Under the pieces are notes generated by a model that was not told the DNA's origin, searched no databases, and worked only from the letters and a program-made list of their open reading frames with translations. Shown one piece after another: positions 1 to 41,944 of a stretch of DNA of 41,944 nt. The stretch comes from a virus, in the IMG/VR virus record IMGVR_UViG_3300021062_000031, positions 1-41,944 of that record. One strand, 5' to 3'. Position numbers and translations under genes: made by a program. Each line of letters opens with the position of its first letter. Positions within the stretch are counted from its first letter, which is position 1.

Positions 1-1
1 T

Positions 2-823
2 GCCGAATGCGATCCGCTGGCCCGCATCCTTTTTGCTGGCCTGTGGACGATGGCCGATCGGGAAGGGAAACTGGAAAACCGCCCCAAAAAACTCAAAGCC
101 GAATTACTCCCGTATGACGAATGCAACATCTCCGACCTCTTGCTGCAATTGAGCCAATTTGGATTCATTGTGAGATATGAAGTCGAAGGTGAGAACTACA
201 TTCTGATTAACAACTTTCAGGAGCACCAACGGATACATCCAAAAGAGCCGCCCAGTGTGATTCCTGACCCGGAGTATATACAAAACCGCGTTTTGTCGCG
301 GCAAGACGTGGAAATTCCCGGAAATTCCGCACCCAAAAATGCTATTCCTTCTTCTCCTACTTTGCCTACTAAGCCTTCTTCACCCCCTACCCCCAAGGGG
401 GAGGCGGGCGCGTTTGAAAAGTTCTGGCAGGTTTACCCGAACAAGCAGAAAAAGAGATACGCCGAACAGATTTGGAGCCGTAAAAATCTGGATTCCAAGC
501 TGGACGAGATTATTCGCGGCGTCGAAATGTACAAGAAAACCCGCCAGTGGCAGAAGGAAGACGGCGCTTTTGTTCCGCACGCATCCACGTTTCTCAATCA
601 GGAACTCTGGTTGGATGAACTGAGCGAAACCGGCGTGCCTCTTGGAAAGAAAACGTTCTGGCAGCGGGCTCAGGATACACCATTGGTGCATATCATCATC
701 GACGGCGTGACCCAGCAAGCCCAAGGCCATGAACTCCAGTGGGACGACGTAGCCAAGGTCTACTACTGGCATGGGCTGACGCTGTACCCGGATCAAGTGA
801 AAATTCCGGAGGCCGTGTCATGA
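2..823 (+). CDS. Phage replication protein (O/DnaD-like), 5' partial
   Basis: The reading frame is open from base 2 and is cut by the window edge, so the true start lies upstream; the ATG at 50 is internal. The N-terminal part has the pattern of phage replication-initiation proteins (PLARILFAGLWTMADREGKL, then RPKKLKAELLPYD), a winged-helix-like region. A Pro/Ser-rich linker follows. The C-terminal part has the FWQVYPNK...W(x)nDGAFVPHASTFLNQELW pattern seen at the C-terminus of lambda O/DnaD-type phage proteins. The expected role is origin recognition or helicase loading. It is the first visible gene of a plus-strand early operon and its stop overlaps the next start (ATGA). The family role is inferred from these motifs. 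Confidence 0.8.
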   Translation, partial: AECDPLARILFAGLWTMADREGKLENRPKKLKAELLPYDECNISDLLLQLSQFGFIVRYEVEGENYILINNFQEHQRIHPKEPPSVIPDPEYIQNRVLSRQDVEIPGNSAPKNAIPSSPTLPTKPSSPPTPKGEAGAFEKFWQVYPNKQKKRYAEQIWSRKNLDSKLDEIIRGVEMYKKTRQWQKEDGAFVPHASTFLNQELWLDELSETGVPLGKKTFWQRAQDTPLVHIIIDGVTQQAQGHELQWDDVAKVYYWHGLTLYPDQVKIPEAVS

Positions 824-1059
824 GCCTTTACCGCCAAATCCGCAACAAGACCCGAACCGAACAAGCCGAGATTCTCATGGCTCGGGGATTGACCGCAGAG
901 CAGGCGGAAGACTGGTTGATGAATTGGGAGCGGTGCCGAAAGTTGGCGGATCCCAAAATCAACCAGGGGCCGAAATTCACAGAGAGTGAGCAATGGAAGC
1001 AGATCCAAGAAAAGGCAGTGAGGTTGGGCCATGCGACAAAAAAAGGAACCGACAAATGA
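820..1059 (+). CDS. Small helical hypothetical protein (79 aa)
   Basis: It starts at the ATGA overlap with the replication gene, behind the sequence CGGAGG. The protein is short, charged and predicted helical (RTEQAEILMARGLTAEQAED). No family is recognised. The tight coupling suggests co-translation with the replication protein, so an accessory role in replication is possible but unproven. Confidence 0.7.
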   Translation: MSLYRQIRNKTRTEQAEILMARGLTAEQAEDWLMNWERCRKLADPKINQGPKFTESEQWKQIQEKAVRLGHATKKGTDK

Positions 1060-1207
1060 CTTTTACCATGTGGAAACCGCTGAAGCCGTCGAAAAAATGT
1101 ACCAGTCCCGGTATTGCTTTGGGTGTGACAAGCCTTACCAGAAGGAATACCGGAAGCAGATGTATTGTGAAAAATGCAGGAGAGGACCGTGGAAACACCC
1201 CAGATGA
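1031..1207 (+). CDS. Small zinc-ribbon-like protein (58 aa)
   Basis: The ATG at 1031 follows GTGAGG at good spacing and overlaps the end of the previous gene. The protein has two Cys pairs, CFGC and CEKC, about 17 residues apart, in a basic, aromatic-rich background (YQSRYCFGCDKPYQKEYRK). This is typical of a four-Cys zinc ribbon. Its stop overlaps the next ATG (ATGA at 1204). A nucleic-acid-binding role is an inference from the motif only. Confidence 0.65.
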   Translation: MRQKKEPTNDFYHVETAEAVEKMYQSRYCFGCDKPYQKEYRKQMYCEKCRRGPWKHPR

Positions 1208-1413
1208 ACCCCGTGATTAAGCGCTGTGGCGAATGTGGCGAATTGTTCTATACCACCATGCCGCGGTTTCCTGCGATCTTCTCCCCACCCGAAGCCCCGG
1301 CCCTCATATCCAAGGCAACCTGCTGGATGTCTTGGGTGGCGGCTGCCGGGTCTTCAATTGCGGCTGCCGAAGCGCTGGTGAGGAATGCCGGTGCATCACT
1401 TACAACACTTTAA
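1204..1413 (+). CDS. N-terminal zinc-ribbon frame of a probably frameshifted gene
   Basis: The ATG overlaps the previous stop (ATGA). The first 17 codons look genuine (IKRCGECGELFYTT, a Cys-pair knuckle). After about residue 20 the sequence becomes low-quality Ala/Ser/Pro-rich and ends without a second Cys pair of the usual form. The overlapping frame (1233-1556) carries a convincing C-terminal half with several Cys pairs. A -1 (or +2) shift near 1255-1290 would join them. This may be a sequencing error, a decayed gene or a programmed shift; no obvious slippery heptamer was noticed. Confidence 0.4.
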   Translation: MNPVIKRCGECGELFYTTMPRFPAIFSPPEAPALISKATCWMSWVAAAGSSIAAAEALVRNAGASLTTL

Positions 1414-1556
1414 GGTGCCCTGCGTGCGGTGCCTGCGTCTGCAACAAAATCGACAAATGGCAGCGCGAAGGCAAGCTGATAAAGGTGGATGACCCGGTAT
1501 TTGAATTCGTTCACAAAGACTATGCAAGGGAATTGACCAATGAACAACCAAGATAA
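1233..1556 (+). CDS. Cys-rich zinc-binding protein, C-terminal frame
   Basis: The frame is open from 1221 to 1556. The convincing part lies after about 1290: FNCGC, CRC, CPACGACVC and a charged tail (KIDKWQREGKLIKVDDP). These suggest a multi-Cys zinc-binding protein. The ATG at 1233 lacks a good SD site and sits inside the zinc-knuckle codons of the frame that starts at 1204, so the natural start may be at 1204 with a frameshift. The 3' end overlaps the next start by 17 bases. Confidence 0.5.
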   Translation: MWRIVLYHHAAVSCDLLPTRSPGPHIQGNLLDVLGGGCRVFNCGCRSAGEECRCITYNTLRCPACGACVCNKIDKWQREGKLIKVDDPVFEFVHKDYARELTNEQPR

Positions 1557-2070
1557 ATATATATCTGCTGAGACAGAGCAGCCGGACATCTGGAGCCAGG
1601 TTTATGAGTTGGAAGCTTCTGAAACTCCCGTCTTGAAACAGGCCGGGCAGCTTCTCCGCAAGCTTTATCTGGAAAACTTCACCCTGCGAGAAATCGCGGT
1701 CAACCTCCACTGGATGGCCCGCCGCTACGCCGATGGCCGAATGACCTACGCGCCGGGCATGGTCAATAATGCCGTCCGGCAATTACAAGCTATGGGCGTC
1801 AAGCTGAACATCTGCGGTGAGTGCACGCCCTGGGCCAGGGACGGCATGGGGCCGGGTTACTCGGGGATTAGCCGGGAAGAATACGAGATGGGCGAGCCCC
1901 TTGATGGCTGGAACAGCGCTGCCAACACGGAAGAAGTTAAAGCGCTGGCCGCTGAGAATGAAAGGCTGAAAGATGAAATCGCTTACATCCAGGAATGCAT
2001 GGTTGAGCGGGCGGATGGGCTGTACGAATGGCGTGGTATCGGAGCAATAGGAGAAAGCGACAATGTCTGA
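1540..2070 (+). CDS. Hypothetical early protein (176 aa)
   Basis: The start follows AAGGGA at normal spacing and overlaps the previous gene. The N-terminal two thirds is compact with several Trp and Arg residues (LREIAVNLHWMARRYADGRM). The C-terminus is a short coiled-coil-like stretch (EEVKALAAENERLKDEIAY). No recognised domain. It belongs to a train of early genes with 4- to 17-base overlaps. Confidence 0.75.
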   Translation: MNNQDKYISAETEQPDIWSQVYELEASETPVLKQAGQLLRKLYLENFTLREIAVNLHWMARRYADGRMTYAPGMVNNAVRQLQAMGVKLNICGECTPWARDGMGPGYSGISREEYEMGEPLDGWNSAANTEEVKALAAENERLKDEIAYIQECMVERADGLYEWRGIGAIGESDNV

Positions 2071-2536
2071 ATATGAACGCATGAAAGCTGACTATGACCG
2101 GGTGGCCGAGAAGCAACGCGCTAAAACTGTTGCGGAATCCCCCGAAATGGCTGCCGCCCAATCCCGTATAAGGCAACTTGAATCGGCTTTGGAGTTTTAC
2201 TCTTATTCCATTTGGGGTCTTAAAGCGGCGTCAGTAGGCGGTTGCACTCCGCCGGTGATGATAACCGAAGTCATCAAAGACAAGGGCGCAGTAGCCCGGA
2301 AAGCCCTCAAAAACCCACCAAGTAATGAGAGGGAGCGGCCAATCTGCCAGTCCATTACCAATTCAGCCGAGAAAGCGGTGATTGATGCGGCGAAGGTGCT
2401 GGAAGTGATTAGCAGCATAAGCCCTTATGACGCCGCTGACGAAGCCTTTAACAACAACGCTGAAGATGGAGCAAAGGCCATGAAAGACATGATCTGGGAT
2501 GCCGTCCAAGCCCTTCAGGAGGATAAACAATCATGA
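2063..2536 (+). CDS. Hypothetical early protein (157 aa)
   Basis: It overlaps its neighbours at both ends. The N-terminus is helical and Glu/Arg/Ala-rich. The middle has the pattern LESALEFYSY...W...DKGAVARKAL, which resembles a common motif of small phage early proteins (a LxFY...DxGxxAR repeat). The function of that group is unknown. The C-terminus is acidic and helical. No catalytic motif is seen. Confidence 0.75.
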   Translation: MSEYERMKADYDRVAEKQRAKTVAESPEMAAAQSRIRQLESALEFYSYSIWGLKAASVGGCTPPVMITEVIKDKGAVARKALKNPPSNERERPICQSITNSAEKAVIDAAKVLEVISSISPYDAADEAFNNNAEDGAKAMKDMIWDAVQALQEDKQS

Positions 2537-3006
2537 CCCAATCAGATCTAGTAGTAGAGAATGCCCGGTTGCGCAGTTTGCTGCGGGATATCGAGCAATG
2601 GGAAGCCGATTGGGTGGATGCTGATGAATGCTGGCGGACAGACTCCGGGCTGCCCATCTTGAACCAAGAGCTTTACGACCGCTGGTGTAATCAGCCGGAT
2701 TGTCTCCAACAGCGCCGGTATGATCTCCTCTCCCAAACCCCTAACCCAGATCCTATACAGAGGGAAGATGAAAGGCTGAGGGCTGAGTTGGACGAATCAC
2801 GCGCATTTCTCATGGCCCTGCATACCCGAGTAATGGCCCGCCCCCTGTCAATTGAGCTTCAGGAGAGTATCACTCGGCATTTGGAAAAGCAGGGCTACAC
2901 TTTTGAGTGGAACCCGGAAATTGGCTACGTGATGACCGGACGTCCGGAAGCCCTCTCCACTACTAACCTGTTGGATTCTGTTGGAAGGGAAGGGGAGCAA
3001 CCGTGA
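2533..3006 (+). CDS. Hypothetical early protein (157 aa)
   Basis: The ATGA overlap with the previous gene and the AGGAGG upstream fix the start. The protein is Asp/Glu/Arg-rich, with an N-terminal coiled-coil-like stretch (LVVENARLRSLLRDIEQWE) and a C-terminal segment that may be a small alpha-beta fold (SITRHLEKQGYTFEWNPEIG). No family recognised. Confidence 0.75.
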   Translation: MTQSDLVVENARLRSLLRDIEQWEADWVDADECWRTDSGLPILNQELYDRWCNQPDCLQQRRYDLLSQTPNPDPIQREDERLRAELDESRAFLMALHTRVMARPLSIELQESITRHLEKQGYTFEWNPEIGYVMTGRPEALSTTNLLDSVGREGEQP

Positions 3007-3416
3007 AAAGAGTATTTGCACGTCTTGATGTAGTAAAAGCGCGCGCGGAAGCAGCCAAACCCGGCCCGTGGTATTACGGAACCGATTCTTGCGATTGTGG
3101 AGGTGGCTATCCTTGCAGTCACCCGTCATGGGCTTACGAAATTAAACGGCTAGACGACCAACCCGATCCCAACTGGAAGCCTGAAAACTACCAATTCCAC
3201 AAGTCGATCAGCGGGAAGTTCATCCGCCCCGTTGCTGAAGATATGACTGCCGATATTGAAGATGGCGCGTTTATGGCCTTTGCGCGTGCTGATGTTCCAG
3301 CCCTAGAAGCCGCCCTTCGGATTGCTGCTGAAGCGTTGGTGGCAAGAGGGGATGAAAAAACGCTCCGTGCGATTGGCCAAGCATTAAAGCCCATCAAAGA
3401 AGACAGAAGGTGGTAG
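3003..3416 (+). CDS. Ead/Ea-type early protein with GPW...FARADVPAL pattern (137 aa)
   Basis: It starts at a GTGA overlap with the previous gene. The order KARAEAAKPGPWYYG, then DGAFMAFARADVPALEAALR, is a pattern I know from many phage and plasmid hypothetical proteins of the Ead/Ea22-like type. Between these lies a Cys/His cluster (CDCGGGYPCSHP) that could bind metal. The function of the family is not established. Confidence 0.75.
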   Translation: MKRVFARLDVVKARAEAAKPGPWYYGTDSCDCGGGYPCSHPSWAYEIKRLDDQPDPNWKPENYQFHKSISGKFIRPVAEDMTADIEDGAFMAFARADVPALEAALRIAAEALVARGDEKTLRAIGQALKPIKEDRRW

Positions 3417-3420
3417 CCCA

Positions 3421-3621
3421 ATGACAACAGACAAAACCCCCACCCTCCCAGATCCTATCCTTAATCTTATAAAGGCAGCGGTGAAGGCTCCGCACGGGCC
3501 CAGTTGTAACTCAATGCGTCCCGTCCAACCGAGACTGAAGACTGGAAAGCCCTGCGACTGCTGGAAGGAAATCCTGGAATCCCTCCCCAAAGAATATCTT
3601 GCTAGGGGAGGGGAATCGTGA
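3421..3621 (+). CDS. Small hypothetical protein (66 aa)
   Basis: The ATG follows AAGGTGG at good spacing, and the stop overlaps the next start. It contains HGPSCNSM and CDCW motifs, and so two or three Cys residues that might coordinate metal. The rest is a short amphipathic helix. No family recognised. Confidence 0.65.
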   Translation: MTTDKTPTLPDPILNLIKAAVKAPHGPSCNSMRPVQPRLKTGKPCDCWKEILESLPKEYLARGGES

Positions 3622-4010
3622 GCGCTGAAACCGCAAAAGTACCATTGGTGCCCCTGGATGACCTGCTGAATCTGAAAGCAAAACTGGAAGCCAAGGAAGC
3701 CGAGCTGGCCGAGCTGGACAAATGCCGCCGATCCCAAGACCGCACCATTTCCCTAATGAAGCGTACTATCAAAAAACTGGAACGCGCTTTCCTAGGGGAG
3801 GAGCAGCGGCATGGGAAGACGAAAACACACTTGGCTCTAGAGCAAGACTACATCGCAACCCTGAAAGAGGCCATTAAGGGAGAAAGAGAGCGCGCCCTTC
3901 AGCAGGTTTTGGAACTCATCGACAGCCAAACCCACACCTCAGAACTCGGGGACCCCTACCGGCATATGCGCTCTCTGGTAGAAACCCTACAAACAAAGGA
4001 GACTCAATAA
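3618..4010 (+). CDS. Coiled-coil early protein (130 aa)
   Basis: It starts at a GTGA overlap with the previous gene. The sequence is dominated by heptad-like helices (LLNLKAKLEAKEAELAELDK and later KRTIKKLERAFLGEEQ), so an elongated coiled coil is likely. The C-terminus has a short His/Pro segment. No enzymatic motif. It ends immediately before the next ATG. Confidence 0.7.
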   Translation: MSAETAKVPLVPLDDLLNLKAKLEAKEAELAELDKCRRSQDRTISLMKRTIKKLERAFLGEEQRHGKTKTHLALEQDYIATLKEAIKGERERALQQVLELIDSQTHTSELGDPYRHMRSLVETLQTKETQ

Positions 4011-4253
4011 ATGGATCCCATCACAACTCTCCTCACCATCATGCTTTCCACCCATATCTACACCGGCCAGATCATTGGCATGATGGACTATGAGCATTTA
4101 TGCAGCAAGACCCATTGCTTGATTGGTGGGGCGGTCTGGGTGGTGAAATCGTCCAGCGGGCAGATAGGGCCTTGTTTTCCCATTAGTTATACGGTGTATG
4201 CCCGGCAGCGCGTAGGTGACTTTGTGTATAAGGAAGCGGGGTTATGCAAATGA
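4011..4253 (+). CDS. Small hypothetical protein with hydrophobic N-terminus (80 aa)
   Basis: It starts directly after the previous stop, behind AAAGGAG. The N-terminal 15 residues are hydrophobic (ITTLLTIMLSTHIY) but lack a basic n-region, so this is a weak signal or membrane anchor at best. It holds several Cys residues (CSKTHC, GPC, LCK). It overlaps the next gene by 10 bases. Function unknown. Confidence 0.6.
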   Translation: MDPITTLLTIMLSTHIYTGQIIGMMDYEHLCSKTHCLIGGAVWVVKSSSGQIGPCFPISYTVYARQRVGDFVYKEAGLCK

Positions 4254-4639
4254 AGCGGATCAAAAAGGTTCTGGCGTGGTTGCCGGTTATCTGGAAAGAC
4301 GAGGACTGGGGAGAGCATTTCATGGTCCGGCTCCTCCAGTTCAAGCTGAAACGAATGGCAAAAGCCTTGGAGAACGGCCACACCCAAAGCGGCCCCTACG
4401 ATGCCCACAAGATCCGGGTTGTCTGTGCTCACTTTGACCGTTACTTGGACATCTGGAAGTTTCACAAGGTGGAATTCCTCTGCCCGCACGATTTGTTTTC
4501 AAAACCCGACTGTGACTGCCCCCGCTGGATCAGCCGTCGTGATTTCCAAATGTGCAAGCGGCAGCGGGAAATTGAAGATTGGCACTGGAGCGAAGCGTGG
4601 CGAAAGATCAGCCGCTACGGGCAAGGATGGTGGGACTGA
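4244..4639 (+). CDS. Hypothetical early protein (131 aa)
   Basis: Two ATGs lie 6 bases apart (4244 and 4250); AAGGA upstream favours the first. The protein is basic and very Trp-rich, with a Cys/His cluster in the second half (FLCPHDLFSKPDCDCPRW) that may bind a metal ion. The stop overlaps the next start as TGATG. No known family. Confidence 0.7.
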   Translation: MQMKRIKKVLAWLPVIWKDEDWGEHFMVRLLQFKLKRMAKALENGHTQSGPYDAHKIRVVCAHFDRYLDIWKFHKVEFLCPHDLFSKPDCDCPRWISRRDFQMCKRQREIEDWHWSEAWRKISRYGQGWWD

Positions 4640-4773
4640 TGTACCAATGCTTCATTTACCAGACAGACGAGAAAGGGGAATGCTTGGGGCTTGGCTCGTC
4701 TGAATCCCTTCCAGAAGCAATCTGTAAAGCCTTCTTAGTTTATAAATCAAAAATTAATAGAGAGGAGAAGTAA
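4639..4773 (+). CDS. Small hypothetical protein (44 aa)
   Basis: I place the start at the ATG coupled to the previous stop (TGATG). A second in-frame ATG at 4627 would add four residues but has poorer SD spacing. The product reads MYQCFIYQTDEKGECLGLGS followed by an amphipathic helix. It resembles a tiny single beta-hairpin/helix domain. Its last base overlaps the next ATG. Confidence 0.55.
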   Translation: MYQCFIYQTDEKGECLGLGSSESLPEAICKAFLVYKSKINREEK

Positions 4774-5411
4774 TGAGCAGGGTTCTCGACATCGAGACAA
4801 ATGAAATGCGCCATTGGGCTTGCGTTAAAGCCTGCCGGGCTGTCCTGAGCCAGCTTAAAAAGGACGGAGTGATCTATGACTTCCGCGACACTAAGCGGTT
4901 TGACCCTATGAGGCCCATAGACCCATCCACTTGGGAGGATCGAAACGGCCGCGACTTTCTGATAATGATGCAGCTGCCGAACGGCGCGGTTTTTGAAATC
5001 CCGGTTCAGGCGAAGTCCTCACTACAGAAGGTTAAAGAGCACAACGATCTTCCCGGTCAGCACATCCACGCCGTAACTAATCAGCAGGGGTGCGACCTGA
5101 TGGACCAATTCATCACGATTATTGACCGGTACAAGCCGCCGAAACCAAGAGACCGACTGTCAGCGGTTGAATTCCCTACGGACGGCAGCAAGGTTATCAA
5201 CGAATACAATCTGCCTGAAGATGCCGTTGATTTGCTGGTTAAAGCCTATTACCGGCAAGCGCCACGGACTGACCTAGCAGACGAGCTAAACAGAAAAGGC
5301 TACCGACTCCCTAGGGGTGGCGAAATGACTGCCTGCGGGCTCGCACAGATGGTTGGCGCGCAGTGGTTTCAAAGGGTACTGAAAAGACTAGGGAAAGAAC
5401 CTTATATTTAA
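4773..5411 (+). CDS. Putative PD-(D/E)XK-like protein with C-terminal recombinase-like helix-turn-helix (212 aa)
   Basis: The start follows GAGGAG. The N-terminal half (residues about 25-105) has a beta-alpha-beta character. It carries an acidic strand pair around DFRDTKRFDP and the segment FEIPVQAKSS, which could be the E-x(3)-QxK half of a PD-(D/E)XK nuclease site. The C-terminal half (LVKAYYRQAPRTDLADELNR...MTACGLAQMV) looks like the helix-turn-helix tail of serine recombinases. A DNA-recognition role in early replication or recombination is an inference; the nuclease assignment is weak. Confidence 0.7.
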   Translation: MSRVLDIETNEMRHWACVKACRAVLSQLKKDGVIYDFRDTKRFDPMRPIDPSTWEDRNGRDFLIMMQLPNGAVFEIPVQAKSSLQKVKEHNDLPGQHIHAVTNQQGCDLMDQFITIIDRYKPPKPRDRLSAVEFPTDGSKVINEYNLPEDAVDLLVKAYYRQAPRTDLADELNRKGYRLPRGGEMTACGLAQMVGAQWFQRVLKRLGKEPYI

Positions 5412-5438
5412 TTAAACAAAGAAAGGATTTGAGGAAAG

Positions 5439-5570
5439 ATGACCTACCAATGCCTTCCCTGTTCTCTCGAAAAAGGAAGAGAACCCAGCCGGGATTCCAG
5501 TTGGATCATGAAGCGTTGTTCGGTTTGTGGACAAGTCGCAGCAGTTGTTGAAGTAATGGAGGAGAAGTAA
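5439..5570 (+). CDS. Tiny zinc-ribbon protein (43 aa)
   Basis: This short ORF begins with ATG behind GAGGAAAG and ends two bases before the next ATG. It encodes two Cys pairs, CLPC near residue 5 and CSVC near residue 27, separated by a charged linker, and a short hydrophobic-acidic tail. That is a minimal four-Cys zinc knuckle or ribbon. It fills the gap exactly, supporting a real gene. Confidence 0.65.
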   Translation: MTYQCLPCSLEKGREPSRDSSWIMKRCSVCGQVAAVVEVMEEK

Positions 5571-5571
5571 C

Positions 5572-5772
5572 ATGGCAACCGAATCCAAAGAACTCCGCAT
5601 GATGCTCGGCCCCCGGATGCACCGGAAGCTAAGCGCCTATGCCAAAGAAGATGGGATGACCCTCACCGCCTATGTCCGGTCGGTCTTAAAAGCTCATACC
5701 CTTCAAATGGATGAAATCCTCTCCAAAGAAGACCCTCAAGAGCGCGCCTATGGCCTGCCCTTTGGCTTCTGA
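5572..5772 (+). CDS. Ribbon-helix-helix DNA-binding protein (66 aa)
   Basis: It is preceded by GGAGGAG at ideal spacing. The pattern ELRMMLGPRMHRKLSAYAKE, then MTLTAYVRSVLK, fits the ribbon-helix-helix (CopG/Arc) fold: a short beta strand, helix, turn, helix. Proteins of this type dimerise and bind operators. It is the last plus-strand gene, and its 3' end overlaps the convergent integrase by 25 bases. It could be a directionality factor or a regulator of integrase; this is inference from position. Confidence 0.75.
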   Translation: MATESKELRMMLGPRMHRKLSAYAKEDGMTLTAYVRSVLKAHTLQMDEILSKEDPQERAYGLPFGF

Positions 5773-6848
5773 GCCTTCATATACTCAATGGCAGCCCGCT
5801 CATCCACCATGACATAGGCCATTGTTGTTTTTATATCCGAATGTCTCAAGGTCTTTTGAATGATTGGCAACGGCACCCCTCTGGCTACGTTGACCGTAGC
5901 AAATGTTCTCCGCAGGCCATGCGGGGAGACTTTGACATTCGCTTTGGCGGCAATACGCTCTATCCTTCGCCCTAATCCTCTGGCGTCCAAGGGTTTACCG
6001 GTTTTGGCTACCAGGAACGTCTTGGCTCTGGTTTTGGGACGGACTTCCAGCCATTCATGGAGTTGCTTGGCGAGCGCCGGGGCAATCCCGATGGTTCCGT
6101 TTTTATGGCCCTTCCCGTCAATGACATCGATTTCCCCATCCGACAGGCGCACATGCGACAATTCCAGCGCTCGGATCTCCCCCGATCTCAGCCCGGCATA
6201 ACAGGCCAGCGCGATAATCGTTTGGGTTAGAACCGCATCCACTTCTTTCCTGTTGGATTTGTAGCCTTCGTTTAACCGCATCATCCGTTTTAGCGCCTGT
6301 TCCGTCAGAACGGTTTTCTTGGGTGGGAAGATTCGCTTGGGTTTGAGCTTTCTGGCCTCCAGCAAATCCACTTGAGTCTTGAGCCCTTGCCGGATTAGGA
6401 ATTGCGTAAAGGAGCAAACCGCCTTGTATATCTTCTCCCGCTTGCTGAAGTAACACCGCTTCTCCTCATAATTCGGGGGAAGAGCGCAAAGAGCTTCCTT
6501 CAAATACTCTGGAGTGATGGCAGAAATACACGGCTTCATCTTCAAAACATCCCAGTAGCAGGTCATTCCATATTCCGACCCCTCTAGCGCCCGTTGCCCC
6601 ACTGCTCTACCGGAGTGGTACCCATTGGCCTGTTCTGTCATCCACTGCCGATACAGCTTGGCATAATCCGCTTTCTCGGTGTCTTGCCCGGCCAGCTTGG
6701 CGCGGATGGAGTCAGGGCAAACCCGCCAAGCCAATCGAGAGCCCCTTGCGTGTTGCTCTGCCCTAATCAGCCCAGCTTCAGCCCACCGGCGAATCGTCGC
6801 GCGCACCGGGAACCCTTCAATCTTCTCAGCCTCATCTATGGGAATCAT
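5748..6848 (-). CDS. int: Tyrosine recombinase / phage integrase
   Basis: This 366-residue protein catalyses site-specific integration of the phage into the host tRNA-Val gene. The catalytic residues are visible: R221 in YAGLRSGEIRAL, H310-x-x-R313 in PHGLRRTFAT, H336 in LRHSDIKTT and the nucleophile Y345 in TMAYV. K246 (DGKGHKN) is the likely beta-hairpin lysine. Residues 1-50 look like a MerR/excisionase-type winged helix (VRATIRRWAEAGLIRA), which would bind arm sites. The middle is the SAM-like core-binding domain. The attachment core lies 80 bases upstream of its start, the classic int-attP arrangement. Confidence 0.95.
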   Translation of the reverse strand: MIPIDEAEKIEGFPVRATIRRWAEAGLIRAEQHARGSRLAWRVCPDSIRAKLAGQDTEKADYAKLYRQWMTEQANGYHSGRAVGQRALEGSEYGMTCYWDVLKMKPCISAITPEYLKEALCALPPNYEEKRCYFSKREKIYKAVCSFTQFLIRQGLKTQVDLLEARKLKPKRIFPPKKTVLTEQALKRMMRLNEGYKSNRKEVDAVLTQTIIALACYAGLRSGEIRALELSHVRLSDGEIDVIDGKGHKNGTIGIAPALAKQLHEWLEVRPKTRAKTFLVAKTGKPLDARGLGRRIERIAAKANVKVSPHGLRRTFATVNVARGVPLPIIQKTLRHSDIKTTMAYVMVDERAAIEYMKAQKPKGRP

Positions 6849-6868
6849 GCCCCGAATCCTATCAAAAA

Positions 6869-7056
6869 GTTTCGGATCATTTTTATGGACAACCGGATCG
6901 CTTTTTACGCTTTACTTTTGAAAGAATTTGGGCGCTGACGGGCTCGAACCGCCGACCCTCTCCTTGTAAGGTAGTGGTACTTTTGGCCGGAAAACCTTGG
7001 GAGAGAAGGGTCTTCATAAACGGATATTTCTTCCCATGATCCGAAAATGGGATCAT
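6869..7056. repeat. Candidate integrase arm-type sites flanking attP
   Basis: GTTTCGGATCAT (6869-6880, plus) recurs as TTTTCGGATCAT on the minus strand at 7036-7047, and a third GGGATCAT lies at 7049-7056. The copies flank the tRNA-derived core on both sides, as arm-type integrase sites do. The last two form an inverted repeat around GAAAAT. This is inference from placement and repetition. Confidence 0.45.
6930..6970 (-). other. attP: attP core: 3' half of a tRNA-Val(TAC) gene
   Basis: On the minus strand this segment reads from the anticodon loop (CTTACAA, anticodon TAC), through the variable loop and T arm (GGCGG TTCGAGC CCGTC), to the acceptor 3' strand (AGCGCCC plus discriminator A). The 5' half of the tRNA is absent, so this is not a functional tRNA. 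It is the usual identity segment by which a phage rebuilds the host tRNA on integration. It is followed by AATTC rather than CCA, so the host gene probably lacks an encoded CCA. Confidence 0.85.
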
Positions 7057-7069
7057 TAAAAATCCGCAA

Positions 7070-7096
7070 TAAAAAACCCCGGCTTTTACACCGGGG
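7070..7096 (-). terminator. Rho-independent terminator ending the late operon
   Basis: On the minus strand CCCCGG and CCGGGG form a 6-bp GC stem around the loop TGTAAAAG, followed directly by six T. It lies 38 bases beyond the last minus-strand late gene and protects attP and int from late transcription. Confidence 0.85.
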
Positions 7097-7134
7097 CTGA
7101 CAATTAATATGAGGAGAGAATTGGAGAGACGAGT

Positions 7135-7329
7135 TTAATCCACTAGTTTTAGTTTCCGTTCAAATGGCACGTGGAAGCCACAATTTGTAACAGCCACAGG
7201 GCCTTCAAGATGGCAAACGCCGACAGCCAGGCTTTCCAGCAGTGGACAGGCAATGCTTTTACAGAAATACGTGCAGGTGTAGCACTGGTCTGTGTCTTCA
7301 ATGTGGGTTTCTCCGGCTTCTTGGAACAT
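7135..7329 (-). CDS. Small Cys-rich protein, last gene of the late operon (64 aa)
   Basis: Its ATG directly follows the TGA of the endonuclease gene (TGAATG). The sequence holds CYTCTYFC, ACP, VCHLEGP and TNCGFH, enough Cys and His for one zinc site. In the ancestral arrangement it probably followed the DUF1353 gene directly, before the endonuclease cassette inserted between them. No family recognised. Confidence 0.6.
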   Translation of the reverse strand: MFQEAGETHIEDTDQCYTCTYFCKSIACPLLESLAVGVCHLEGPVAVTNCGFHVPFERKLKLVD

Positions 7330-7881
7330 TCACGCCAATACCAACTTGCATAGGGCCTCGTATTTCAACTGGTCTTCCTCGTCTAGCTCCACTTGGTTGA
7401 GCCGAGCGAACTCCCCGTAGTATTTCAATGCTGCCAAGTTGTACGCTAGTGCCGCTTGTTTTGGGCACTTGTGGAAACCGAGTGAGATTTGGCGGCGATC
7501 GACAACTATATAAGCTCTATATGCGCCGAGTTTTTTTGACCATGACACCCCTTTATAGCCAGAGGTGTTATTCCGTCTGCGCTGTTTCATGTTGCGGATG
7601 TTTTCGGTATTGGAGCAAATCCGAAGGTTTGCCTTCCGGTTATCCAGCTTATTCCCATTGATATGGTCTGTAATCATCCCCTCTTCGGAGAGGATAAATC
7701 GATGCAGGTGGACAAGTCTTTTCTTTGCTTTCCCGTCGGCATGAACGGTTATCCAGCGCCCTGCATAACCCCTTGAGGTGATAAACCACTTCCAATGCTT
7801 TACCCTGTCGTAATCCTCCGCATCAATGATTGCTACAGCCCCTTTGGTAAGCGGAAGAAAAACGATGTTATTATCGTCCAT
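7330..7881 (-). CDS. HNH homing endonuclease with AP2 domain, fused to a duplicated target-gene tail (copy A)
   Basis: A free-standing HNH endonuclease of about 183 residues. The start is the ATG behind AGGAG in hairpin II of its leader. The N-terminal domain (residues 1-50, FLPLTKGAVAIIDAEDYDRV...WKW) is the usual lead-in. The HNH site follows: LVHLHRFI, then DHINGNKLDNRKANLR. An AP2-type DNA-binding segment follows (SGYKGVSWSKKLGAYRA...AALAYNLAALKYYGEFARLNQV). Copy B ends exactly at LNQV, but this protein continues with ELDEEDQLKYEALCKLVLA. That tail is a near copy of the end of the upstream DUF1353 protein, so the native ORF appears fused to the displaced 3' end of its target. Confidence 0.9.
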   Translation of the reverse strand: MDDNNIVFLPLTKGAVAIIDAEDYDRVKHWKWFITSRGYAGRWITVHADGKAKKRLVHLHRFILSEEGMITDHINGNKLDNRKANLRICSNTENIRNMKQRRRNNTSGYKGVSWSKKLGAYRAYIVVDRRQISLGFHKCPKQAALAYNLAALKYYGEFARLNQVELDEEDQLKYEALCKLVLA

Positions 7882-7942
7882 GTCGATATCTCCTATACAG
7901 ATATTGGCCAGCCCTAGGATGTTAGCCGCATCGCTAGGGCAC
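7882..7942 (-). promoter_or_regulatory. Two-hairpin leader of HNH-AP2 gene, copy A
   Basis: On the minus strand, hairpin I (7912-7939) pairs CCCTAG with CTAGGG and, inside, GATG with CATC around a 7-nt loop. After a TGGCC-containing linker, hairpin II (7886-7904) pairs ATATCT with AGATAT around the loop GTATAGG. The Shine-Dalgarno AGGAG straddles the loop and 3' stem of hairpin II. Copies B and C have the same architecture with compensatory changes. Confidence 0.65.
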
Positions 7943-7948
7943 CTTTCT

Positions 7949-7977
7949 ATTCTACCTAAAGTACAAGCCTGCATAAA
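7949..7977 (-). promoter_or_regulatory. Candidate promoter of HNH copy A
   Basis: The -10 element TAGAAT lies just upstream of hairpin I, at the same distance as in copies B and C. A 17-bp spacer gives a weak -35 (TTTATG) inside the last codons of the DUF1353 gene, so the cassette's promoter overlaps the recoded tail of its target. Confidence 0.45.
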
Positions 7978-8459
7978 GCCTCGTATTTGAGCTGATCCTC
8001 TTCGTCAATCCCGTGCCAAGAGGGTAATCCGAAGATCTGAACGGCGGAAAACATAAGCTTCCGTTTAATAGGGCCTACTCCGGCTTCTCGCATCAGTCTC
8101 CCAAACATACGATTACACTCAGTGAAGGTCCATGACCTAGAAGCCTCTTGCCAGATCCCCCCCCTCTCCATCTGAAAAGACCCTGTAGGCAAAATGCTCC
8201 GACCAGTCCCTTTTCTATGCCAGAGAAATTGCCAATCGTGAATCAAGGCAGCGGTTCTGTGCTTACCATCCGGGAGAAATCCTAGGCTCCAAGCAATTTG
8301 CGGAGTGCTGGCAACGTCTGTTTTAAATCCAGCGGGGATCCTAATGCGAAAAGTGCGGCCGTCTTTTTCCCATTTGTACGTAAAGGTTTCAATCAGTTCA
8401 TACAGGGGTTTGCCGTTGGCGGTTTCGCCGATGAGGTCGAGTTTAGGAGTAAAGGGCAT
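7956..8459 (-). CDS. DUF1353 family phage protein (167 aa)
   Basis: The start is the ATG at 8459 behind GGGAG. The core pattern is DUF1353: an N-terminal beta region (KPLYELIETFTYKW), then RIPAGFKTDVASTPQIAWSL, then an Ala-Leu-Ile-His-Asp-Trp motif (TAALIHDWQFLW), and a C-terminal helix with FGRLMREAGV. Proteins of this family sit near phage lysis or tail genes; their biochemical role is not established. The last 16 residues duplicate the tail of the downstream endonuclease, so its natural end was probably displaced by the mobile cassette and replaced by a recoded version. Confidence 0.85.
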   Translation of the reverse strand: MPFTPKLDLIGETANGKPLYELIETFTYKWEKDGRTFRIRIPAGFKTDVASTPQIAWSLGFLPDGKHRTAALIHDWQFLWHRKGTGRSILPTGSFQMERGGIWQEASRSWTFTECNRMFGRLMREAGVGPIKRKLMFSAVQIFGLPSWHGIDEEDQLKYEALCRLVL

Positions 8460-8592
8460 CTCTTGTCTCCCTGATCGGGGTGTGAACAAAGACCGTGATA
8501 TCTTCTTCCGAAATGAAAGGCTCACATTCGCAGCAGCGGTCATCGATATGGCAATCCTCTTCGCCGATAGGGAAGATATGAGAGAAGATCAT
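8443..8592 (-). CDS. Tiny acidic Cys/His protein (49 aa)
   Basis: It starts at an ATGA overlap with the endolysin stop and overlaps the DUF1353 start by 17 bases, filling an otherwise empty gap. It contains DCHIDDRCCECE, a dense Cys/His cluster suited to metal binding, in an acidic background. No family known. Support is the coupling and the natural composition; no clear SD is seen. Confidence 0.6.
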   Translation of the reverse strand: MIFSHIFPIGEEDCHIDDRCCECEPFISEEDITVFVHTPIRETRDALYS

Positions 8593-8963
8593 GGCTTGAA
8601 CCGCCGCTTTGGTCCCGTATCCAGATGCGTCCAGCCGGAAGTTAACTCCAAACCACCTCTCCAGTCTTTCAACAGGCTTTGCGTTACCTTGGGAGATACG
8701 CCCTTCACCACAAAATCAGCCGCCTGCCCTCTCATATGGTAGGAATTGGGCGCTCCCCCGATCTTCCGGTTATGTTCTGGACATCGGTAGCCGCTGGTAA
8801 TGGTGATGGGTTTATTCCCATGAAGCTTGCGGACATCTTCCATGACCCGTGCAATGTCTTGGATGTTATGCAGAGCGGTGGGCGGGATCTCGCACTGGCC
8901 GCACTTGCACAGGAACTCTCTTAACTTGAAGTGTTCAGAGAGGTTCATATTGGGATCGATCAT
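8589..8963 (-). CDS. Peptidase M15 endolysin (peptidoglycan L,D/D,D-peptidase)
   Basis: A 124-residue M15A-type zinc peptidase that would cleave cell-wall peptides during lysis. Metal ligands and catalytic motifs are visible: SGYRCPEHNRKIGG, then SYHMRGQAADF with H76 and D83, then GWTHLDTG with H113. Length is that of a single catalytic domain with no binding domain. An N-terminal CKCGQC motif may hold an extra metal. It lacks a signal peptide, so a holin is needed; it overlaps the upstream exported protein by four bases. The late-operon position fits. Confidence 0.9.
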   Translation of the reverse strand: MIDPNMNLSEHFKLREFLCKCGQCEIPPTALHNIQDIARVMEDVRKLHGNKPITITSGYRCPEHNRKIGGAPNSYHMRGQAADFVVKGVSPKVTQSLLKDWRGGLELTSGWTHLDTGPKRRFKP

Positions 8964-9349
8964 TCAGGCTGTTCTGCTCTCCACGTTGCATCCAGCTCAG
9001 GCAGGATGTAGCTGTATTTCGTGAAATGCGTCCAGAGTTCGGCTTTCACGTCATCGCCGACTTTCGTAAAAACCTGCATCGGAATCGGCATGGCCACCCG
9101 GCCATCCACCGGGTGAATGGTGGGCTCGGCGTAGCGCTGGGTGCCGGATGCATTGGGATAGTGCATCTTGTAGTCGGCAAAGACCTTTTTCATCTTGGCG
9201 CTGCCCTTGCTCTGCACCGTTTCAAAGCTCTTGTTCAGCGCGTTAAAAGCCGCCAGGTTAGCCGCCGGGTTGCCGAGGTCCCAGACAAACCAGTCGGCAC
9301 GCGCTGGGCTGGCCAGCAGCAAGAGGGCAAACAGAATGAAGCGTTTCAT
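8960..9349 (-). CDS. Exported protein of the lysis region (129 aa)
   Basis: A clear Sec signal peptide opens the protein (MKRFILFALLLLASPARA, cleavage expected before DW). The mature part is a compact soluble domain with aromatic residues and no Cys, so not a classic spanin lipoprotein. It overlaps the endolysin start (ATGA-type) and the preceding gene by one base. A role in the periplasm during lysis or at the cell surface is plausible; no family recognised. Confidence 0.75.
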   Translation of the reverse strand: MKRFILFALLLLASPARADWFVWDLGNPAANLAAFNALNKSFETVQSKGSAKMKKVFADYKMHYPNASGTQRYAEPTIHPVDGRVAMPIPMQVFTKVGDDVKAELWTHFTKYSYILPELDATWRAEQPE

Positions 9350-10263
9350 CAGGCGGCAACCTCCCGGTATGCGGAACGCCGGCGGAATGGCAGAATGACG
9401 GCGGATGACAAGCCGTACTTGCTGCGCAGGTAGTTTTCCACGATTTGTCGGTTGCTGTCGCTCAGGGCGGTGTTGTAGACCAGGATTTCAAAAATCGTTC
9501 CGTTCCACTGGTTGGTCCCGGCAATCGTGCAACCGATCCGGATGGCCATCGAATCCGTGTCGGAGGTGCTGCCGGTGCTGGTGTAAGTGGTGTTGTTCAG
9601 CTCCAGCGCGCCATTGACCCAAGCTTTGGCCGTGGTGGCATTGTGATCCACCAGATACGTCAGATAAGTGTTCTGGTCGGTGGCGTAGTCGTTGTTTGTG
9701 CCGGTGTTGATGGATGTGTTCCCATCCGCATCCAGTCTTCGACCTTGAATCGCCATGCGGTTGGTGGCGGTGACATCGGCGGCGAAACGCGGGTTGGATC
9801 CGGAAGTGCCGGTGGATACCATCAGGGCTCGGCGAGTGGCGGCAGCGGCGGGCATCTTGGCCACGATGAACACGGTGTAGCTCGAAAGATTCCGAAGCAT
9901 CCCCAGACCTCCGGCGGAGATGGCTAGAAAATCATCCGTGTTATCGATTGTGGCACCGTTGAATCCGTTGAGGGTTACGGTGCCCCAGAGCGGTTGATTG
10001 GCTTTGGTTGCCTGGACGAAATCATAGCCGCTGCCGGTGCTGGCCTGGTTGGCCCAGGTGGAGACGGTGGTGGTGGACATGCTGGTATCGGTGGTGACGC
10101 CGGTATCCGGTTTCAGCCAGAGGCGCAATCCGGAAATAGTGTCTGGGTTTATTGCCAGACGGTACCCGCCGAGATTCCCCGAGAACCCCGAATAGAACCC
10201 AGCTAGGCAAATCTGGTTAAACAGCAGGGCGAATGAAAGGAGAAGGACAAGCCAGCGTTTCAT
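9349..10263 (-). CDS. Exported LamG/concanavalin-like protein (304 aa)
   Basis: It begins with a Sec signal peptide (MKRWLVLLLSFALLFNQICLA). From about residue 40 it has the LamG-like jelly-roll pattern common in phage receptor-binding and surface proteins: SGLRLWLKPDTG, VSTWANQAS, YTVFIVAKM, AKAWVNGALELNN, IRIGCT, WNGTIFEILVYNTAL, VENYLRSKYG. The C-terminus ends in a short Arg-rich tail. The fold suggests carbohydrate or surface binding. A cleavable signal on such a protein is odd for a virion component, since virions assemble in the cytoplasm. Confidence 0.75.
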   Translation of the reverse strand: MKRWLVLLLSFALLFNQICLAGFYSGFSGNLGGYRLAINPDTISGLRLWLKPDTGVTTDTSMSTTTVSTWANQASTGSGYDFVQATKANQPLWGTVTLNGFNGATIDNTDDFLAISAGGLGMLRNLSSYTVFIVAKMPAAAATRRALMVSTGTSGSNPRFAADVTATNRMAIQGRRLDADGNTSINTGTNNDYATDQNTYLTYLVDHNATTAKAWVNGALELNNTTYTSTGSTSDTDSMAIRIGCTIAGTNQWNGTIFEILVYNTALSDSNRQIVENYLRSKYGLSSAVILPFRRRSAYREVAA

Positions 10264-10264
10264 A

Positions 10265-10696
10265 TTAACGGCCTGTAAAGTTCAGGAAGGGGGCTTGCAA
10301 CACGTACAGCAGCATGGAGGTCACGGCTACCGACACTTGCATTTTTAGCGCTTCTCCGGGCTGGGTGCAGACAATCGGGGCACCAATCGGGGCACCAAAA
10401 ACCTGATTGGCGGCGAGTTCCAAGGTTAACAGCGAGGTGGTTCCGGATTTAAAAGTCACGTTTGTGGCCGAAGTTTCGGCCATGGCCATGCCTACCACGC
10501 AAGCCATCTTGTCGGATCCCGGTGTCACAATGGTCAGATCAGAGGCAGTGGTGTCAAAACTAACGACATACGGGGTAACGGGACCAGCTCCAGCGATTCG
10601 CATCCCATGCGCAGTCTGGGCAGTAGCGGCATTGGCGGCAAATGCAGCCGGGCAAGACAAAACAACCGCCAATAGGGCGGCAAGTAGTTTTTTCAT
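10265..10696 (-). CDS. Exported small beta-rich protein (143 aa)
   Basis: Signal peptide MKKLLAALLAVVLSCPAAFA, then a Thr/Val/Ala-rich beta-type domain (PVTPYVVSFDTTASDLTIVT). The style resembles the exported protein at 22382-22891, although there is no clear sequence identity. Starts and stops are tightly packed with neighbours. Function unknown. Confidence 0.7.
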   Translation of the reverse strand: MKKLLAALLAVVLSCPAAFAANAATAQTAHGMRIAGAGPVTPYVVSFDTTASDLTIVTPGSDKMACVVGMAMAETSATNVTFKSGTTSLLTLELAANQVFGAPIGAPIVCTQPGEALKMQVSVAVTSMLLYVLQAPFLNFTGR

Positions 10697-10706
10697 GGGG
10701 AGGCTC

Positions 10707-11030
10707 CTATTTCAAGATGGTATCTAACAGTCTGTTGATAACCGGCCCAAACCGGGCGATATCCACGCCAACGGCTTTCAGGATGTACACCACCACCCAA
10801 GCCTGCGCCGTTGCTAAAAAGATATTGGCCCGCTTGCTGTGGGCTTTCACCAGCACAGTCCGGACCAGTGCGAACAGGTTATGCATATCGGCCTTTTCTT
10901 CAGCAGTGACACCGCTGATTTTGTCCACGTCCACACTCAGGGCATTGTGTTTCTCTGCCAGTTCCAGAATGTGCGGGCGTTCATCTGGCGGAAATTTGGA
11001 GATATCGACGAATTGAGACGGCTTTTCCAC
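10707..11030 (-). CDS. Small protein with one membrane segment, holin candidate (107 aa)
   Basis: The N-terminal 65 residues are charged and soluble (DISKFPPDERPHILELAEKH). A single hydrophobic segment follows at about residues 68-90 (ANIFLATAQAWVVVYILKAV), then a short amphipathic tail. Position among lysis and tail genes makes a holin or holin-accessory role possible; one membrane segment and a long cytoplasmic N-terminus are compatible but not diagnostic. Confidence 0.65.
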   Translation of the reverse strand: MEKPSQFVDISKFPPDERPHILELAEKHNALSVDVDKISGVTAEEKADMHNLFALVRTVLVKAHSKRANIFLATAQAWVVVYILKAVGVDIARFGPVINRLLDTILK

Positions 11031-11044
11031 GCGTCACCGACTTT

Positions 11045-11437
11045 CTATGGTTGCTTCAACACTTCCAGCATTTCTTGCCGGTAGGGCTCAAGCTCCACTG
11101 GCAATGTGGGTTCTTTAATCGCTTCGGCGGCTGCATCCAGCATCCCAAGCTCCAACGCCCTTTCCACTACTCCCGACAACTTCAGCAGTTCTTTTTTCAG
11201 CTTTGGGGAAACCAACTGTTCAGTCAGTGCCCGCTTGAAGATGGCTGTGATCTGAACAAACTTGGGTGGCAAGGGAACAGGCCGTGCGGCGTCCTCTTCC
11301 CGCTGGTGGAGATCTTCGGGTGATTCGTCTACGTAGAGAGTAGGGACGCCCGGCGGTTGCGCAATGGCTTTCGCGGCTTCGGCTTGAGGGCAGAGTAAAA
11401 AGACCGCCAGCGCGATCAACAAGAAACTATGCAGCAT
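11045..11437 (-). CDS. Exported helical protein (130 aa)
   Basis: A Sec signal peptide (MLHSFLLIALAVFLLCPQAEA) precedes a Pro-rich segment and then charged helices (FKRALTEQLVSPKLKKELLK). It overlaps the tail fibre gene by 11 bases. It may act in the periplasm; no family recognised. A Cys in the signal region (LLCPQ) does not make a proper lipobox. Confidence 0.7.
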   Translation of the reverse strand: MLHSFLLIALAVFLLCPQAEAAKAIAQPPGVPTLYVDESPEDLHQREEDAARPVPLPPKFVQITAIFKRALTEQLVSPKLKKELLKLSGVVERALELGMLDAAAEAIKEPTLPVELEPYRQEMLEVLKQP

Positions 11438-12629
11438 GGGAGAATGCCTCCTTCAAATCGTTTTGATTCTTCCGGCGACGCCGCCACAGGAACACCCCGA
11501 TGGCAATCCAGACAACGGTCCCATCTGATTTCCTCACGCCGTACAGGTAAAAGTTTCCGGTGGAGATGTTGCCGCTCTCAGGCAGAAACCGAACACCGCT
11601 GATGGCGGTGGTGGCTTCGTACCGGGCGGAACCTCGAATATCAAACAGGAACGTGGACTGGTCATAGGAGATCTGCCATTGCAGTTGTTTCTTGTGGGTA
11701 GTGCCGGAGGGCTTGAAGACTTGCATAACCAGGCTGGCCCCGGAGGACGCGGCCGTCGTATCCATCCCATCCACGCCGGGAAGAGTCAAGGCAATCTGCG
11801 CCGCCCCCGCAGAACCGTGCGTTCCTTCCGCTGCCGAGGAAGCAAATTGCGCACCGTAGATGTAATCCGAAGCATCCGATTGCCAAGCGGCGAGCGTCGC
11901 ATCATACACACGGCAGTAAAGACCCTTGTCATCCGTCGTTAATCGGATGCTATCCGCCACAATGATGTAATAGTCATACGTGCTGTTGATGCTGGTGGTG
12001 AAATCCACGGATGTAGAGTTGCTGGCAGTAGCCGTGGCCAGGAGAACCATCGTTCCCGAACTGCCGTTAACCCAAGCACTCCCGTTATACGTCAGGGCTT
12101 GCCCGCTGGACGGAGAGGAAATGGTGACATCCGAGAGATCATCCAGAGTCGAGGCGGCGTCGCCTGTCATCAGGAAGTTTTTGGAAGATCCGTTGCGGTA
12201 GCCTTTGAACTGGTGGGCGGTGGAATCGTACCCGAAATCCCCGTTGGCTGCTGGCGTGTACCCGGCCGCACCCACCTTGATGTTATTGTCTTTGAGTAGA
12301 ACGCCGTCAATCGTCACCCCGGCGGCGGCGGTTCGTTCAGCGATGGAGTCCACTTTGATCGGGGTGGTGGCGCTGGAGAATGTCGCGATGCCGGAGAATG
12401 TCGTGGCCCCGCTGAATACATTATCCCCACTCAGAGTGTTTGCAACCCCTCTCCCCATTTTGTTATTCATCGTTGTGATGAGTTGGTTAAATTCTTGGTT
12501 GACTTGGGAACTCTGTATAGTGGTTCCTGCCGTAAAATTAAATAAACGACTAATGTCGTCTGCCGCTCCCCACGCCACGCTTAGCAGCAAGATTGCAGCA
12601 CAATACAACCCAATCAAGGGTTTGCGCAT
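11427..12629 (-). CDS. Tail fibre-like protein with signal peptide and C-terminal membrane/Arg segment (about 400 aa)
   Basis: Two ATGs are close (12635 and 12629); GGAGG is well spaced only for the second. The body is typical phage fibre: SGDNVFSGATTFSGIATFSS repeats, YDSTAHQFKGYRNGS, LDDLSDVTISSPSSGQALTY, then a C-terminal beta domain ending in YLYGVRKSDG, where fibres commonly stop. It also has a Sec signal at the N-terminus (RKPLIGLYCAAILLLSVAWG). At the C-terminus is an extra hydrophobic stretch plus Arg cluster (TVVWIAIGVFLWRRRRK). This is the layout of a secreted, membrane-anchored surface protein rather than a cytoplasmic virion part. Fibre assignment is by motif. Confidence 0.8.
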   Translation of the reverse strand: MRKPLIGLYCAAILLLSVAWGAADDISRLFNFTAGTTIQSSQVNQEFNQLITTMNNKMGRGVANTLSGDNVFSGATTFSGIATFSSATTPIKVDSIAERTAAAGVTIDGVLLKDNNIKVGAAGYTPAANGDFGYDSTAHQFKGYRNGSSKNFLMTGDAASTLDDLSDVTISSPSSGQALTYNGSAWVNGSSGTMVLLATATASNSTSVDFTTSINSTYDYYIIVADSIRLTTDDKGLYCRVYDATLAAWQSDASDYIYGAQFASSAAEGTHGSAGAAQIALTLPGVDGMDTTAASSGASLVMQVFKPSGTTHKKQLQWQISYDQSTFLFDIRGSARYEATTAISGVRFLPESGNISTGNFYLYGVRKSDGTVVWIAIGVFLWRRRRKNQNDLKEAFSHAA

Positions 12630-12650
12630 TTTCATGACCTCCGCTTTTAT

Positions 12651-13373
12651 TTAGACTTGGTTTAGTCTGGCGTTATCGCCATGCAGTTCAAGAGATTTGG
12701 CGTTGTATGCCCTTGCCGCCGCAGATTCGGTGTCGAAGTAGCCAATGAAATACGATTTCTTATCCTTGTAGGCGCGGGCTACCCACTTTCTAAAAGTCTT
12801 GTGATAGGACACCCCTCTGTGTTTTGAATACCGCTTTTGTGGTTTTGTAGCCAGCCACAGGGCCAGTTCGGATTCCTGCTCTGCTGAAAAGGTATTAAGG
12901 CGGGCATATTCGCCATGGTAAAGCAGGGCAGCTTTGTTATAAGCGTCTGCCGCCTCTAGAATGTGGTCAAAATACCCAAGGAACTTCTTTTTCCTGTTGG
13001 TTACTATTTCGGCACCCCAAAAGCCGTAAGCTTTAGACCAGTTTACCCCTTTAAAACCACTAGTGTTTCTGGGGAGTTTCCCTTTATTGCGAAGATTTTG
13101 GCCTCGTGTCACGGTTCTTAAGTTGAGTTTCCGGTTATCAAGGCCGTTGCCGTTGATGTGGTCGGTATCAAAACCGGCAGGTGTTTTATTAACTAATTGA
13201 TGCATTGCCACACGGGCAACGTACTTCCCTTTTTCCCTGATGTTCCGATAAGCATAGCCATGGTGGTCGTAAGACCACTTCCACTGCATCAGGAAATCGT
13301 AATCCTCGGCGTCCACAATCGCCTGATGTCCCCGGATCCCCACCGGAATTAGTCGCGTGTTATCATCGGTCAT
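12651..13373 (-). CDS. HNH homing endonuclease with two AP2 domains (copy B)
   Basis: The start is the ATG behind AAGGAG in hairpin II of its leader; about 240 residues. N-terminal lead-in LIPVGIRGHQAIVDAEDYDF, then the HNH site (VAMHQLVNK, TDHINGNGLDNRKLNLR), a first AP2-type segment (SGFKGVNWSKAYGFWGAEIV...YHGEYARLN) and a second one (KHRGVSYHKTFRKWVARAYK...LHGDNARLNQV). AP2 segments bind DNA; HNH domains nick or cut it. It is an intergenic free-standing mobile gene between an internal virion protein and the tail fibre. Its own promoter and leader match those of the two other copies. Confidence 0.9.
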   Translation of the reverse strand: MTDDNTRLIPVGIRGHQAIVDAEDYDFLMQWKWSYDHHGYAYRNIREKGKYVARVAMHQLVNKTPAGFDTDHINGNGLDNRKLNLRTVTRGQNLRNKGKLPRNTSGFKGVNWSKAYGFWGAEIVTNRKKKFLGYFDHILEAADAYNKAALLYHGEYARLNTFSAEQESELALWLATKPQKRYSKHRGVSYHKTFRKWVARAYKDKKSYFIGYFDTESAAARAYNAKSLELHGDNARLNQV

Positions 13374-13431
13374 GTCGGTTCTCCTTTTCAGAATCGGCCA
13401 CGCTCCCGGCAGTTCGTACCTGCGCGGGGGC
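13374..13431 (-). promoter_or_regulatory. Two-hairpin leader of HNH-AP2 gene, copy B
   Basis: On the minus strand hairpin I (13405-13428) pairs CCCG-GCAG (one bulged C) with CTGC-CGGG around a 7-nt loop. Hairpin II (13376-13396) pairs CGATTCT with AGAACCG (one A-C mismatch) around GAAAAGG, with the SD (AGGAG) in loop and stem. The sequence between, AGCGTGGC, is shared with copy C. Confidence 0.65.
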
Positions 13432-13437
13432 ACCTTT

Positions 13438-13466
13438 ATTTTAGCCTGATGGGCTGCCTCACTCAA
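13438..13466 (-). promoter_or_regulatory. Promoter of HNH copy B
   Basis: TTGAGT and TAAAAT are separated by 17 bp, a good sigma70-type match. The predicted start falls at the 5' edge of hairpin I, so the leader would begin at the transcript end. Confidence 0.65.
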
Positions 13467-13472
13467 TGTGGG

Positions 13473-13497
13473 CTGACTGGTAAAATTTACCAGTCAG
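13473..13497. repeat. Perfect 25-bp palindrome near the 5' end of HNH cassette B
   Basis: CTGACTGGTAAA and TTTACCAGTCAG are perfect inverted arms around a single central base. It sits between the internal virion gene and the promoter of the endonuclease. There is no T tract in the direction of late transcription, so it is not a standard terminator. It could be a protein-binding site or a cassette boundary; copy C also has a palindrome at this position. Confidence 0.6.
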
Positions 13498-13527
13498 GTC
13501 TGGTGCGTGTTTTTTACGCATCATGGG

Positions 13528-15078
13528 TTACTTCTGAAGCGCCTTCGTCCCTATCCCGAAACGATCAGCGGCTTCAATGACATAAGTTTTCTCGTCGTAA
13601 CCCTCGTCGGATCCATCAATCACCAGCCCCGTGATTTCGCGGGCGGCTTTTGTCGCAAGGGGGTTCCGGGTAAAGGCGCTCAAGCCTAGACTCAGAGTAT
13701 AAAACCCGTACTTGGCGGCGGCGGCGTAATCTTCCTGCTCCATTGCTTCCCAAGCCTTATTCAGCTTGGATGGGAGACTCTTGGTGGTACTGTTATAGGC
13801 GCTAAACGCCAAACCGAAGGCAGGGAGCCCGCCAATCTGGGTATTTTCAGATACATCCAAGCCTGTGAGCTTTTGCATCAGGTTGAAAGGCCCCACCTCA
13901 TCCAGATATTCAAAGGGGTCCACATCGTCCTGCGTGATCTTTTCATCCACCCAGGAAACCAGCTTGTCACTGCCCAGCGGCATCATGGCTTTGGATCCGG
14001 TGGCAACTCCCATATACACATGCATTCCAATCACGCCGTGCAGGGCTGCCGCCATCTGCTGACTGTCCTTGTTTTTGTAAGCCCTGCCAACATTCGCCCA
14101 CGTATCGGCATAAAACTTAAAGGCTTCGGTGGAGTACCGAGCCCACACGATATCGGCATTGCTGGCATTCATCAGGTATTGCGGGGTGTTTCCGGGTTCC
14201 TTGATGAACGCAATCTTGCGGACTGCTTCCGCCTCTGGGACGCCAGCGGCTTTTGCCACACCGGCGGAGGCATTCACCAAAAAATTGTTTGAATAATATT
14301 GCGGATCGGTGTGGTTCAAGAGCCATTCGGCACCTTTGCGGACTTTCCCTTTCTCCCCGGCGAATTCCATCCCGTGATAAAGGGCCTGATTCCCTTCGGT
14401 CCGTCCGAACATTTTCAGGCCGTCTTTAGAGGCAATAGCCAACCCCTGAATCATCTTGTGCGGGCCGTAAATGGTCGCTGATTTGTGAAAGAATTCGATA
14501 AAATCCAGACCGGCAATCACGGGGTTCATTCCGGTAATGTTCCCCGCCACGTTTTTCGCCATCCATATATGCAGAGGGGCTTTGCTGGTGTTGAACATCA
14601 CCCCACCGCTACGCTCTGCGGCGACATACTCTTTTGCAAGCTGGGCCTGATAGGTTCCAGCACCGAATTGAGCGTCGATCTGTTTACTGGTGGGGAGGTT
14701 GGGCACCACTTCGCGGCGGTACAGCTTCAATCCCTGTTCCCGGCTCAAGCCATTGGCCAGAATTTCAGCTTTTACCTGACTCTGGGCCTTGACGATCGGT
14801 TTAACAAAGTCGTCACCAAAAAGGGACACCGGGTCGATATATACATCCGATTTACTGTGGAGGAACCCTTTTGCCTTGAGCCAAGCGTTTTGCTCCTGAA
14901 TGGATTTAACAGGGAGATCCGCCGTTCCGGAGGCTTTCCGCTCGCTTTGCACGGCGGCATAACCCACCTTGTCCTCTTTTGGCATTTTGTTGAAGACGCC
15001 CGGCTCAATCTCAATCCCACCGGATTCGAGCGTGTCGATCAGGCCGCCTCTTACATTTCTTTTCGTGCAATCAACCAT
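13528..15078 (-). CDS. Putative internal virion / DNA ejection protein (516 aa)
   Basis: I chose the ATG at 15078 (MVDCTKRNVRGG), which overlaps the previous stop by 8 bases; a longer frame to 15132 has no SD. The protein is long, helical and Ala/Gly/Lys-rich, with a moderately hydrophobic centre (GVIGMHVYMGVATGSKAMMP) and no enzymatic motif. Size and position after other internal proteins fit a podovirus ejection protein. Family not recognised. Confidence 0.75.
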   Translation of the reverse strand: MVDCTKRNVRGGLIDTLESGGIEIEPGVFNKMPKEDKVGYAAVQSERKASGTADLPVKSIQEQNAWLKAKGFLHSKSDVYIDPVSLFGDDFVKPIVKAQSQVKAEILANGLSREQGLKLYRREVVPNLPTSKQIDAQFGAGTYQAQLAKEYVAAERSGGVMFNTSKAPLHIWMAKNVAGNITGMNPVIAGLDFIEFFHKSATIYGPHKMIQGLAIASKDGLKMFGRTEGNQALYHGMEFAGEKGKVRKGAEWLLNHTDPQYYSNNFLVNASAGVAKAAGVPEAEAVRKIAFIKEPGNTPQYLMNASNADIVWARYSTEAFKFYADTWANVGRAYKNKDSQQMAAALHGVIGMHVYMGVATGSKAMMPLGSDKLVSWVDEKITQDDVDPFEYLDEVGPFNLMQKLTGLDVSENTQIGGLPAFGLAFSAYNSTTKSLPSKLNKAWEAMEQEDYAAAAKYGFYTLSLGLSAFTRNPLATKAAREITGLVIDGSDEGYDEKTYVIEAADRFGIGTKALQK

Positions 15079-16873
15079 GGCTGAGCCCCAATATATCACA
15101 GATGATTTGCTTGAATTTGGGATCGTCTGCATGCTTGTTTATTTGCAGATAGTCCATGGTAGACAGCTTTTTGGACTTCATCACGCGATTGAACGCCTTT
15201 CTCAAGGTTTCCGGCATTTCGGGATCTTCAAGCGCCTTCTGAATCTGGGCAATCCGATTCGCGCTGTACATCTTTCCGGCATCTGCGGCGTCGGCTGTGC
15301 CGTACTCAGGCCCCGGCATCTCGCCAGTCCGGCGGATCCAGTTCACCCGGCTGCCCTGGCCTTTGCCTTCAATGATTCGGGTTCTGAATTCCCCGGCTTC
15401 GTTTTTTGTCACCATGGCCGTGTCTCCGGCTTTGGTGATTTTGACTTCAACCACAACCTCTTTGCGGTAGCCCTGCTGCTTGCTCAGATCCTCGCCGCCG
15501 ATCTGCTTGGCTTCCGTGCGGCCATCCCTCGCCTTACCTTCAGCCACAATACGCTCTTCGTTCACTCTGGAGCGGCCACCCTCTGCGGAATAATCGAACT
15601 CCACAAACTCCCCGGTTTTGGCGGCTTGAGCGGCTTCCGATTTAATGCCCTGGCGGGTGCTAACTTTCCCGCCCTTGCCGGGTTTTACCGTTTGCGCTTT
15701 TGGTTGCTGAGGGTCTGCTTGGCTTGCCTTTCCTTCTGGCTTAACTTCCGGGTTTTGTGCTGTTGCCCGGTCTTGCTGTTTTGCTTTCGCTTTTTCGACA
15801 ATGCTCGACCCTTTCGTCATCTTGCTTTTGCGGGGGGCATTCTTGATAAACCCGCTGATTCTCTTGGTATCATCCGGGCTCAGCTCACCCTTGCCTTCCA
15901 AAAAGGTCTTTATTTTGCCAATCATCCGATCCGCCGTCTTCTGGTGAGGAATGGGGAGATCGGCTTTCATCGATTCCAATTCCTGAGCAACGCCCGTCAT
16001 TCTGGCTTTATAGGCCGGGGTGGCTTGTGCGCTTTTCCGGAGCTTGGCGGCCTTGGTGGCTTTTGCGGCCTGCTGATAGGCCTGCGCGGCGGCTTCGGCA
16101 TTGCCCCGAACTAAAGTGGTTTGCTGCGGCTTGATCATCCGCACTGCGCCTTGCAGGACTTTCCCAGCACCCGCCGCCAGCGGAGGCAGTGCAGCACCCA
16201 TTCCGAACCCCGTCATGGCTGAAGGAAGGCGTTGCTGCATGGGCTGGTTTTTCAAACCTTCATATGCGGCCAGGGCGGAGCCTGAACGGATCATTTTCGG
16301 CAACATGCCAGCGCCTTGAACAACCTTGCCTGCCAATTGCTCAAGACCGACAGAGGGATTGATCATCCCGGCAAGCTCGCCGATCTGGTTGGCAATGGGG
16401 TTCTGATGCGCCCGGTAGGCCATCCCAAGCAAGCCTTGATCCTGCTCAATCCCCGGAAAACTCTGGCGCGCCAGTTCTTCGCTCATGTCTTTGGTGTTGG
16501 TGTAACCCATCGCCATCGCGTCAGCAAAGGGATCGCCGAAGGAACCGGCAAACAGGTTGAGCGTGGTTAAGCCTTTGTTTACTTCATGTAACGGGTTGAA
16601 ACCCTGTTGCACCTGAACTGGGGCGGCCGGGGCAGAGGCAACTTGAGAAGACTTGATTTCAGGGACGTTGTATTTCGTGCGGAATTGTTGCCAAGCCTGT
16701 TGTTTGACCTCTTCAGGCTCCTGTTCCCAGCCCGGTTGTTCCGACATCCGCTTATTAAAAAATTCAAGGGCTACTTGGGCTTGGATTTCTGAGGGTTCTT
16801 GGGCAAGGGTGGGGTTGTCCTGAAGATAGTTGGCGTAGGTAATCCCGCCCGTTATCTGGTTAGGGGACTTCAT
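15071..16873 (-). CDS. Putative internal virion / ejection protein (600 aa)
   Basis: The N-terminal 80 residues are Gln/Glu-rich helices (SEIQAQVALEFFNKRMSEQ). A Gly/Ala/Met-rich, membrane-compatible stretch follows (SAMTGFGMGAALPPLAAGAG). Then comes a long Lys/Gln/Ala linker of low complexity and a C-terminal basic beta region (KEVVVEVKITKAGDTAMVTK). Such composition is usual for proteins ejected with phage DNA. It overlaps both neighbours. It and the next gene may be two parts of one ancestral large protein. Confidence 0.75.
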   Translation of the reverse strand: MKSPNQITGGITYANYLQDNPTLAQEPSEIQAQVALEFFNKRMSEQPGWEQEPEEVKQQAWQQFRTKYNVPEIKSSQVASAPAAPVQVQQGFNPLHEVNKGLTTLNLFAGSFGDPFADAMAMGYTNTKDMSEELARQSFPGIEQDQGLLGMAYRAHQNPIANQIGELAGMINPSVGLEQLAGKVVQGAGMLPKMIRSGSALAAYEGLKNQPMQQRLPSAMTGFGMGAALPPLAAGAGKVLQGAVRMIKPQQTTLVRGNAEAAAQAYQQAAKATKAAKLRKSAQATPAYKARMTGVAQELESMKADLPIPHQKTADRMIGKIKTFLEGKGELSPDDTKRISGFIKNAPRKSKMTKGSSIVEKAKAKQQDRATAQNPEVKPEGKASQADPQQPKAQTVKPGKGGKVSTRQGIKSEAAQAAKTGEFVEFDYSAEGGRSRVNEERIVAEGKARDGRTEAKQIGGEDLSKQQGYRKEVVVEVKITKAGDTAMVTKNEAGEFRTRIIEGKGQGSRVNWIRRTGEMPGPEYGTADAADAGKMYSANRIAQIQKALEDPEMPETLRKAFNRVMKSKKLSTMDYLQINKHADDPKFKQIICDILGLSHG

Positions 16874-18029
16874 AGTTACCCTTGGTGCCCCTTATGGTGG
16901 TATTGCCGGATTTACGGGGCGTGGCAGCTTTGGGAGCGGGGGAGAACCGGGCAACGGTGGGCTGCCTTACGCCAATTTGCGATTGCAGCAGGGCTCTTTC
17001 GGCGGCCAGTTGTTGCGCACGAATCACAGTGGGGTCTTTAGAGACTCTGCGAAGGTTGTTGCTGATCTTGCCGTGACTATCAATGTACCCCATGGACTTC
17101 AATTCATCTTCTATGGAGCTGATCCGGCCTTTGACATTGGTTTGCATGGCATTCGGGATTGTGTACGGGTTCCCGCTGCCACCGCCACCAGATTTAAGCG
17201 CGCTGATCCGACGAGATTCGGAGTCTTTGACTTCAAGCGGGAATTTCTTATCGAATTGGCGCTTGGTTTCTGCTTCCGTGGTCTGGTTATGTCGAGCAGT
17301 TTCCTTCTGAGTGAGTGAATCCGTGATTAGCTTCGGGTCCGCAGGGTACAGACCTCCCAAAGCCCGCTGCATAGGCGTGATCGGGTGAGGAGGGACAACA
17401 GAACGATTAGCGTTCCCTTGGAGCACGGTCGTTCCATCGCCGTAATCAATCGGAGGTAGGTTTTCGGGAGGCGCTTGAGTTGCTTGGTTCGGGTTTGTCT
17501 GATTGATCCGGCGGAAGTAATCTTCACGCTCTTGAGCCGTCCGGTTCGGGGCGAAGATCTCATCCTGATAGAACTTCTGAACTCGTTCCATCGGGGCAAG
17601 CGCGCCAAAACTGGGATCTTTGCCATTTGCGAAGTTTGCCAACCCGGCATTACCTTGCTGGTTTCCATAGACTTCGGCGAGCTGCTTATACTGTTCCAGA
17701 TCCAGATTGTCGTTGACGCCATCCCCGTCAATATCCACAGGGATCCCCATTGCGCCATAGTGTTTGCCCATGAGTTCGCGGGTTTTGGCCTGCCTGGTGA
17801 GTTCATTCTGCTTTTCTTGGTAAAGCGCTTGGTTGTACTTGTTCAGGTTGTAGGCATGACGGCCACCGGCCAGCAGGTTCGCAGCAGGAGCTTTTGGATA
17901 GGCGGCTTTATAGGCGTTGATGGCGATATCCAGCAAGCCATTCCCACCAGCATACCCGCCGCCATACTTGGCTGCTTCAAACGCCTGCGCAGTGTTGGCA
18001 AGCTTGATGATATCGGCCATATCAGTCAT
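16860..18029 (-). CDS. Putative internal virion protein with Ca-binding-like motif (389 aa)
   Basis: Ala/Gly/Asn/Gln-rich helical protein in the ejection-protein block. Residues 99-110 read DIDGDGVNDNLD, a DxDxDG calcium-binding loop of the EF-hand/thrombospondin-3 type, rare in phage internal proteins. A Gly-rich linker (KSGGGGSGNPY) and a basic C-terminus follow. It overlaps the adjacent genes by one codon or so. Role in the virion is inferred from location. Confidence 0.75.
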   Translation of the reverse strand: MTDMADIIKLANTAQAFEAAKYGGGYAGGNGLLDIAINAYKAAYPKAPAANLLAGGRHAYNLNKYNQALYQEKQNELTRQAKTRELMGKHYGAMGIPVDIDGDGVNDNLDLEQYKQLAEVYGNQQGNAGLANFANGKDPSFGALAPMERVQKFYQDEIFAPNRTAQEREDYFRRINQTNPNQATQAPPENLPPIDYGDGTTVLQGNANRSVVPPHPITPMQRALGGLYPADPKLITDSLTQKETARHNQTTEAETKRQFDKKFPLEVKDSESRRISALKSGGGGSGNPYTIPNAMQTNVKGRISSIEDELKSMGYIDSHGKISNNLRRVSKDPTVIRAQQLAAERALLQSQIGVRQPTVARFSPAPKAATPRKSGNTTIRGTKGNYEVP

Positions 18030-18532
18030 TAAACGTACCCCCGCATCATCGGATTCATATAAGCGGATTGAATCTGCACGGGCATCATTTGCCGCCCGCC
18101 GCCTTGCATGCCGCCAGCGCTGGCAATGGGCATCAACTGCGGCATGTAGGGGTCTTGAGGGAGTTGTGGCGTGTCTTGGCCACCACCCATAGAGCCCAGT
18201 GCTCCTAGAACAGTAGAGCCGAGCATGACTTTCTGCATCGCAGATAAACCACCCTTTGCCGCTGTTGGCTTCAAGGCTGCTGCCCCCGCCGTCGCCGCCT
18301 TCATCCCGCCAAACGTCGCAGCTTTACCAAGTCCAGCCCCGGTCAAACCAACCCCACCAGCCCCAGCCGCACCCATCGCCGCCAAACCACCAGCACCCAA
18401 ACCACCCGTCAACGCGCCAAGGCCTGCGCCAATAAGAGCACCTTTGCCCCGGTTTTTCTTGTTTTTCAATGCTCCGAGCCCGGCCCCGGCAGCGGCACCG
18501 ATTAAGGGGAGAAGGAGGAGAGGAAGCGGCAT
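18029..18532 (-). CDS. Gly/Ala-rich glycine-zipper protein (167 aa)
   Basis: The start is the ATG at 18532 behind GGGAGG, one base after the previous stop. The sequence consists of repeated glycine-zipper segments (LIGAAAGAGLGALKNKKNRG, LIGAGLGALTGGLGAGGLAA), which pack helices in membranes, then a Met/Pro/Gln-rich tail. Such small proteins are found among phage ejection proteins and may form a channel through the host envelope. Function is inferred. Confidence 0.75.
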   Translation of the reverse strand: MPLPLLLLPLIGAAAGAGLGALKNKKNRGKGALIGAGLGALTGGLGAGGLAAMGAAGAGGVGLTGAGLGKAATFGGMKAATAGAAALKPTAAKGGLSAMQKVMLGSTVLGALGSMGGGQDTPQLPQDPYMPQLMPIASAGGMQGGGRQMMPVQIQSAYMNPMMRGYV

Positions 18533-18533
18533 T

Positions 18534-18818
18534 CTAGTACCCTCCCGGCTGTTGCTGGGTTTGGATGGGTGCCTGCGCTTGCTTGAAACGCGGGTCAAAA
18601 TGATAAGGTCTGGGTTGCATCATGCCGCGAGCAAAAGGAGAAAGAAGGTTAGAAGCCTGCAAACCCATCATTGCGCCTTTCATCGGCTTCTTTTTGTTCA
18701 GCAATGCACCCAGACCAGCCATCATCACGGGGCTCATCAAGCTACCCATAATATTCGGTTTATTGGTGGGGCCTTGCACCAACCCGCTACCCAAAACTCC
18801 CAGCAAAGGATCAAACAC
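18534..18818 (-). CDS. Small Gly/Met-rich membrane-active protein (94 aa)
   Basis: GTG start overlapping the previous stop as TAGTG, behind GGGAGG. Hydrophobic Gly/Met segment (IMGSLMSPVMMAGLGALLNK) and a Gln/Pro tail (IQTQQQPGG) parallel to that of its downstream neighbour. The two may be related small ejection proteins. Confidence 0.7.
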   Translation of the reverse strand: MFDPLLGVLGSGLVQGPTNKPNIMGSLMSPVMMAGLGALLNKKKPMKGAMMGLQASNLLSPFARGMMQPRPYHFDPRFKQAQAPIQTQQQPGGY

Positions 18819-19510
18819 TACGCACCTCCCGTAAAGAAGCTAAACAACCCGCCCCGCTGTTGCTGCTGCGGTTGTCTGGCCTGCCAATAAGCCATCTGAT
18901 TCTGATAATTCTGCTGCGCCGCGTTCTGCGCCGCTTGGGAGCCTTGAAACGCCGGTTCCCGGTCTTGCGCCATACTCGCCTGTTCTCCGGATAGAGCTGC
19001 GTTGATCAAATTGAACTGGTTGGCATACGGCATCAGCATCTTGTTGGGGAGATCCAGCTCCATCATTTTCCGATTCGCCGCAATCTCGGCCAGACCTTGT
19101 GCCCGCCCTCTTTCCAATACGTTGCCGGTATAGTTACCAAACCCTACAGAGTTTCGCACCCCTTGGGAAGTCGCCGCCATATCCGCTTGACCCTTGGCGC
19201 GGTTGTAAGACTCGTTTAGGGCATTGATCTGAGGAAGCGCGTAAGCATTACCGTATTCAGCGATTCTCTCCGGGGTGAGTTTCATATTCTGGTCAAAGTT
19301 GTTGACCATATCCGAAATGTACCCGGTGGCCTTCTTTTCGATGGCCTGCTCATCCGGGTTGGAGAAAGACTTGGTTACATAAGCGTTCTGTGCGGGATCG
19401 TGGACACGCTGTGAACGGAGGAAATCGTTTTCATAGAAATACTCGTTCTGCGGCGGCGGCGGCGCTGGGGGAGCGGCCGAGGAGCTACTTTGTTTCTTGG
19501 GTTTGGACAT
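18818..19510 (-). CDS. Putative internal virion protein (230 aa)
   Basis: Low-complexity Ser/Ala/Pro N-terminus, a helical middle rich in Asn, Gln and Met, and a Gln-rich C-terminus ending in a short hydrophobic FSFFTGGA. The pattern AEYGNAYALPQINALNESYN is typical of podovirus internal proteins. It overlaps the GNAT-like gene by 26 bases. No catalytic motif. Confidence 0.75.
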   Translation of the reverse strand: MSKPKKQSSSSAAPPAPPPPQNEYFYENDFLRSQRVHDPAQNAYVTKSFSNPDEQAIEKKATGYISDMVNNFDQNMKLTPERIAEYGNAYALPQINALNESYNRAKGQADMAATSQGVRNSVGFGNYTGNVLERGRAQGLAEIAANRKMMELDLPNKMLMPYANQFNLINAALSGEQASMAQDREPAFQGSQAAQNAAQQNYQNQMAYWQARQPQQQQRGGLFSFFTGGA

Positions 19511-20042
19511 CGTAATCCCTCTTTAAGAAATCAAGTAAAATCGTGTCTTTTGGGCTGCCGTCGATCATCAAGGCTTCGGGCAGGATGGCTCTTTTCTTGA
19601 ATCCAATGCGTTTTAACAGTCTCTCAGCAGCGGCGGATCCCCGGTCTTTGCGGCTGTACAACGCCAATTCCGCATCAAGTTTCCGCAGTTCCAGAATGTT
19701 GAAGCCGTAATCCACCAGAAACCGCATAAAAAACGCCCCATTCCAGGCGTTGCGATACTGAGGGAACAGCGCCCCCCGAATCCGGCCGGTTTCGTAGCGG
19801 TCCATCTCCACCCAGAAGCACCCGGCTGGCTGGTTGTCGATTAACGCAATGAAGGCTCGCAGAAATCCCGCATCGGCTTCCCGCTGGTAGTAGTTGATGA
19901 TTAGAACAATGTCATTGTCATAATCGTTCAGCAGGTGTTGCTGGTTGCACAGAGCGAGATCAAAGATTAAGGCGCGGTGCTCCCGGTTGGAGAAATCCAG
20001 CGCTTCAACGCTTCTAACCCCTTGAAGAATTGATGATGTCAT
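19485..20042 (-). CDS. GNAT-like acetyltransferase in the tail module (185 aa)
   Basis: The order of elements fits the GNAT fold: a substrate-side helix pair, AFIALIDNQPAGCFWVEM (strands 2-4), RGALFPQYRNAWNGAFFMRF (where the acetyl-CoA loop would lie), LDAELALYSRKDRGSAAAER and LLKRIGFKKRAIL, a typical GNAT C-terminal signature. The Q/RxxGxG/A loop is degenerate, so activity is uncertain. It lies between the beta-propeller tail gene and the ejection proteins and overlaps both, so it is part of the virion module. It could modify, or structurally resemble a modifier of, a virion or host protein. Confidence 0.65.
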   Translation of the reverse strand: MTSSILQGVRSVEALDFSNREHRALIFDLALCNQQHLLNDYDNDIVLIINYYQREADAGFLRAFIALIDNQPAGCFWVEMDRYETGRIRGALFPQYRNAWNGAFFMRFLVDYGFNILELRKLDAELALYSRKDRGSAAAERLLKRIGFKKRAILPEALMIDGSPKDTILLDFLKRDYDVQTQETK

Positions 20043-21585
20043 AATGCAGTTCCACCATCCGGATTTTGATCCGCTGGTTGTTGGAGTTATTGGTGAATTT
20101 GAATTTAATGGCGTTCCCCTCTCCCAGGTCTTCCACTTTTAAAATGTTCTCTTCCCCGGCGCTCCAAGTGGCTTGACCCCACACCGCCTCATCCCAAGCG
20201 TTCTCCCCGCTGGAGATCTCTTGCGTGCTGCTTTGTGCGCGTTGCTCCCCACGTTGAAGGGTGGTGTACTGGAAAATCAGATCCCCTTCGCCATCGGATT
20301 CCACATAGATATGGGCTTCCCGGTAGTTCTTTCTCAGTCCAAGGGCGTTGTGGGCAATCCACTTGCTTTCCCACTGAGCATCGATGACGGTGCCATTGTA
20401 GTTGTAATCATCGCCATGTTTATAAATCTGTCCGGCATAATCGCCGTGGTAGACCTTGCGGTTGAAAATGGCGAGGGTGGCGGCAAAGATATCATCCGTG
20501 GCTCTGGGGTCATTCCCGCCGGTAATGGTGTCGTGGATGATAATCAGGTTGTTGGTAGTGGCGGCCCCATACGGCACCGAGAGCCAGATCTGTTTGGAGG
20601 GTTTGTGGTAGACCGCACAGGCGTTTTCAATCACGGACTCGGTGTAGTTCAGACCGTCCATGATGTCCTGAATGGGGTAGGTGGGGATCTGGTCTTCCAC
20701 GTCCCCGTAACTTTGAATTGGCCTTAGTTTTCGGTAGCCGTCTTCAGACAGGAAGTATTGATCCAGGCCCTTTTGGACAATAGACCGAGGGGCGATGCAA
20801 CCGTATTCATCCGTAATCGGGCGAATGCGGATCGGATCCACTTCCGAGCCAAAGGGGTTAATGCCTTCCATCCGGCGGATGCAGCGCTGTTTGTAGATAA
20901 TCGCGATGTCATCCGTCAGGGCTTTCATTCCGGTGATGTCCCCACCAAACCCGGCATCGACATCGAAGGCATCTACGGAGGTTTCGGTATTATCAAAGTT
21001 GTTGTAAGTCCCCGGCCGAGGCTTGTACACCCGGCTTTTCTTGGTGGGATCACCCCAATAATAGATATTCCCGCCTTTCACCATCGCCCCTTGGGGTCTG
21101 GCATCGTCCCAAATCACGGCAGGATCATCCGTGAAGGTCACTCTTGAACAGGTGGACCCGTCATACTGGAGAACTGGATCCACACCGTTCATCAGCAAGA
21201 GGATTTCAGTGCCGGATCCGTTGTCCCATTCGGTAAACTGGTAGAAAGCCCCGGCGGTCTGGTTGGTGCCTGCCAAAGGATAGATTTCAGTAGGAGTACC
21301 ACCGGTCACGGTGTAAACTTTGGTCCCCGCACACAGGATATGAATCCCGTTCCAATCATATTCACCCGTAATCGTTGGGTTTCCCGAGAGGGCGGAGCTT
21401 AATACGTTGTCGTGACCGGGATATTTCAGGAGCCCGTTTTCCGCCATTTCCCAATTCTGGGAGTCATGGGCAAACCCCAAGGCTTCCAGGTTGCCGGGAT
21501 CGAGAATAATAGGGCTCGCAAGCTTGCCGGAATGGTTATTCTGGCCCCCGGAGAAGTCAGAATAGGTACGAATGTATTTGGCCAC
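20014..21585 (-). CDS. Tail hub/stabilisation protein, beta-propeller type (523 aa)
   Basis: Repeated blade-like segments with GGxxYYWGD, DDIAIIYKQRCIRRMEG, GLDQYFLSEDGYRKLRP and FNRKVYHGDYAGQIYKHG patterns. This resembles the P22 gp10 / T7 gp12-like propeller proteins that close podovirus tails. It follows the adaptor gene, as expected for head completion. It overlaps the downstream GNAT gene by 29 bases. Assignment is from pattern and position. Confidence 0.75.
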   Translation of the reverse strand: MAKYIRTYSDFSGGQNNHSGKLASPIILDPGNLEALGFAHDSQNWEMAENGLLKYPGHDNVLSSALSGNPTITGEYDWNGIHILCAGTKVYTVTGGTPTEIYPLAGTNQTAGAFYQFTEWDNGSGTEILLLMNGVDPVLQYDGSTCSRVTFTDDPAVIWDDARPQGAMVKGGNIYYWGDPTKKSRVYKPRPGTYNNFDNTETSVDAFDVDAGFGGDITGMKALTDDIAIIYKQRCIRRMEGINPFGSEVDPIRIRPITDEYGCIAPRSIVQKGLDQYFLSEDGYRKLRPIQSYGDVEDQIPTYPIQDIMDGLNYTESVIENACAVYHKPSKQIWLSVPYGAATTNNLIIIHDTITGGNDPRATDDIFAATLAIFNRKVYHGDYAGQIYKHGDDYNYNGTVIDAQWESKWIAHNALGLRKNYREAHIYVESDGEGDLIFQYTTLQRGEQRAQSSTQEISSGENAWDEAVWGQATWSAGEENILKVEDLGEGNAIKFKFTNNSNNQRIKIRMVELHYDIINSSRG

Positions 21586-21586
21586 G

Positions 21587-22324
21587 TCAGTAAATCACTC
21601 GTCTGAGTGCATTCTTGTTCTGAGGTTCGTAGCGGTTGATCATCCGGGGAGCCACTTGGAAATGATCCCCGCTGTTCCGTCTAGCGAGATTGAACAAATT
21701 CACCGCCGTCGCGGCTTGCCCACCTTGCGCTTGGAATGAACCGTTTTCCGCCACCAATAAAATCCCGGCGTTGTCTGAGCCTTTGTAGACCATTTCCAGA
21801 TAGATGGCGATTTCCTGAATGGCCCGGTGAAAATCAGCCGGGAGATCCGGCGTGTCTGCATCCAGATCCAGCGCCGTCATGTTCTCCTGAATCCGCAGGT
21901 TGGCAGTCAGGGCTTGATCGGGGATGGGGTAAAACCAAAGCTTTCTTTGATAGATTGAACAAACCGTGGGATACCCGGTGTCGGTCACGGTCATGAATTG
22001 GCGTTTGTACGTCTCATATTCCGGCCAAGGGATGATGTCCATGGGCGGATCCGTACCCACTTGGACCTGATCTATGCTCAAGATGCCAGCGGCGAGGTTG
22101 TAAGATTCGGTGTTGGCGACCAGGGCCAACGTCGTGGAAGACTGGCGGTACTCATTGGTTCTGCCGAGGGCCAAGAGAACCATTGTGTAGGCGGTGTTGA
22201 TGTGCTCTCTGTAGCGCCGAACGGTCTGGGAGAGCAAAGACAAATTGGCGTTGTAAATCGTACTGGGCCTGTCCCGGTCGAGCCGGTCGGACATATTCTG
22301 TGCGATTTCCAGGAAAGTCGCCAT
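21587..22324 (-). CDS. Phage head-tail adaptor protein (245 aa)
   Basis: The early part (MATFLEIAQNMSDRL, then INTAYTMVLLALGRTNEYRQ) and the mid region PPMDIIPWPEYETYKRQFMT...TGYPTVCSIYQRKLWFYPIP match the SU10/gp4-type adaptor family that docks under the portal. A helical C-terminus follows (DFHRAIQEIAIYLEMVYKGS). The neighbours (major capsid, propeller protein) fit. Confidence 0.8.
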   Translation of the reverse strand: MATFLEIAQNMSDRLDRDRPSTIYNANLSLLSQTVRRYREHINTAYTMVLLALGRTNEYRQSSTTLALVANTESYNLAAGILSIDQVQVGTDPPMDIIPWPEYETYKRQFMTVTDTGYPTVCSIYQRKLWFYPIPDQALTANLRIQENMTALDLDADTPDLPADFHRAIQEIAIYLEMVYKGSDNAGILLVAENGSFQAQGGQAATAVNLFNLARRNSGDHFQVAPRMINRYEPQNKNALRRVIY

Positions 22325-22381
22325 AACAACCTTTCAGCAGAAAGCAGGGGCAGCCGAAGCCGCCCCTGCCCTCTAACTTGT

Positions 22382-22891
22382 TTACATACTGCCGAAGATA
22401 ACGAGGTAGACAAAGCCATCCAGATCCGTGATGGACGAGGTATCCGCCCACACACCGATCTTGGTGCCGAGGTTCGAGTTCAGACCCGACGCCCCTGCAC
22501 CCGGAATATCAAAACCCCGCGCGCCACGGCCGGTGCCGGTCAAGGTAGCCGAAACGAAGTCGGTAGACCCGTCCGAACCTTCCACCGCCGCATCCGACGT
22601 GGAACCGGCGTTGCCAGGGTCACTGGTGGTAATGGCCTTGAAAATCACGTTGGTGCCGGTGAGGGCCGTGATATTGTGTTCCATCACCACGCGATCCACC
22701 ACGACATCCGAGACATCGCAGTAAGCCTTGCCGTCAGCCTGGGTAAGCACCGCATCCGCCGCCAAATCCGTGATGGAGTATTTGCATACTTTCACGACTT
22801 TGGTAACGCGATCCGCCGCTTGCGTGGGTTGAAAACCCACCGAAGCCACAACCAGCAGAGCCGCCGAAAGAATCGAAATCAGTTTTTTCAT
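22382..22891 (-). CDS. Exported protein between capsid and adaptor genes (169 aa)
   Basis: SD AGGAGG, then a Sec signal peptide (MKKLISILSAALLVVASVGF, cleavage near TQA). The mature part is Thr/Ser/Asp/Gly-rich beta (VVMEHNITALTGTNVIFKAI). Lying directly downstream of the major capsid gene, it occupies a decoration-protein position, yet the signal peptide implies export. No family recognised. Confidence 0.75.
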   Translation of the reverse strand: MKKLISILSAALLVVASVGFQPTQAADRVTKVVKVCKYSITDLAADAVLTQADGKAYCDVSDVVVDRVVMEHNITALTGTNVIFKAITTSDPGNAGSTSDAAVEGSDGSTDFVSATLTGTGRGARGFDIPGAGASGLNSNLGTKIGVWADTSSITDLDGFVYLVIFGSM

Positions 22892-22903
22892 GGTTGCGCC
22901 TCC

Positions 22904-24058
22904 TTAAACGGCCAGGTTGTGGTAACGGTACAGGGTTTCCCGAGGATTACGGAAAACAGCGGTGAACTCGCCGAGAATCATTTCCCGAACAAAGTCGCCA
23001 TCTTCCGGCAGCGGCTTGGTGATCCAGGCGCGGCCTGCCATCGGGTGAACCGAAATGTTTCCGGCTTGGTAGAAATACACTTCGTCTTTTCTCAGATCCG
23101 GCACCAAGCGCACTTTTACTTGTGCCGAAGAGCCGAAATCATAGACTTTGACGAAGTTGCTGATCTTGCCGGAGTCTTGAGGCACCGCGTGGATGACCCG
23201 GTTCTCCTGCAATTCGTTCAGTTTGCGCTGCTGGCGAGTAGACACTGCCATGCAGATCTTGCGGGCATCCGCACCATTGGACAGCGCGGTTTCAATCACT
23301 CCCTCAAGGAAGTTCTTATCAATCGCCGCACCCGCCTGATCGGTGTTGGTGCCGTAAGTCGCAGCCGCCCACCGCATACCGCCCATCTTGCGATCGGTGT
23401 AGTTGGTGGAGTCGTTGGCGTGGCGCATGCCGTTGATGAAAGAGAACTGAAGCTCTTTGACAATCTCTTTGGTGAGATCGGCAATTTGCTTGTCCAGTTT
23501 CATCTCGTTGCCCACAGCCTTGACGTGCTGCGAGGTGCCGGTGAGTTTGGCTTCACGCTGAAAGATCTGCGTGTAGTTAAAGAACCGGCTGCCCTTTTGG
23601 CTGTCATCCCGACCCGCCGAGAAGCCTTCAACGCGGGGGTTGGCATACAACATGACTTCGGACAGGTTGGCATGGCTGGAAGCCGTGGTGCCGACTTGAC
23701 CGCGTGACACGTTGTAGGAACTGGCGTTGGTGACAACCGTGATGGTCGAGTTCACCAGCAGAACTTCATCATCAATGTAGAGGAGAGTCAGACCATCAAT
23801 GTAGCGCTTGGGGGCATTGGTGCCCGAAGCAACGGTGATGGTGGTGCCGGTGGAGGTAGTGAGCGCCGCCCCCAAAGTATCTTTGAAGCCGACGAGGGTT
23901 TTATCCACCCACTCAAATTTGTTGGAAGTGACCATCTCATCCAGGTTCAGGAACTCGGAGAGAAAGTCGGTGTTGCGATCAGCGACAGCGGAAAGCATCT
24001 TGTGGACGGCTTCCAACTTGCCACCGAAATCGGTAGCGTAACTAATGGTTCCAGACAT
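22904..24058 (-). CDS. Major capsid protein, SU10 type (384 aa)
   Basis: The start follows AAGGAG. Features of the SU10-like HK97-fold capsid family are visible: an N-terminal arm, a beta-rich region with DEVLLVNSTITVVTNASSYN, the signature FFNYTQIFQREAKLTGTSQ, the long spine helix (LDKQIADLTKEIVKELQFSF), then RVIHAVPQDSG and RLVPDLRKDEVYFYQAG. It is preceded by the scaffold gene. It forms the icosahedral shell. Confidence 0.9.
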   Translation of the reverse strand: MSGTISYATDFGGKLEAVHKMLSAVADRNTDFLSEFLNLDEMVTSNKFEWVDKTLVGFKDTLGAALTTSTGTTITVASGTNAPKRYIDGLTLLYIDDEVLLVNSTITVVTNASSYNVSRGQVGTTASSHANLSEVMLYANPRVEGFSAGRDDSQKGSRFFNYTQIFQREAKLTGTSQHVKAVGNEMKLDKQIADLTKEIVKELQFSFINGMRHANDSTNYTDRKMGGMRWAAATYGTNTDQAGAAIDKNFLEGVIETALSNGADARKICMAVSTRQQRKLNELQENRVIHAVPQDSGKISNFVKVYDFGSSAQVKVRLVPDLRKDEVYFYQAGNISVHPMAGRAWITKPLPEDGDFVREMILGEFTAVFRNPRETLYRYHNLAV

Positions 24059-24074
24059 TGGGATTTCTCCTTAA

Positions 24075-24983
24075 TTATTTGGCTCGTAACGCCCGGATCA
24101 TGGAGAGTTCATCCCCTTTCTCCAGGGCTTTCTCGAAGCTGCTGACAGTGGAAGCAGGCACAGCGTTGGAGGACTCCACGTACATTTCCTGCTTCATCTG
24201 TTGTTTGGCTTCGGGGGTGAGCTGCGCTTTCGGCTGGGCCACCAGTCCGAGCTCGCTGGCATACTTTTTCAGGTGCGGGCCGATCTGCTGGGCGATATGC
24301 GTGCGAATCTGAGGGTTGTTGATCGCATAGTGATACGCCTGATCGACCGTTACACCGTGTTGTTGGGCGAGTTGCTGAGCGTGCGCAATCACCATCGCAC
24401 TCTCGGCATTCACCGCTTCATTGAAAACCGCTCTTTCAATGGCGGAGATGGGCTCATCGTTCCCGAACTTCTCGGCAATCTTGGCGAAAGAGGGAACGTA
24501 AGTGTCCAAAAACTCCACCGTCTTCTGATTGACGGCATCCGCGACCTGCTGGTAGTGCTGCGCCTGCCGTTGCTGCTCTTCCTGCTCGAATCTTTCAGCG
24601 ATGGAGTTGATCTTTTCAAACAGCGGCCCACCCACTTCCGCCAACCGGGCATCCAAGAGGGCTTGCATATGCTGAGGGTTGTTGGGATCGAAGCTGAACT
24701 CATCAAAGGGGAGCGCCGGGGCTTCCTCCTGCTGGGGGGCTTGCTGGCGCTGGGCGTATTGTTGCGTCAGATTGGGGTCAATGGCGATTTCCCGCAGGAT
24801 GGCATTGCGCCGGGCTTCAGCTTCTGATTCATCCTCTTGGGGTGGTTCTTCTACAGTTTCGGCAGGTTCGGGAGGTGTGGATGTCTCCGTTACCTGCTCT
24901 TGCGAGTCTTCTTGTCCACGGATATCGGAAATAAGCGCGTTGATATCTTCCCCGGACTGCTCCGGAGTATGCTCAAGAGTCAA
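24075..24983 (-). CDS. Capsid scaffold protein (302 aa)
   Basis: TTG start (AGGAG at 7-base spacing). The sequence is almost entirely helical and Glu/Gln/Ala-rich, with an acidic Pro-rich N-terminus (TSTPPEPAETVEEPPQEDES) and a coiled coil (INSIAERFEQEEQQRQAQHY). The C-terminal helix (SSFEKALEKGDELSMIRALR) probably contacts the capsid. Position directly upstream of the capsid gene is the standard scaffold position. Confidence 0.85.
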   Translation of the reverse strand: MTLEHTPEQSGEDINALISDIRGQEDSQEQVTETSTPPEPAETVEEPPQEDESEAEARRNAILREIAIDPNLTQQYAQRQQAPQQEEAPALPFDEFSFDPNNPQHMQALLDARLAEVGGPLFEKINSIAERFEQEEQQRQAQHYQQVADAVNQKTVEFLDTYVPSFAKIAEKFGNDEPISAIERAVFNEAVNAESAMVIAHAQQLAQQHGVTVDQAYHYAINNPQIRTHIAQQIGPHLKKYASELGLVAQPKAQLTPEAKQQMKQEMYVESSNAVPASTVSSFEKALEKGDELSMIRALRAK

Positions 24984-24995
24984 AATACGTCTCCT

Positions 24996-25286
24996 CTAGT
25001 TGCTTTCAGGTTTCTTGAGTGTTTGCAAAATCTCTCGTTGCTGGTCAATCAACCCCACACACCGCTTGATCCCACTGACAAACGCCATTTGAGAAGCAAT
25101 CGCGGTGGCTTGATCGGGAGTGAATGAATTCACGTCTGGCGTGTAGGTTTTTACCAGTGTTTCAGCCAGCTCAGAAAAGGCTTTCCAGCCTTCACTTTCG
25201 GCCATTTCGGTGATGAGTTCAGCCGTGCGCAGGGCTTTCACCCGCTCAGCATCATTGGCCGAGCGGGTGAGCATCTGTTTAAACAT
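24996..25286 (-). CDS. Small helical head-module protein (96 aa)
   Basis: The ATG overlaps the previous stop (TAATG). All-helical, charged (RVKALRTAELITEMAESEGW), no Gly-rich or membrane parts. It lies between the head-fibre-like gene and the scaffold. A small chaperone or head-assembly role is possible; family unknown. Confidence 0.7.
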   Translation of the reverse strand: MFKQMLTRSANDAERVKALRTAELITEMAESEGWKAFSELAETLVKTYTPDVNSFTPDQATAIASQMAFVSGIKRCVGLIDQQREILQTLKKPESN

Positions 25287-25912
25287 TAGACAGCCGCGCT
25301 AAAAGGGGTTGCTTCGGTGCCGGTAGCCGTCAGGGTGCAGCGGACATACCAAGTGTCTGCGGCTACATCAATCAACTCGATAAGATCACCTCTGATACCG
25401 CCTTTAGTAGAACCGTTCATGGTGATGGTATCGGTATCTGCGGCCGTTTCAAAAGCCAGCTCACCATCGCCGCCATCCTGAGCGACCAGGGCCACACCGG
25501 TCATGATGTCATTCCCAGTTACTTGGATGACGTTGTTGTTAGAGGTAACGGTGGTGAGGGTGACGAATTTCAAAGACAACCCAGAACCCGTAGCGGCCGG
25601 GAGTGTCACGGTGACACCAGCGGCGCGGTTCAGGGTAATGATGGCGTTGTTATGAGATTGAGCGGTGACAGCCAGAGTGGCAGCGGTGACATCGATCACA
25701 CGATTGGCAATGGAGCCGGTCATGGTCAACACGCCAGCTTCAGAGCGTCCCAAGACGACATCCGGTGTTGCCGAGCCGCTGCCCCACTCCATATCGCCAT
25801 CGGCTCTTTGTTGGTAGCGGTTATTGGTGTCACCCTGCACTTTCCGGGTTACAACCACTTGGTCCGCGTTGGTGTAAATGGCGTCCTGCCGCTCTTGAAG
25901 GAAATCACCCAT
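25286..25912 (-). CDS. Head fibre / decoration protein (208 aa)
   Basis: ATG at 25912 chosen because AAGGAG precedes it; an upstream in-frame extension lacks an SD. The short N-terminus is followed by Thr/Val/Asn/Ala-rich beta repeats (ITLNRAAGVTVTLPAATGSG, IELIDVAADTWYVRCTLTAT), a pattern seen in phage head fibres and decoration proteins. It overlaps the portal stop by 8 bases. Confidence 0.7.
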   Translation of the reverse strand: MGDFLQERQDAIYTNADQVVVTRKVQGDTNNRYQQRADGDMEWGSGSATPDVVLGRSEAGVLTMTGSIANRVIDVTAATLAVTAQSHNNAIITLNRAAGVTVTLPAATGSGLSLKFVTLTTVTSNNNVIQVTGNDIMTGVALVAQDGGDGELAFETAADTDTITMNGSTKGGIRGDLIELIDVAADTWYVRCTLTATGTEATPFSAAV

Positions 25913-28019
25913 CTTTTTTCTCCTTTTTGGCCTGATTCTCACTGAATTCCTGTTGACGTTCGCTCATCTGCGCCCCATGGTGGTCCATATTAGCCTTGTG
26001 TTCTGCCTGTTCAGCCGATTGGGCGAGTTGTTCCTGCTTGGCGGCGCAATTGCACTCGATTTCTTTCTCTTTCAGTAAGAGTTCTTGCTGCTTGAGGGTC
26101 AATTCCTGCGCCTTCAGTTGCAATTCCATCTGTTTGATTTCGAATTCCTGCGCCAGCTTTTGTTTTTCAATCTCAAACTTGCCCATCGCCTCGGCTACGA
26201 GCATTTGCTTCTCTTCCTCTGCGGCGGCACGCTGGCTTTCATCCTGAGCCTTGCGCTCTTCGTCCTGCATCAGGAGCCGGTCTTTATCCAGATCCATCAG
26301 GTTGAAGATGTCTTCGGCCACATTGGTCCATTTGATATACGGTGCTGCCGGAGATTGAACGAGCTGAGGCAGGGCCGCGCCCATATTTTGCAACTGCTCT
26401 TGTTTGCGGATGACATTCTGGTAGCCCACAATCTTGATATCCACTTCCGGCAGAGGCAGGATGGGGAGCTCTTGCAAGGGCGCGCCGGTTTGCGGGTCTT
26501 TGGGTTGGCAGACGGCTTGTATCTCTTGGATAATTGGTCCGCTGCCATCGGCTTTTTCGAATTGCACCCGGTCATAAATAGCCTGATACGAGAGTTCCAG
26601 AGCCGGTTGGATCAAGCCATCGTTAATGTTGTAGGCATCGATGTGCATCTTGCCGCTGGCGTTGTTCTGGGCCAGGTTCTGCTCGGTAGCCGTACTCTCC
26701 CGCTCGACTTCAATCATCCCTTTGACGACTTTGGGGACGGTGACCGTCTCAAATTCCACCTTGAGCGCTTGCAGATCCACCATGGCTTGCTGCTGCTTAC
26801 TCAGATCATCAATCAAGGGAACAAGGTTAGCCGCGACGGACTCCGGCCCGGCTAGCTTGGTGAACGCGCCAGGGCGGCGCACCACGTTGTAAGGGTTGAA
26901 AACGCCGTCATCGTAGTATTTATAAGCGTTGTGCTGGGTGAGATTGACTTCATCGATCCAACTGTTGAAAATCCGGTTGGCGGATTTCAAGATGCCAAGG
27001 CCCTTGCTGTTCAGTCCGTAGCCGTACAGGCTGTCCCCATCTCTCCGGAGCGCCATCCAGACATAGGGGGACTTGGGGCAACCCGGCGGGAATGGTTGGA
27101 AGCGAATGAGCACCTTGTCATTCACAATGGTGGCGAGGTAGTTCCGATAAACCTGATCGCCGATCTTTACCCGGTCAATCCACGCTTCTTTAATGCGTAG
27201 TCCACGGGTCTTGTTCTTGACTTCGTTTTTCTTGTCGAGAACCTCGGTGTTTTTCTCGTCATCCTTGGAGATTTCAGACAGGTTGAAATAGTTGTTTTTC
27301 CCGGCCTTGGCATCGGCCATGAGATCTTCGTAGTAGCGATAAGTCTCTTCCATCCGGGTGGTTTTGTTGATGTCCCCCTTGGTGGGGTACATGACAAAAC
27401 AATCCAGATCCACGACATCAATCCAGACATTATCAAAGGTGGTCTTGGTTTCCGGCTTCCGGACTTTCTTGATGCCAATGGGGGCAATGGCGGGCATCCC
27501 CATTTCATCTAGGGTTTCACCCATCACCGGCTCGTCTACCCAGTTGTATTCAACCGTGGAGTCTTCGCGCCAGTAGACCTTCAGACAGGCGTGATTCTTG
27601 CGGGCCAGATCCTGATAGGCCCGCCCGAGCTGTTCGGCGAATTTGTTGCGGTGAAAGCGATACTCCAGATACTTTTGCATGACATCCGCACCGGGATGAT
27701 CCTCTTCGGTGCGGCCGGAGATGGTGAAGATCTGGTCATTTTTAGGAATCGTGGTTGAGTGGATATGGGCAAACCAGCTTTCAGCGGCGTCATAAGCCCA
27801 AGGCAAACAAGTGTTGCTCATCCAGTCCAGCTCAGGAGATTCGATGGGCTCCATCCGGCAATGGTAAGCGTCTTCACACTCTTTGGCGTGATCCATGTAC
27901 TTCTTGCGCTCAGCCTTGCCCTTGTCCCAGCAGTCCTTGACGAAGGTGATGATCTCTTCCTGATCATCGGCAGACAAAGTAACAGGCTTGGCCTGGATGA
28001 CTGTCTTTTGGGTTTCCAT
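25905..28019 (-). CDS. Portal protein (704 aa)
   Basis: Large podovirus-type portal placed directly after the large terminase. The N-terminal clip/stem region (DCWDKGKAERKKYMDHAKEC, WMSNTCLPWAYDAAESWFAH), central wing (WIDVVDLDCFVMYPTKGD) and MIEVERESTATEQNLAQNNA are typical of this portal class. The C-terminus is a long Gln/Glu/Lys coiled coil (about residues 585-704), resembling a barrel helix extended by a charged tail. Forms the dodecameric DNA gate and terminase docking site. Confidence 0.9.
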   Translation of the reverse strand: METQKTVIQAKPVTLSADDQEEIITFVKDCWDKGKAERKKYMDHAKECEDAYHCRMEPIESPELDWMSNTCLPWAYDAAESWFAHIHSTTIPKNDQIFTISGRTEEDHPGADVMQKYLEYRFHRNKFAEQLGRAYQDLARKNHACLKVYWREDSTVEYNWVDEPVMGETLDEMGMPAIAPIGIKKVRKPETKTTFDNVWIDVVDLDCFVMYPTKGDINKTTRMEETYRYYEDLMADAKAGKNNYFNLSEISKDDEKNTEVLDKKNEVKNKTRGLRIKEAWIDRVKIGDQVYRNYLATIVNDKVLIRFQPFPPGCPKSPYVWMALRRDGDSLYGYGLNSKGLGILKSANRIFNSWIDEVNLTQHNAYKYYDDGVFNPYNVVRRPGAFTKLAGPESVAANLVPLIDDLSKQQQAMVDLQALKVEFETVTVPKVVKGMIEVERESTATEQNLAQNNASGKMHIDAYNINDGLIQPALELSYQAIYDRVQFEKADGSGPIIQEIQAVCQPKDPQTGAPLQELPILPLPEVDIKIVGYQNVIRKQEQLQNMGAALPQLVQSPAAPYIKWTNVAEDIFNLMDLDKDRLLMQDEERKAQDESQRAAAEEEKQMLVAEAMGKFEIEKQKLAQEFEIKQMELQLKAQELTLKQQELLLKEKEIECNCAAKQEQLAQSAEQAEHKANMDHHGAQMSERQQEFSENQAKKEKKDG

Positions 28020-29410
28020 TAACGTCCTCGTAAGACTTTATTCAGCGCGTTGGGGACAGTGACTGCCGGGCCGGTGGTGGTGGATTTCAGTACAATCGGA
28101 TCGTATTTCTCTACCAGGTAGCTCGCCGCGTCCCAGATATGCTTGGTGAACTTGCTCTTGGGGTTCTTTTCGATGTCTTTGACCGTGGGCTCGTCAATCT
28201 GGCCGGTGCCTTCCTTGTATTTGAGGTTTTGGCAGTTCCAGATCAACCATTTGCACTTGGGGTTGATGAAAACCCTTCTCACGCCTGTGGTATTGCAGAC
28301 CGCTGCATTCCACGCTGCAACCCTGTCCAGAACCGCCGGGTTCTTTTCCCGCACGTCCACCCGCACCCTCGCTGGGTAGTTGTGAAAGTTGAAGCGGTTC
28401 ACCATTTGCGTGTAGCTGGTGCCGCCCACTTGCTCAGTCCGGACATCCCGGTTGTTCCCTGATGCGTCCCCGGTGATGACAATGGAGCGCTCATGCTCGG
28501 GGTAGCGCCTAACGAATTCATCGATGCATTCGTTGATATTGGTGTTCTCGATGACAATCTCGTCAAAGAAATGATATTCGCCGTTGTACCGGTGAGCCAA
28601 AGCCCACGACATCGGGTCAACGTTGAAATCGCAGGTGAGGTAGACATCCAGGTCCTTTTTGTAAGGTGTTTCCTGGATGTTGACATCGGAAAAGTTGTAG
28701 CTCACAAGGCCTCTCGTGTAGTCCCCGTCCAGTCCGAGAACCATGATTTTCCAGAGCTCTTCGTCATAACTGGCTTTCAAGGATGCAATGAACGCATCCG
28801 ACACATGCGGGTTGTCCAGTGTTCTCGCAATCACTCGGCGTTGACTCACCCGAATGGTGTTGCCGCGAATTTCCTGCTCTGTTACTCCGGCGTTTTCAAC
28901 GAAGTGGTGATACAGCCAGTCTTTTTGTGCTTGGGGGTTGGTGGTGAGGATCACCCGGATCGGATCGCCTGCTTTCGCTTGCCGCAATCGCCCCAGGAAT
29001 TCCAGATAGGAAGCCTCCGGAATCAACGAAGCCTCTTCCAGGTGCCCGCCGATGCCGTTAACAGACCGAAGGCTCTGCGGGTCATCCACACCTTTGAAAA
29101 TGATGCGGGCATCATCCCAGCCGGGAATGCGGATGATATGATCCGACTTGTTATGTTTATAGCGAACCTTGGCATCATCCAGGAGTTGCTCGTAGGTTTC
29201 ACAGGTGGTGATTTTCAGTCGGGCGTAAGTATCCGCCCCCACCAACCAGGTAGCGCCGTGGTTTTGTGAAAGGACAGACAGGCCGGTTAGTGAGCCAAGA
29301 AAGGTTTTACCGCTGCCCACGCCGCCCTGATAAAGCTTGATGTCGTAATCCACGCCTGCGTCAGCGTTGAACACTTCCCATTGCTTGGGGAGGAGTTTGA
29401 TATCAAGCAT
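28019..29410 (-). CDS. terL: Terminase large subunit (463 aa)
   Basis: DNA-packaging motor with ATPase and nuclease domains. Walker A is GGVGSGKT (residues 29-36). A Walker B-type acidic pair occurs in GHLEEAS (122-128), with the coupling motif TTNPQ (156-160). Nuclease acidic residues are D261 (TCDFNVDPMSW), D315 (VITGDASGNN) and D427 (HIWDAASYL). It overlaps the small subunit start by 8 bases and abuts the portal. Confidence 0.95.
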   Translation of the reverse strand: MLDIKLLPKQWEVFNADAGVDYDIKLYQGGVGSGKTFLGSLTGLSVLSQNHGATWLVGADTYARLKITTCETYEQLLDDAKVRYKHNKSDHIIRIPGWDDARIIFKGVDDPQSLRSVNGIGGHLEEASLIPEASYLEFLGRLRQAKAGDPIRVILTTNPQAQKDWLYHHFVENAGVTEQEIRGNTIRVSQRRVIARTLDNPHVSDAFIASLKASYDEELWKIMVLGLDGDYTRGLVSYNFSDVNIQETPYKKDLDVYLTCDFNVDPMSWALAHRYNGEYHFFDEIVIENTNINECIDEFVRRYPEHERSIVITGDASGNNRDVRTEQVGGTSYTQMVNRFNFHNYPARVRVDVREKNPAVLDRVAAWNAAVCNTTGVRRVFINPKCKWLIWNCQNLKYKEGTGQIDEPTVKDIEKNPKSKFTKHIWDAASYLVEKYDPIVLKSTTTGPAVTVPNALNKVLRGR

Positions 29411-29852
29411 CGGGGGAAACGTTGAATCCCGGTGTCTCTGTCTCTTCCGGGTCTTGCTTGGCGAGCTCGGCCAGTTCTTTCTTGTAGCGGTGCTTCTGTC
29501 TTTCCAGAATCAACGCCAGCCCGGCCTTATGGTCATTGTCTGCAAACTTGCTGGAGTAGCCTTCGCCGTCTTGAATGGTGAGCCCAATCAAACCAGACCG
29601 GCGGGCTTCCCTGATTTGTTTGCCGGTGTCCAGAATGAGGTCCATATAGACCGAATGAATCTCTTCCAGTTCATCTAGAACGTCATTCTCGATTTTTGCG
29701 GATATTTCCGATTTTTTACGAGTCCAGCCTTCGTGGTTTGCCTTGTCGCTGACTTGCTTTGCGGTTAATCCGAAATCAGCGGCGATGTCCTTGGGTTTCT
29801 CCCCGGTGAGGTAGCGTTTCTTGATGGCCGCCCAATTGACGGGTTTCTTCAT
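29403..29852 (-). CDS. terS: Terminase small subunit (149 aa)
   Basis: The N-terminus holds a helix-turn-helix (IKKRYLTGEKPKDIAADFGL, then KQVSDKANHEGW) of the terminase small-subunit type, followed by a coiled-coil middle and an acidic C-terminus. It overlaps both the large subunit and the glycosyltransferase start. It recognises phage DNA for packaging. Confidence 0.85.
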   Translation of the reverse strand: MKKPVNWAAIKKRYLTGEKPKDIAADFGLTAKQVSDKANHEGWTRKKSEISAKIENDVLDELEEIHSVYMDLILDTGKQIREARRSGLIGLTIQDGEGYSSKFADNDHKAGLALILERQKHRYKKELAELAKQDPEETETPGFNVSPDA

Positions 29853-30838
29853 ACAAGACTCTTCAGTCCTTCTAATCTGGCCGCCGGGATCTTGCGGTAA
29901 TAGTCCGAAAGTACCAGACCCACTTGATCATAAAGCGGGAGTTCCAGGGCTTTCCGGTAACAACTGGCAGCGGCGGCGGGTTCGTTTAAGGCTTCATACA
30001 CTAATCCGATGAGCGTGATGGGTTCCGCTCGCTCGGGTTCAAGGCGGTGGCAAATCTGAAGCAGGCGCAGGGCATGCTCTAGGCGTTGGGTGTCTTTATC
30101 TTCTCCAGCGATTTCAAGATTGAGTTTCCCGCAATAAAGAAGCGAAATGAATCGGGTAGCAGGGTCGACGCCGGGATAGTGGCTGGCTCGGTAAAAGAGC
30201 TCTTCGGCGTTTCGTTTGTATAGACTGACGTTTTCAGGTTTGTCGGGATGGACAGCGAGAAACCGATAAGACTCAGCGATTCCAAACCAATTCTCCGGGT
30301 CTTTCTCTTGTAGGATTTTTAGATATTTGAGGGCGGCTTCCGGTCTTCTGGTGTGGGGTTTCCGATGGAGAACCGTGAAGTCGGAGTACATTGTTTCCGT
30401 TATGGCCGGGCGCTTGGGGATGGGGTTTTCGTGCACGTAGCCGCGCCAAGTGAAATCCTTGGTTTTGAAGACTTGCAGGCGGCGCTGGTAGCTGGATTCG
30501 TCTTGCTTGTACCGGCACCACAAGCCAGAGAGACGTTTCTTGCGGGCAAACTCACAAGCGGGGGCGATGGCTTCCGGGTTGAGTGCTACATCATCCGCAT
30601 CCAGCCAGATTGTCCAAGGCGTTTTAACCAATGAGAGAGCGTGATTTCTCGCGGCGCTGAAGTCGTCAATCCACTCAAAATGGCTAACGGTAGCGCCAAG
30701 GCTTTTGGCAATATCGACAGTACCATCGTCACTGCCAGTATCCACAATGACCATTTCATCAACGAAATCACGAATGCTTTTGAGGCAGGTTGCAAGTATC
30801 TTCTCCTCGTTCCGGACAATCATGGAGAGGGTGATCAC
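29849..30838 (-). CDS. Family 2 glycosyltransferase with C-terminal TPR-like repeats (329 aa)
   Basis: GTG start at a GTGA overlap. Residues 1-100 are a GT2 domain: SMIVRNEEKILATCLKSI, VIVDTGSDDGTVDIAK and the metal-binding DAD (WLDADD, residues 80-82). The second half contains TPR-like helical pairs (AALKYLKILQEKDPENWFGI; ALRLLQICHRLEPERAEPIT; AAASCYRKALEL). Such enzymes transfer a sugar from a nucleotide sugar to protein or glycan. Placement just ahead of the terminase genes is unusual and suggests modification of virion proteins or of the host surface. Confidence 0.85.
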   Translation of the reverse strand: MITLSMIVRNEEKILATCLKSIRDFVDEMVIVDTGSDDGTVDIAKSLGATVSHFEWIDDFSAARNHALSLVKTPWTIWLDADDVALNPEAIAPACEFARKKRLSGLWCRYKQDESSYQRRLQVFKTKDFTWRGYVHENPIPKRPAITETMYSDFTVLHRKPHTRRPEAALKYLKILQEKDPENWFGIAESYRFLAVHPDKPENVSLYKRNAEELFYRASHYPGVDPATRFISLLYCGKLNLEIAGEDKDTQRLEHALRLLQICHRLEPERAEPITLIGLVYEALNEPAAAASCYRKALELPLYDQVGLVLSDYYRKIPAARLEGLKSLV

Positions 30839-31113
30839 CAGTAGTCACCCTCGCATTCATGGCAAATCGGGCAGCCATCAATGTTGTTCGTGTGGTAAAG
30901 CTGGCAGAGCTGTTTTTCCAGTGGTTCAAGAATTTCTGAATGGAAACTCTGTTGCCGCACCTGCTCTTGCTCTTTGGTTTTTTGCTGTGCTATCTCTTCC
31001 AAAGTAGGCGGTGGGCGGTCTGGATACTTTGGGAGTGGAGCGGTAAGCATCCGGTGATACCAGTGCCGGTTTGTTTCCTGAATCAGGTTGAAAAGCATTT
31101 CGGCACTATCCAT
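30835..31113 (-). CDS. Small protein with C-terminal Cys motif, between two glycosyltransferases (92 aa)
   Basis: It overlaps both neighbours. The first two thirds is helical and Gln/Glu-rich. The C-terminus is CPICHECEGDYW, a compact three-Cys/His zinc-like motif. It may be a partner of the flanking glycosyltransferases; no family recognised. Confidence 0.7.
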   Translation of the reverse strand: MDSAEMLFNLIQETNRHWYHRMLTAPLPKYPDRPPPTLEEIAQQKTKEQEQVRQQSFHSEILEPLEKQLCQLYHTNNIDGCPICHECEGDYW

Positions 31114-32029
31114 TCAGCACCTCTCTCTCCCATTGTTTGGCAATGTCCATCCAGTCTTTGGGCGGCAGGCCCTGTGGGGGTGCTTTATCCAACCCGTGAA
31201 AGGTGGGGTTGTTTATTTTGAAGTCAGTCCAGCATGCCCGCTCCGGCAATGCCCCAAGGTTTGTGACCCATGGAATGCACCCGTGCGCAATCGCCTCATC
31301 CAGAGCCAAGCAGTAAGTCTCCGGCCAGATGCACGGATAAAAGAAAATACTGGCCCGGCTGTACTCGGCATAAAGCTGAGCCTGATTCAGAGCACCCTTT
31401 AGCTCTACGCCGGGCATTTCTGACAGTTCATCAAAGATTTTCTGGTACTGGCTGTCTTTTTCAGCTTCCCCATAGGTTCCCATTGATGAGCAGATGGCTA
31501 TGGTGGCTCGGGGTTCCCGTTCTTTGATCTGGGTGAACAACTTGGGGATTCGTTCAAGGCCCCGGAATGGTGTGCTGGCATAGATAAGCCGAAATGGATC
31601 TTTTTTAGTGGGACTGTGCAATTCACTGGTCCAGACACCGTGACCGATGGTTGTAGACTCCATCCGGAGAACTCGCCGAAAATCGTCAGCGTGACACTGA
31701 CTGAGAGTAACAACACGATCAGCAAAACAGCGGGCAAACGCAGCATTTTGCCGGATGACGGGTTGATCTGAGAAATGATGCGCCCACCAGATTTTCTTGG
31801 CCTTCGGGAAGTTCTCCAGCAGTTCAGCAACTTGTGTAATGACAACATCCGGATTGCCTTCATATGCCCGGATTTGCTCCGGAGTGGTGAGCCAGGTGAC
31901 TTCATGCCCGAGTTTTTGAAACGCTTCTCCAAGGAACACACAGGCCTTTTCCGTGCCGCCGCTGGGAAGCTCTCGAACGCTCCGGGAGTCATAGGGCTTC
32001 TCCCGCGCGAAGATAAACAGTATTTGCAT
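31106..32029 (-). CDS. GT-B (family 4-like) glycosyltransferase (307 aa)
   Basis: ATG behind GAGGAG. N-terminal Rossmann-like half with the donor/acceptor loop LPSGGTEKACVFLGEAFQKL. C-terminal half with IYASTPFRGLERIPKLFTQI and the GT4 signature PETYCLALDEAIAHG (residues 236-250), whose two Glu contact the nucleotide sugar. Slightly shorter than typical GT4 enzymes (about 350-400). Co-transcribed with a GT2 enzyme, so a two-step glycan may be built. Confidence 0.85.
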   Translation of the reverse strand: MQILFIFAREKPYDSRSVRELPSGGTEKACVFLGEAFQKLGHEVTWLTTPEQIRAYEGNPDVVITQVAELLENFPKAKKIWWAHHFSDQPVIRQNAAFARCFADRVVTLSQCHADDFRRVLRMESTTIGHGVWTSELHSPTKKDPFRLIYASTPFRGLERIPKLFTQIKEREPRATIAICSSMGTYGEAEKDSQYQKIFDELSEMPGVELKGALNQAQLYAEYSRASIFFYPCIWPETYCLALDEAIAHGCIPWVTNLGALPERACWTDFKINNPTFHGLDKAPPQGLPPKDWMDIAKQWEREVLNG

Positions 32030-32042
32030 GCTCTCCTCAATG

Positions 32043-32072
32043 AAAAACCCCGAGGCTGGCTGGAGCCTCGGG
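32043..32072 (-). terminator. Strong Rho-independent terminator inside the late region
   Basis: Minus-strand CCCGAGGCT and AGCCTCGGG form a perfect 9-bp stem with a 6-base loop, followed by GTTTTTC. It lies between the DUF3307 gene and the glycosyltransferase-terminase operon, so late transcription must be antiterminated or restarted. Confidence 0.85.
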
Positions 32073-32107
32073 TAGTTGTGAAACGTTGAGATTAGGATGT
32101 AGGAGTG

Positions 32108-32142
32108 AAAAATAAAACCGTCCAGAATGGGAGGACTGGACG
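32108..32142 (-). terminator. Upstream tandem terminator
   Basis: Minus-strand CGTCCAG and CTGGACG form a 7-bp stem around a 10-base loop, followed by GTTTTATTTTT. It precedes the second terminator by about 35 bases. Confidence 0.7.
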
Positions 32143-32166
32143 AGTTGGAGTGTTAAGAAGATCTCT

Positions 32167-32466
32167 CTATGCTTTGCACCACAAGGCTTTACAGGCGATA
32201 TGCAGCCATTGGTCCGTGTGGAAATTGATTTTCCCGTCACACTTCATATAATCAATGACCGCGTGGCAGATGGTTTCCGCAATACCAAAGAGCAGGCTGC
32301 CGGTGATGAGGTAGACGAGAACACCGTGCATCAACCCATGACAGAGAAGGACATACGGCCACATTTCAGAACCGGTTTTGTGGCTCTTGAACTTGGCGAT
32401 GAAATCATTTTGCAAGGCATAATCAGCGAGTGCGTGACCCGCCAGCAAGAGGAAAAACTTTTCCAC
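32167..32466 (-). CDS. DUF3307 family membrane protein (99 aa)
   Basis: I place the start at the GTG overlapping the previous stop (TAGTG), behind GGGAG. The DUF3307 pattern is clear: LLAGHALADYALQNDFIAKF, LLCHGLMHGVLVYLI, ICHAVIDYMKCDG, DQWLHIACK. It has two to three membrane helices and conserved His/Asp residues in the membrane plane. The family is found in phages and bacteria; function unknown. It is the last gene before the tandem terminators. Confidence 0.85.
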   Translation of the reverse strand: MEKFFLLLAGHALADYALQNDFIAKFKSHKTGSEMWPYVLLCHGLMHGVLVYLITGSLLFGIAETICHAVIDYMKCDGKINFHTDQWLHIACKALWCKA

Positions 32467-32804
32467 TAGGCTCCCACTATTCGTTTCACTTGAAGAAAAG
32501 GAAAATGGGCTTGGCTGGCTTCTACAATGTCTGATTCTCTTGCAAGCTTGCAGCGTTGGCGGTAGGTGGCTTTCCGGCTGTTGTCCTGAACCCGGTGAGC
32601 TGGCCCCCATCCTCCAGGGTAGCGGTTCCGGGTGAATACGTGATCCTTGCGGCAAGCGTTTTCTTTGCACCAGGCCAGCACCACCTGGATTTCCAAAAGA
32701 CCTTCCCTGGATTCATCCGGGGTGACGCTGATCAATCGATCCGCACGGATGTCCAAGGCTTGCCCGTGATGCATCAGCCATGACGGGGGGATCCAATCCA
32801 GCAC
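32466..32804 (-). CDS. Hypothetical first gene of the late transcript (112 aa)
   Basis: GTG start with GGAGAG at good spacing. The protein is basic and soluble. It contains MHHGQALDIRADRLISVTPD, then LEIQVVLAWCKENACRKD and HVFTRNRYPGGWG. As the first gene between the promoter and tandem terminators it is well placed to be a late regulator, such as an antitermination factor, but no family is recognised. Confidence 0.7.
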   Translation of the reverse strand: MLDWIPPSWLMHHGQALDIRADRLISVTPDESREGLLEIQVVLAWCKENACRKDHVFTRNRYPGGWGPAHRVQDNSRKATYRQRCKLARESDIVEASQAHFPFLQVKRIVGA

Positions 32805-32985
32805 GCTTTCTCTCCATTTTGGGCGTAGTTATTCAGGGTAGATCCCTTCGGACCCTCTGCTCCGACCGTGCTCCGAGAGCGCTTCCGTCCTCATTGCCCG
32901 TGTCGTTGCGGTTTGCCGGTCGGCTCCGGCTCAATTCCACGTCTTACAACTCTAGGGGACTACTACTATGTCATCTCTTACCTCA

Positions 32986-33014
32986 ACTATAGAGCCTGTT
33001 GCTTGTTTTTTCAA
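32986..33014 (-). promoter_or_regulatory. Candidate late promoter
   Basis: TTGAAA and TATAGT are separated by exactly 17 bp on the minus strand, directly downstream of a terminator. It would start transcription about 175 bases before the first late gene. Confidence 0.75.
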
Positions 33015-33028
33015 GGGTTTCAGCCAAT

Positions 33029-33054
33029 AAAAAAGCCGCTGGTTTAGGGCGGCT
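33029..33054 (-). terminator. Terminator of the 33.2-34.3 kb minus operon
   Basis: Minus-strand AGCCGC and GCGGCT pair around a 9-base loop and are followed by six T. It insulates the late promoter from the upstream minus operon. Confidence 0.8.
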
Positions 33055-33228
33055 GCATACAAAAGGTAATGGTAATCGTTGGCTCAACTATATCATTGTT
33101 TTTATTGTCTATCCACATAGGTAATGGATGAGCGGGTGGGGACGGGGTAGATTGGGGTGGGATGTTTCTGAATCAAATTTGCCTTTTACAAGTCAGCCTT
33201 AAGTTTTCCACGCTTTTTACCTTTGTTG

Positions 33229-33250
33229 CCCCGGTTGCTCGGGGTTTTTT
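33229..33250 (+). terminator. Orphan plus-strand terminator
   Basis: CCCCG and CGGGG pair around GTTGCT, followed by six T. No plus-strand gene ends here, so it either stops antisense transcription or ends a small untranslated RNA. Confidence 0.6.
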
Positions 33251-33500
33251 ATTGGTTGGGGACAGGGATTGAAGCATTCACAAAGCCGGGAGGAGCGCCA
33301 GGAACCAAGAAGCCGTCTTCAAGGGTTGCGGGAGCCCCGATAAACCAGTCGCGCCCCTCTTTCTCTATGATGTAACCGTGCTTTCTGCCTTCTGCAATCA
33401 CCCATTCAGGAACGAAGTATTCCAGCGGCCTGGATGGGGTCACCGTGTTTTCCCGCAATCTCTCGGCGGCTTCTCTGACCATTTCCGGGGTGAGTGCCAT
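33249..33500 (-). CDS. Small hypothetical protein (83 aa)
   Basis: Helical N-terminus (TPEMVREAAERLRENTVTPS) and a small beta domain (PEWVIAEGRKHGYIIEKEGR). No family recognised. It is the last gene of a minus operon that reads 34330 to 33249. Confidence 0.7.
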   Translation of the reverse strand: MALTPEMVREAAERLRENTVTPSRPLEYFVPEWVIAEGRKHGYIIEKEGRDWFIGAPATLEDGFLVPGAPPGFVNASIPVPNQ

Positions 33501-33517
33501 ATAAATACCTTATCTAT

Positions 33518-33730
33518 TTATTTGTTAGGGGCTGGCGGTAGCGGCATCCAGTGGGTTACATGCCATAAGTCTTGGTATTTCCCCGTCAGATCCCACCACT
33601 TCCCAACTTCGTGAGATGAAACCTGCCCCATAGTAACCGTTTCGGCATACCGGTTGTCATTGATAGGGCGCCACCAGAATAGCACCCATTTATCTAAAGG
33701 CGCGGTTTCAATTGGCTGCCATTCCCTCAT
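33518..33730 (-). CDS. DUF551 domain protein (70 aa)
   Basis: The DUF551 pattern is complete: WQPIETAPLDKWVLFWW at the start and THWMPLPPAP at the end, with Trp-rich strands between. DUF551 proteins are frequent in phages and have no known function. A shorter relative of its N-terminal motif occurs at 35170-35496. Confidence 0.85.
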   Translation of the reverse strand: MREWQPIETAPLDKWVLFWWRPINDNRYAETVTMGQVSSHEVGKWWDLTGKYQDLWHVTHWMPLPPAPNK

Positions 33731-33749
33731 TATCTATTTATAATCCTTT

Positions 33750-34148
33750 CTATTTAGTCTTGGAAGGGGGTTTCGGCTTTTTGCGGGCTGTAATCGCTTC
33801 ATCTAGTAGGGTTTCCGTCATCTGACTCGGCGTTACTCCTGCCCTTAAGGCTTCTTCTTGAATGAATGCGGCAATCGTCCGCTTTACCCTCATTGCGATG
33901 GAGATGCGGCGCGGGCGGTAGTGCTGCTTATTCAAAAGCTTATACCCTCTCGCCTTGAAATCAGCAATTGCTGCACGCTCAGCATCCCGCGCCTTCGCCT
34001 TCGGAACCACCTGAAGGATCTCCATTCTGGCGAAGGGTACCCGGCTAACCCTGTGGGCTTGCTCCCGGACCTTGGGGTCCGCTGCCTGCCCAATATAAAC
34101 CGGGATGTCATTCGTATCATATAGTGCGTAAATGTATTTTTCGGTCAT
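33750..34148 (-). CDS. GIY-YIG nuclease domain fused to ribbon-helix-helix-like tail (132 aa)
   Basis: Residues 5-75 fit a minimal GIY-YIG fold: YIYALYD and VYIGQ strands, R28 (KVREQAH), E57 (RDAERAAI) as metal ligand and N73 (YKLLNKQ). The last 55 residues (ISIAMRVKRTIAAFIQEEAL, then VTPSQMTETLLDEAI) look like a ribbon-helix-helix DNA-binding domain. A compact site-specific nuclease or regulator is likely. Catalytic Tyr and Arg of the first motif are present. Confidence 0.75.
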   Translation of the reverse strand: MTEKYIYALYDTNDIPVYIGQAADPKVREQAHRVSRVPFARMEILQVVPKAKARDAERAAIADFKARGYKLLNKQHYRPRRISIAMRVKRTIAAFIQEEALRAGVTPSQMTETLLDEAITARKKPKPPSKTK

Positions 34149-34330
34149 ACGTCAATCTCCAAATCATCCGGCTCATCTTTATACGCCAGCCAGCAGGCCG
34201 ACCAGCCAAAAAACTTGTAGCCGCGCCAGTCTTGGATCTCGCCGCGCTTGAATTGCCCGACAACCTTGCGCAAATAGACTTGGTGAACGTCTTCACGCTT
34301 TGCCAGCTTGGCTAAAGATAGTAGTTTCAT
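34145..34330 (-). CDS. Small helix-turn-helix-like regulator candidate (61 aa)
   Basis: ATG behind AGGGAA, first gene of the minus operon and next to the operator region. The start SLAKLAKREDVHQVYLRKVV looks like a helix-turn-helix, followed by a basic and Trp-rich domain. It overlaps the GIY-YIG gene by four bases. Autoregulation through the nearby palindromes is an inference. Confidence 0.65.
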   Translation of the reverse strand: MKLLSLAKLAKREDVHQVYLRKVVGQFKRGEIQDWRGYKFFGWSACWLAYKDEPDDLEIDV

Positions 34331-34358
34331 TTCTGTTCCCTGCCGCCAATACCACTAC

Positions 34359-34387
34359 ATTATATAACTACAGAGTAAACAATTCAA
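34359..34387 (-). promoter_or_regulatory. Minus-strand promoter of the 34.3-33.2 kb operon
   Basis: TTGAAT and a perfect TATAAT are separated by 17 bp, ending about 30 bases before the ATG at 34330. Confidence 0.8.
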
Positions 34388-34396
34388 TCAAAAAGA

Positions 34397-34443
34397 TTAC
34401 CACAGGGTATTGTGTTATTGTTTACCACGTGGTAACCTATATC
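34397..34443 (+). promoter_or_regulatory. Plus-strand promoter with operator in its spacer
   Basis: TTATTG (34415-34420) and TATATC (34438-34443) are 17 bp apart. The perfect palindrome TTACCACGTGGTAA (34422-34435) fills the spacer, and a related imperfect copy TTACCACAGGGTAT lies at 34397-34410, centre to centre 25 bp away. This is the layout of a repressible promoter shared by two divergent operons. Confidence 0.6.
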
Positions 34444-34473
34444 TATAGTCAAGTTAAACCAAGGAGATCAGCA

Positions 34474-34734
34474 ATGGATAACTTTAAATACTTCACCGAA
34501 TGCGAAGGCGAAACGGTTCAACTCCTGAATGTTTACCATGACGGCCATATCTCCAGCAAAGCCCACCACTTCACCGGCACCTGCCCCAAGTGCGGCCAGA
34601 AGCACACTGCTAACCGTAAGATCGAGTATAAGAACCGCCCGAGCCTCCACCAGTGCGATGCTCGCTGTGAAGGTGCCACCGGCCACAAGTGTGAATGCGC
34701 TTGCGGCGGTAAGAATCACGGACGGGCGGCCTAA
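34474..34734 (+). CDS. Cys-rich zinc-binding protein (86 aa)
   Basis: ATG behind AAGGAG. The protein contains CPKCGQKH, a CDARC pair and CECACGGKNHG, enough for two zinc sites. N-terminal region has aromatic residues (NFKYFTECEGETVQLLNVYH). First gene of a plus operon; the stop overlaps the next ATG (TAATG). Confidence 0.75.
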   Translation: MDNFKYFTECEGETVQLLNVYHDGHISSKAHHFTGTCPKCGQKHTANRKIEYKNRPSLHQCDARCEGATGHKCECACGGKNHGRAA

Positions 34735-34928
34735 TGGCTGCCCTGAGTGACTATGACAAGTTCATAGTGAAGCACCTCCAAACCCTGCAATGGCTGGAAT
34801 CCTTGGAGAAGGACTATCAGGCCAACAAGCTAAAGTTTCCGCGAGAACTGGAAGCCGCCACCCGGTCGCTGAAATTCATTCTGAACGAAATCGGTAAAAA
34901 GCAGATGACAGAAGGGAACCACCCATGA
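34734..34928 (+). CDS. Small helical protein (64 aa)
   Basis: Coupled by TAATG to the preceding gene and by an ATGA overlap to the next. All-helical, Leu/Lys/Glu-rich (FIVKHLQTLQWLESLEKDYQ). No known family. Confidence 0.65.
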   Translation: MAALSDYDKFIVKHLQTLQWLESLEKDYQANKLKFPRELEAATRSLKFILNEIGKKQMTEGNHP

Positions 34929-35122
34929 ACCCCACCTTGCAAAAACAACTGGATTTTATGGAACGCCTGATAGAAGACTATGAGCGCGGACTTGTTCAGA
35001 AAGAGCCTTTCCTGAGTATGGTTCGGGGAGGTTTCCGGGAAGCACTGGACATTGCTTTCAGAAGCGGGCGAACCTCTGGATGGGATGAAGCCTTTGAAAA
35101 AATCAAAGCACTCGAAGCTTAA
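34925..35122 (+). CDS. Small helical protein (65 aa)
   Basis: ATGA overlap with the preceding gene. Helical and charged (LQKQLDFMERLIEDYERGLV). Its length and character resemble its upstream neighbour, which suggests partner proteins. Function unknown. Confidence 0.65.
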   Translation: MNPTLQKQLDFMERLIEDYERGLVQKEPFLSMVRGGFREALDIAFRSGRTSGWDEAFEKIKALEA

Positions 35123-35169
35123 CCATCCCCTTAGTTACCCTCTATAAAGTGAATAGGAGAATTAGAAAA

Positions 35170-35496
35170 GTGAGCGGATGGCGAGACATGAAAAGCGCCC
35201 CTCGGGACGGGACACCCGTAAACATTAAGATTCAACTTGTGAGTGGTGCTGAAAAGATTTATGAACAATGCCGCTGGCATGAAAGCCGGATTGTGCAATG
35301 CGAGTGCTGCGAAATCTGCGGTGAAACATTTGATTCAATCAGCCGCGAAGGCTGGTATTCCAACTATATCCGGCTCCCCATTTGCAAGTATCTCGGTTGG
35401 AAACCGTTAAGTGAGGACCTTTATAGGTGTATGAGCTGCCGGGCGGATAACTGTGAATGCTCTAAGCTGCTAGCTGAGCGCGCTCCCCGCCACTAA
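35170..35496 (+). CDS. Zinc-motif protein with DUF551-like N-terminus (108 aa)
   Basis: I prefer the GTG at 35170, which has AGGAG upstream, over the in-frame GTG at 35149. The start SGWRDMKSAPRDGTPVNIKI matches the opening of DUF551 proteins. Then follow CECCEICGETF and later CMSCRADNCEC clusters, probably two zinc sites. It may be a DUF551 relative with added metal-binding loops. Confidence 0.7.
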   Translation: MSGWRDMKSAPRDGTPVNIKIQLVSGAEKIYEQCRWHESRIVQCECCEICGETFDSISREGWYSNYIRLPICKYLGWKPLSEDLYRCMSCRADNCECSKLLAERAPRH

Positions 35497-35539
35497 CCCA
35501 ATTGATGCAAGAATCTTATTTGAATATGGAGAATGAAAG

Positions 35540-35695
35540 ATGGCCAGCGGACGCCCTTTTGCCCCCGAATCTGATGAATGCGCTTGGTGTCAGCGAGAAA
35601 TCGAGGACATGCGCGACTGCTTCGATGTGGGGAACCCTTGGATGACTGGCAAGCACGAATATGTGTGCCGGGAATGCTGGGAAGAACGGGACTAG
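35540..35695 (+). CDS. Tiny zinc-ribbon protein (51 aa)
   Basis: ATG behind GGAG. Two Cys pairs, CAWC near residue 14 and CREC near residue 43, are separated by about 25 residues, a regular four-Cys ribbon. Ends just before the operon terminator. No specific family. Confidence 0.65.
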   Translation: MASGRPFAPESDECAWCQREIEDMRDCFDVGNPWMTGKHEYVCRECWEERD

Positions 35696-35741
35696 CCTCT
35701 AACTAACTATATAGAATTTAGTCTTATATTTTTGAAAGGAG

Positions 35742-35768
35742 AACCCTTGCCGCCTGGTGAGGGTTTTT
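35742..35768 (+). terminator. Terminator of the 34.5-35.7 kb plus operon
   Basis: AACCCT and AGGGTT pair around a 12-base loop and lead into five T. It lies 47 bases past the last gene of the operon. Confidence 0.65.
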
Positions 35769-35898
35769 GCCTGATTAGAGAATACCAGCTAGGGACAGGT
35801 GGGAATAAAATGGCGGGTGGGTGTTGCCTTCAAGCTACAAAACCCTCTATAGCCTCTCCTTTTTGTGAGATACAGCGGTTAAACTTCCTTTTGGGATG

Positions 35899-35920
35899 CC
35901 TCGGTCATACCGGGGCTTTT
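35899..35920 (+). terminator. Terminator-like hairpin
   Basis: CCTCGG and CCGGGG can pair (one G-T) around TCATA and are followed by CTTTT. It lies just beyond the 3' end of the convergent methyltransferase gene and may limit plus-strand read-through. Confidence 0.35.
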
Positions 35921-35922
35921 CC

Positions 35923-36573
35923 TTATGAAATCAGGCGGAGCTGTTGGGGTTCAGGCAGATCTCTACAAACTGTAGACGGATCCCCAACTTGCAAATCAAT
36001 CTGATTCCCCCAAGCGTCCCAACCGGGATAGGGGCGGCGAGCAAAAAGTTCTATCTTGCGGCTGTCTGGATACATCTGATCAATCGCTCGGTGGATATCG
36101 TCAGGCTTTCTTGAGTGCTCGCCCCTCGGTCTTTGAATAACAGAGGGGTGCATCTTGCGAACTGGTGGCACGCTACCTCGCACGCCCAGCAAAACAATTT
36201 CGGGATTAGAAGCAGTGTAAAAACCAGGGCCATACACAGGGTGAGCGTCACCACGACGAGTTTTAACCCAAGTAAACGCAACCGTCGCATATCGAAACCC
36301 CCACCCTTTCAGCAACTCCACACTGAAGTCCAACCTCGGATAGGTTGCCCACATAAACAATGCACAGTTATCGGCCGCCAGCGTGTCAATGAACGACCGC
36401 ATGTCCAATAATTCGGCATCCTTCATCAGCGGGTAATGCTTCATCGCACCACCGCCGAATTTCGTCTTGTTTTTTCGCTCTCCGCCAGTCTTCCGATTGT
36501 TGTAATGCCAAGGCGGGTCGCACAATATCACGCTGTACCTCATTCCCTCATTATGATCCCCCAAGATCCCCAT
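35923..36573 (-). CDS. MT-A70 family N6-adenine methyltransferase (216 aa, start uncertain)
   Basis: The catalytic motif DPPW is in YSVILCDPPWHYNN (residues 19-22). FMWATYPRLDFSVELLKGWG, VAFTWVKTRRGD, and the S-adenosylmethionine-side segments IVLLGVRGSVPP and KIELFARRPYPGWDAWG are typical of MT-A70/phage DNA methyltransferases. It would methylate adenine in phage DNA, protecting it from host restriction. Either ATG at 36573 or that at 36543 may be used; neither has a well-spaced SD. It is transcribed alone. Confidence 0.85.
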   Translation of the reverse strand: MGILGDHNEGMRYSVILCDPPWHYNNRKTGGERKNKTKFGGGAMKHYPLMKDAELLDMRSFIDTLAADNCALFMWATYPRLDFSVELLKGWGFRYATVAFTWVKTRRGDAHPVYGPGFYTASNPEIVLLGVRGSVPPVRKMHPSVIQRPRGEHSRKPDDIHRAIDQMYPDSRKIELFARRPYPGWDAWGNQIDLQVGDPSTVCRDLPEPQQLRLIS

Positions 36574-36831
36574 GCCTAGTGTTCATGAAGAAAGATCAAG
36601 ATTCCCCCCATAGTTCAAAAGCATCATCAACAACAGCCTTACAACTTTATAAACAGCCATCCCCACCCGGATCCCATGCCATGATTCCCACAAACCGCCC
36701 AAGATATTCCCCATATTGGCGTATTTTCGTTTTCATTTCTTTACTATCTTGAGGGGACAGGGTTTTCCTGTTCGAGTGGAAATCGAGTGGTAACAACGTA
36801 AGAGGGCACATTAAGAATGGTTAATTTTCGA

Positions 36832-36860
36832 TTGAAGGGGATCCATCAGTTTTCTAATAT
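36832..36860 (+). promoter_or_regulatory. Promoter of HNH copy C
   Basis: TTGAAG and TAATAT are separated by 17 bp. The -10 lies within a perfect 20-bp palindrome (36850-36869). Predicted transcription would begin at the edge of hairpin I. Confidence 0.6.
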
Positions 36861-36869
36861 ATTAGAAAA
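36850..36869. repeat. Perfect 20-bp palindrome over the -10 of copy C
   Basis: TTTTCTAATA and TATTAGAAAA are exact inverted arms with no spacer. A palindrome covering a -10 element is a plausible operator. Copy B has a different palindrome just upstream of its promoter. Confidence 0.6.
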
Positions 36870-36930
36870 GCCCCCGCGCAGCCGGATACTGCCGAGGGCG
36901 TGGCCGATTCTGATATGGAGAACCGACACC
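36867..36930 (+). promoter_or_regulatory. Two-hairpin leader of HNH-AP2 gene, copy C
   Basis: Hairpin I (36871-36898) pairs GCAG with CTGC around the 7-base loop CCGGATA, with outer CG/CG and CCC/GGG pairs. Hairpin II (36905-36925) pairs CGATTCT with AGAACCG (one A-C mismatch) around GATATGG, with the SD in loop and stem. The linker CGTGGC is shared with copy B. Confidence 0.65.
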
Positions 36931-37425
36931 TTGGAGAATAACACACGCCAGATCCCTCTAGGCAATGGGCAATTCACAATTGTTGACGAGTGGGATTATG
37001 AATATCTGAACCGGTGGAAGTGGCATGTCAATAAAAACGGGTATGTCCAACGCACGGTTAAACGCTGGAATTCTGAAAAGAACCCCATCACCGTCCTGAT
37101 GCACCGCTCCATAAACGGGACACCGCGCGGGCTAGACACCGACCATATCAACGGGAATAAGCTGGATAACCGGCGCAGCAACCTGCGGTCTGTCACCAAA
37201 AAGGAGAACAGTTGGAACCGGCACGGGCTCAGAAAGGACAACAAGTCAGGGTTCAACGGCGTCCACCGGGCTCCACACCTAATCAAGCACCCTTGGGTGG
37301 CTCGACTCGGGGATAAAATCATTGGCAGCTACTCCAACCCGGTAGATGCGGCAATCGCTTATAACTGGGCATGCCTGAAAGAACGGGGCGGAATGGCCGT
37401 GTTCAACGAGATTTACCCCGCCTGA
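36931..37425 (+). CDS. HNH homing endonuclease with AP2-like domain (copy C)
   Basis: I place the start at TTG 36931 (reads as MENNTRQIPLG), because this is the position homologous to the ATG of copies A and B and lies after the leader SD. The HNH site is VLMHRSINGTP, then TDHINGNKLDNRRSNLR, followed by ENSWNRHG and a divergent AP2-like segment (SGFNGVHRAPHLIKHPWVAR...AAIAYNWACLKE). Length about 164 residues. Free-standing in an intergenic region, opposite in orientation to copies A and B. Confidence 0.85.
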   Translation: MENNTRQIPLGNGQFTIVDEWDYEYLNRWKWHVNKNGYVQRTVKRWNSEKNPITVLMHRSINGTPRGLDTDHINGNKLDNRRSNLRSVTKKENSWNRHGLRKDNKSGFNGVHRAPHLIKHPWVARLGDKIIGSYSNPVDAAIAYNWACLKERGGMAVFNEIYPA

Positions 37426-37451
37426 CATACACAGGATATCTATCGAACGTA

Positions 37452-37481
37452 TTTACGAGCGAACGCGATCTCGTCTATACT
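37452..37481 (+). promoter_or_regulatory. Candidate promoter for two tiny plus-strand ORFs
   Basis: TTTACG and TATACT are separated by 18 bp. Inverted pentamers ACGAG and CTCGT lie across the spacer and may be an operator. Confidence 0.5.
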
Positions 37482-37509
37482 GCATGGAACATAGGCGGAG
37501 AGAGCCATT

Positions 37510-37593
37510 TTGGAAGCGATGTACGGCAGTTTTATTGCCTGGTGTTTGTTCGTGCTTTGGGGGTTAACTCTGAAAGCTTTGCGGGCGGGTTGA
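37510..37593 (+). CDS. Very small membrane protein (27 aa), tentative
   Basis: TTG start with GGAGAG upstream. The product is a single hydrophobic helix (SFIAWCLFVLWGLTLKAL) with a basic end. It is downstream of a good promoter. Could be a toxin-like or regulatory micropeptide; the call rests only on the SD, promoter and hydrophobicity. Confidence 0.4.
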   Translation: MEAMYGSFIAWCLFVLWGLTLKALRAG

Positions 37594-37613
37594 AGTAAGA
37601 AGGAAGGTATTGA

Positions 37614-37715
37614 ATGGATACGGACGAAAGAGCCGCCGTCTTGGCGTGGATTGAATCGTTGAATGATGGGGAGCTTATCGAAGTGCTGGCGGGGCTGCTG
37701 GTAGGGTATGATTAA
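37614..37715 (+). CDS. Very small acidic protein (33 aa), tentative
   Basis: ATG behind AAGGAAGG. Reads DTDERAAVLAWIESLNDGEL then IEVLAGLLVGYD, an amphipathic helix pair. Its stop overlaps the convergent membrane gene by four bases. Function unknown. Confidence 0.5.
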   Translation: MDTDERAAVLAWIESLNDGELIEVLAGLLVGYD

Positions 37716-38173
37716 GTAAGGCGCAGAATGGCCATGAGGCTCACAACGAAGGCGACGAACTTCCAGAGGTAGTCTTTCATGAACTCTTCTTTTGTTAGGA
37801 AATCTTTGGCCTTTTCGTTGAACACCCTGTTTACTTCGCTTTCAACGGTGGCGGTAAGCCCTGGATCTGTGGAGGGAGTGTTGCTAGTGGTTATTCTCTC
37901 TTGGTTTTTCTTTGAGGGATTCTCTGCCAGTTTGGCCGCCGGGGTTTCTTTGAGAACTTGAGCCAACTGGATGAGGGGATGTAGTATTCCGGCCAGCATA
38001 GACAGAACCAGGCACCCCAATCCGTAAATAGTAAGAACAAGCCCGATTTGTGAAACCCAACTCGTGGTGATGCCCATAAGCAGTGGCCCGACCACCATGG
38101 AAAACAGCATTGCTGTAATCCAGATATCACTTGCCAGCGCGGTGATTCTTTTTTGTCTGAACTCTGGGTTCAT
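37712..38173 (-). CDS. Membrane protein of the repressor operon (153 aa)
   Basis: Two membrane segments near the N-terminus (ITAMLFSMVVGPLLMGITTS and IGLVLTIYGLGCLVLSMLAG), a soluble Ser/Thr/Asn-rich middle and a C-terminal membrane helix (FVAFVVSLMAILRL). Last gene of the operon that starts with the CI-like repressor, so likely expressed in the lysogen. No family recognised. Confidence 0.75.
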   Translation of the reverse strand: MNPEFRQKRITALASDIWITAMLFSMVVGPLLMGITTSWVSQIGLVLTIYGLGCLVLSMLAGILHPLIQLAQVLKETPAAKLAENPSKKNQERITTSNTPSTDPGLTATVESEVNRVFNEKAKDFLTKEEFMKDYLWKFVAFVVSLMAILRLT

Positions 38174-38466
38174 TTCTTTTCTTTCTGTGGGGTTAAGGGG
38201 AGCCCGATTGAAGCGAAGCTAACCGCCGCCCCGGCATCCAGTACCGCCCATGTTGAACGATCCAGGTGGACCGGGATAATCGGGTTGAAAAGCAGGGCGA
38301 TGGTGACGGCAACCGCCTGTTTTCCGCCTGTGGTTTTATACGCCAGCATGACCGCCGCCGCGCAGACCACCCAGCGGAGAAGCTGGTAGTAGCTGTATGG
38401 GAAATGAAGGAAAACCGCGCCGAGCAGGAACAGGATGGCGATGATGATGAGGGTCTTCATCTGCAC
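38170..38466 (-). CDS. DUF6804-like small membrane protein (98 aa)
   Basis: Three hydrophobic segments with LLFNPIIPVHLDRSTWAVLD, a pattern I associate with DUF6804 proteins. Starts with overlap to the preceding gene and ends overlapping the next. Function of the family is unknown; in this operon it may act at the host membrane. Confidence 0.7.
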   Translation of the reverse strand: MQMKTLIIIAILFLLGAVFLHFPYSYYQLLRWVVCAAAVMLAYKTTGGKQAVAVTIALLFNPIIPVHLDRSTWAVLDAGAAVSFASIGLPLTPQKEKK

Positions 38467-38927
38467 ACCTTGCCTTTAATCCACCCAAAAATCCACACAC
38501 CAATGGAAAACAGAACCACCAGCCAGAGCAGAGAGCCCAGCAGACTCCACAATCCACCCCAGATGGCGAAAGGGTTGAGGGCAACCCCAAAGACTGCGCC
38601 AACGCCCCATATCGCCAGCGCGATCATGCCAAGTATAACCAACCAAGGAGCGGCCCAGCTAGCGATCGCCGCTGCAAAAGGAACACCGATAAATAAGTAT
38701 ACGCACCCCCAAAGGATGTCCCCTTTTACGAAGTTTCCAACAGCAACGCCAAACACCATAAGCACCAAGGCCGCCTGAACCACCATTGTAAGAATGCCTA
38801 TCCCAAGCATTCCACCGTATGCCAAAACCCCACCACCGATCATGGCCGCGTCTTTTAGCCGTGTGTCTTTTTTTACCTCGTAAAGCTCACCTTTTCGGAC
38901 AGCCCGCAGGGCATCAAAATTACTCAT
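38457..38927 (-). CDS. Polytopic membrane protein of the repressor operon (156 aa)
   Basis: GGAGG upstream of the ATG. A 30-residue cytoplasmic N-terminus (FDALRAVRKGELYEVKKDTR) precedes four or five Gly/Ala/Trp-rich membrane helices. Not recognised. Preceded by a 70-base gap without terminator. Confidence 0.75.
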   Translation of the reverse strand: MSNFDALRAVRKGELYEVKKDTRLKDAAMIGGGVLAYGGMLGIGILTMVVQAALVLMVFGVAVGNFVKGDILWGCVYLFIGVPFAAAIASWAAPWLVILGMIALAIWGVGAVFGVALNPFAIWGGLWSLLGSLLWLVVLFSIGVWIFGWIKGKVCR

Positions 38928-38997
38928 ACATCCTCCACGCTTGTTTAATGATCTTTATAAACCGCAAAGTCTTTTGGAATTGATCTACTTCTTTTCT

Positions 38998-39213
38998 TTA
39001 GCTTTTTGGATATGTCCACCCTGGCGGCGGGACAGATGGGTCTTTCCATTGCCATAATGGGTTTAGAGGGTGGAATTTGAATTCCGGCTTGGGTGGGGCA
39101 GGGGGTTTTTTCCAGTCGGTTTCAATCCAATTGAGCAACATCGCAAGCATAATTACGGGCCAGCCGACCAGAAAGCCGATGAACCATAAGTCGCCAGTAT
39201 CTCTGTCCTTCAT
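38998..39213 (-). CDS. Small membrane protein with Pro/Trp-rich tail (71 aa)
   Basis: One membrane segment (WFIGFLVGWPVIMLAMLLNW) followed by a Pro/Trp/Lys-rich soluble tail. ATG overlaps the previous stop by four bases. Function unknown; part of the repressor operon. Confidence 0.7.
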   Translation of the reverse strand: MKDRDTGDLWFIGFLVGWPVIMLAMLLNWIETDWKKPPAPPKPEFKFHPLNPLWQWKDPSVPPPGWTYPKS

Positions 39214-39440
39214 TTCCTGTCCTTCTGCACTATAAAAATACCGCTAGCCAACGTGACAAAAACTGCAACACTCCCACCGCCGAGGTATAAACTGCTCTCG
39301 CTCAATTCCCATCCTGCAACCTGGCTGGTTAACATTACTGCGAGCAGGGAAAGGCTCATTACCCCTGGAATCCAGCAGGTCCCAATAATCCCCGCCTGGA
39401 CAAGACTCCCGAGAAATACAAACAGTCTTGAATCACTCAT
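39210..39440 (-). CDS. Small membrane protein (76 aa)
   Basis: Two hydrophobic segments (GSLVQAGIIGTCWIPGVMSL and SVAVFVTLASGIFIV). ATGA overlap with the repressor stop couples its translation to the repressor. Function unknown. Confidence 0.7.
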   Translation of the reverse strand: MSDSRLFVFLGSLVQAGIIGTCWIPGVMSLSLLAVMLTSQVAGWELSESSLYLGGGSVAVFVTLASGIFIVQKDRK

Positions 39441-39796
39441 TTCTTTTCTTTCCTACGTTGCATTTCCTGCTTTACCATTTCTGCAAATTCGTCTGGGTGT
39501 TCTTTTACGGCCTTCTGGACAACGGGAGGGGCTTTAGCCAAGATAGATTCATAGGCTTGCCGGATCTTGTCTTCCCCGTTCTGATCAATCAGACTCAAGA
39601 GTTCCATCTTTTGGAGGTCCAGACTCATGCCAGGGGCGGCGGCGATGCGCTCAAGCATTGCCTCAGTAAACCGCCGTTTGCCGGTCTCGTACTTGTTGTA
39701 GTTGGCAGCAGATACGCCGATAGCCAGCGCAAGCCGCTCTTGAGAGAGGCCAGCCGCCAAACGAGCCCGTTTTACTTCATCAGCCACGTATCCCAT
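39437..39796 (-). CDS. CI-like HTH (XRE) repressor (119 aa)
   Basis: Start at the ATG at 39796 (MGYVADEVKRARLAAGLSQE); the open frame extends upstream into the operator region and is not a good start. The XRE helix-turn-helix is VKRARLAAGLSQERLALAIG, then AANYNKYETGKRRF. The C-terminus is a coiled, Lys/Glu-rich region without a peptidase dyad, so it is not a RecA-cleavable LexA-type protein. Maintains lysogeny by inference from its divergent position against the early operon. Confidence 0.8.
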   Translation of the reverse strand: MGYVADEVKRARLAAGLSQERLALAIGVSAANYNKYETGKRRFTEAMLERIAAAPGMSLDLQKMELLSLIDQNGEDKIRQAYESILAKAPPVVQKAVKEHPDEFAEMVKQEMQRRKEKK

Positions 39797-39933
39797 ATCC
39801 CCATATGGTAGGGGAGTTGTTACGGTTTGTAACTTGTTCAAGCTTGTAGGTTGTCTATGGATTGACACTGTACAAAATCTCAAGTAGATTAGACTGTACA
39901 AAGTTTGACAGGGTACAAAAAGAGGCAACACCG
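39797..39933. promoter_or_regulatory. Immunity region: operators and early promoter
   Basis: The rightward promoter TTGACA-17-TAGATT lies at 39862-39890. GTACAAA occurs at 39870, 39896 and 39913 in direct orientation, overlapping the -35, the region just past the -10, and the SD area of the next gene. Inverted repeats TCCCC/GGGGA (39798-39815) and GTTAC/GTAAC (39819-39833) lie near the repressor start. These are candidate sites for the repressor and the ribbon-helix-helix protein. Confidence 0.6.
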
Positions 39934-40098
39934 ATGACCCAAGAAGATAAGACTTTTTGCCAAGTTCAGATCAAGGTTCAGCACCGCGACGAGCTTAGGA
40001 AGATTGCCGAGCGTCAGCACCGTTCGATGGCGGCTCAGATTGCCTACTGGATCGAACAAGAAACAATCAAATCCTTGAACCAAAGGGAGGCGAGTTGA
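39934..40098 (+). CDS. Arc-type ribbon-helix-helix regulator in Cro position (54 aa)
   Basis: ATG behind AGAGG. Reads KTFCQVQIKVQHRDELRKIA, then RSMAAQIAYWIEQET, a full ribbon-helix-helix with the RSMAAQI helix typical of Arc-like proteins. First gene of the early plus operon and divergent from the repressor; expected to act as the lytic-side regulator. Confidence 0.8.
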   Translation: MTQEDKTFCQVQIKVQHRDELRKIAERQHRSMAAQIAYWIEQETIKSLNQREAS

Positions 40099-40099
40099 G

Positions 40100-40459
40100 A
40101 TGTCTGCCAGAGTAGACAAGTGGAACGAGCTTCTCATGTCAATGAATACCCCTCCGGCTGAGGATCTCAGCTACAGCGTGAAGTACCGCTTCACGTTGCA
40201 AGGTCAGTCGGGGGCTGGTGAGGCATCTATCGTATTCCCTCATCCACTCGAAGAGATCAGCGGGGATGTGGGTGGTTTCCAGTCCAAAGACAAAAGCCGG
40301 GTTGGGTTCTCTGCCCTCCTCCTTGGCTTCGGCGCGCTCGGTCTTGGCTGTCTCTATCTTGGCGGCAAGGTACTGCAAAGCCGCTTGATTCAGCTCGGAA
40401 AACAAGTCCGTCATTCTGTTGTCTCTCCACACGAAAGTGAGGGCTCCAATGGCCGCTAG
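40100..40459 (+). CDS. Hypothetical protein, plus-strand reading of an ambiguous locus (119 aa)
   Basis: Starts two bases after the regulator stop behind GGGAGG, and overlaps the next start by 11 bases, which supports it as an operon member. The product has a beta-like N-terminal half and a hydrophobic C-terminal part (FSALLLGFGALGLGCLYLGG). However, the antisense ORF 40139-40414 reads as a more natural soluble protein, so only one of the two is probably real. Confidence 0.5.
   Translation: MSARVDKWNELLMSMNTPPAEDLSYSVKYRFTLQGQSGAGEASIVFPHPLEEISGDVGGFQSKDKSRVGFSALLLGFGALGLGCLYLGGKVLQSRLIQLGKQVRHSVVSPHESEGSNGR
40139..40414 (-). CDS. Hypothetical protein, minus-strand reading of the same locus (91 aa)
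   Basis: ATG behind GGAGAG. The product is well-composed and helical (LFSELNQAALQYLAAKIETA, PADLFEWMREYDRC, LQREAVLHAVAEILSRRG). It lies codon-on-codon antisense to the plus ORF. Context favours the plus ORF and composition favours this one. If real, it is an antisense gene inside the early operon. Confidence 0.4.
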   Translation of the reverse strand: MTDLFSELNQAALQYLAAKIETAKTERAEAKEEGREPNPAFVFGLETTHIPADLFEWMREYDRCLTSPRLTLQREAVLHAVAEILSRRGIH

Positions 40460-40595
40460 ACACTTCCAATCTTCTTACGACCGCCATAATAGCCGAAAGC
40501 TCTACCGTAAGAAACAGCGTGAAATGAAACTTTACCAAGAGTTGGCCATCGCCGCCGCCTTGATTCTCCCGTATCTGTTGATTCAGTTCTTCTAG
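40449..40595 (+). CDS. Small basic protein with C-terminal membrane anchor (48 aa)
   Basis: ATG behind GTGAGGG. N-terminal half strongly basic (HNSRKLYRKKQREMKLYQ), C-terminal half a single hydrophobic helix (LAIAAALILPYLLIQFF). A tail-anchored micropeptide; function unknown. Confidence 0.6.
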   Translation: MAARHFQSSYDRHNSRKLYRKKQREMKLYQELAIAAALILPYLLIQFF

Positions 40596-40637
40596 TCCCG
40601 AAACACGTACTTTCCTACATTAGCAAACGTTATAACG

Positions 40638-40666
40638 GGGCCGCTGAGGCCAAACCAAGGCGGCCC
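40638..40666 (+). other. Strong intergenic hairpin in the early operon
   Basis: GGGCCGC and GCGGCCC form a perfect 7-bp GC stem around 15 bases. No T tract follows, so it may be an attenuator, RNA processing site or RNA-stability element rather than a simple terminator. Confidence 0.5.
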
Positions 40667-40692
40667 ATTACTTTCTAGCGAGGATTTTTGAA

Positions 40693-40884
40693 ATGTCTTC
40701 TATCCCCCCTCTCAACTACATGACAACCCAGCCCGGCGGCGATAACCCTATTCCTTTCCTTGCTGCCGCCGGTGCTTTTCTTTGCCGGTACTGCTACGAC
40801 AGCGGGATTGCTTGCGGGTACTGCGGCGAGGGGACGGATTCTCTGGATTGTTTGTTTAACGAAGCCAAAGCGCTAGATAGGTAG
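40693..40884 (+). CDS. Cys-rich small protein (63 aa)
   Basis: ATG behind GAGG. Reads AAAGAFLCRYCYDSGIACGYC followed by an acidic tail (with a further Cys, SLDCLF). Two Cys pairs spaced as in a zinc ribbon. No family recognised. Confidence 0.65.
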   Translation: MSSIPPLNYMTTQPGGDNPIPFLAAAGAFLCRYCYDSGIACGYCGEGTDSLDCLFNEAKALDR

Positions 40885-40890
40885 GTTGAA

Positions 40891-41100
40891 ATGAGAATCA
40901 GATTGCACACAAAAGAAGTGAACAGTGACGAATCGGTGATCCTGCTTGGGTTGCACGATCTGGCTGTCCGGCACGGGATGTCCCCAGAGGAAGTGCGGTT
41001 TGCCGGGATGAAGTACACCGAGATCTGCGGGTCTATTCCAGTGGGTCAAGCTGTAACTGAAAAGGCGCTGACGCCCGCTCTGTTGACGGAGGCGCTCTAA
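40891..41100 (+). CDS. Small hypothetical protein (69 aa)
   Basis: Follows the previous gene by six bases; ATG behind AGGTTG. Mixed alpha-beta character (VILLGLHDLAVRHGMSPEEV). Ends directly before the next ATG (TAAATG). No known family. Confidence 0.65.
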   Translation: MRIRLHTKEVNSDESVILLGLHDLAVRHGMSPEEVRFAGMKYTEICGSIPVGQAVTEKALTPALLTEAL

Positions 41101-41268
41101 ATGAAAGTCCTATCTGACGACCAATGCAAGCGCTTAAACGACTTGCTTTATACCTTGGAGACAGATGCGTTACGGCATTACCCGCCGTTTACGGAAAGGA
41201 TCAGTGAAGTCCGGACGTTGTTGTGGCTGTTTGGGCATGAATTGCCGGTGCTGGGGGAAGTGTCGTGA
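41101..41268 (+). CDS. Small helical protein (55 aa)
   Basis: The ATG directly follows the previous stop and the TGA overlaps the next GTG (GTGA). Reads KVLSDDQCKRLNDLLYTLET, then an amphipathic helix (ERISEVRTLLWLFGHELPVL). It fills an otherwise empty interval in a tightly packed operon. Confidence 0.65.
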   Translation: MKVLSDDQCKRLNDLLYTLETDALRHYPPFTERISEVRTLLWLFGHELPVLGEVS

Positions 41269-41507
41269 CCTACCAACTCACAGACAGAGAATGTGTCTCG
41301 ATTCTGTTGGATTTTTTCAAATTCAACCTTTGGGAAAAGCGGGATATGGCCCGGAAGGCTTGCAAGGTCTTGGAAGGCAACTGGCCGGAGTATTCATTCA
41401 AAGCTGTTTACGGGTTTATCGATGGGAAATCCACGCTCCCTGAAGCCTTCAAGGTTGTTTTGGAACTGGATCAAGTATTGAGACAAGCGGAGGAAGTGGC
41501 GAAGTGA
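41265..41507 (+). CDS. Small hypothetical protein (80 aa)
   Basis: GTG start at a GTGA overlap. Helical, aromatic (ECVSILLDFFKFNLWEKRDM) with a charged C-terminus. No recognised domain. Confidence 0.7.
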   Translation: MTYQLTDRECVSILLDFFKFNLWEKRDMARKACKVLEGNWPEYSFKAVYGFIDGKSTLPEAFKVVLELDQVLRQAEEVAK

Positions 41508-41677
41508 AGTTTCTTGACCGCTTAACTTACACGGTTTCTACCTTTAAGGGCGGGTATGTCCCGCACCTCTACATTATTCGTTGGGAGGAGAAATGGCATA
41601 TCCGCCTGACTCAGAAGCACAGCACCCGAATCTTGGAGTTCAAGCGTGAAACCAAGGGAAAAAACACCCCGGTTTGA
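41504..41677 (+). CDS. Small basic beta-rich protein (57 aa)
   Basis: GTG start at a GTGA overlap with the previous gene. Reads LDRLTYTVSTFKGGYVPHLY, then RWEEKWHIRLTQKHSTRILE, an antiparallel sheet pattern, with a basic tail. Function unknown. Confidence 0.6.
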   Translation: MKFLDRLTYTVSTFKGGYVPHLYIIRWEEKWHIRLTQKHSTRILEFKRETKGKNTPV

Positions 41678-41807
41678 TCACGAACAAGCCGTAGAAAGAA
41701 TTAAAGCCCGAATTGAGGAATTGAAAGATGAGACTCAGCGAACAGACCGAGAAACTCCTTCCCGCCCTGCTGGCGATTCAGAAGGAAGTGGAAGTCAAAA
41801 AAACTGA
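41646..41807 (+). CDS. Small charged protein overlapping the ERF gene (53 aa)
   Basis: GTG start inside the end of the previous gene. It reads KPREKTPRFDHEQAVERIKA, then an acidic-basic helix (RIEELKDETQR) and a Ser/Gly tail. The last 80 bases overlap the ERF gene in another frame. The first half is natural protein; the second half may be only shadow, so the real product is uncertain. Confidence 0.45.
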   Translation: MKPREKTPRFDHEQAVERIKARIEELKDETQRTDRETPSRPAGDSEGSGSQKN

Positions 41808-41944
41808 AGAGAACCCCTTCCACAAGAGCCGCTATGCCGACTTGGAAACTATCTACAGGGCCATACTCCCGGAAATGGAAAAACATGGCTTGGTGGCTGT
41901 GCAAACCGTGGATGATGACGGATGTTCGCCGGGGCAAGTCTTGG
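41728..41944 (+). CDS. erf: ERF-family single-strand annealing recombinase, 3' partial
   Basis: ATG behind GAGG. The first 72 residues match the ERF family: LSEQTEKLLPALLAIQKEVE, NPFHKSRYADLETIYRAI, LPEMEKHGLVAVQ. ERF proteins form rings that anneal single strands in phage recombination and genome circularisation. The window edge cuts it. It would lie just upstream of replication genes if the ends are joined. Confidence 0.9.
   Translation, partial: MRLSEQTEKLLPALLAIQKEVEVKKTEENPFHKSRYADLETIYRAILPEMEKHGLVAVQTVDDDGCSPGQVL

Follow-up and report, generated by a model that had tools for sequence, protein, structure and literature searches.

Conserved leaders before phage HNH endonucleases and unrelated mobile genes as a candidate cis-antisense RNA module

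Three HNH endonuclease genes in the window—the entire 41,944-nt stretch of viral DNA analyzed here (IMGVR_UViG_3300021062_000031)—each follow a leader of shared sequence and structure. The best terminase matches of the window are to Vibrio phages, at only about 28% identity. Features of the three copies are given below with coordinates and strand; SD denotes the Shine-Dalgarno site.

Copy A
7330..7881, minus: endonuclease gene A, HNH_3 + AP2, 183 aa; SD AGGAG at 7890–7894
7869..7874, plus: antisense extended −10 (TGT-TATTAT), within codons 3–5 of endonuclease A; enriched family-wide
7882..7908, plus: antisense hairpin II, 10-bp stem GTCGATATCT/AGATATTGGC, 7-nt loop CCTATAC; complementary to the SD region
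7911..7940, plus: hairpin I, read as antisense terminator hairpin, with conserved bulge
7941..7953, plus: T-rich tract 3′ of hairpin I, antisense strand (ACCTTTCTATTCT)
7949..7954, minus: candidate sense −10 (TAGAAT), upstream of hairpin I

Copy B
12651..13373, minus: endonuclease gene B, HNH_3 + AP2, 240 aa; SD AGGAGA at 13380–13385
13361..13366, plus: antisense extended −10 (TGT-TATCAT)
13374..13398, plus: antisense hairpin II, 9-bp stem GTCGGTTCT/AGAATCGGC, loop CCTTTTC
13402..13431, plus: hairpin I, read as antisense terminator hairpin; sense C·A is G·U here
13432..13444, plus: T-rich tract, antisense strand (ACCTTTATTTTAG)
13438..13466, minus: sense promoter-like site TTGAGT-17-TAAAAT

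Copy C
36857..36869, minus: T-rich tract, antisense strand (TTTTCTAATATAT)
36870..36899, minus: hairpin I, read as antisense terminator hairpin; sense C·A is G·U here
36903..36927, minus: antisense hairpin II, 9-bp stem GTCGGTTCT/AGAATCGGC, loop CCATATC
36935..36940, minus: antisense extended −10 (TGT-TATTCT)
36931..37425, plus: endonuclease gene C, HNH_3, 164 aa, TTG start; SD GGAG at 36917–36920

A covariance model (R1), whose training alignment comprises these three copies and 61 rows independent of the window, scores the copies at 54.2, 52.4, and 43.4 bits (E 1e-9 to 1e-12). Because the next-best R1 match within the window reaches only 12 bits, we count exactly three copies. The initial annotation had located the leaders correctly and had described them as alignable with one another, with an inner stem of hairpin I that reads GATG/CATC in copy A and GCAG/CTGC in B and C, 7-nt loops, and a hairpin II loop of the form GnnnnGG; each of these descriptions holds in all three copies. 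The TGGC core that it placed between the hairpins is conserved but forms part of hairpin II on the antisense strand. Overlooked were a bulged C (174 of 180 leaders), the identity of the mismatches in B and C as C·A, which corresponds to G·U on the other strand, and the extension of the conserved unit into the coding region.

Pattern and model searches together yielded 180 distinct leaders, which are mutually related, so that counts across them are not independent. One carrier is Propionibacterium phage Anatole, with the module at 449–505 of NC_041890. In a 64-leader alignment prefiltered for pairing, 97% of hairpin I cells are paired, both sides have changed in 76 cells, and the covariation score is 0.279 (0.055 when shuffled). 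An unfiltered pattern scan that left two inner pairs free agrees: Among the viral strings 59 of 67, and among the genomic ones 34 of 39, are complementary at both. The stems covary in this larger set, and there is good support for the earlier proposals that selection acts on RNA structure and that the leader works at the ribosome-binding site. A comparison with Rfam 15, proposed at the same time, returned no match to the leader at the gathering score, either in the window or in the loci searched, and seven loci gave nothing even at E ≤ 1; among the latter the ctRNA families are likewise silent, including at L198, whose payload is RepA_C. On this result we reject identity with an Rfam family, and blastn of the leader against phages gave chance-level matches only.

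We assign the conserved structure to the antisense transcript because of four properties: a promoter element, a T-tract, wobble asymmetry, and folding energy. The antisense extended −10 TGTTATnnT is present in 3/3 window copies. An antisense TANNNT located 22–67 nt past hairpin I occurs in 82% of leaders, compared with 4–10% in eight control stretches (18% of leaders have none in this range), and a version with G two bases upstream occurs in 59% compared with 1–5% of controls. Its distance to hairpin I peaks at 36 nt, inside the coding region. There the motif varies in reading frame (98/31/17) and in distance from the start codon; the shifting frame rules out a conserved peptide, and we reject pairing with the leader because the motif is mostly unpaired in folds. 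The antisense logo shows no −35, and a consensus scan that accepts only sites with a −35 hexamer, stems free of bulges, and 5 or more T in 8 called neither antisense promoter nor terminator at the three sites. A sense TANNNT within 30 nt upstream is found in 52% of leaders. At least 3 T in the 6 nt after hairpin I occur on the antisense side in 64% and on the sense side in 1%; the tract is imperfect in many copies and could arise in part from a sense transcript whose 5′ UTR is A-rich.

Wobble pairs and folding energies distinguish the strands as well. The inner pairs of hairpin I include 17 A·C, equivalent to antisense G·U, vs. 0 sense G·U. Because the first search pattern fixed the 5′ arm and thereby favored sense C·A over U·G, the test was redone without loci from that one-sided pattern, giving 14 vs. 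0. Hairpin II wobbles number 190 as antisense G·U against 19 as sense, whereas shuffled linkers give 456 against 304. Of 147 leaders, 88% have a linker that is more stable when folded as antisense (Wilcoxon p 5e-22; 54% in control stretches), with mean z of −2.98 compared with −1.15 for sense; within the window the antisense and sense folding energies are −27.3 and −20.7 (copy A), −28.0 and −21.7 (copy B), and −31.8 and −21.6 kcal/mol (copy C). A YUNR U-turn pattern appears in 52% of antisense loops and 25% of shuffled ones. Hairpin I is highly conserved and presents, on the sense strand, a bulge and a GNRA-like loop; we dropped the latter as a docking motif since the antisense U-turn explains the pattern as well.

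RNA structure over the ribosome site is established for T4 homing endonucleases, I-TevI among others, and the initial annotation had raised a lock of this kind. Regulation by the sense leader alone—a 5′ UTR with two hairpins, the second of which covers the SD, in the manner of T4 I-TevI, a riboswitch, or a thermometer—would account for the strong conservation of hairpin I and for a hairpin II stem that contains the SD in 79% of leaders but in 19% of shuffles. These sense stems, although enriched, are weak in the window (−3.8 to −5.3 kcal/mol, vs. about −10 for antisense), and the antisense strand explains them better. The wobble asymmetry, T-tract, and folding energy also favor the antisense strand, and a sense leader leaves without a role the coding-region motif that an antisense RNA would use as its −10 element. 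We consider a Shine-Dalgarno lock folding by itself unlikely and not the best reading of this strand-specific evidence. The T4 I-TevI type shares with the present leaders a ribosome-site structure on a phage homing endonuclease, but it consists of a sense-strand hairpin only, and we know of no antisense RNA at the T4 hairpins.

Our preferred interpretation, held with good confidence, is that each leader constitutes a sense/antisense RNA control module in which a cis-encoded antisense RNA would block translation. The structural and promoter evidence for such a predicted RNA is strong: The sequences themselves establish the conserved structure and the strand it belongs to, the −10 element, the T-tract, the overlap with the ribosome site, and the association with unrelated mobile genes; its transcription, its exact ends, and the repression of translation are what we infer from sequence. 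An opposite-strand promoter, with its extended −10 in codons 3–7, would initiate a small RNA close to the start codon, which would run back across the start codon, the SD (as its own hairpin II), and the leader, and would end at hairpin I, a terminator in that direction. The predicted product, about 65–72 nt with two stem-loops, would be complementary over its full length to the segment of the endonuclease mRNA where translation starts. Once paired, it would keep ribosomes from binding and would probably open the mRNA to attack by RNase III, by analogy with IS10 RNA-OUT and plasmid CopA. Payload expression would remain low and would drop further as copy number rises.

The leader also precedes genes for HNH_3, HNH_5, GIY-YIG, integrase, resolvase, transposase (IS1182), RepA, and Cas1 proteins, as well as small, unrelated actinobacterial ORFs; the payloads are unrelated mobile or potentially harmful genes. 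A type I toxin–antitoxin system, with the antisense RNA as antitoxin and the payload kept as an addiction module, would have the same RNA architecture, and among the actinobacterial payloads are many small proteins whose N terminus is hydrophobic. Type I toxins, however, are small, usually hydrophobic toxic proteins, whereas the window payloads are HNH endonucleases of 164–240 aa and, together with most payloads on phage contigs, belong to the 150- to 300-aa nucleases or recombinases rather than to short membrane toxins; we regard this alternative as quite improbable, though less clearly so for some actinobacterial payloads. The leader is absent from 77/77 HNH-AP2-relative loci checked elsewhere, which, with the unrelated payloads, rules out an element specific to HNH-AP2 genes. 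For the same two reasons, and since a DNA site predicts no strand-specific wobble bias, the earlier suggestion of a binding site for the encoded protein, considered here as an RNA or DNA site serving autoregulation or marking the endonuclease's own target, is not the best reading and seems very unlikely, despite its palindromic character and the HNH-AP2-type genes behind all three window copies.

The predicted antisense RNA resembles several described regulators. RNA-OUT is a 69-nt antisense RNA covering the transposase translation start (PMC5006887). As in RNA-OUT and CopA, a promoter element lies on the opposite strand, judged here from sequence evidence; the predicted RNA overlaps the translation initiation region, spanning the start-codon region, the SD, and the leader; and it would have stable stem-loops and an intrinsic terminator, although the strict scan called no terminator at these sites. 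RNA-OUT of IS10/Tn10 serves a single transposon, whereas one conserved predicted RNA, with two stem-loops and a bulged terminator hairpin, accompanies many unrelated gene families here. In IS200, a stem-loop in the tnpA leader sequesters the ribosome site, and a divergently encoded antisense RNA, art200, is also present (PMC12594629). That system belongs to one IS family, differs in sequence and structure, and is further set apart by the reported pairing of art200 with the tnpA transcript, which promotes degradation.

Plasmid antisense RNAs (R1 CopA, pMV158 RNAII, and the p42d and pGA1 ctRNAs) share with the leader module stem-loops, an intrinsic terminator, U-turn loops of the YUNR type (PMC4485353), and a bulged nucleotide in the stem, a feature of antisense RNAs according to work cited in that article. 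The targets of these plasmid RNAs are replication initiators, and the Rfam ctRNA models do not match the leader at E ≤ 1 in the seven loci. The SAS/ESAS elements of cluster K mycobacteriophages likewise recur in front of numerous phage genes and carry an SD motif preceded by imperfect inverted repeats (PMC3203893). They differ in consensus, GGGATAGGAGCCC (PMC12699233), and in their 17-bp repeats, in which the authors saw changes not supporting RNA pairing and proposed DNA-binding sites. Identity with SAS/ESAS is ruled out, as the three window leaders, read through, contain neither GGGATAGGAGCCC nor a close match.

Phages often carry free-standing homing endonucleases, and to our knowledge how the expression of these genes stays low is understood for only a few cases, such as T4. 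The titles and abstracts retrieved mention no antisense RNA for free-standing homing endonucleases, and a literature search for homing endonucleases or actinobacterial IS elements under antisense control gave no lead; if correct, the module would be the first such RNA on these genes as far as the searched literature shows, and it points to a general answer to how their expression is controlled. It would also give annotation a new RNA family of about 65–72 nt and help correct start codons.

The wider distribution suggests one RNA regulator common to unrelated mobile genes. It seems fairly likely that one conserved antisense RNA has been coupled, as a portable off-switch, to many unrelated selfish genes of actinobacteria and phages—homing endonucleases of several folds, integrases, transposases, and replication proteins—with the copies in a genome partly or fully independent through diverged loops and stems. 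Actinobacteria would then harbor a natural set of partly orthogonal antisense repressors. In the window, stems and loops vary among the copies: B and C could cross-pair, whereas A differs considerably from both.

The two-hairpin leader that the initial annotation placed 5′ of three endonuclease genes aligns in all three copies.

7882–7942, minus strand: leader copy A, 5′ of endonuclease gene A
13374–13431, minus strand: leader copy B, 5′ of endonuclease gene B
36867–36930, plus strand: leader copy C, 5′ of endonuclease gene C

A covariance model trained on 64 leaders, these three among them, recovered the three copies from the 41,944-base record at 54, 52, and 43 bits (runner-up match, 12 bits). 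The description of the genes as HNH-AP2 held in part: Pfam HNH_3 matches endonucleases A, B, and C, and AP2 matches B, falls marginally below the family cut-off in A, and gave no match in C in the Pfam scan.

Pattern scans of viral contigs and GTDB genomes, followed by covariance model searches, yielded 180 distinct leaders; a bulged C is present in 174 and a 7-nt loop in 127. One viral-contig scan placed no constraint on either side of two inner pairs in hairpin I, the distal stem-loop; complementarity at both pairs held in 59 of the 67 distinct strings from viral contigs and 34 of the 39 from genomes. In the 64-leader alignment, a set filtered for pairing, 97% of hairpin I cells pair, 76 are changed on both sides, and covariation scores 0.279 versus 0.055 in shuffles. 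Two-sided changes also occur in outer stems (e.g., CCCCGG/CCGGGG and GGCCGGG/CCCGGCC). Among evenly sampled genomes, matches at E ≤ 1e-4 were found in at least 16 of 150 Actinomycetota (best candidates scored, genome used as centre included) and in none of 150 Pseudomonadota or 98 other Planctomycetota. Some genomes carry 9 to 16 copies.

A pair that forms a G·U wobble in one strand appears as an A·C mismatch in its complement. Read in the sense direction (the strand of the endonuclease gene), hairpin I without its outermost pair has 17 A·C and no G·U; the outermost pair adds a further 62 versus 0. Because one search pattern might bias this count, we repeated it without that pattern's loci (14 versus 0). 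Hairpin II, the stem-loop over the Shine-Dalgarno site, lies in the linker between hairpin I and the gene, outside the search patterns, except that the genome scan included the first bases of the linker; sense A·C and G·U numbered 190 versus 19 there, and 456 versus 304 in shuffled linkers. The antisense linker had the lower fold energy in 88% of 147 leaders (p = 5e-22; control stretches, 54%), with folding z of −2.98 antisense and −1.15 sense. Antisense hairpin II in the window's copies has 9–10-bp stems and 7-nt loops, and fold energies are −27.3, −28.0, and −31.8 kcal/mol antisense versus −20.7, −21.7, and −21.6 sense. The TGGC core previously assigned to the region between the hairpins is indeed conserved, but it forms part of the far arm of the longer antisense hairpin II stem. 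YUNR-type motifs, usual in loop-to-loop contact of cis-encoded antisense RNAs (PMC4485353), occur in 52% of antisense loops versus 25% in shuffles.

The conserved region continues past the start codon. About 36 nt beyond hairpin I it reads A-NNN-TA-N-C, the complement of which, G-N-TANNNT, is by sequence an extended −10 element on the antisense strand. Antisense TANNNT is present in this interval in 82% of leaders versus 4–10% in eight control stretches farther downstream, and GNTANNNT in 59% versus 1–5%; the window's three copies carry TGTTATTAT, TGTTATCAT, and TGTTATTCT. A peptide signature is ruled out, since neither the motif's distance from the start codon nor its reading frame is constant. 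Beyond hairpin I, a T-rich tract with three or more T in a 6-nt stretch occurs in 64% of leaders on the antisense side versus 1% on the sense side. No −35 element is visible on the antisense strand, so the putative promoter would depend on the extended −10; strict promoter and terminator scans made no call at the window's antisense sites. Just 5′ of copy C hairpin I (36850–36869) lies a palindrome, TTTTCTAATATATTAGAAAA, that may act both as the antisense T-tract and as a sense −10. At another leader locus (L046, 8562–8593), a hairpin I copy is followed directly by TTTCTC, without the ribosome-site hairpin, and looks like an ordinary sense-direction terminator.

The predicted antisense RNA would start near the start codon, cover the ribosome site, and end after hairpin I (mean 61 nt to the hairpin I base, plus T-tract). 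From this position, we infer that it represses translation. Its purpose may be multicopy inhibition, silencing in the lysogen, or protection against a toxic product. Within the window, cognate pairs are predicted to form duplexes of −126 to −145 kcal/mol; the predicted values are −54 to −62 kcal/mol for A with the others and about −104 for B–C. On these values, copy A should be regulated separately, with possible cross-reaction between B and C. Antisense RNAs encoded in cis are an established mechanism class. IS10 RNA-OUT, an antisense RNA of 69 nt that covers the transposase start region, blocks ribosome binding and confers multicopy inhibition (PMC5006887); the predicted RNA has the same anatomy. 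IS200 has both a hairpin at the ribosome site and an antisense RNA (PMC12594629). No Rfam family matches the leader, and in the literature searched, itself partial in coverage, we found neither this RNA family, nor one such RNA shared among unrelated mobile genes, nor its use on free-standing homing endonucleases.

Downstream genes are varied. Among 79 viral-contig proteins, the window's three included and multiple matches per protein allowed, Pfam identified HNH_3 (25), zf-His_Me_endon (12), HNH (11), HNH_5 (7), AP2 (4), GIY-YIG (3), phage integrase (3), and one each of resolvase, Bro-N, transposase, and replication protein. Chromosomal counterparts include IS1182 transposases, RepA_C, Cas1, an integrase resembling XerC/D, and numerous small proteins to which Pfam assigns no family. 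The leader was absent from all 77 HNH-AP2-relative loci checked in viral contigs and named phages. Given this variety and absence, the leader is a module that moves independently of the endonuclease family, and regulation through the encoded protein, for which the leader had been suggested as a binding site, is therefore unlikely.

In the window, endonuclease A ends in ~16 residues (DEEDQLKYEALCKLVLA) that repeat the C-terminus of the gene immediately upstream (DEEDQLKYEALCRLVL; 7330–7390 and 7956–8010, minus strand), as if a leader-plus-endonuclease cassette had been inserted at the upstream gene's 3′ end and the tail restored. In Streptomyces and other actinobacterial chromosomes (loci L179–L229 and L265–L284), the antisense module precedes multicopy small proteins with a hydrophobic N-terminus (e.g., MRKHSAWIFELLLRLLLPARGRHRSA and MSIIHALLRWILGV), most without a family in the Pfam scan; these are candidates for new type I toxin-like genes. 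Two actinobacterial MAG contigs (L203 and L227) have a Cas1 gene apparently immediately behind the module, an unusual companion of a mobile-gene leader under antisense control. In Propionibacterium phage Anatole (L234; NC_041890), the module lies at 449–510, before HNH gene gp2, whose annotated start (base 772) seems to lie too far 3′; from the module, a GTG near base 505 is the predicted start, which would make the HNH protein 251 aa long.
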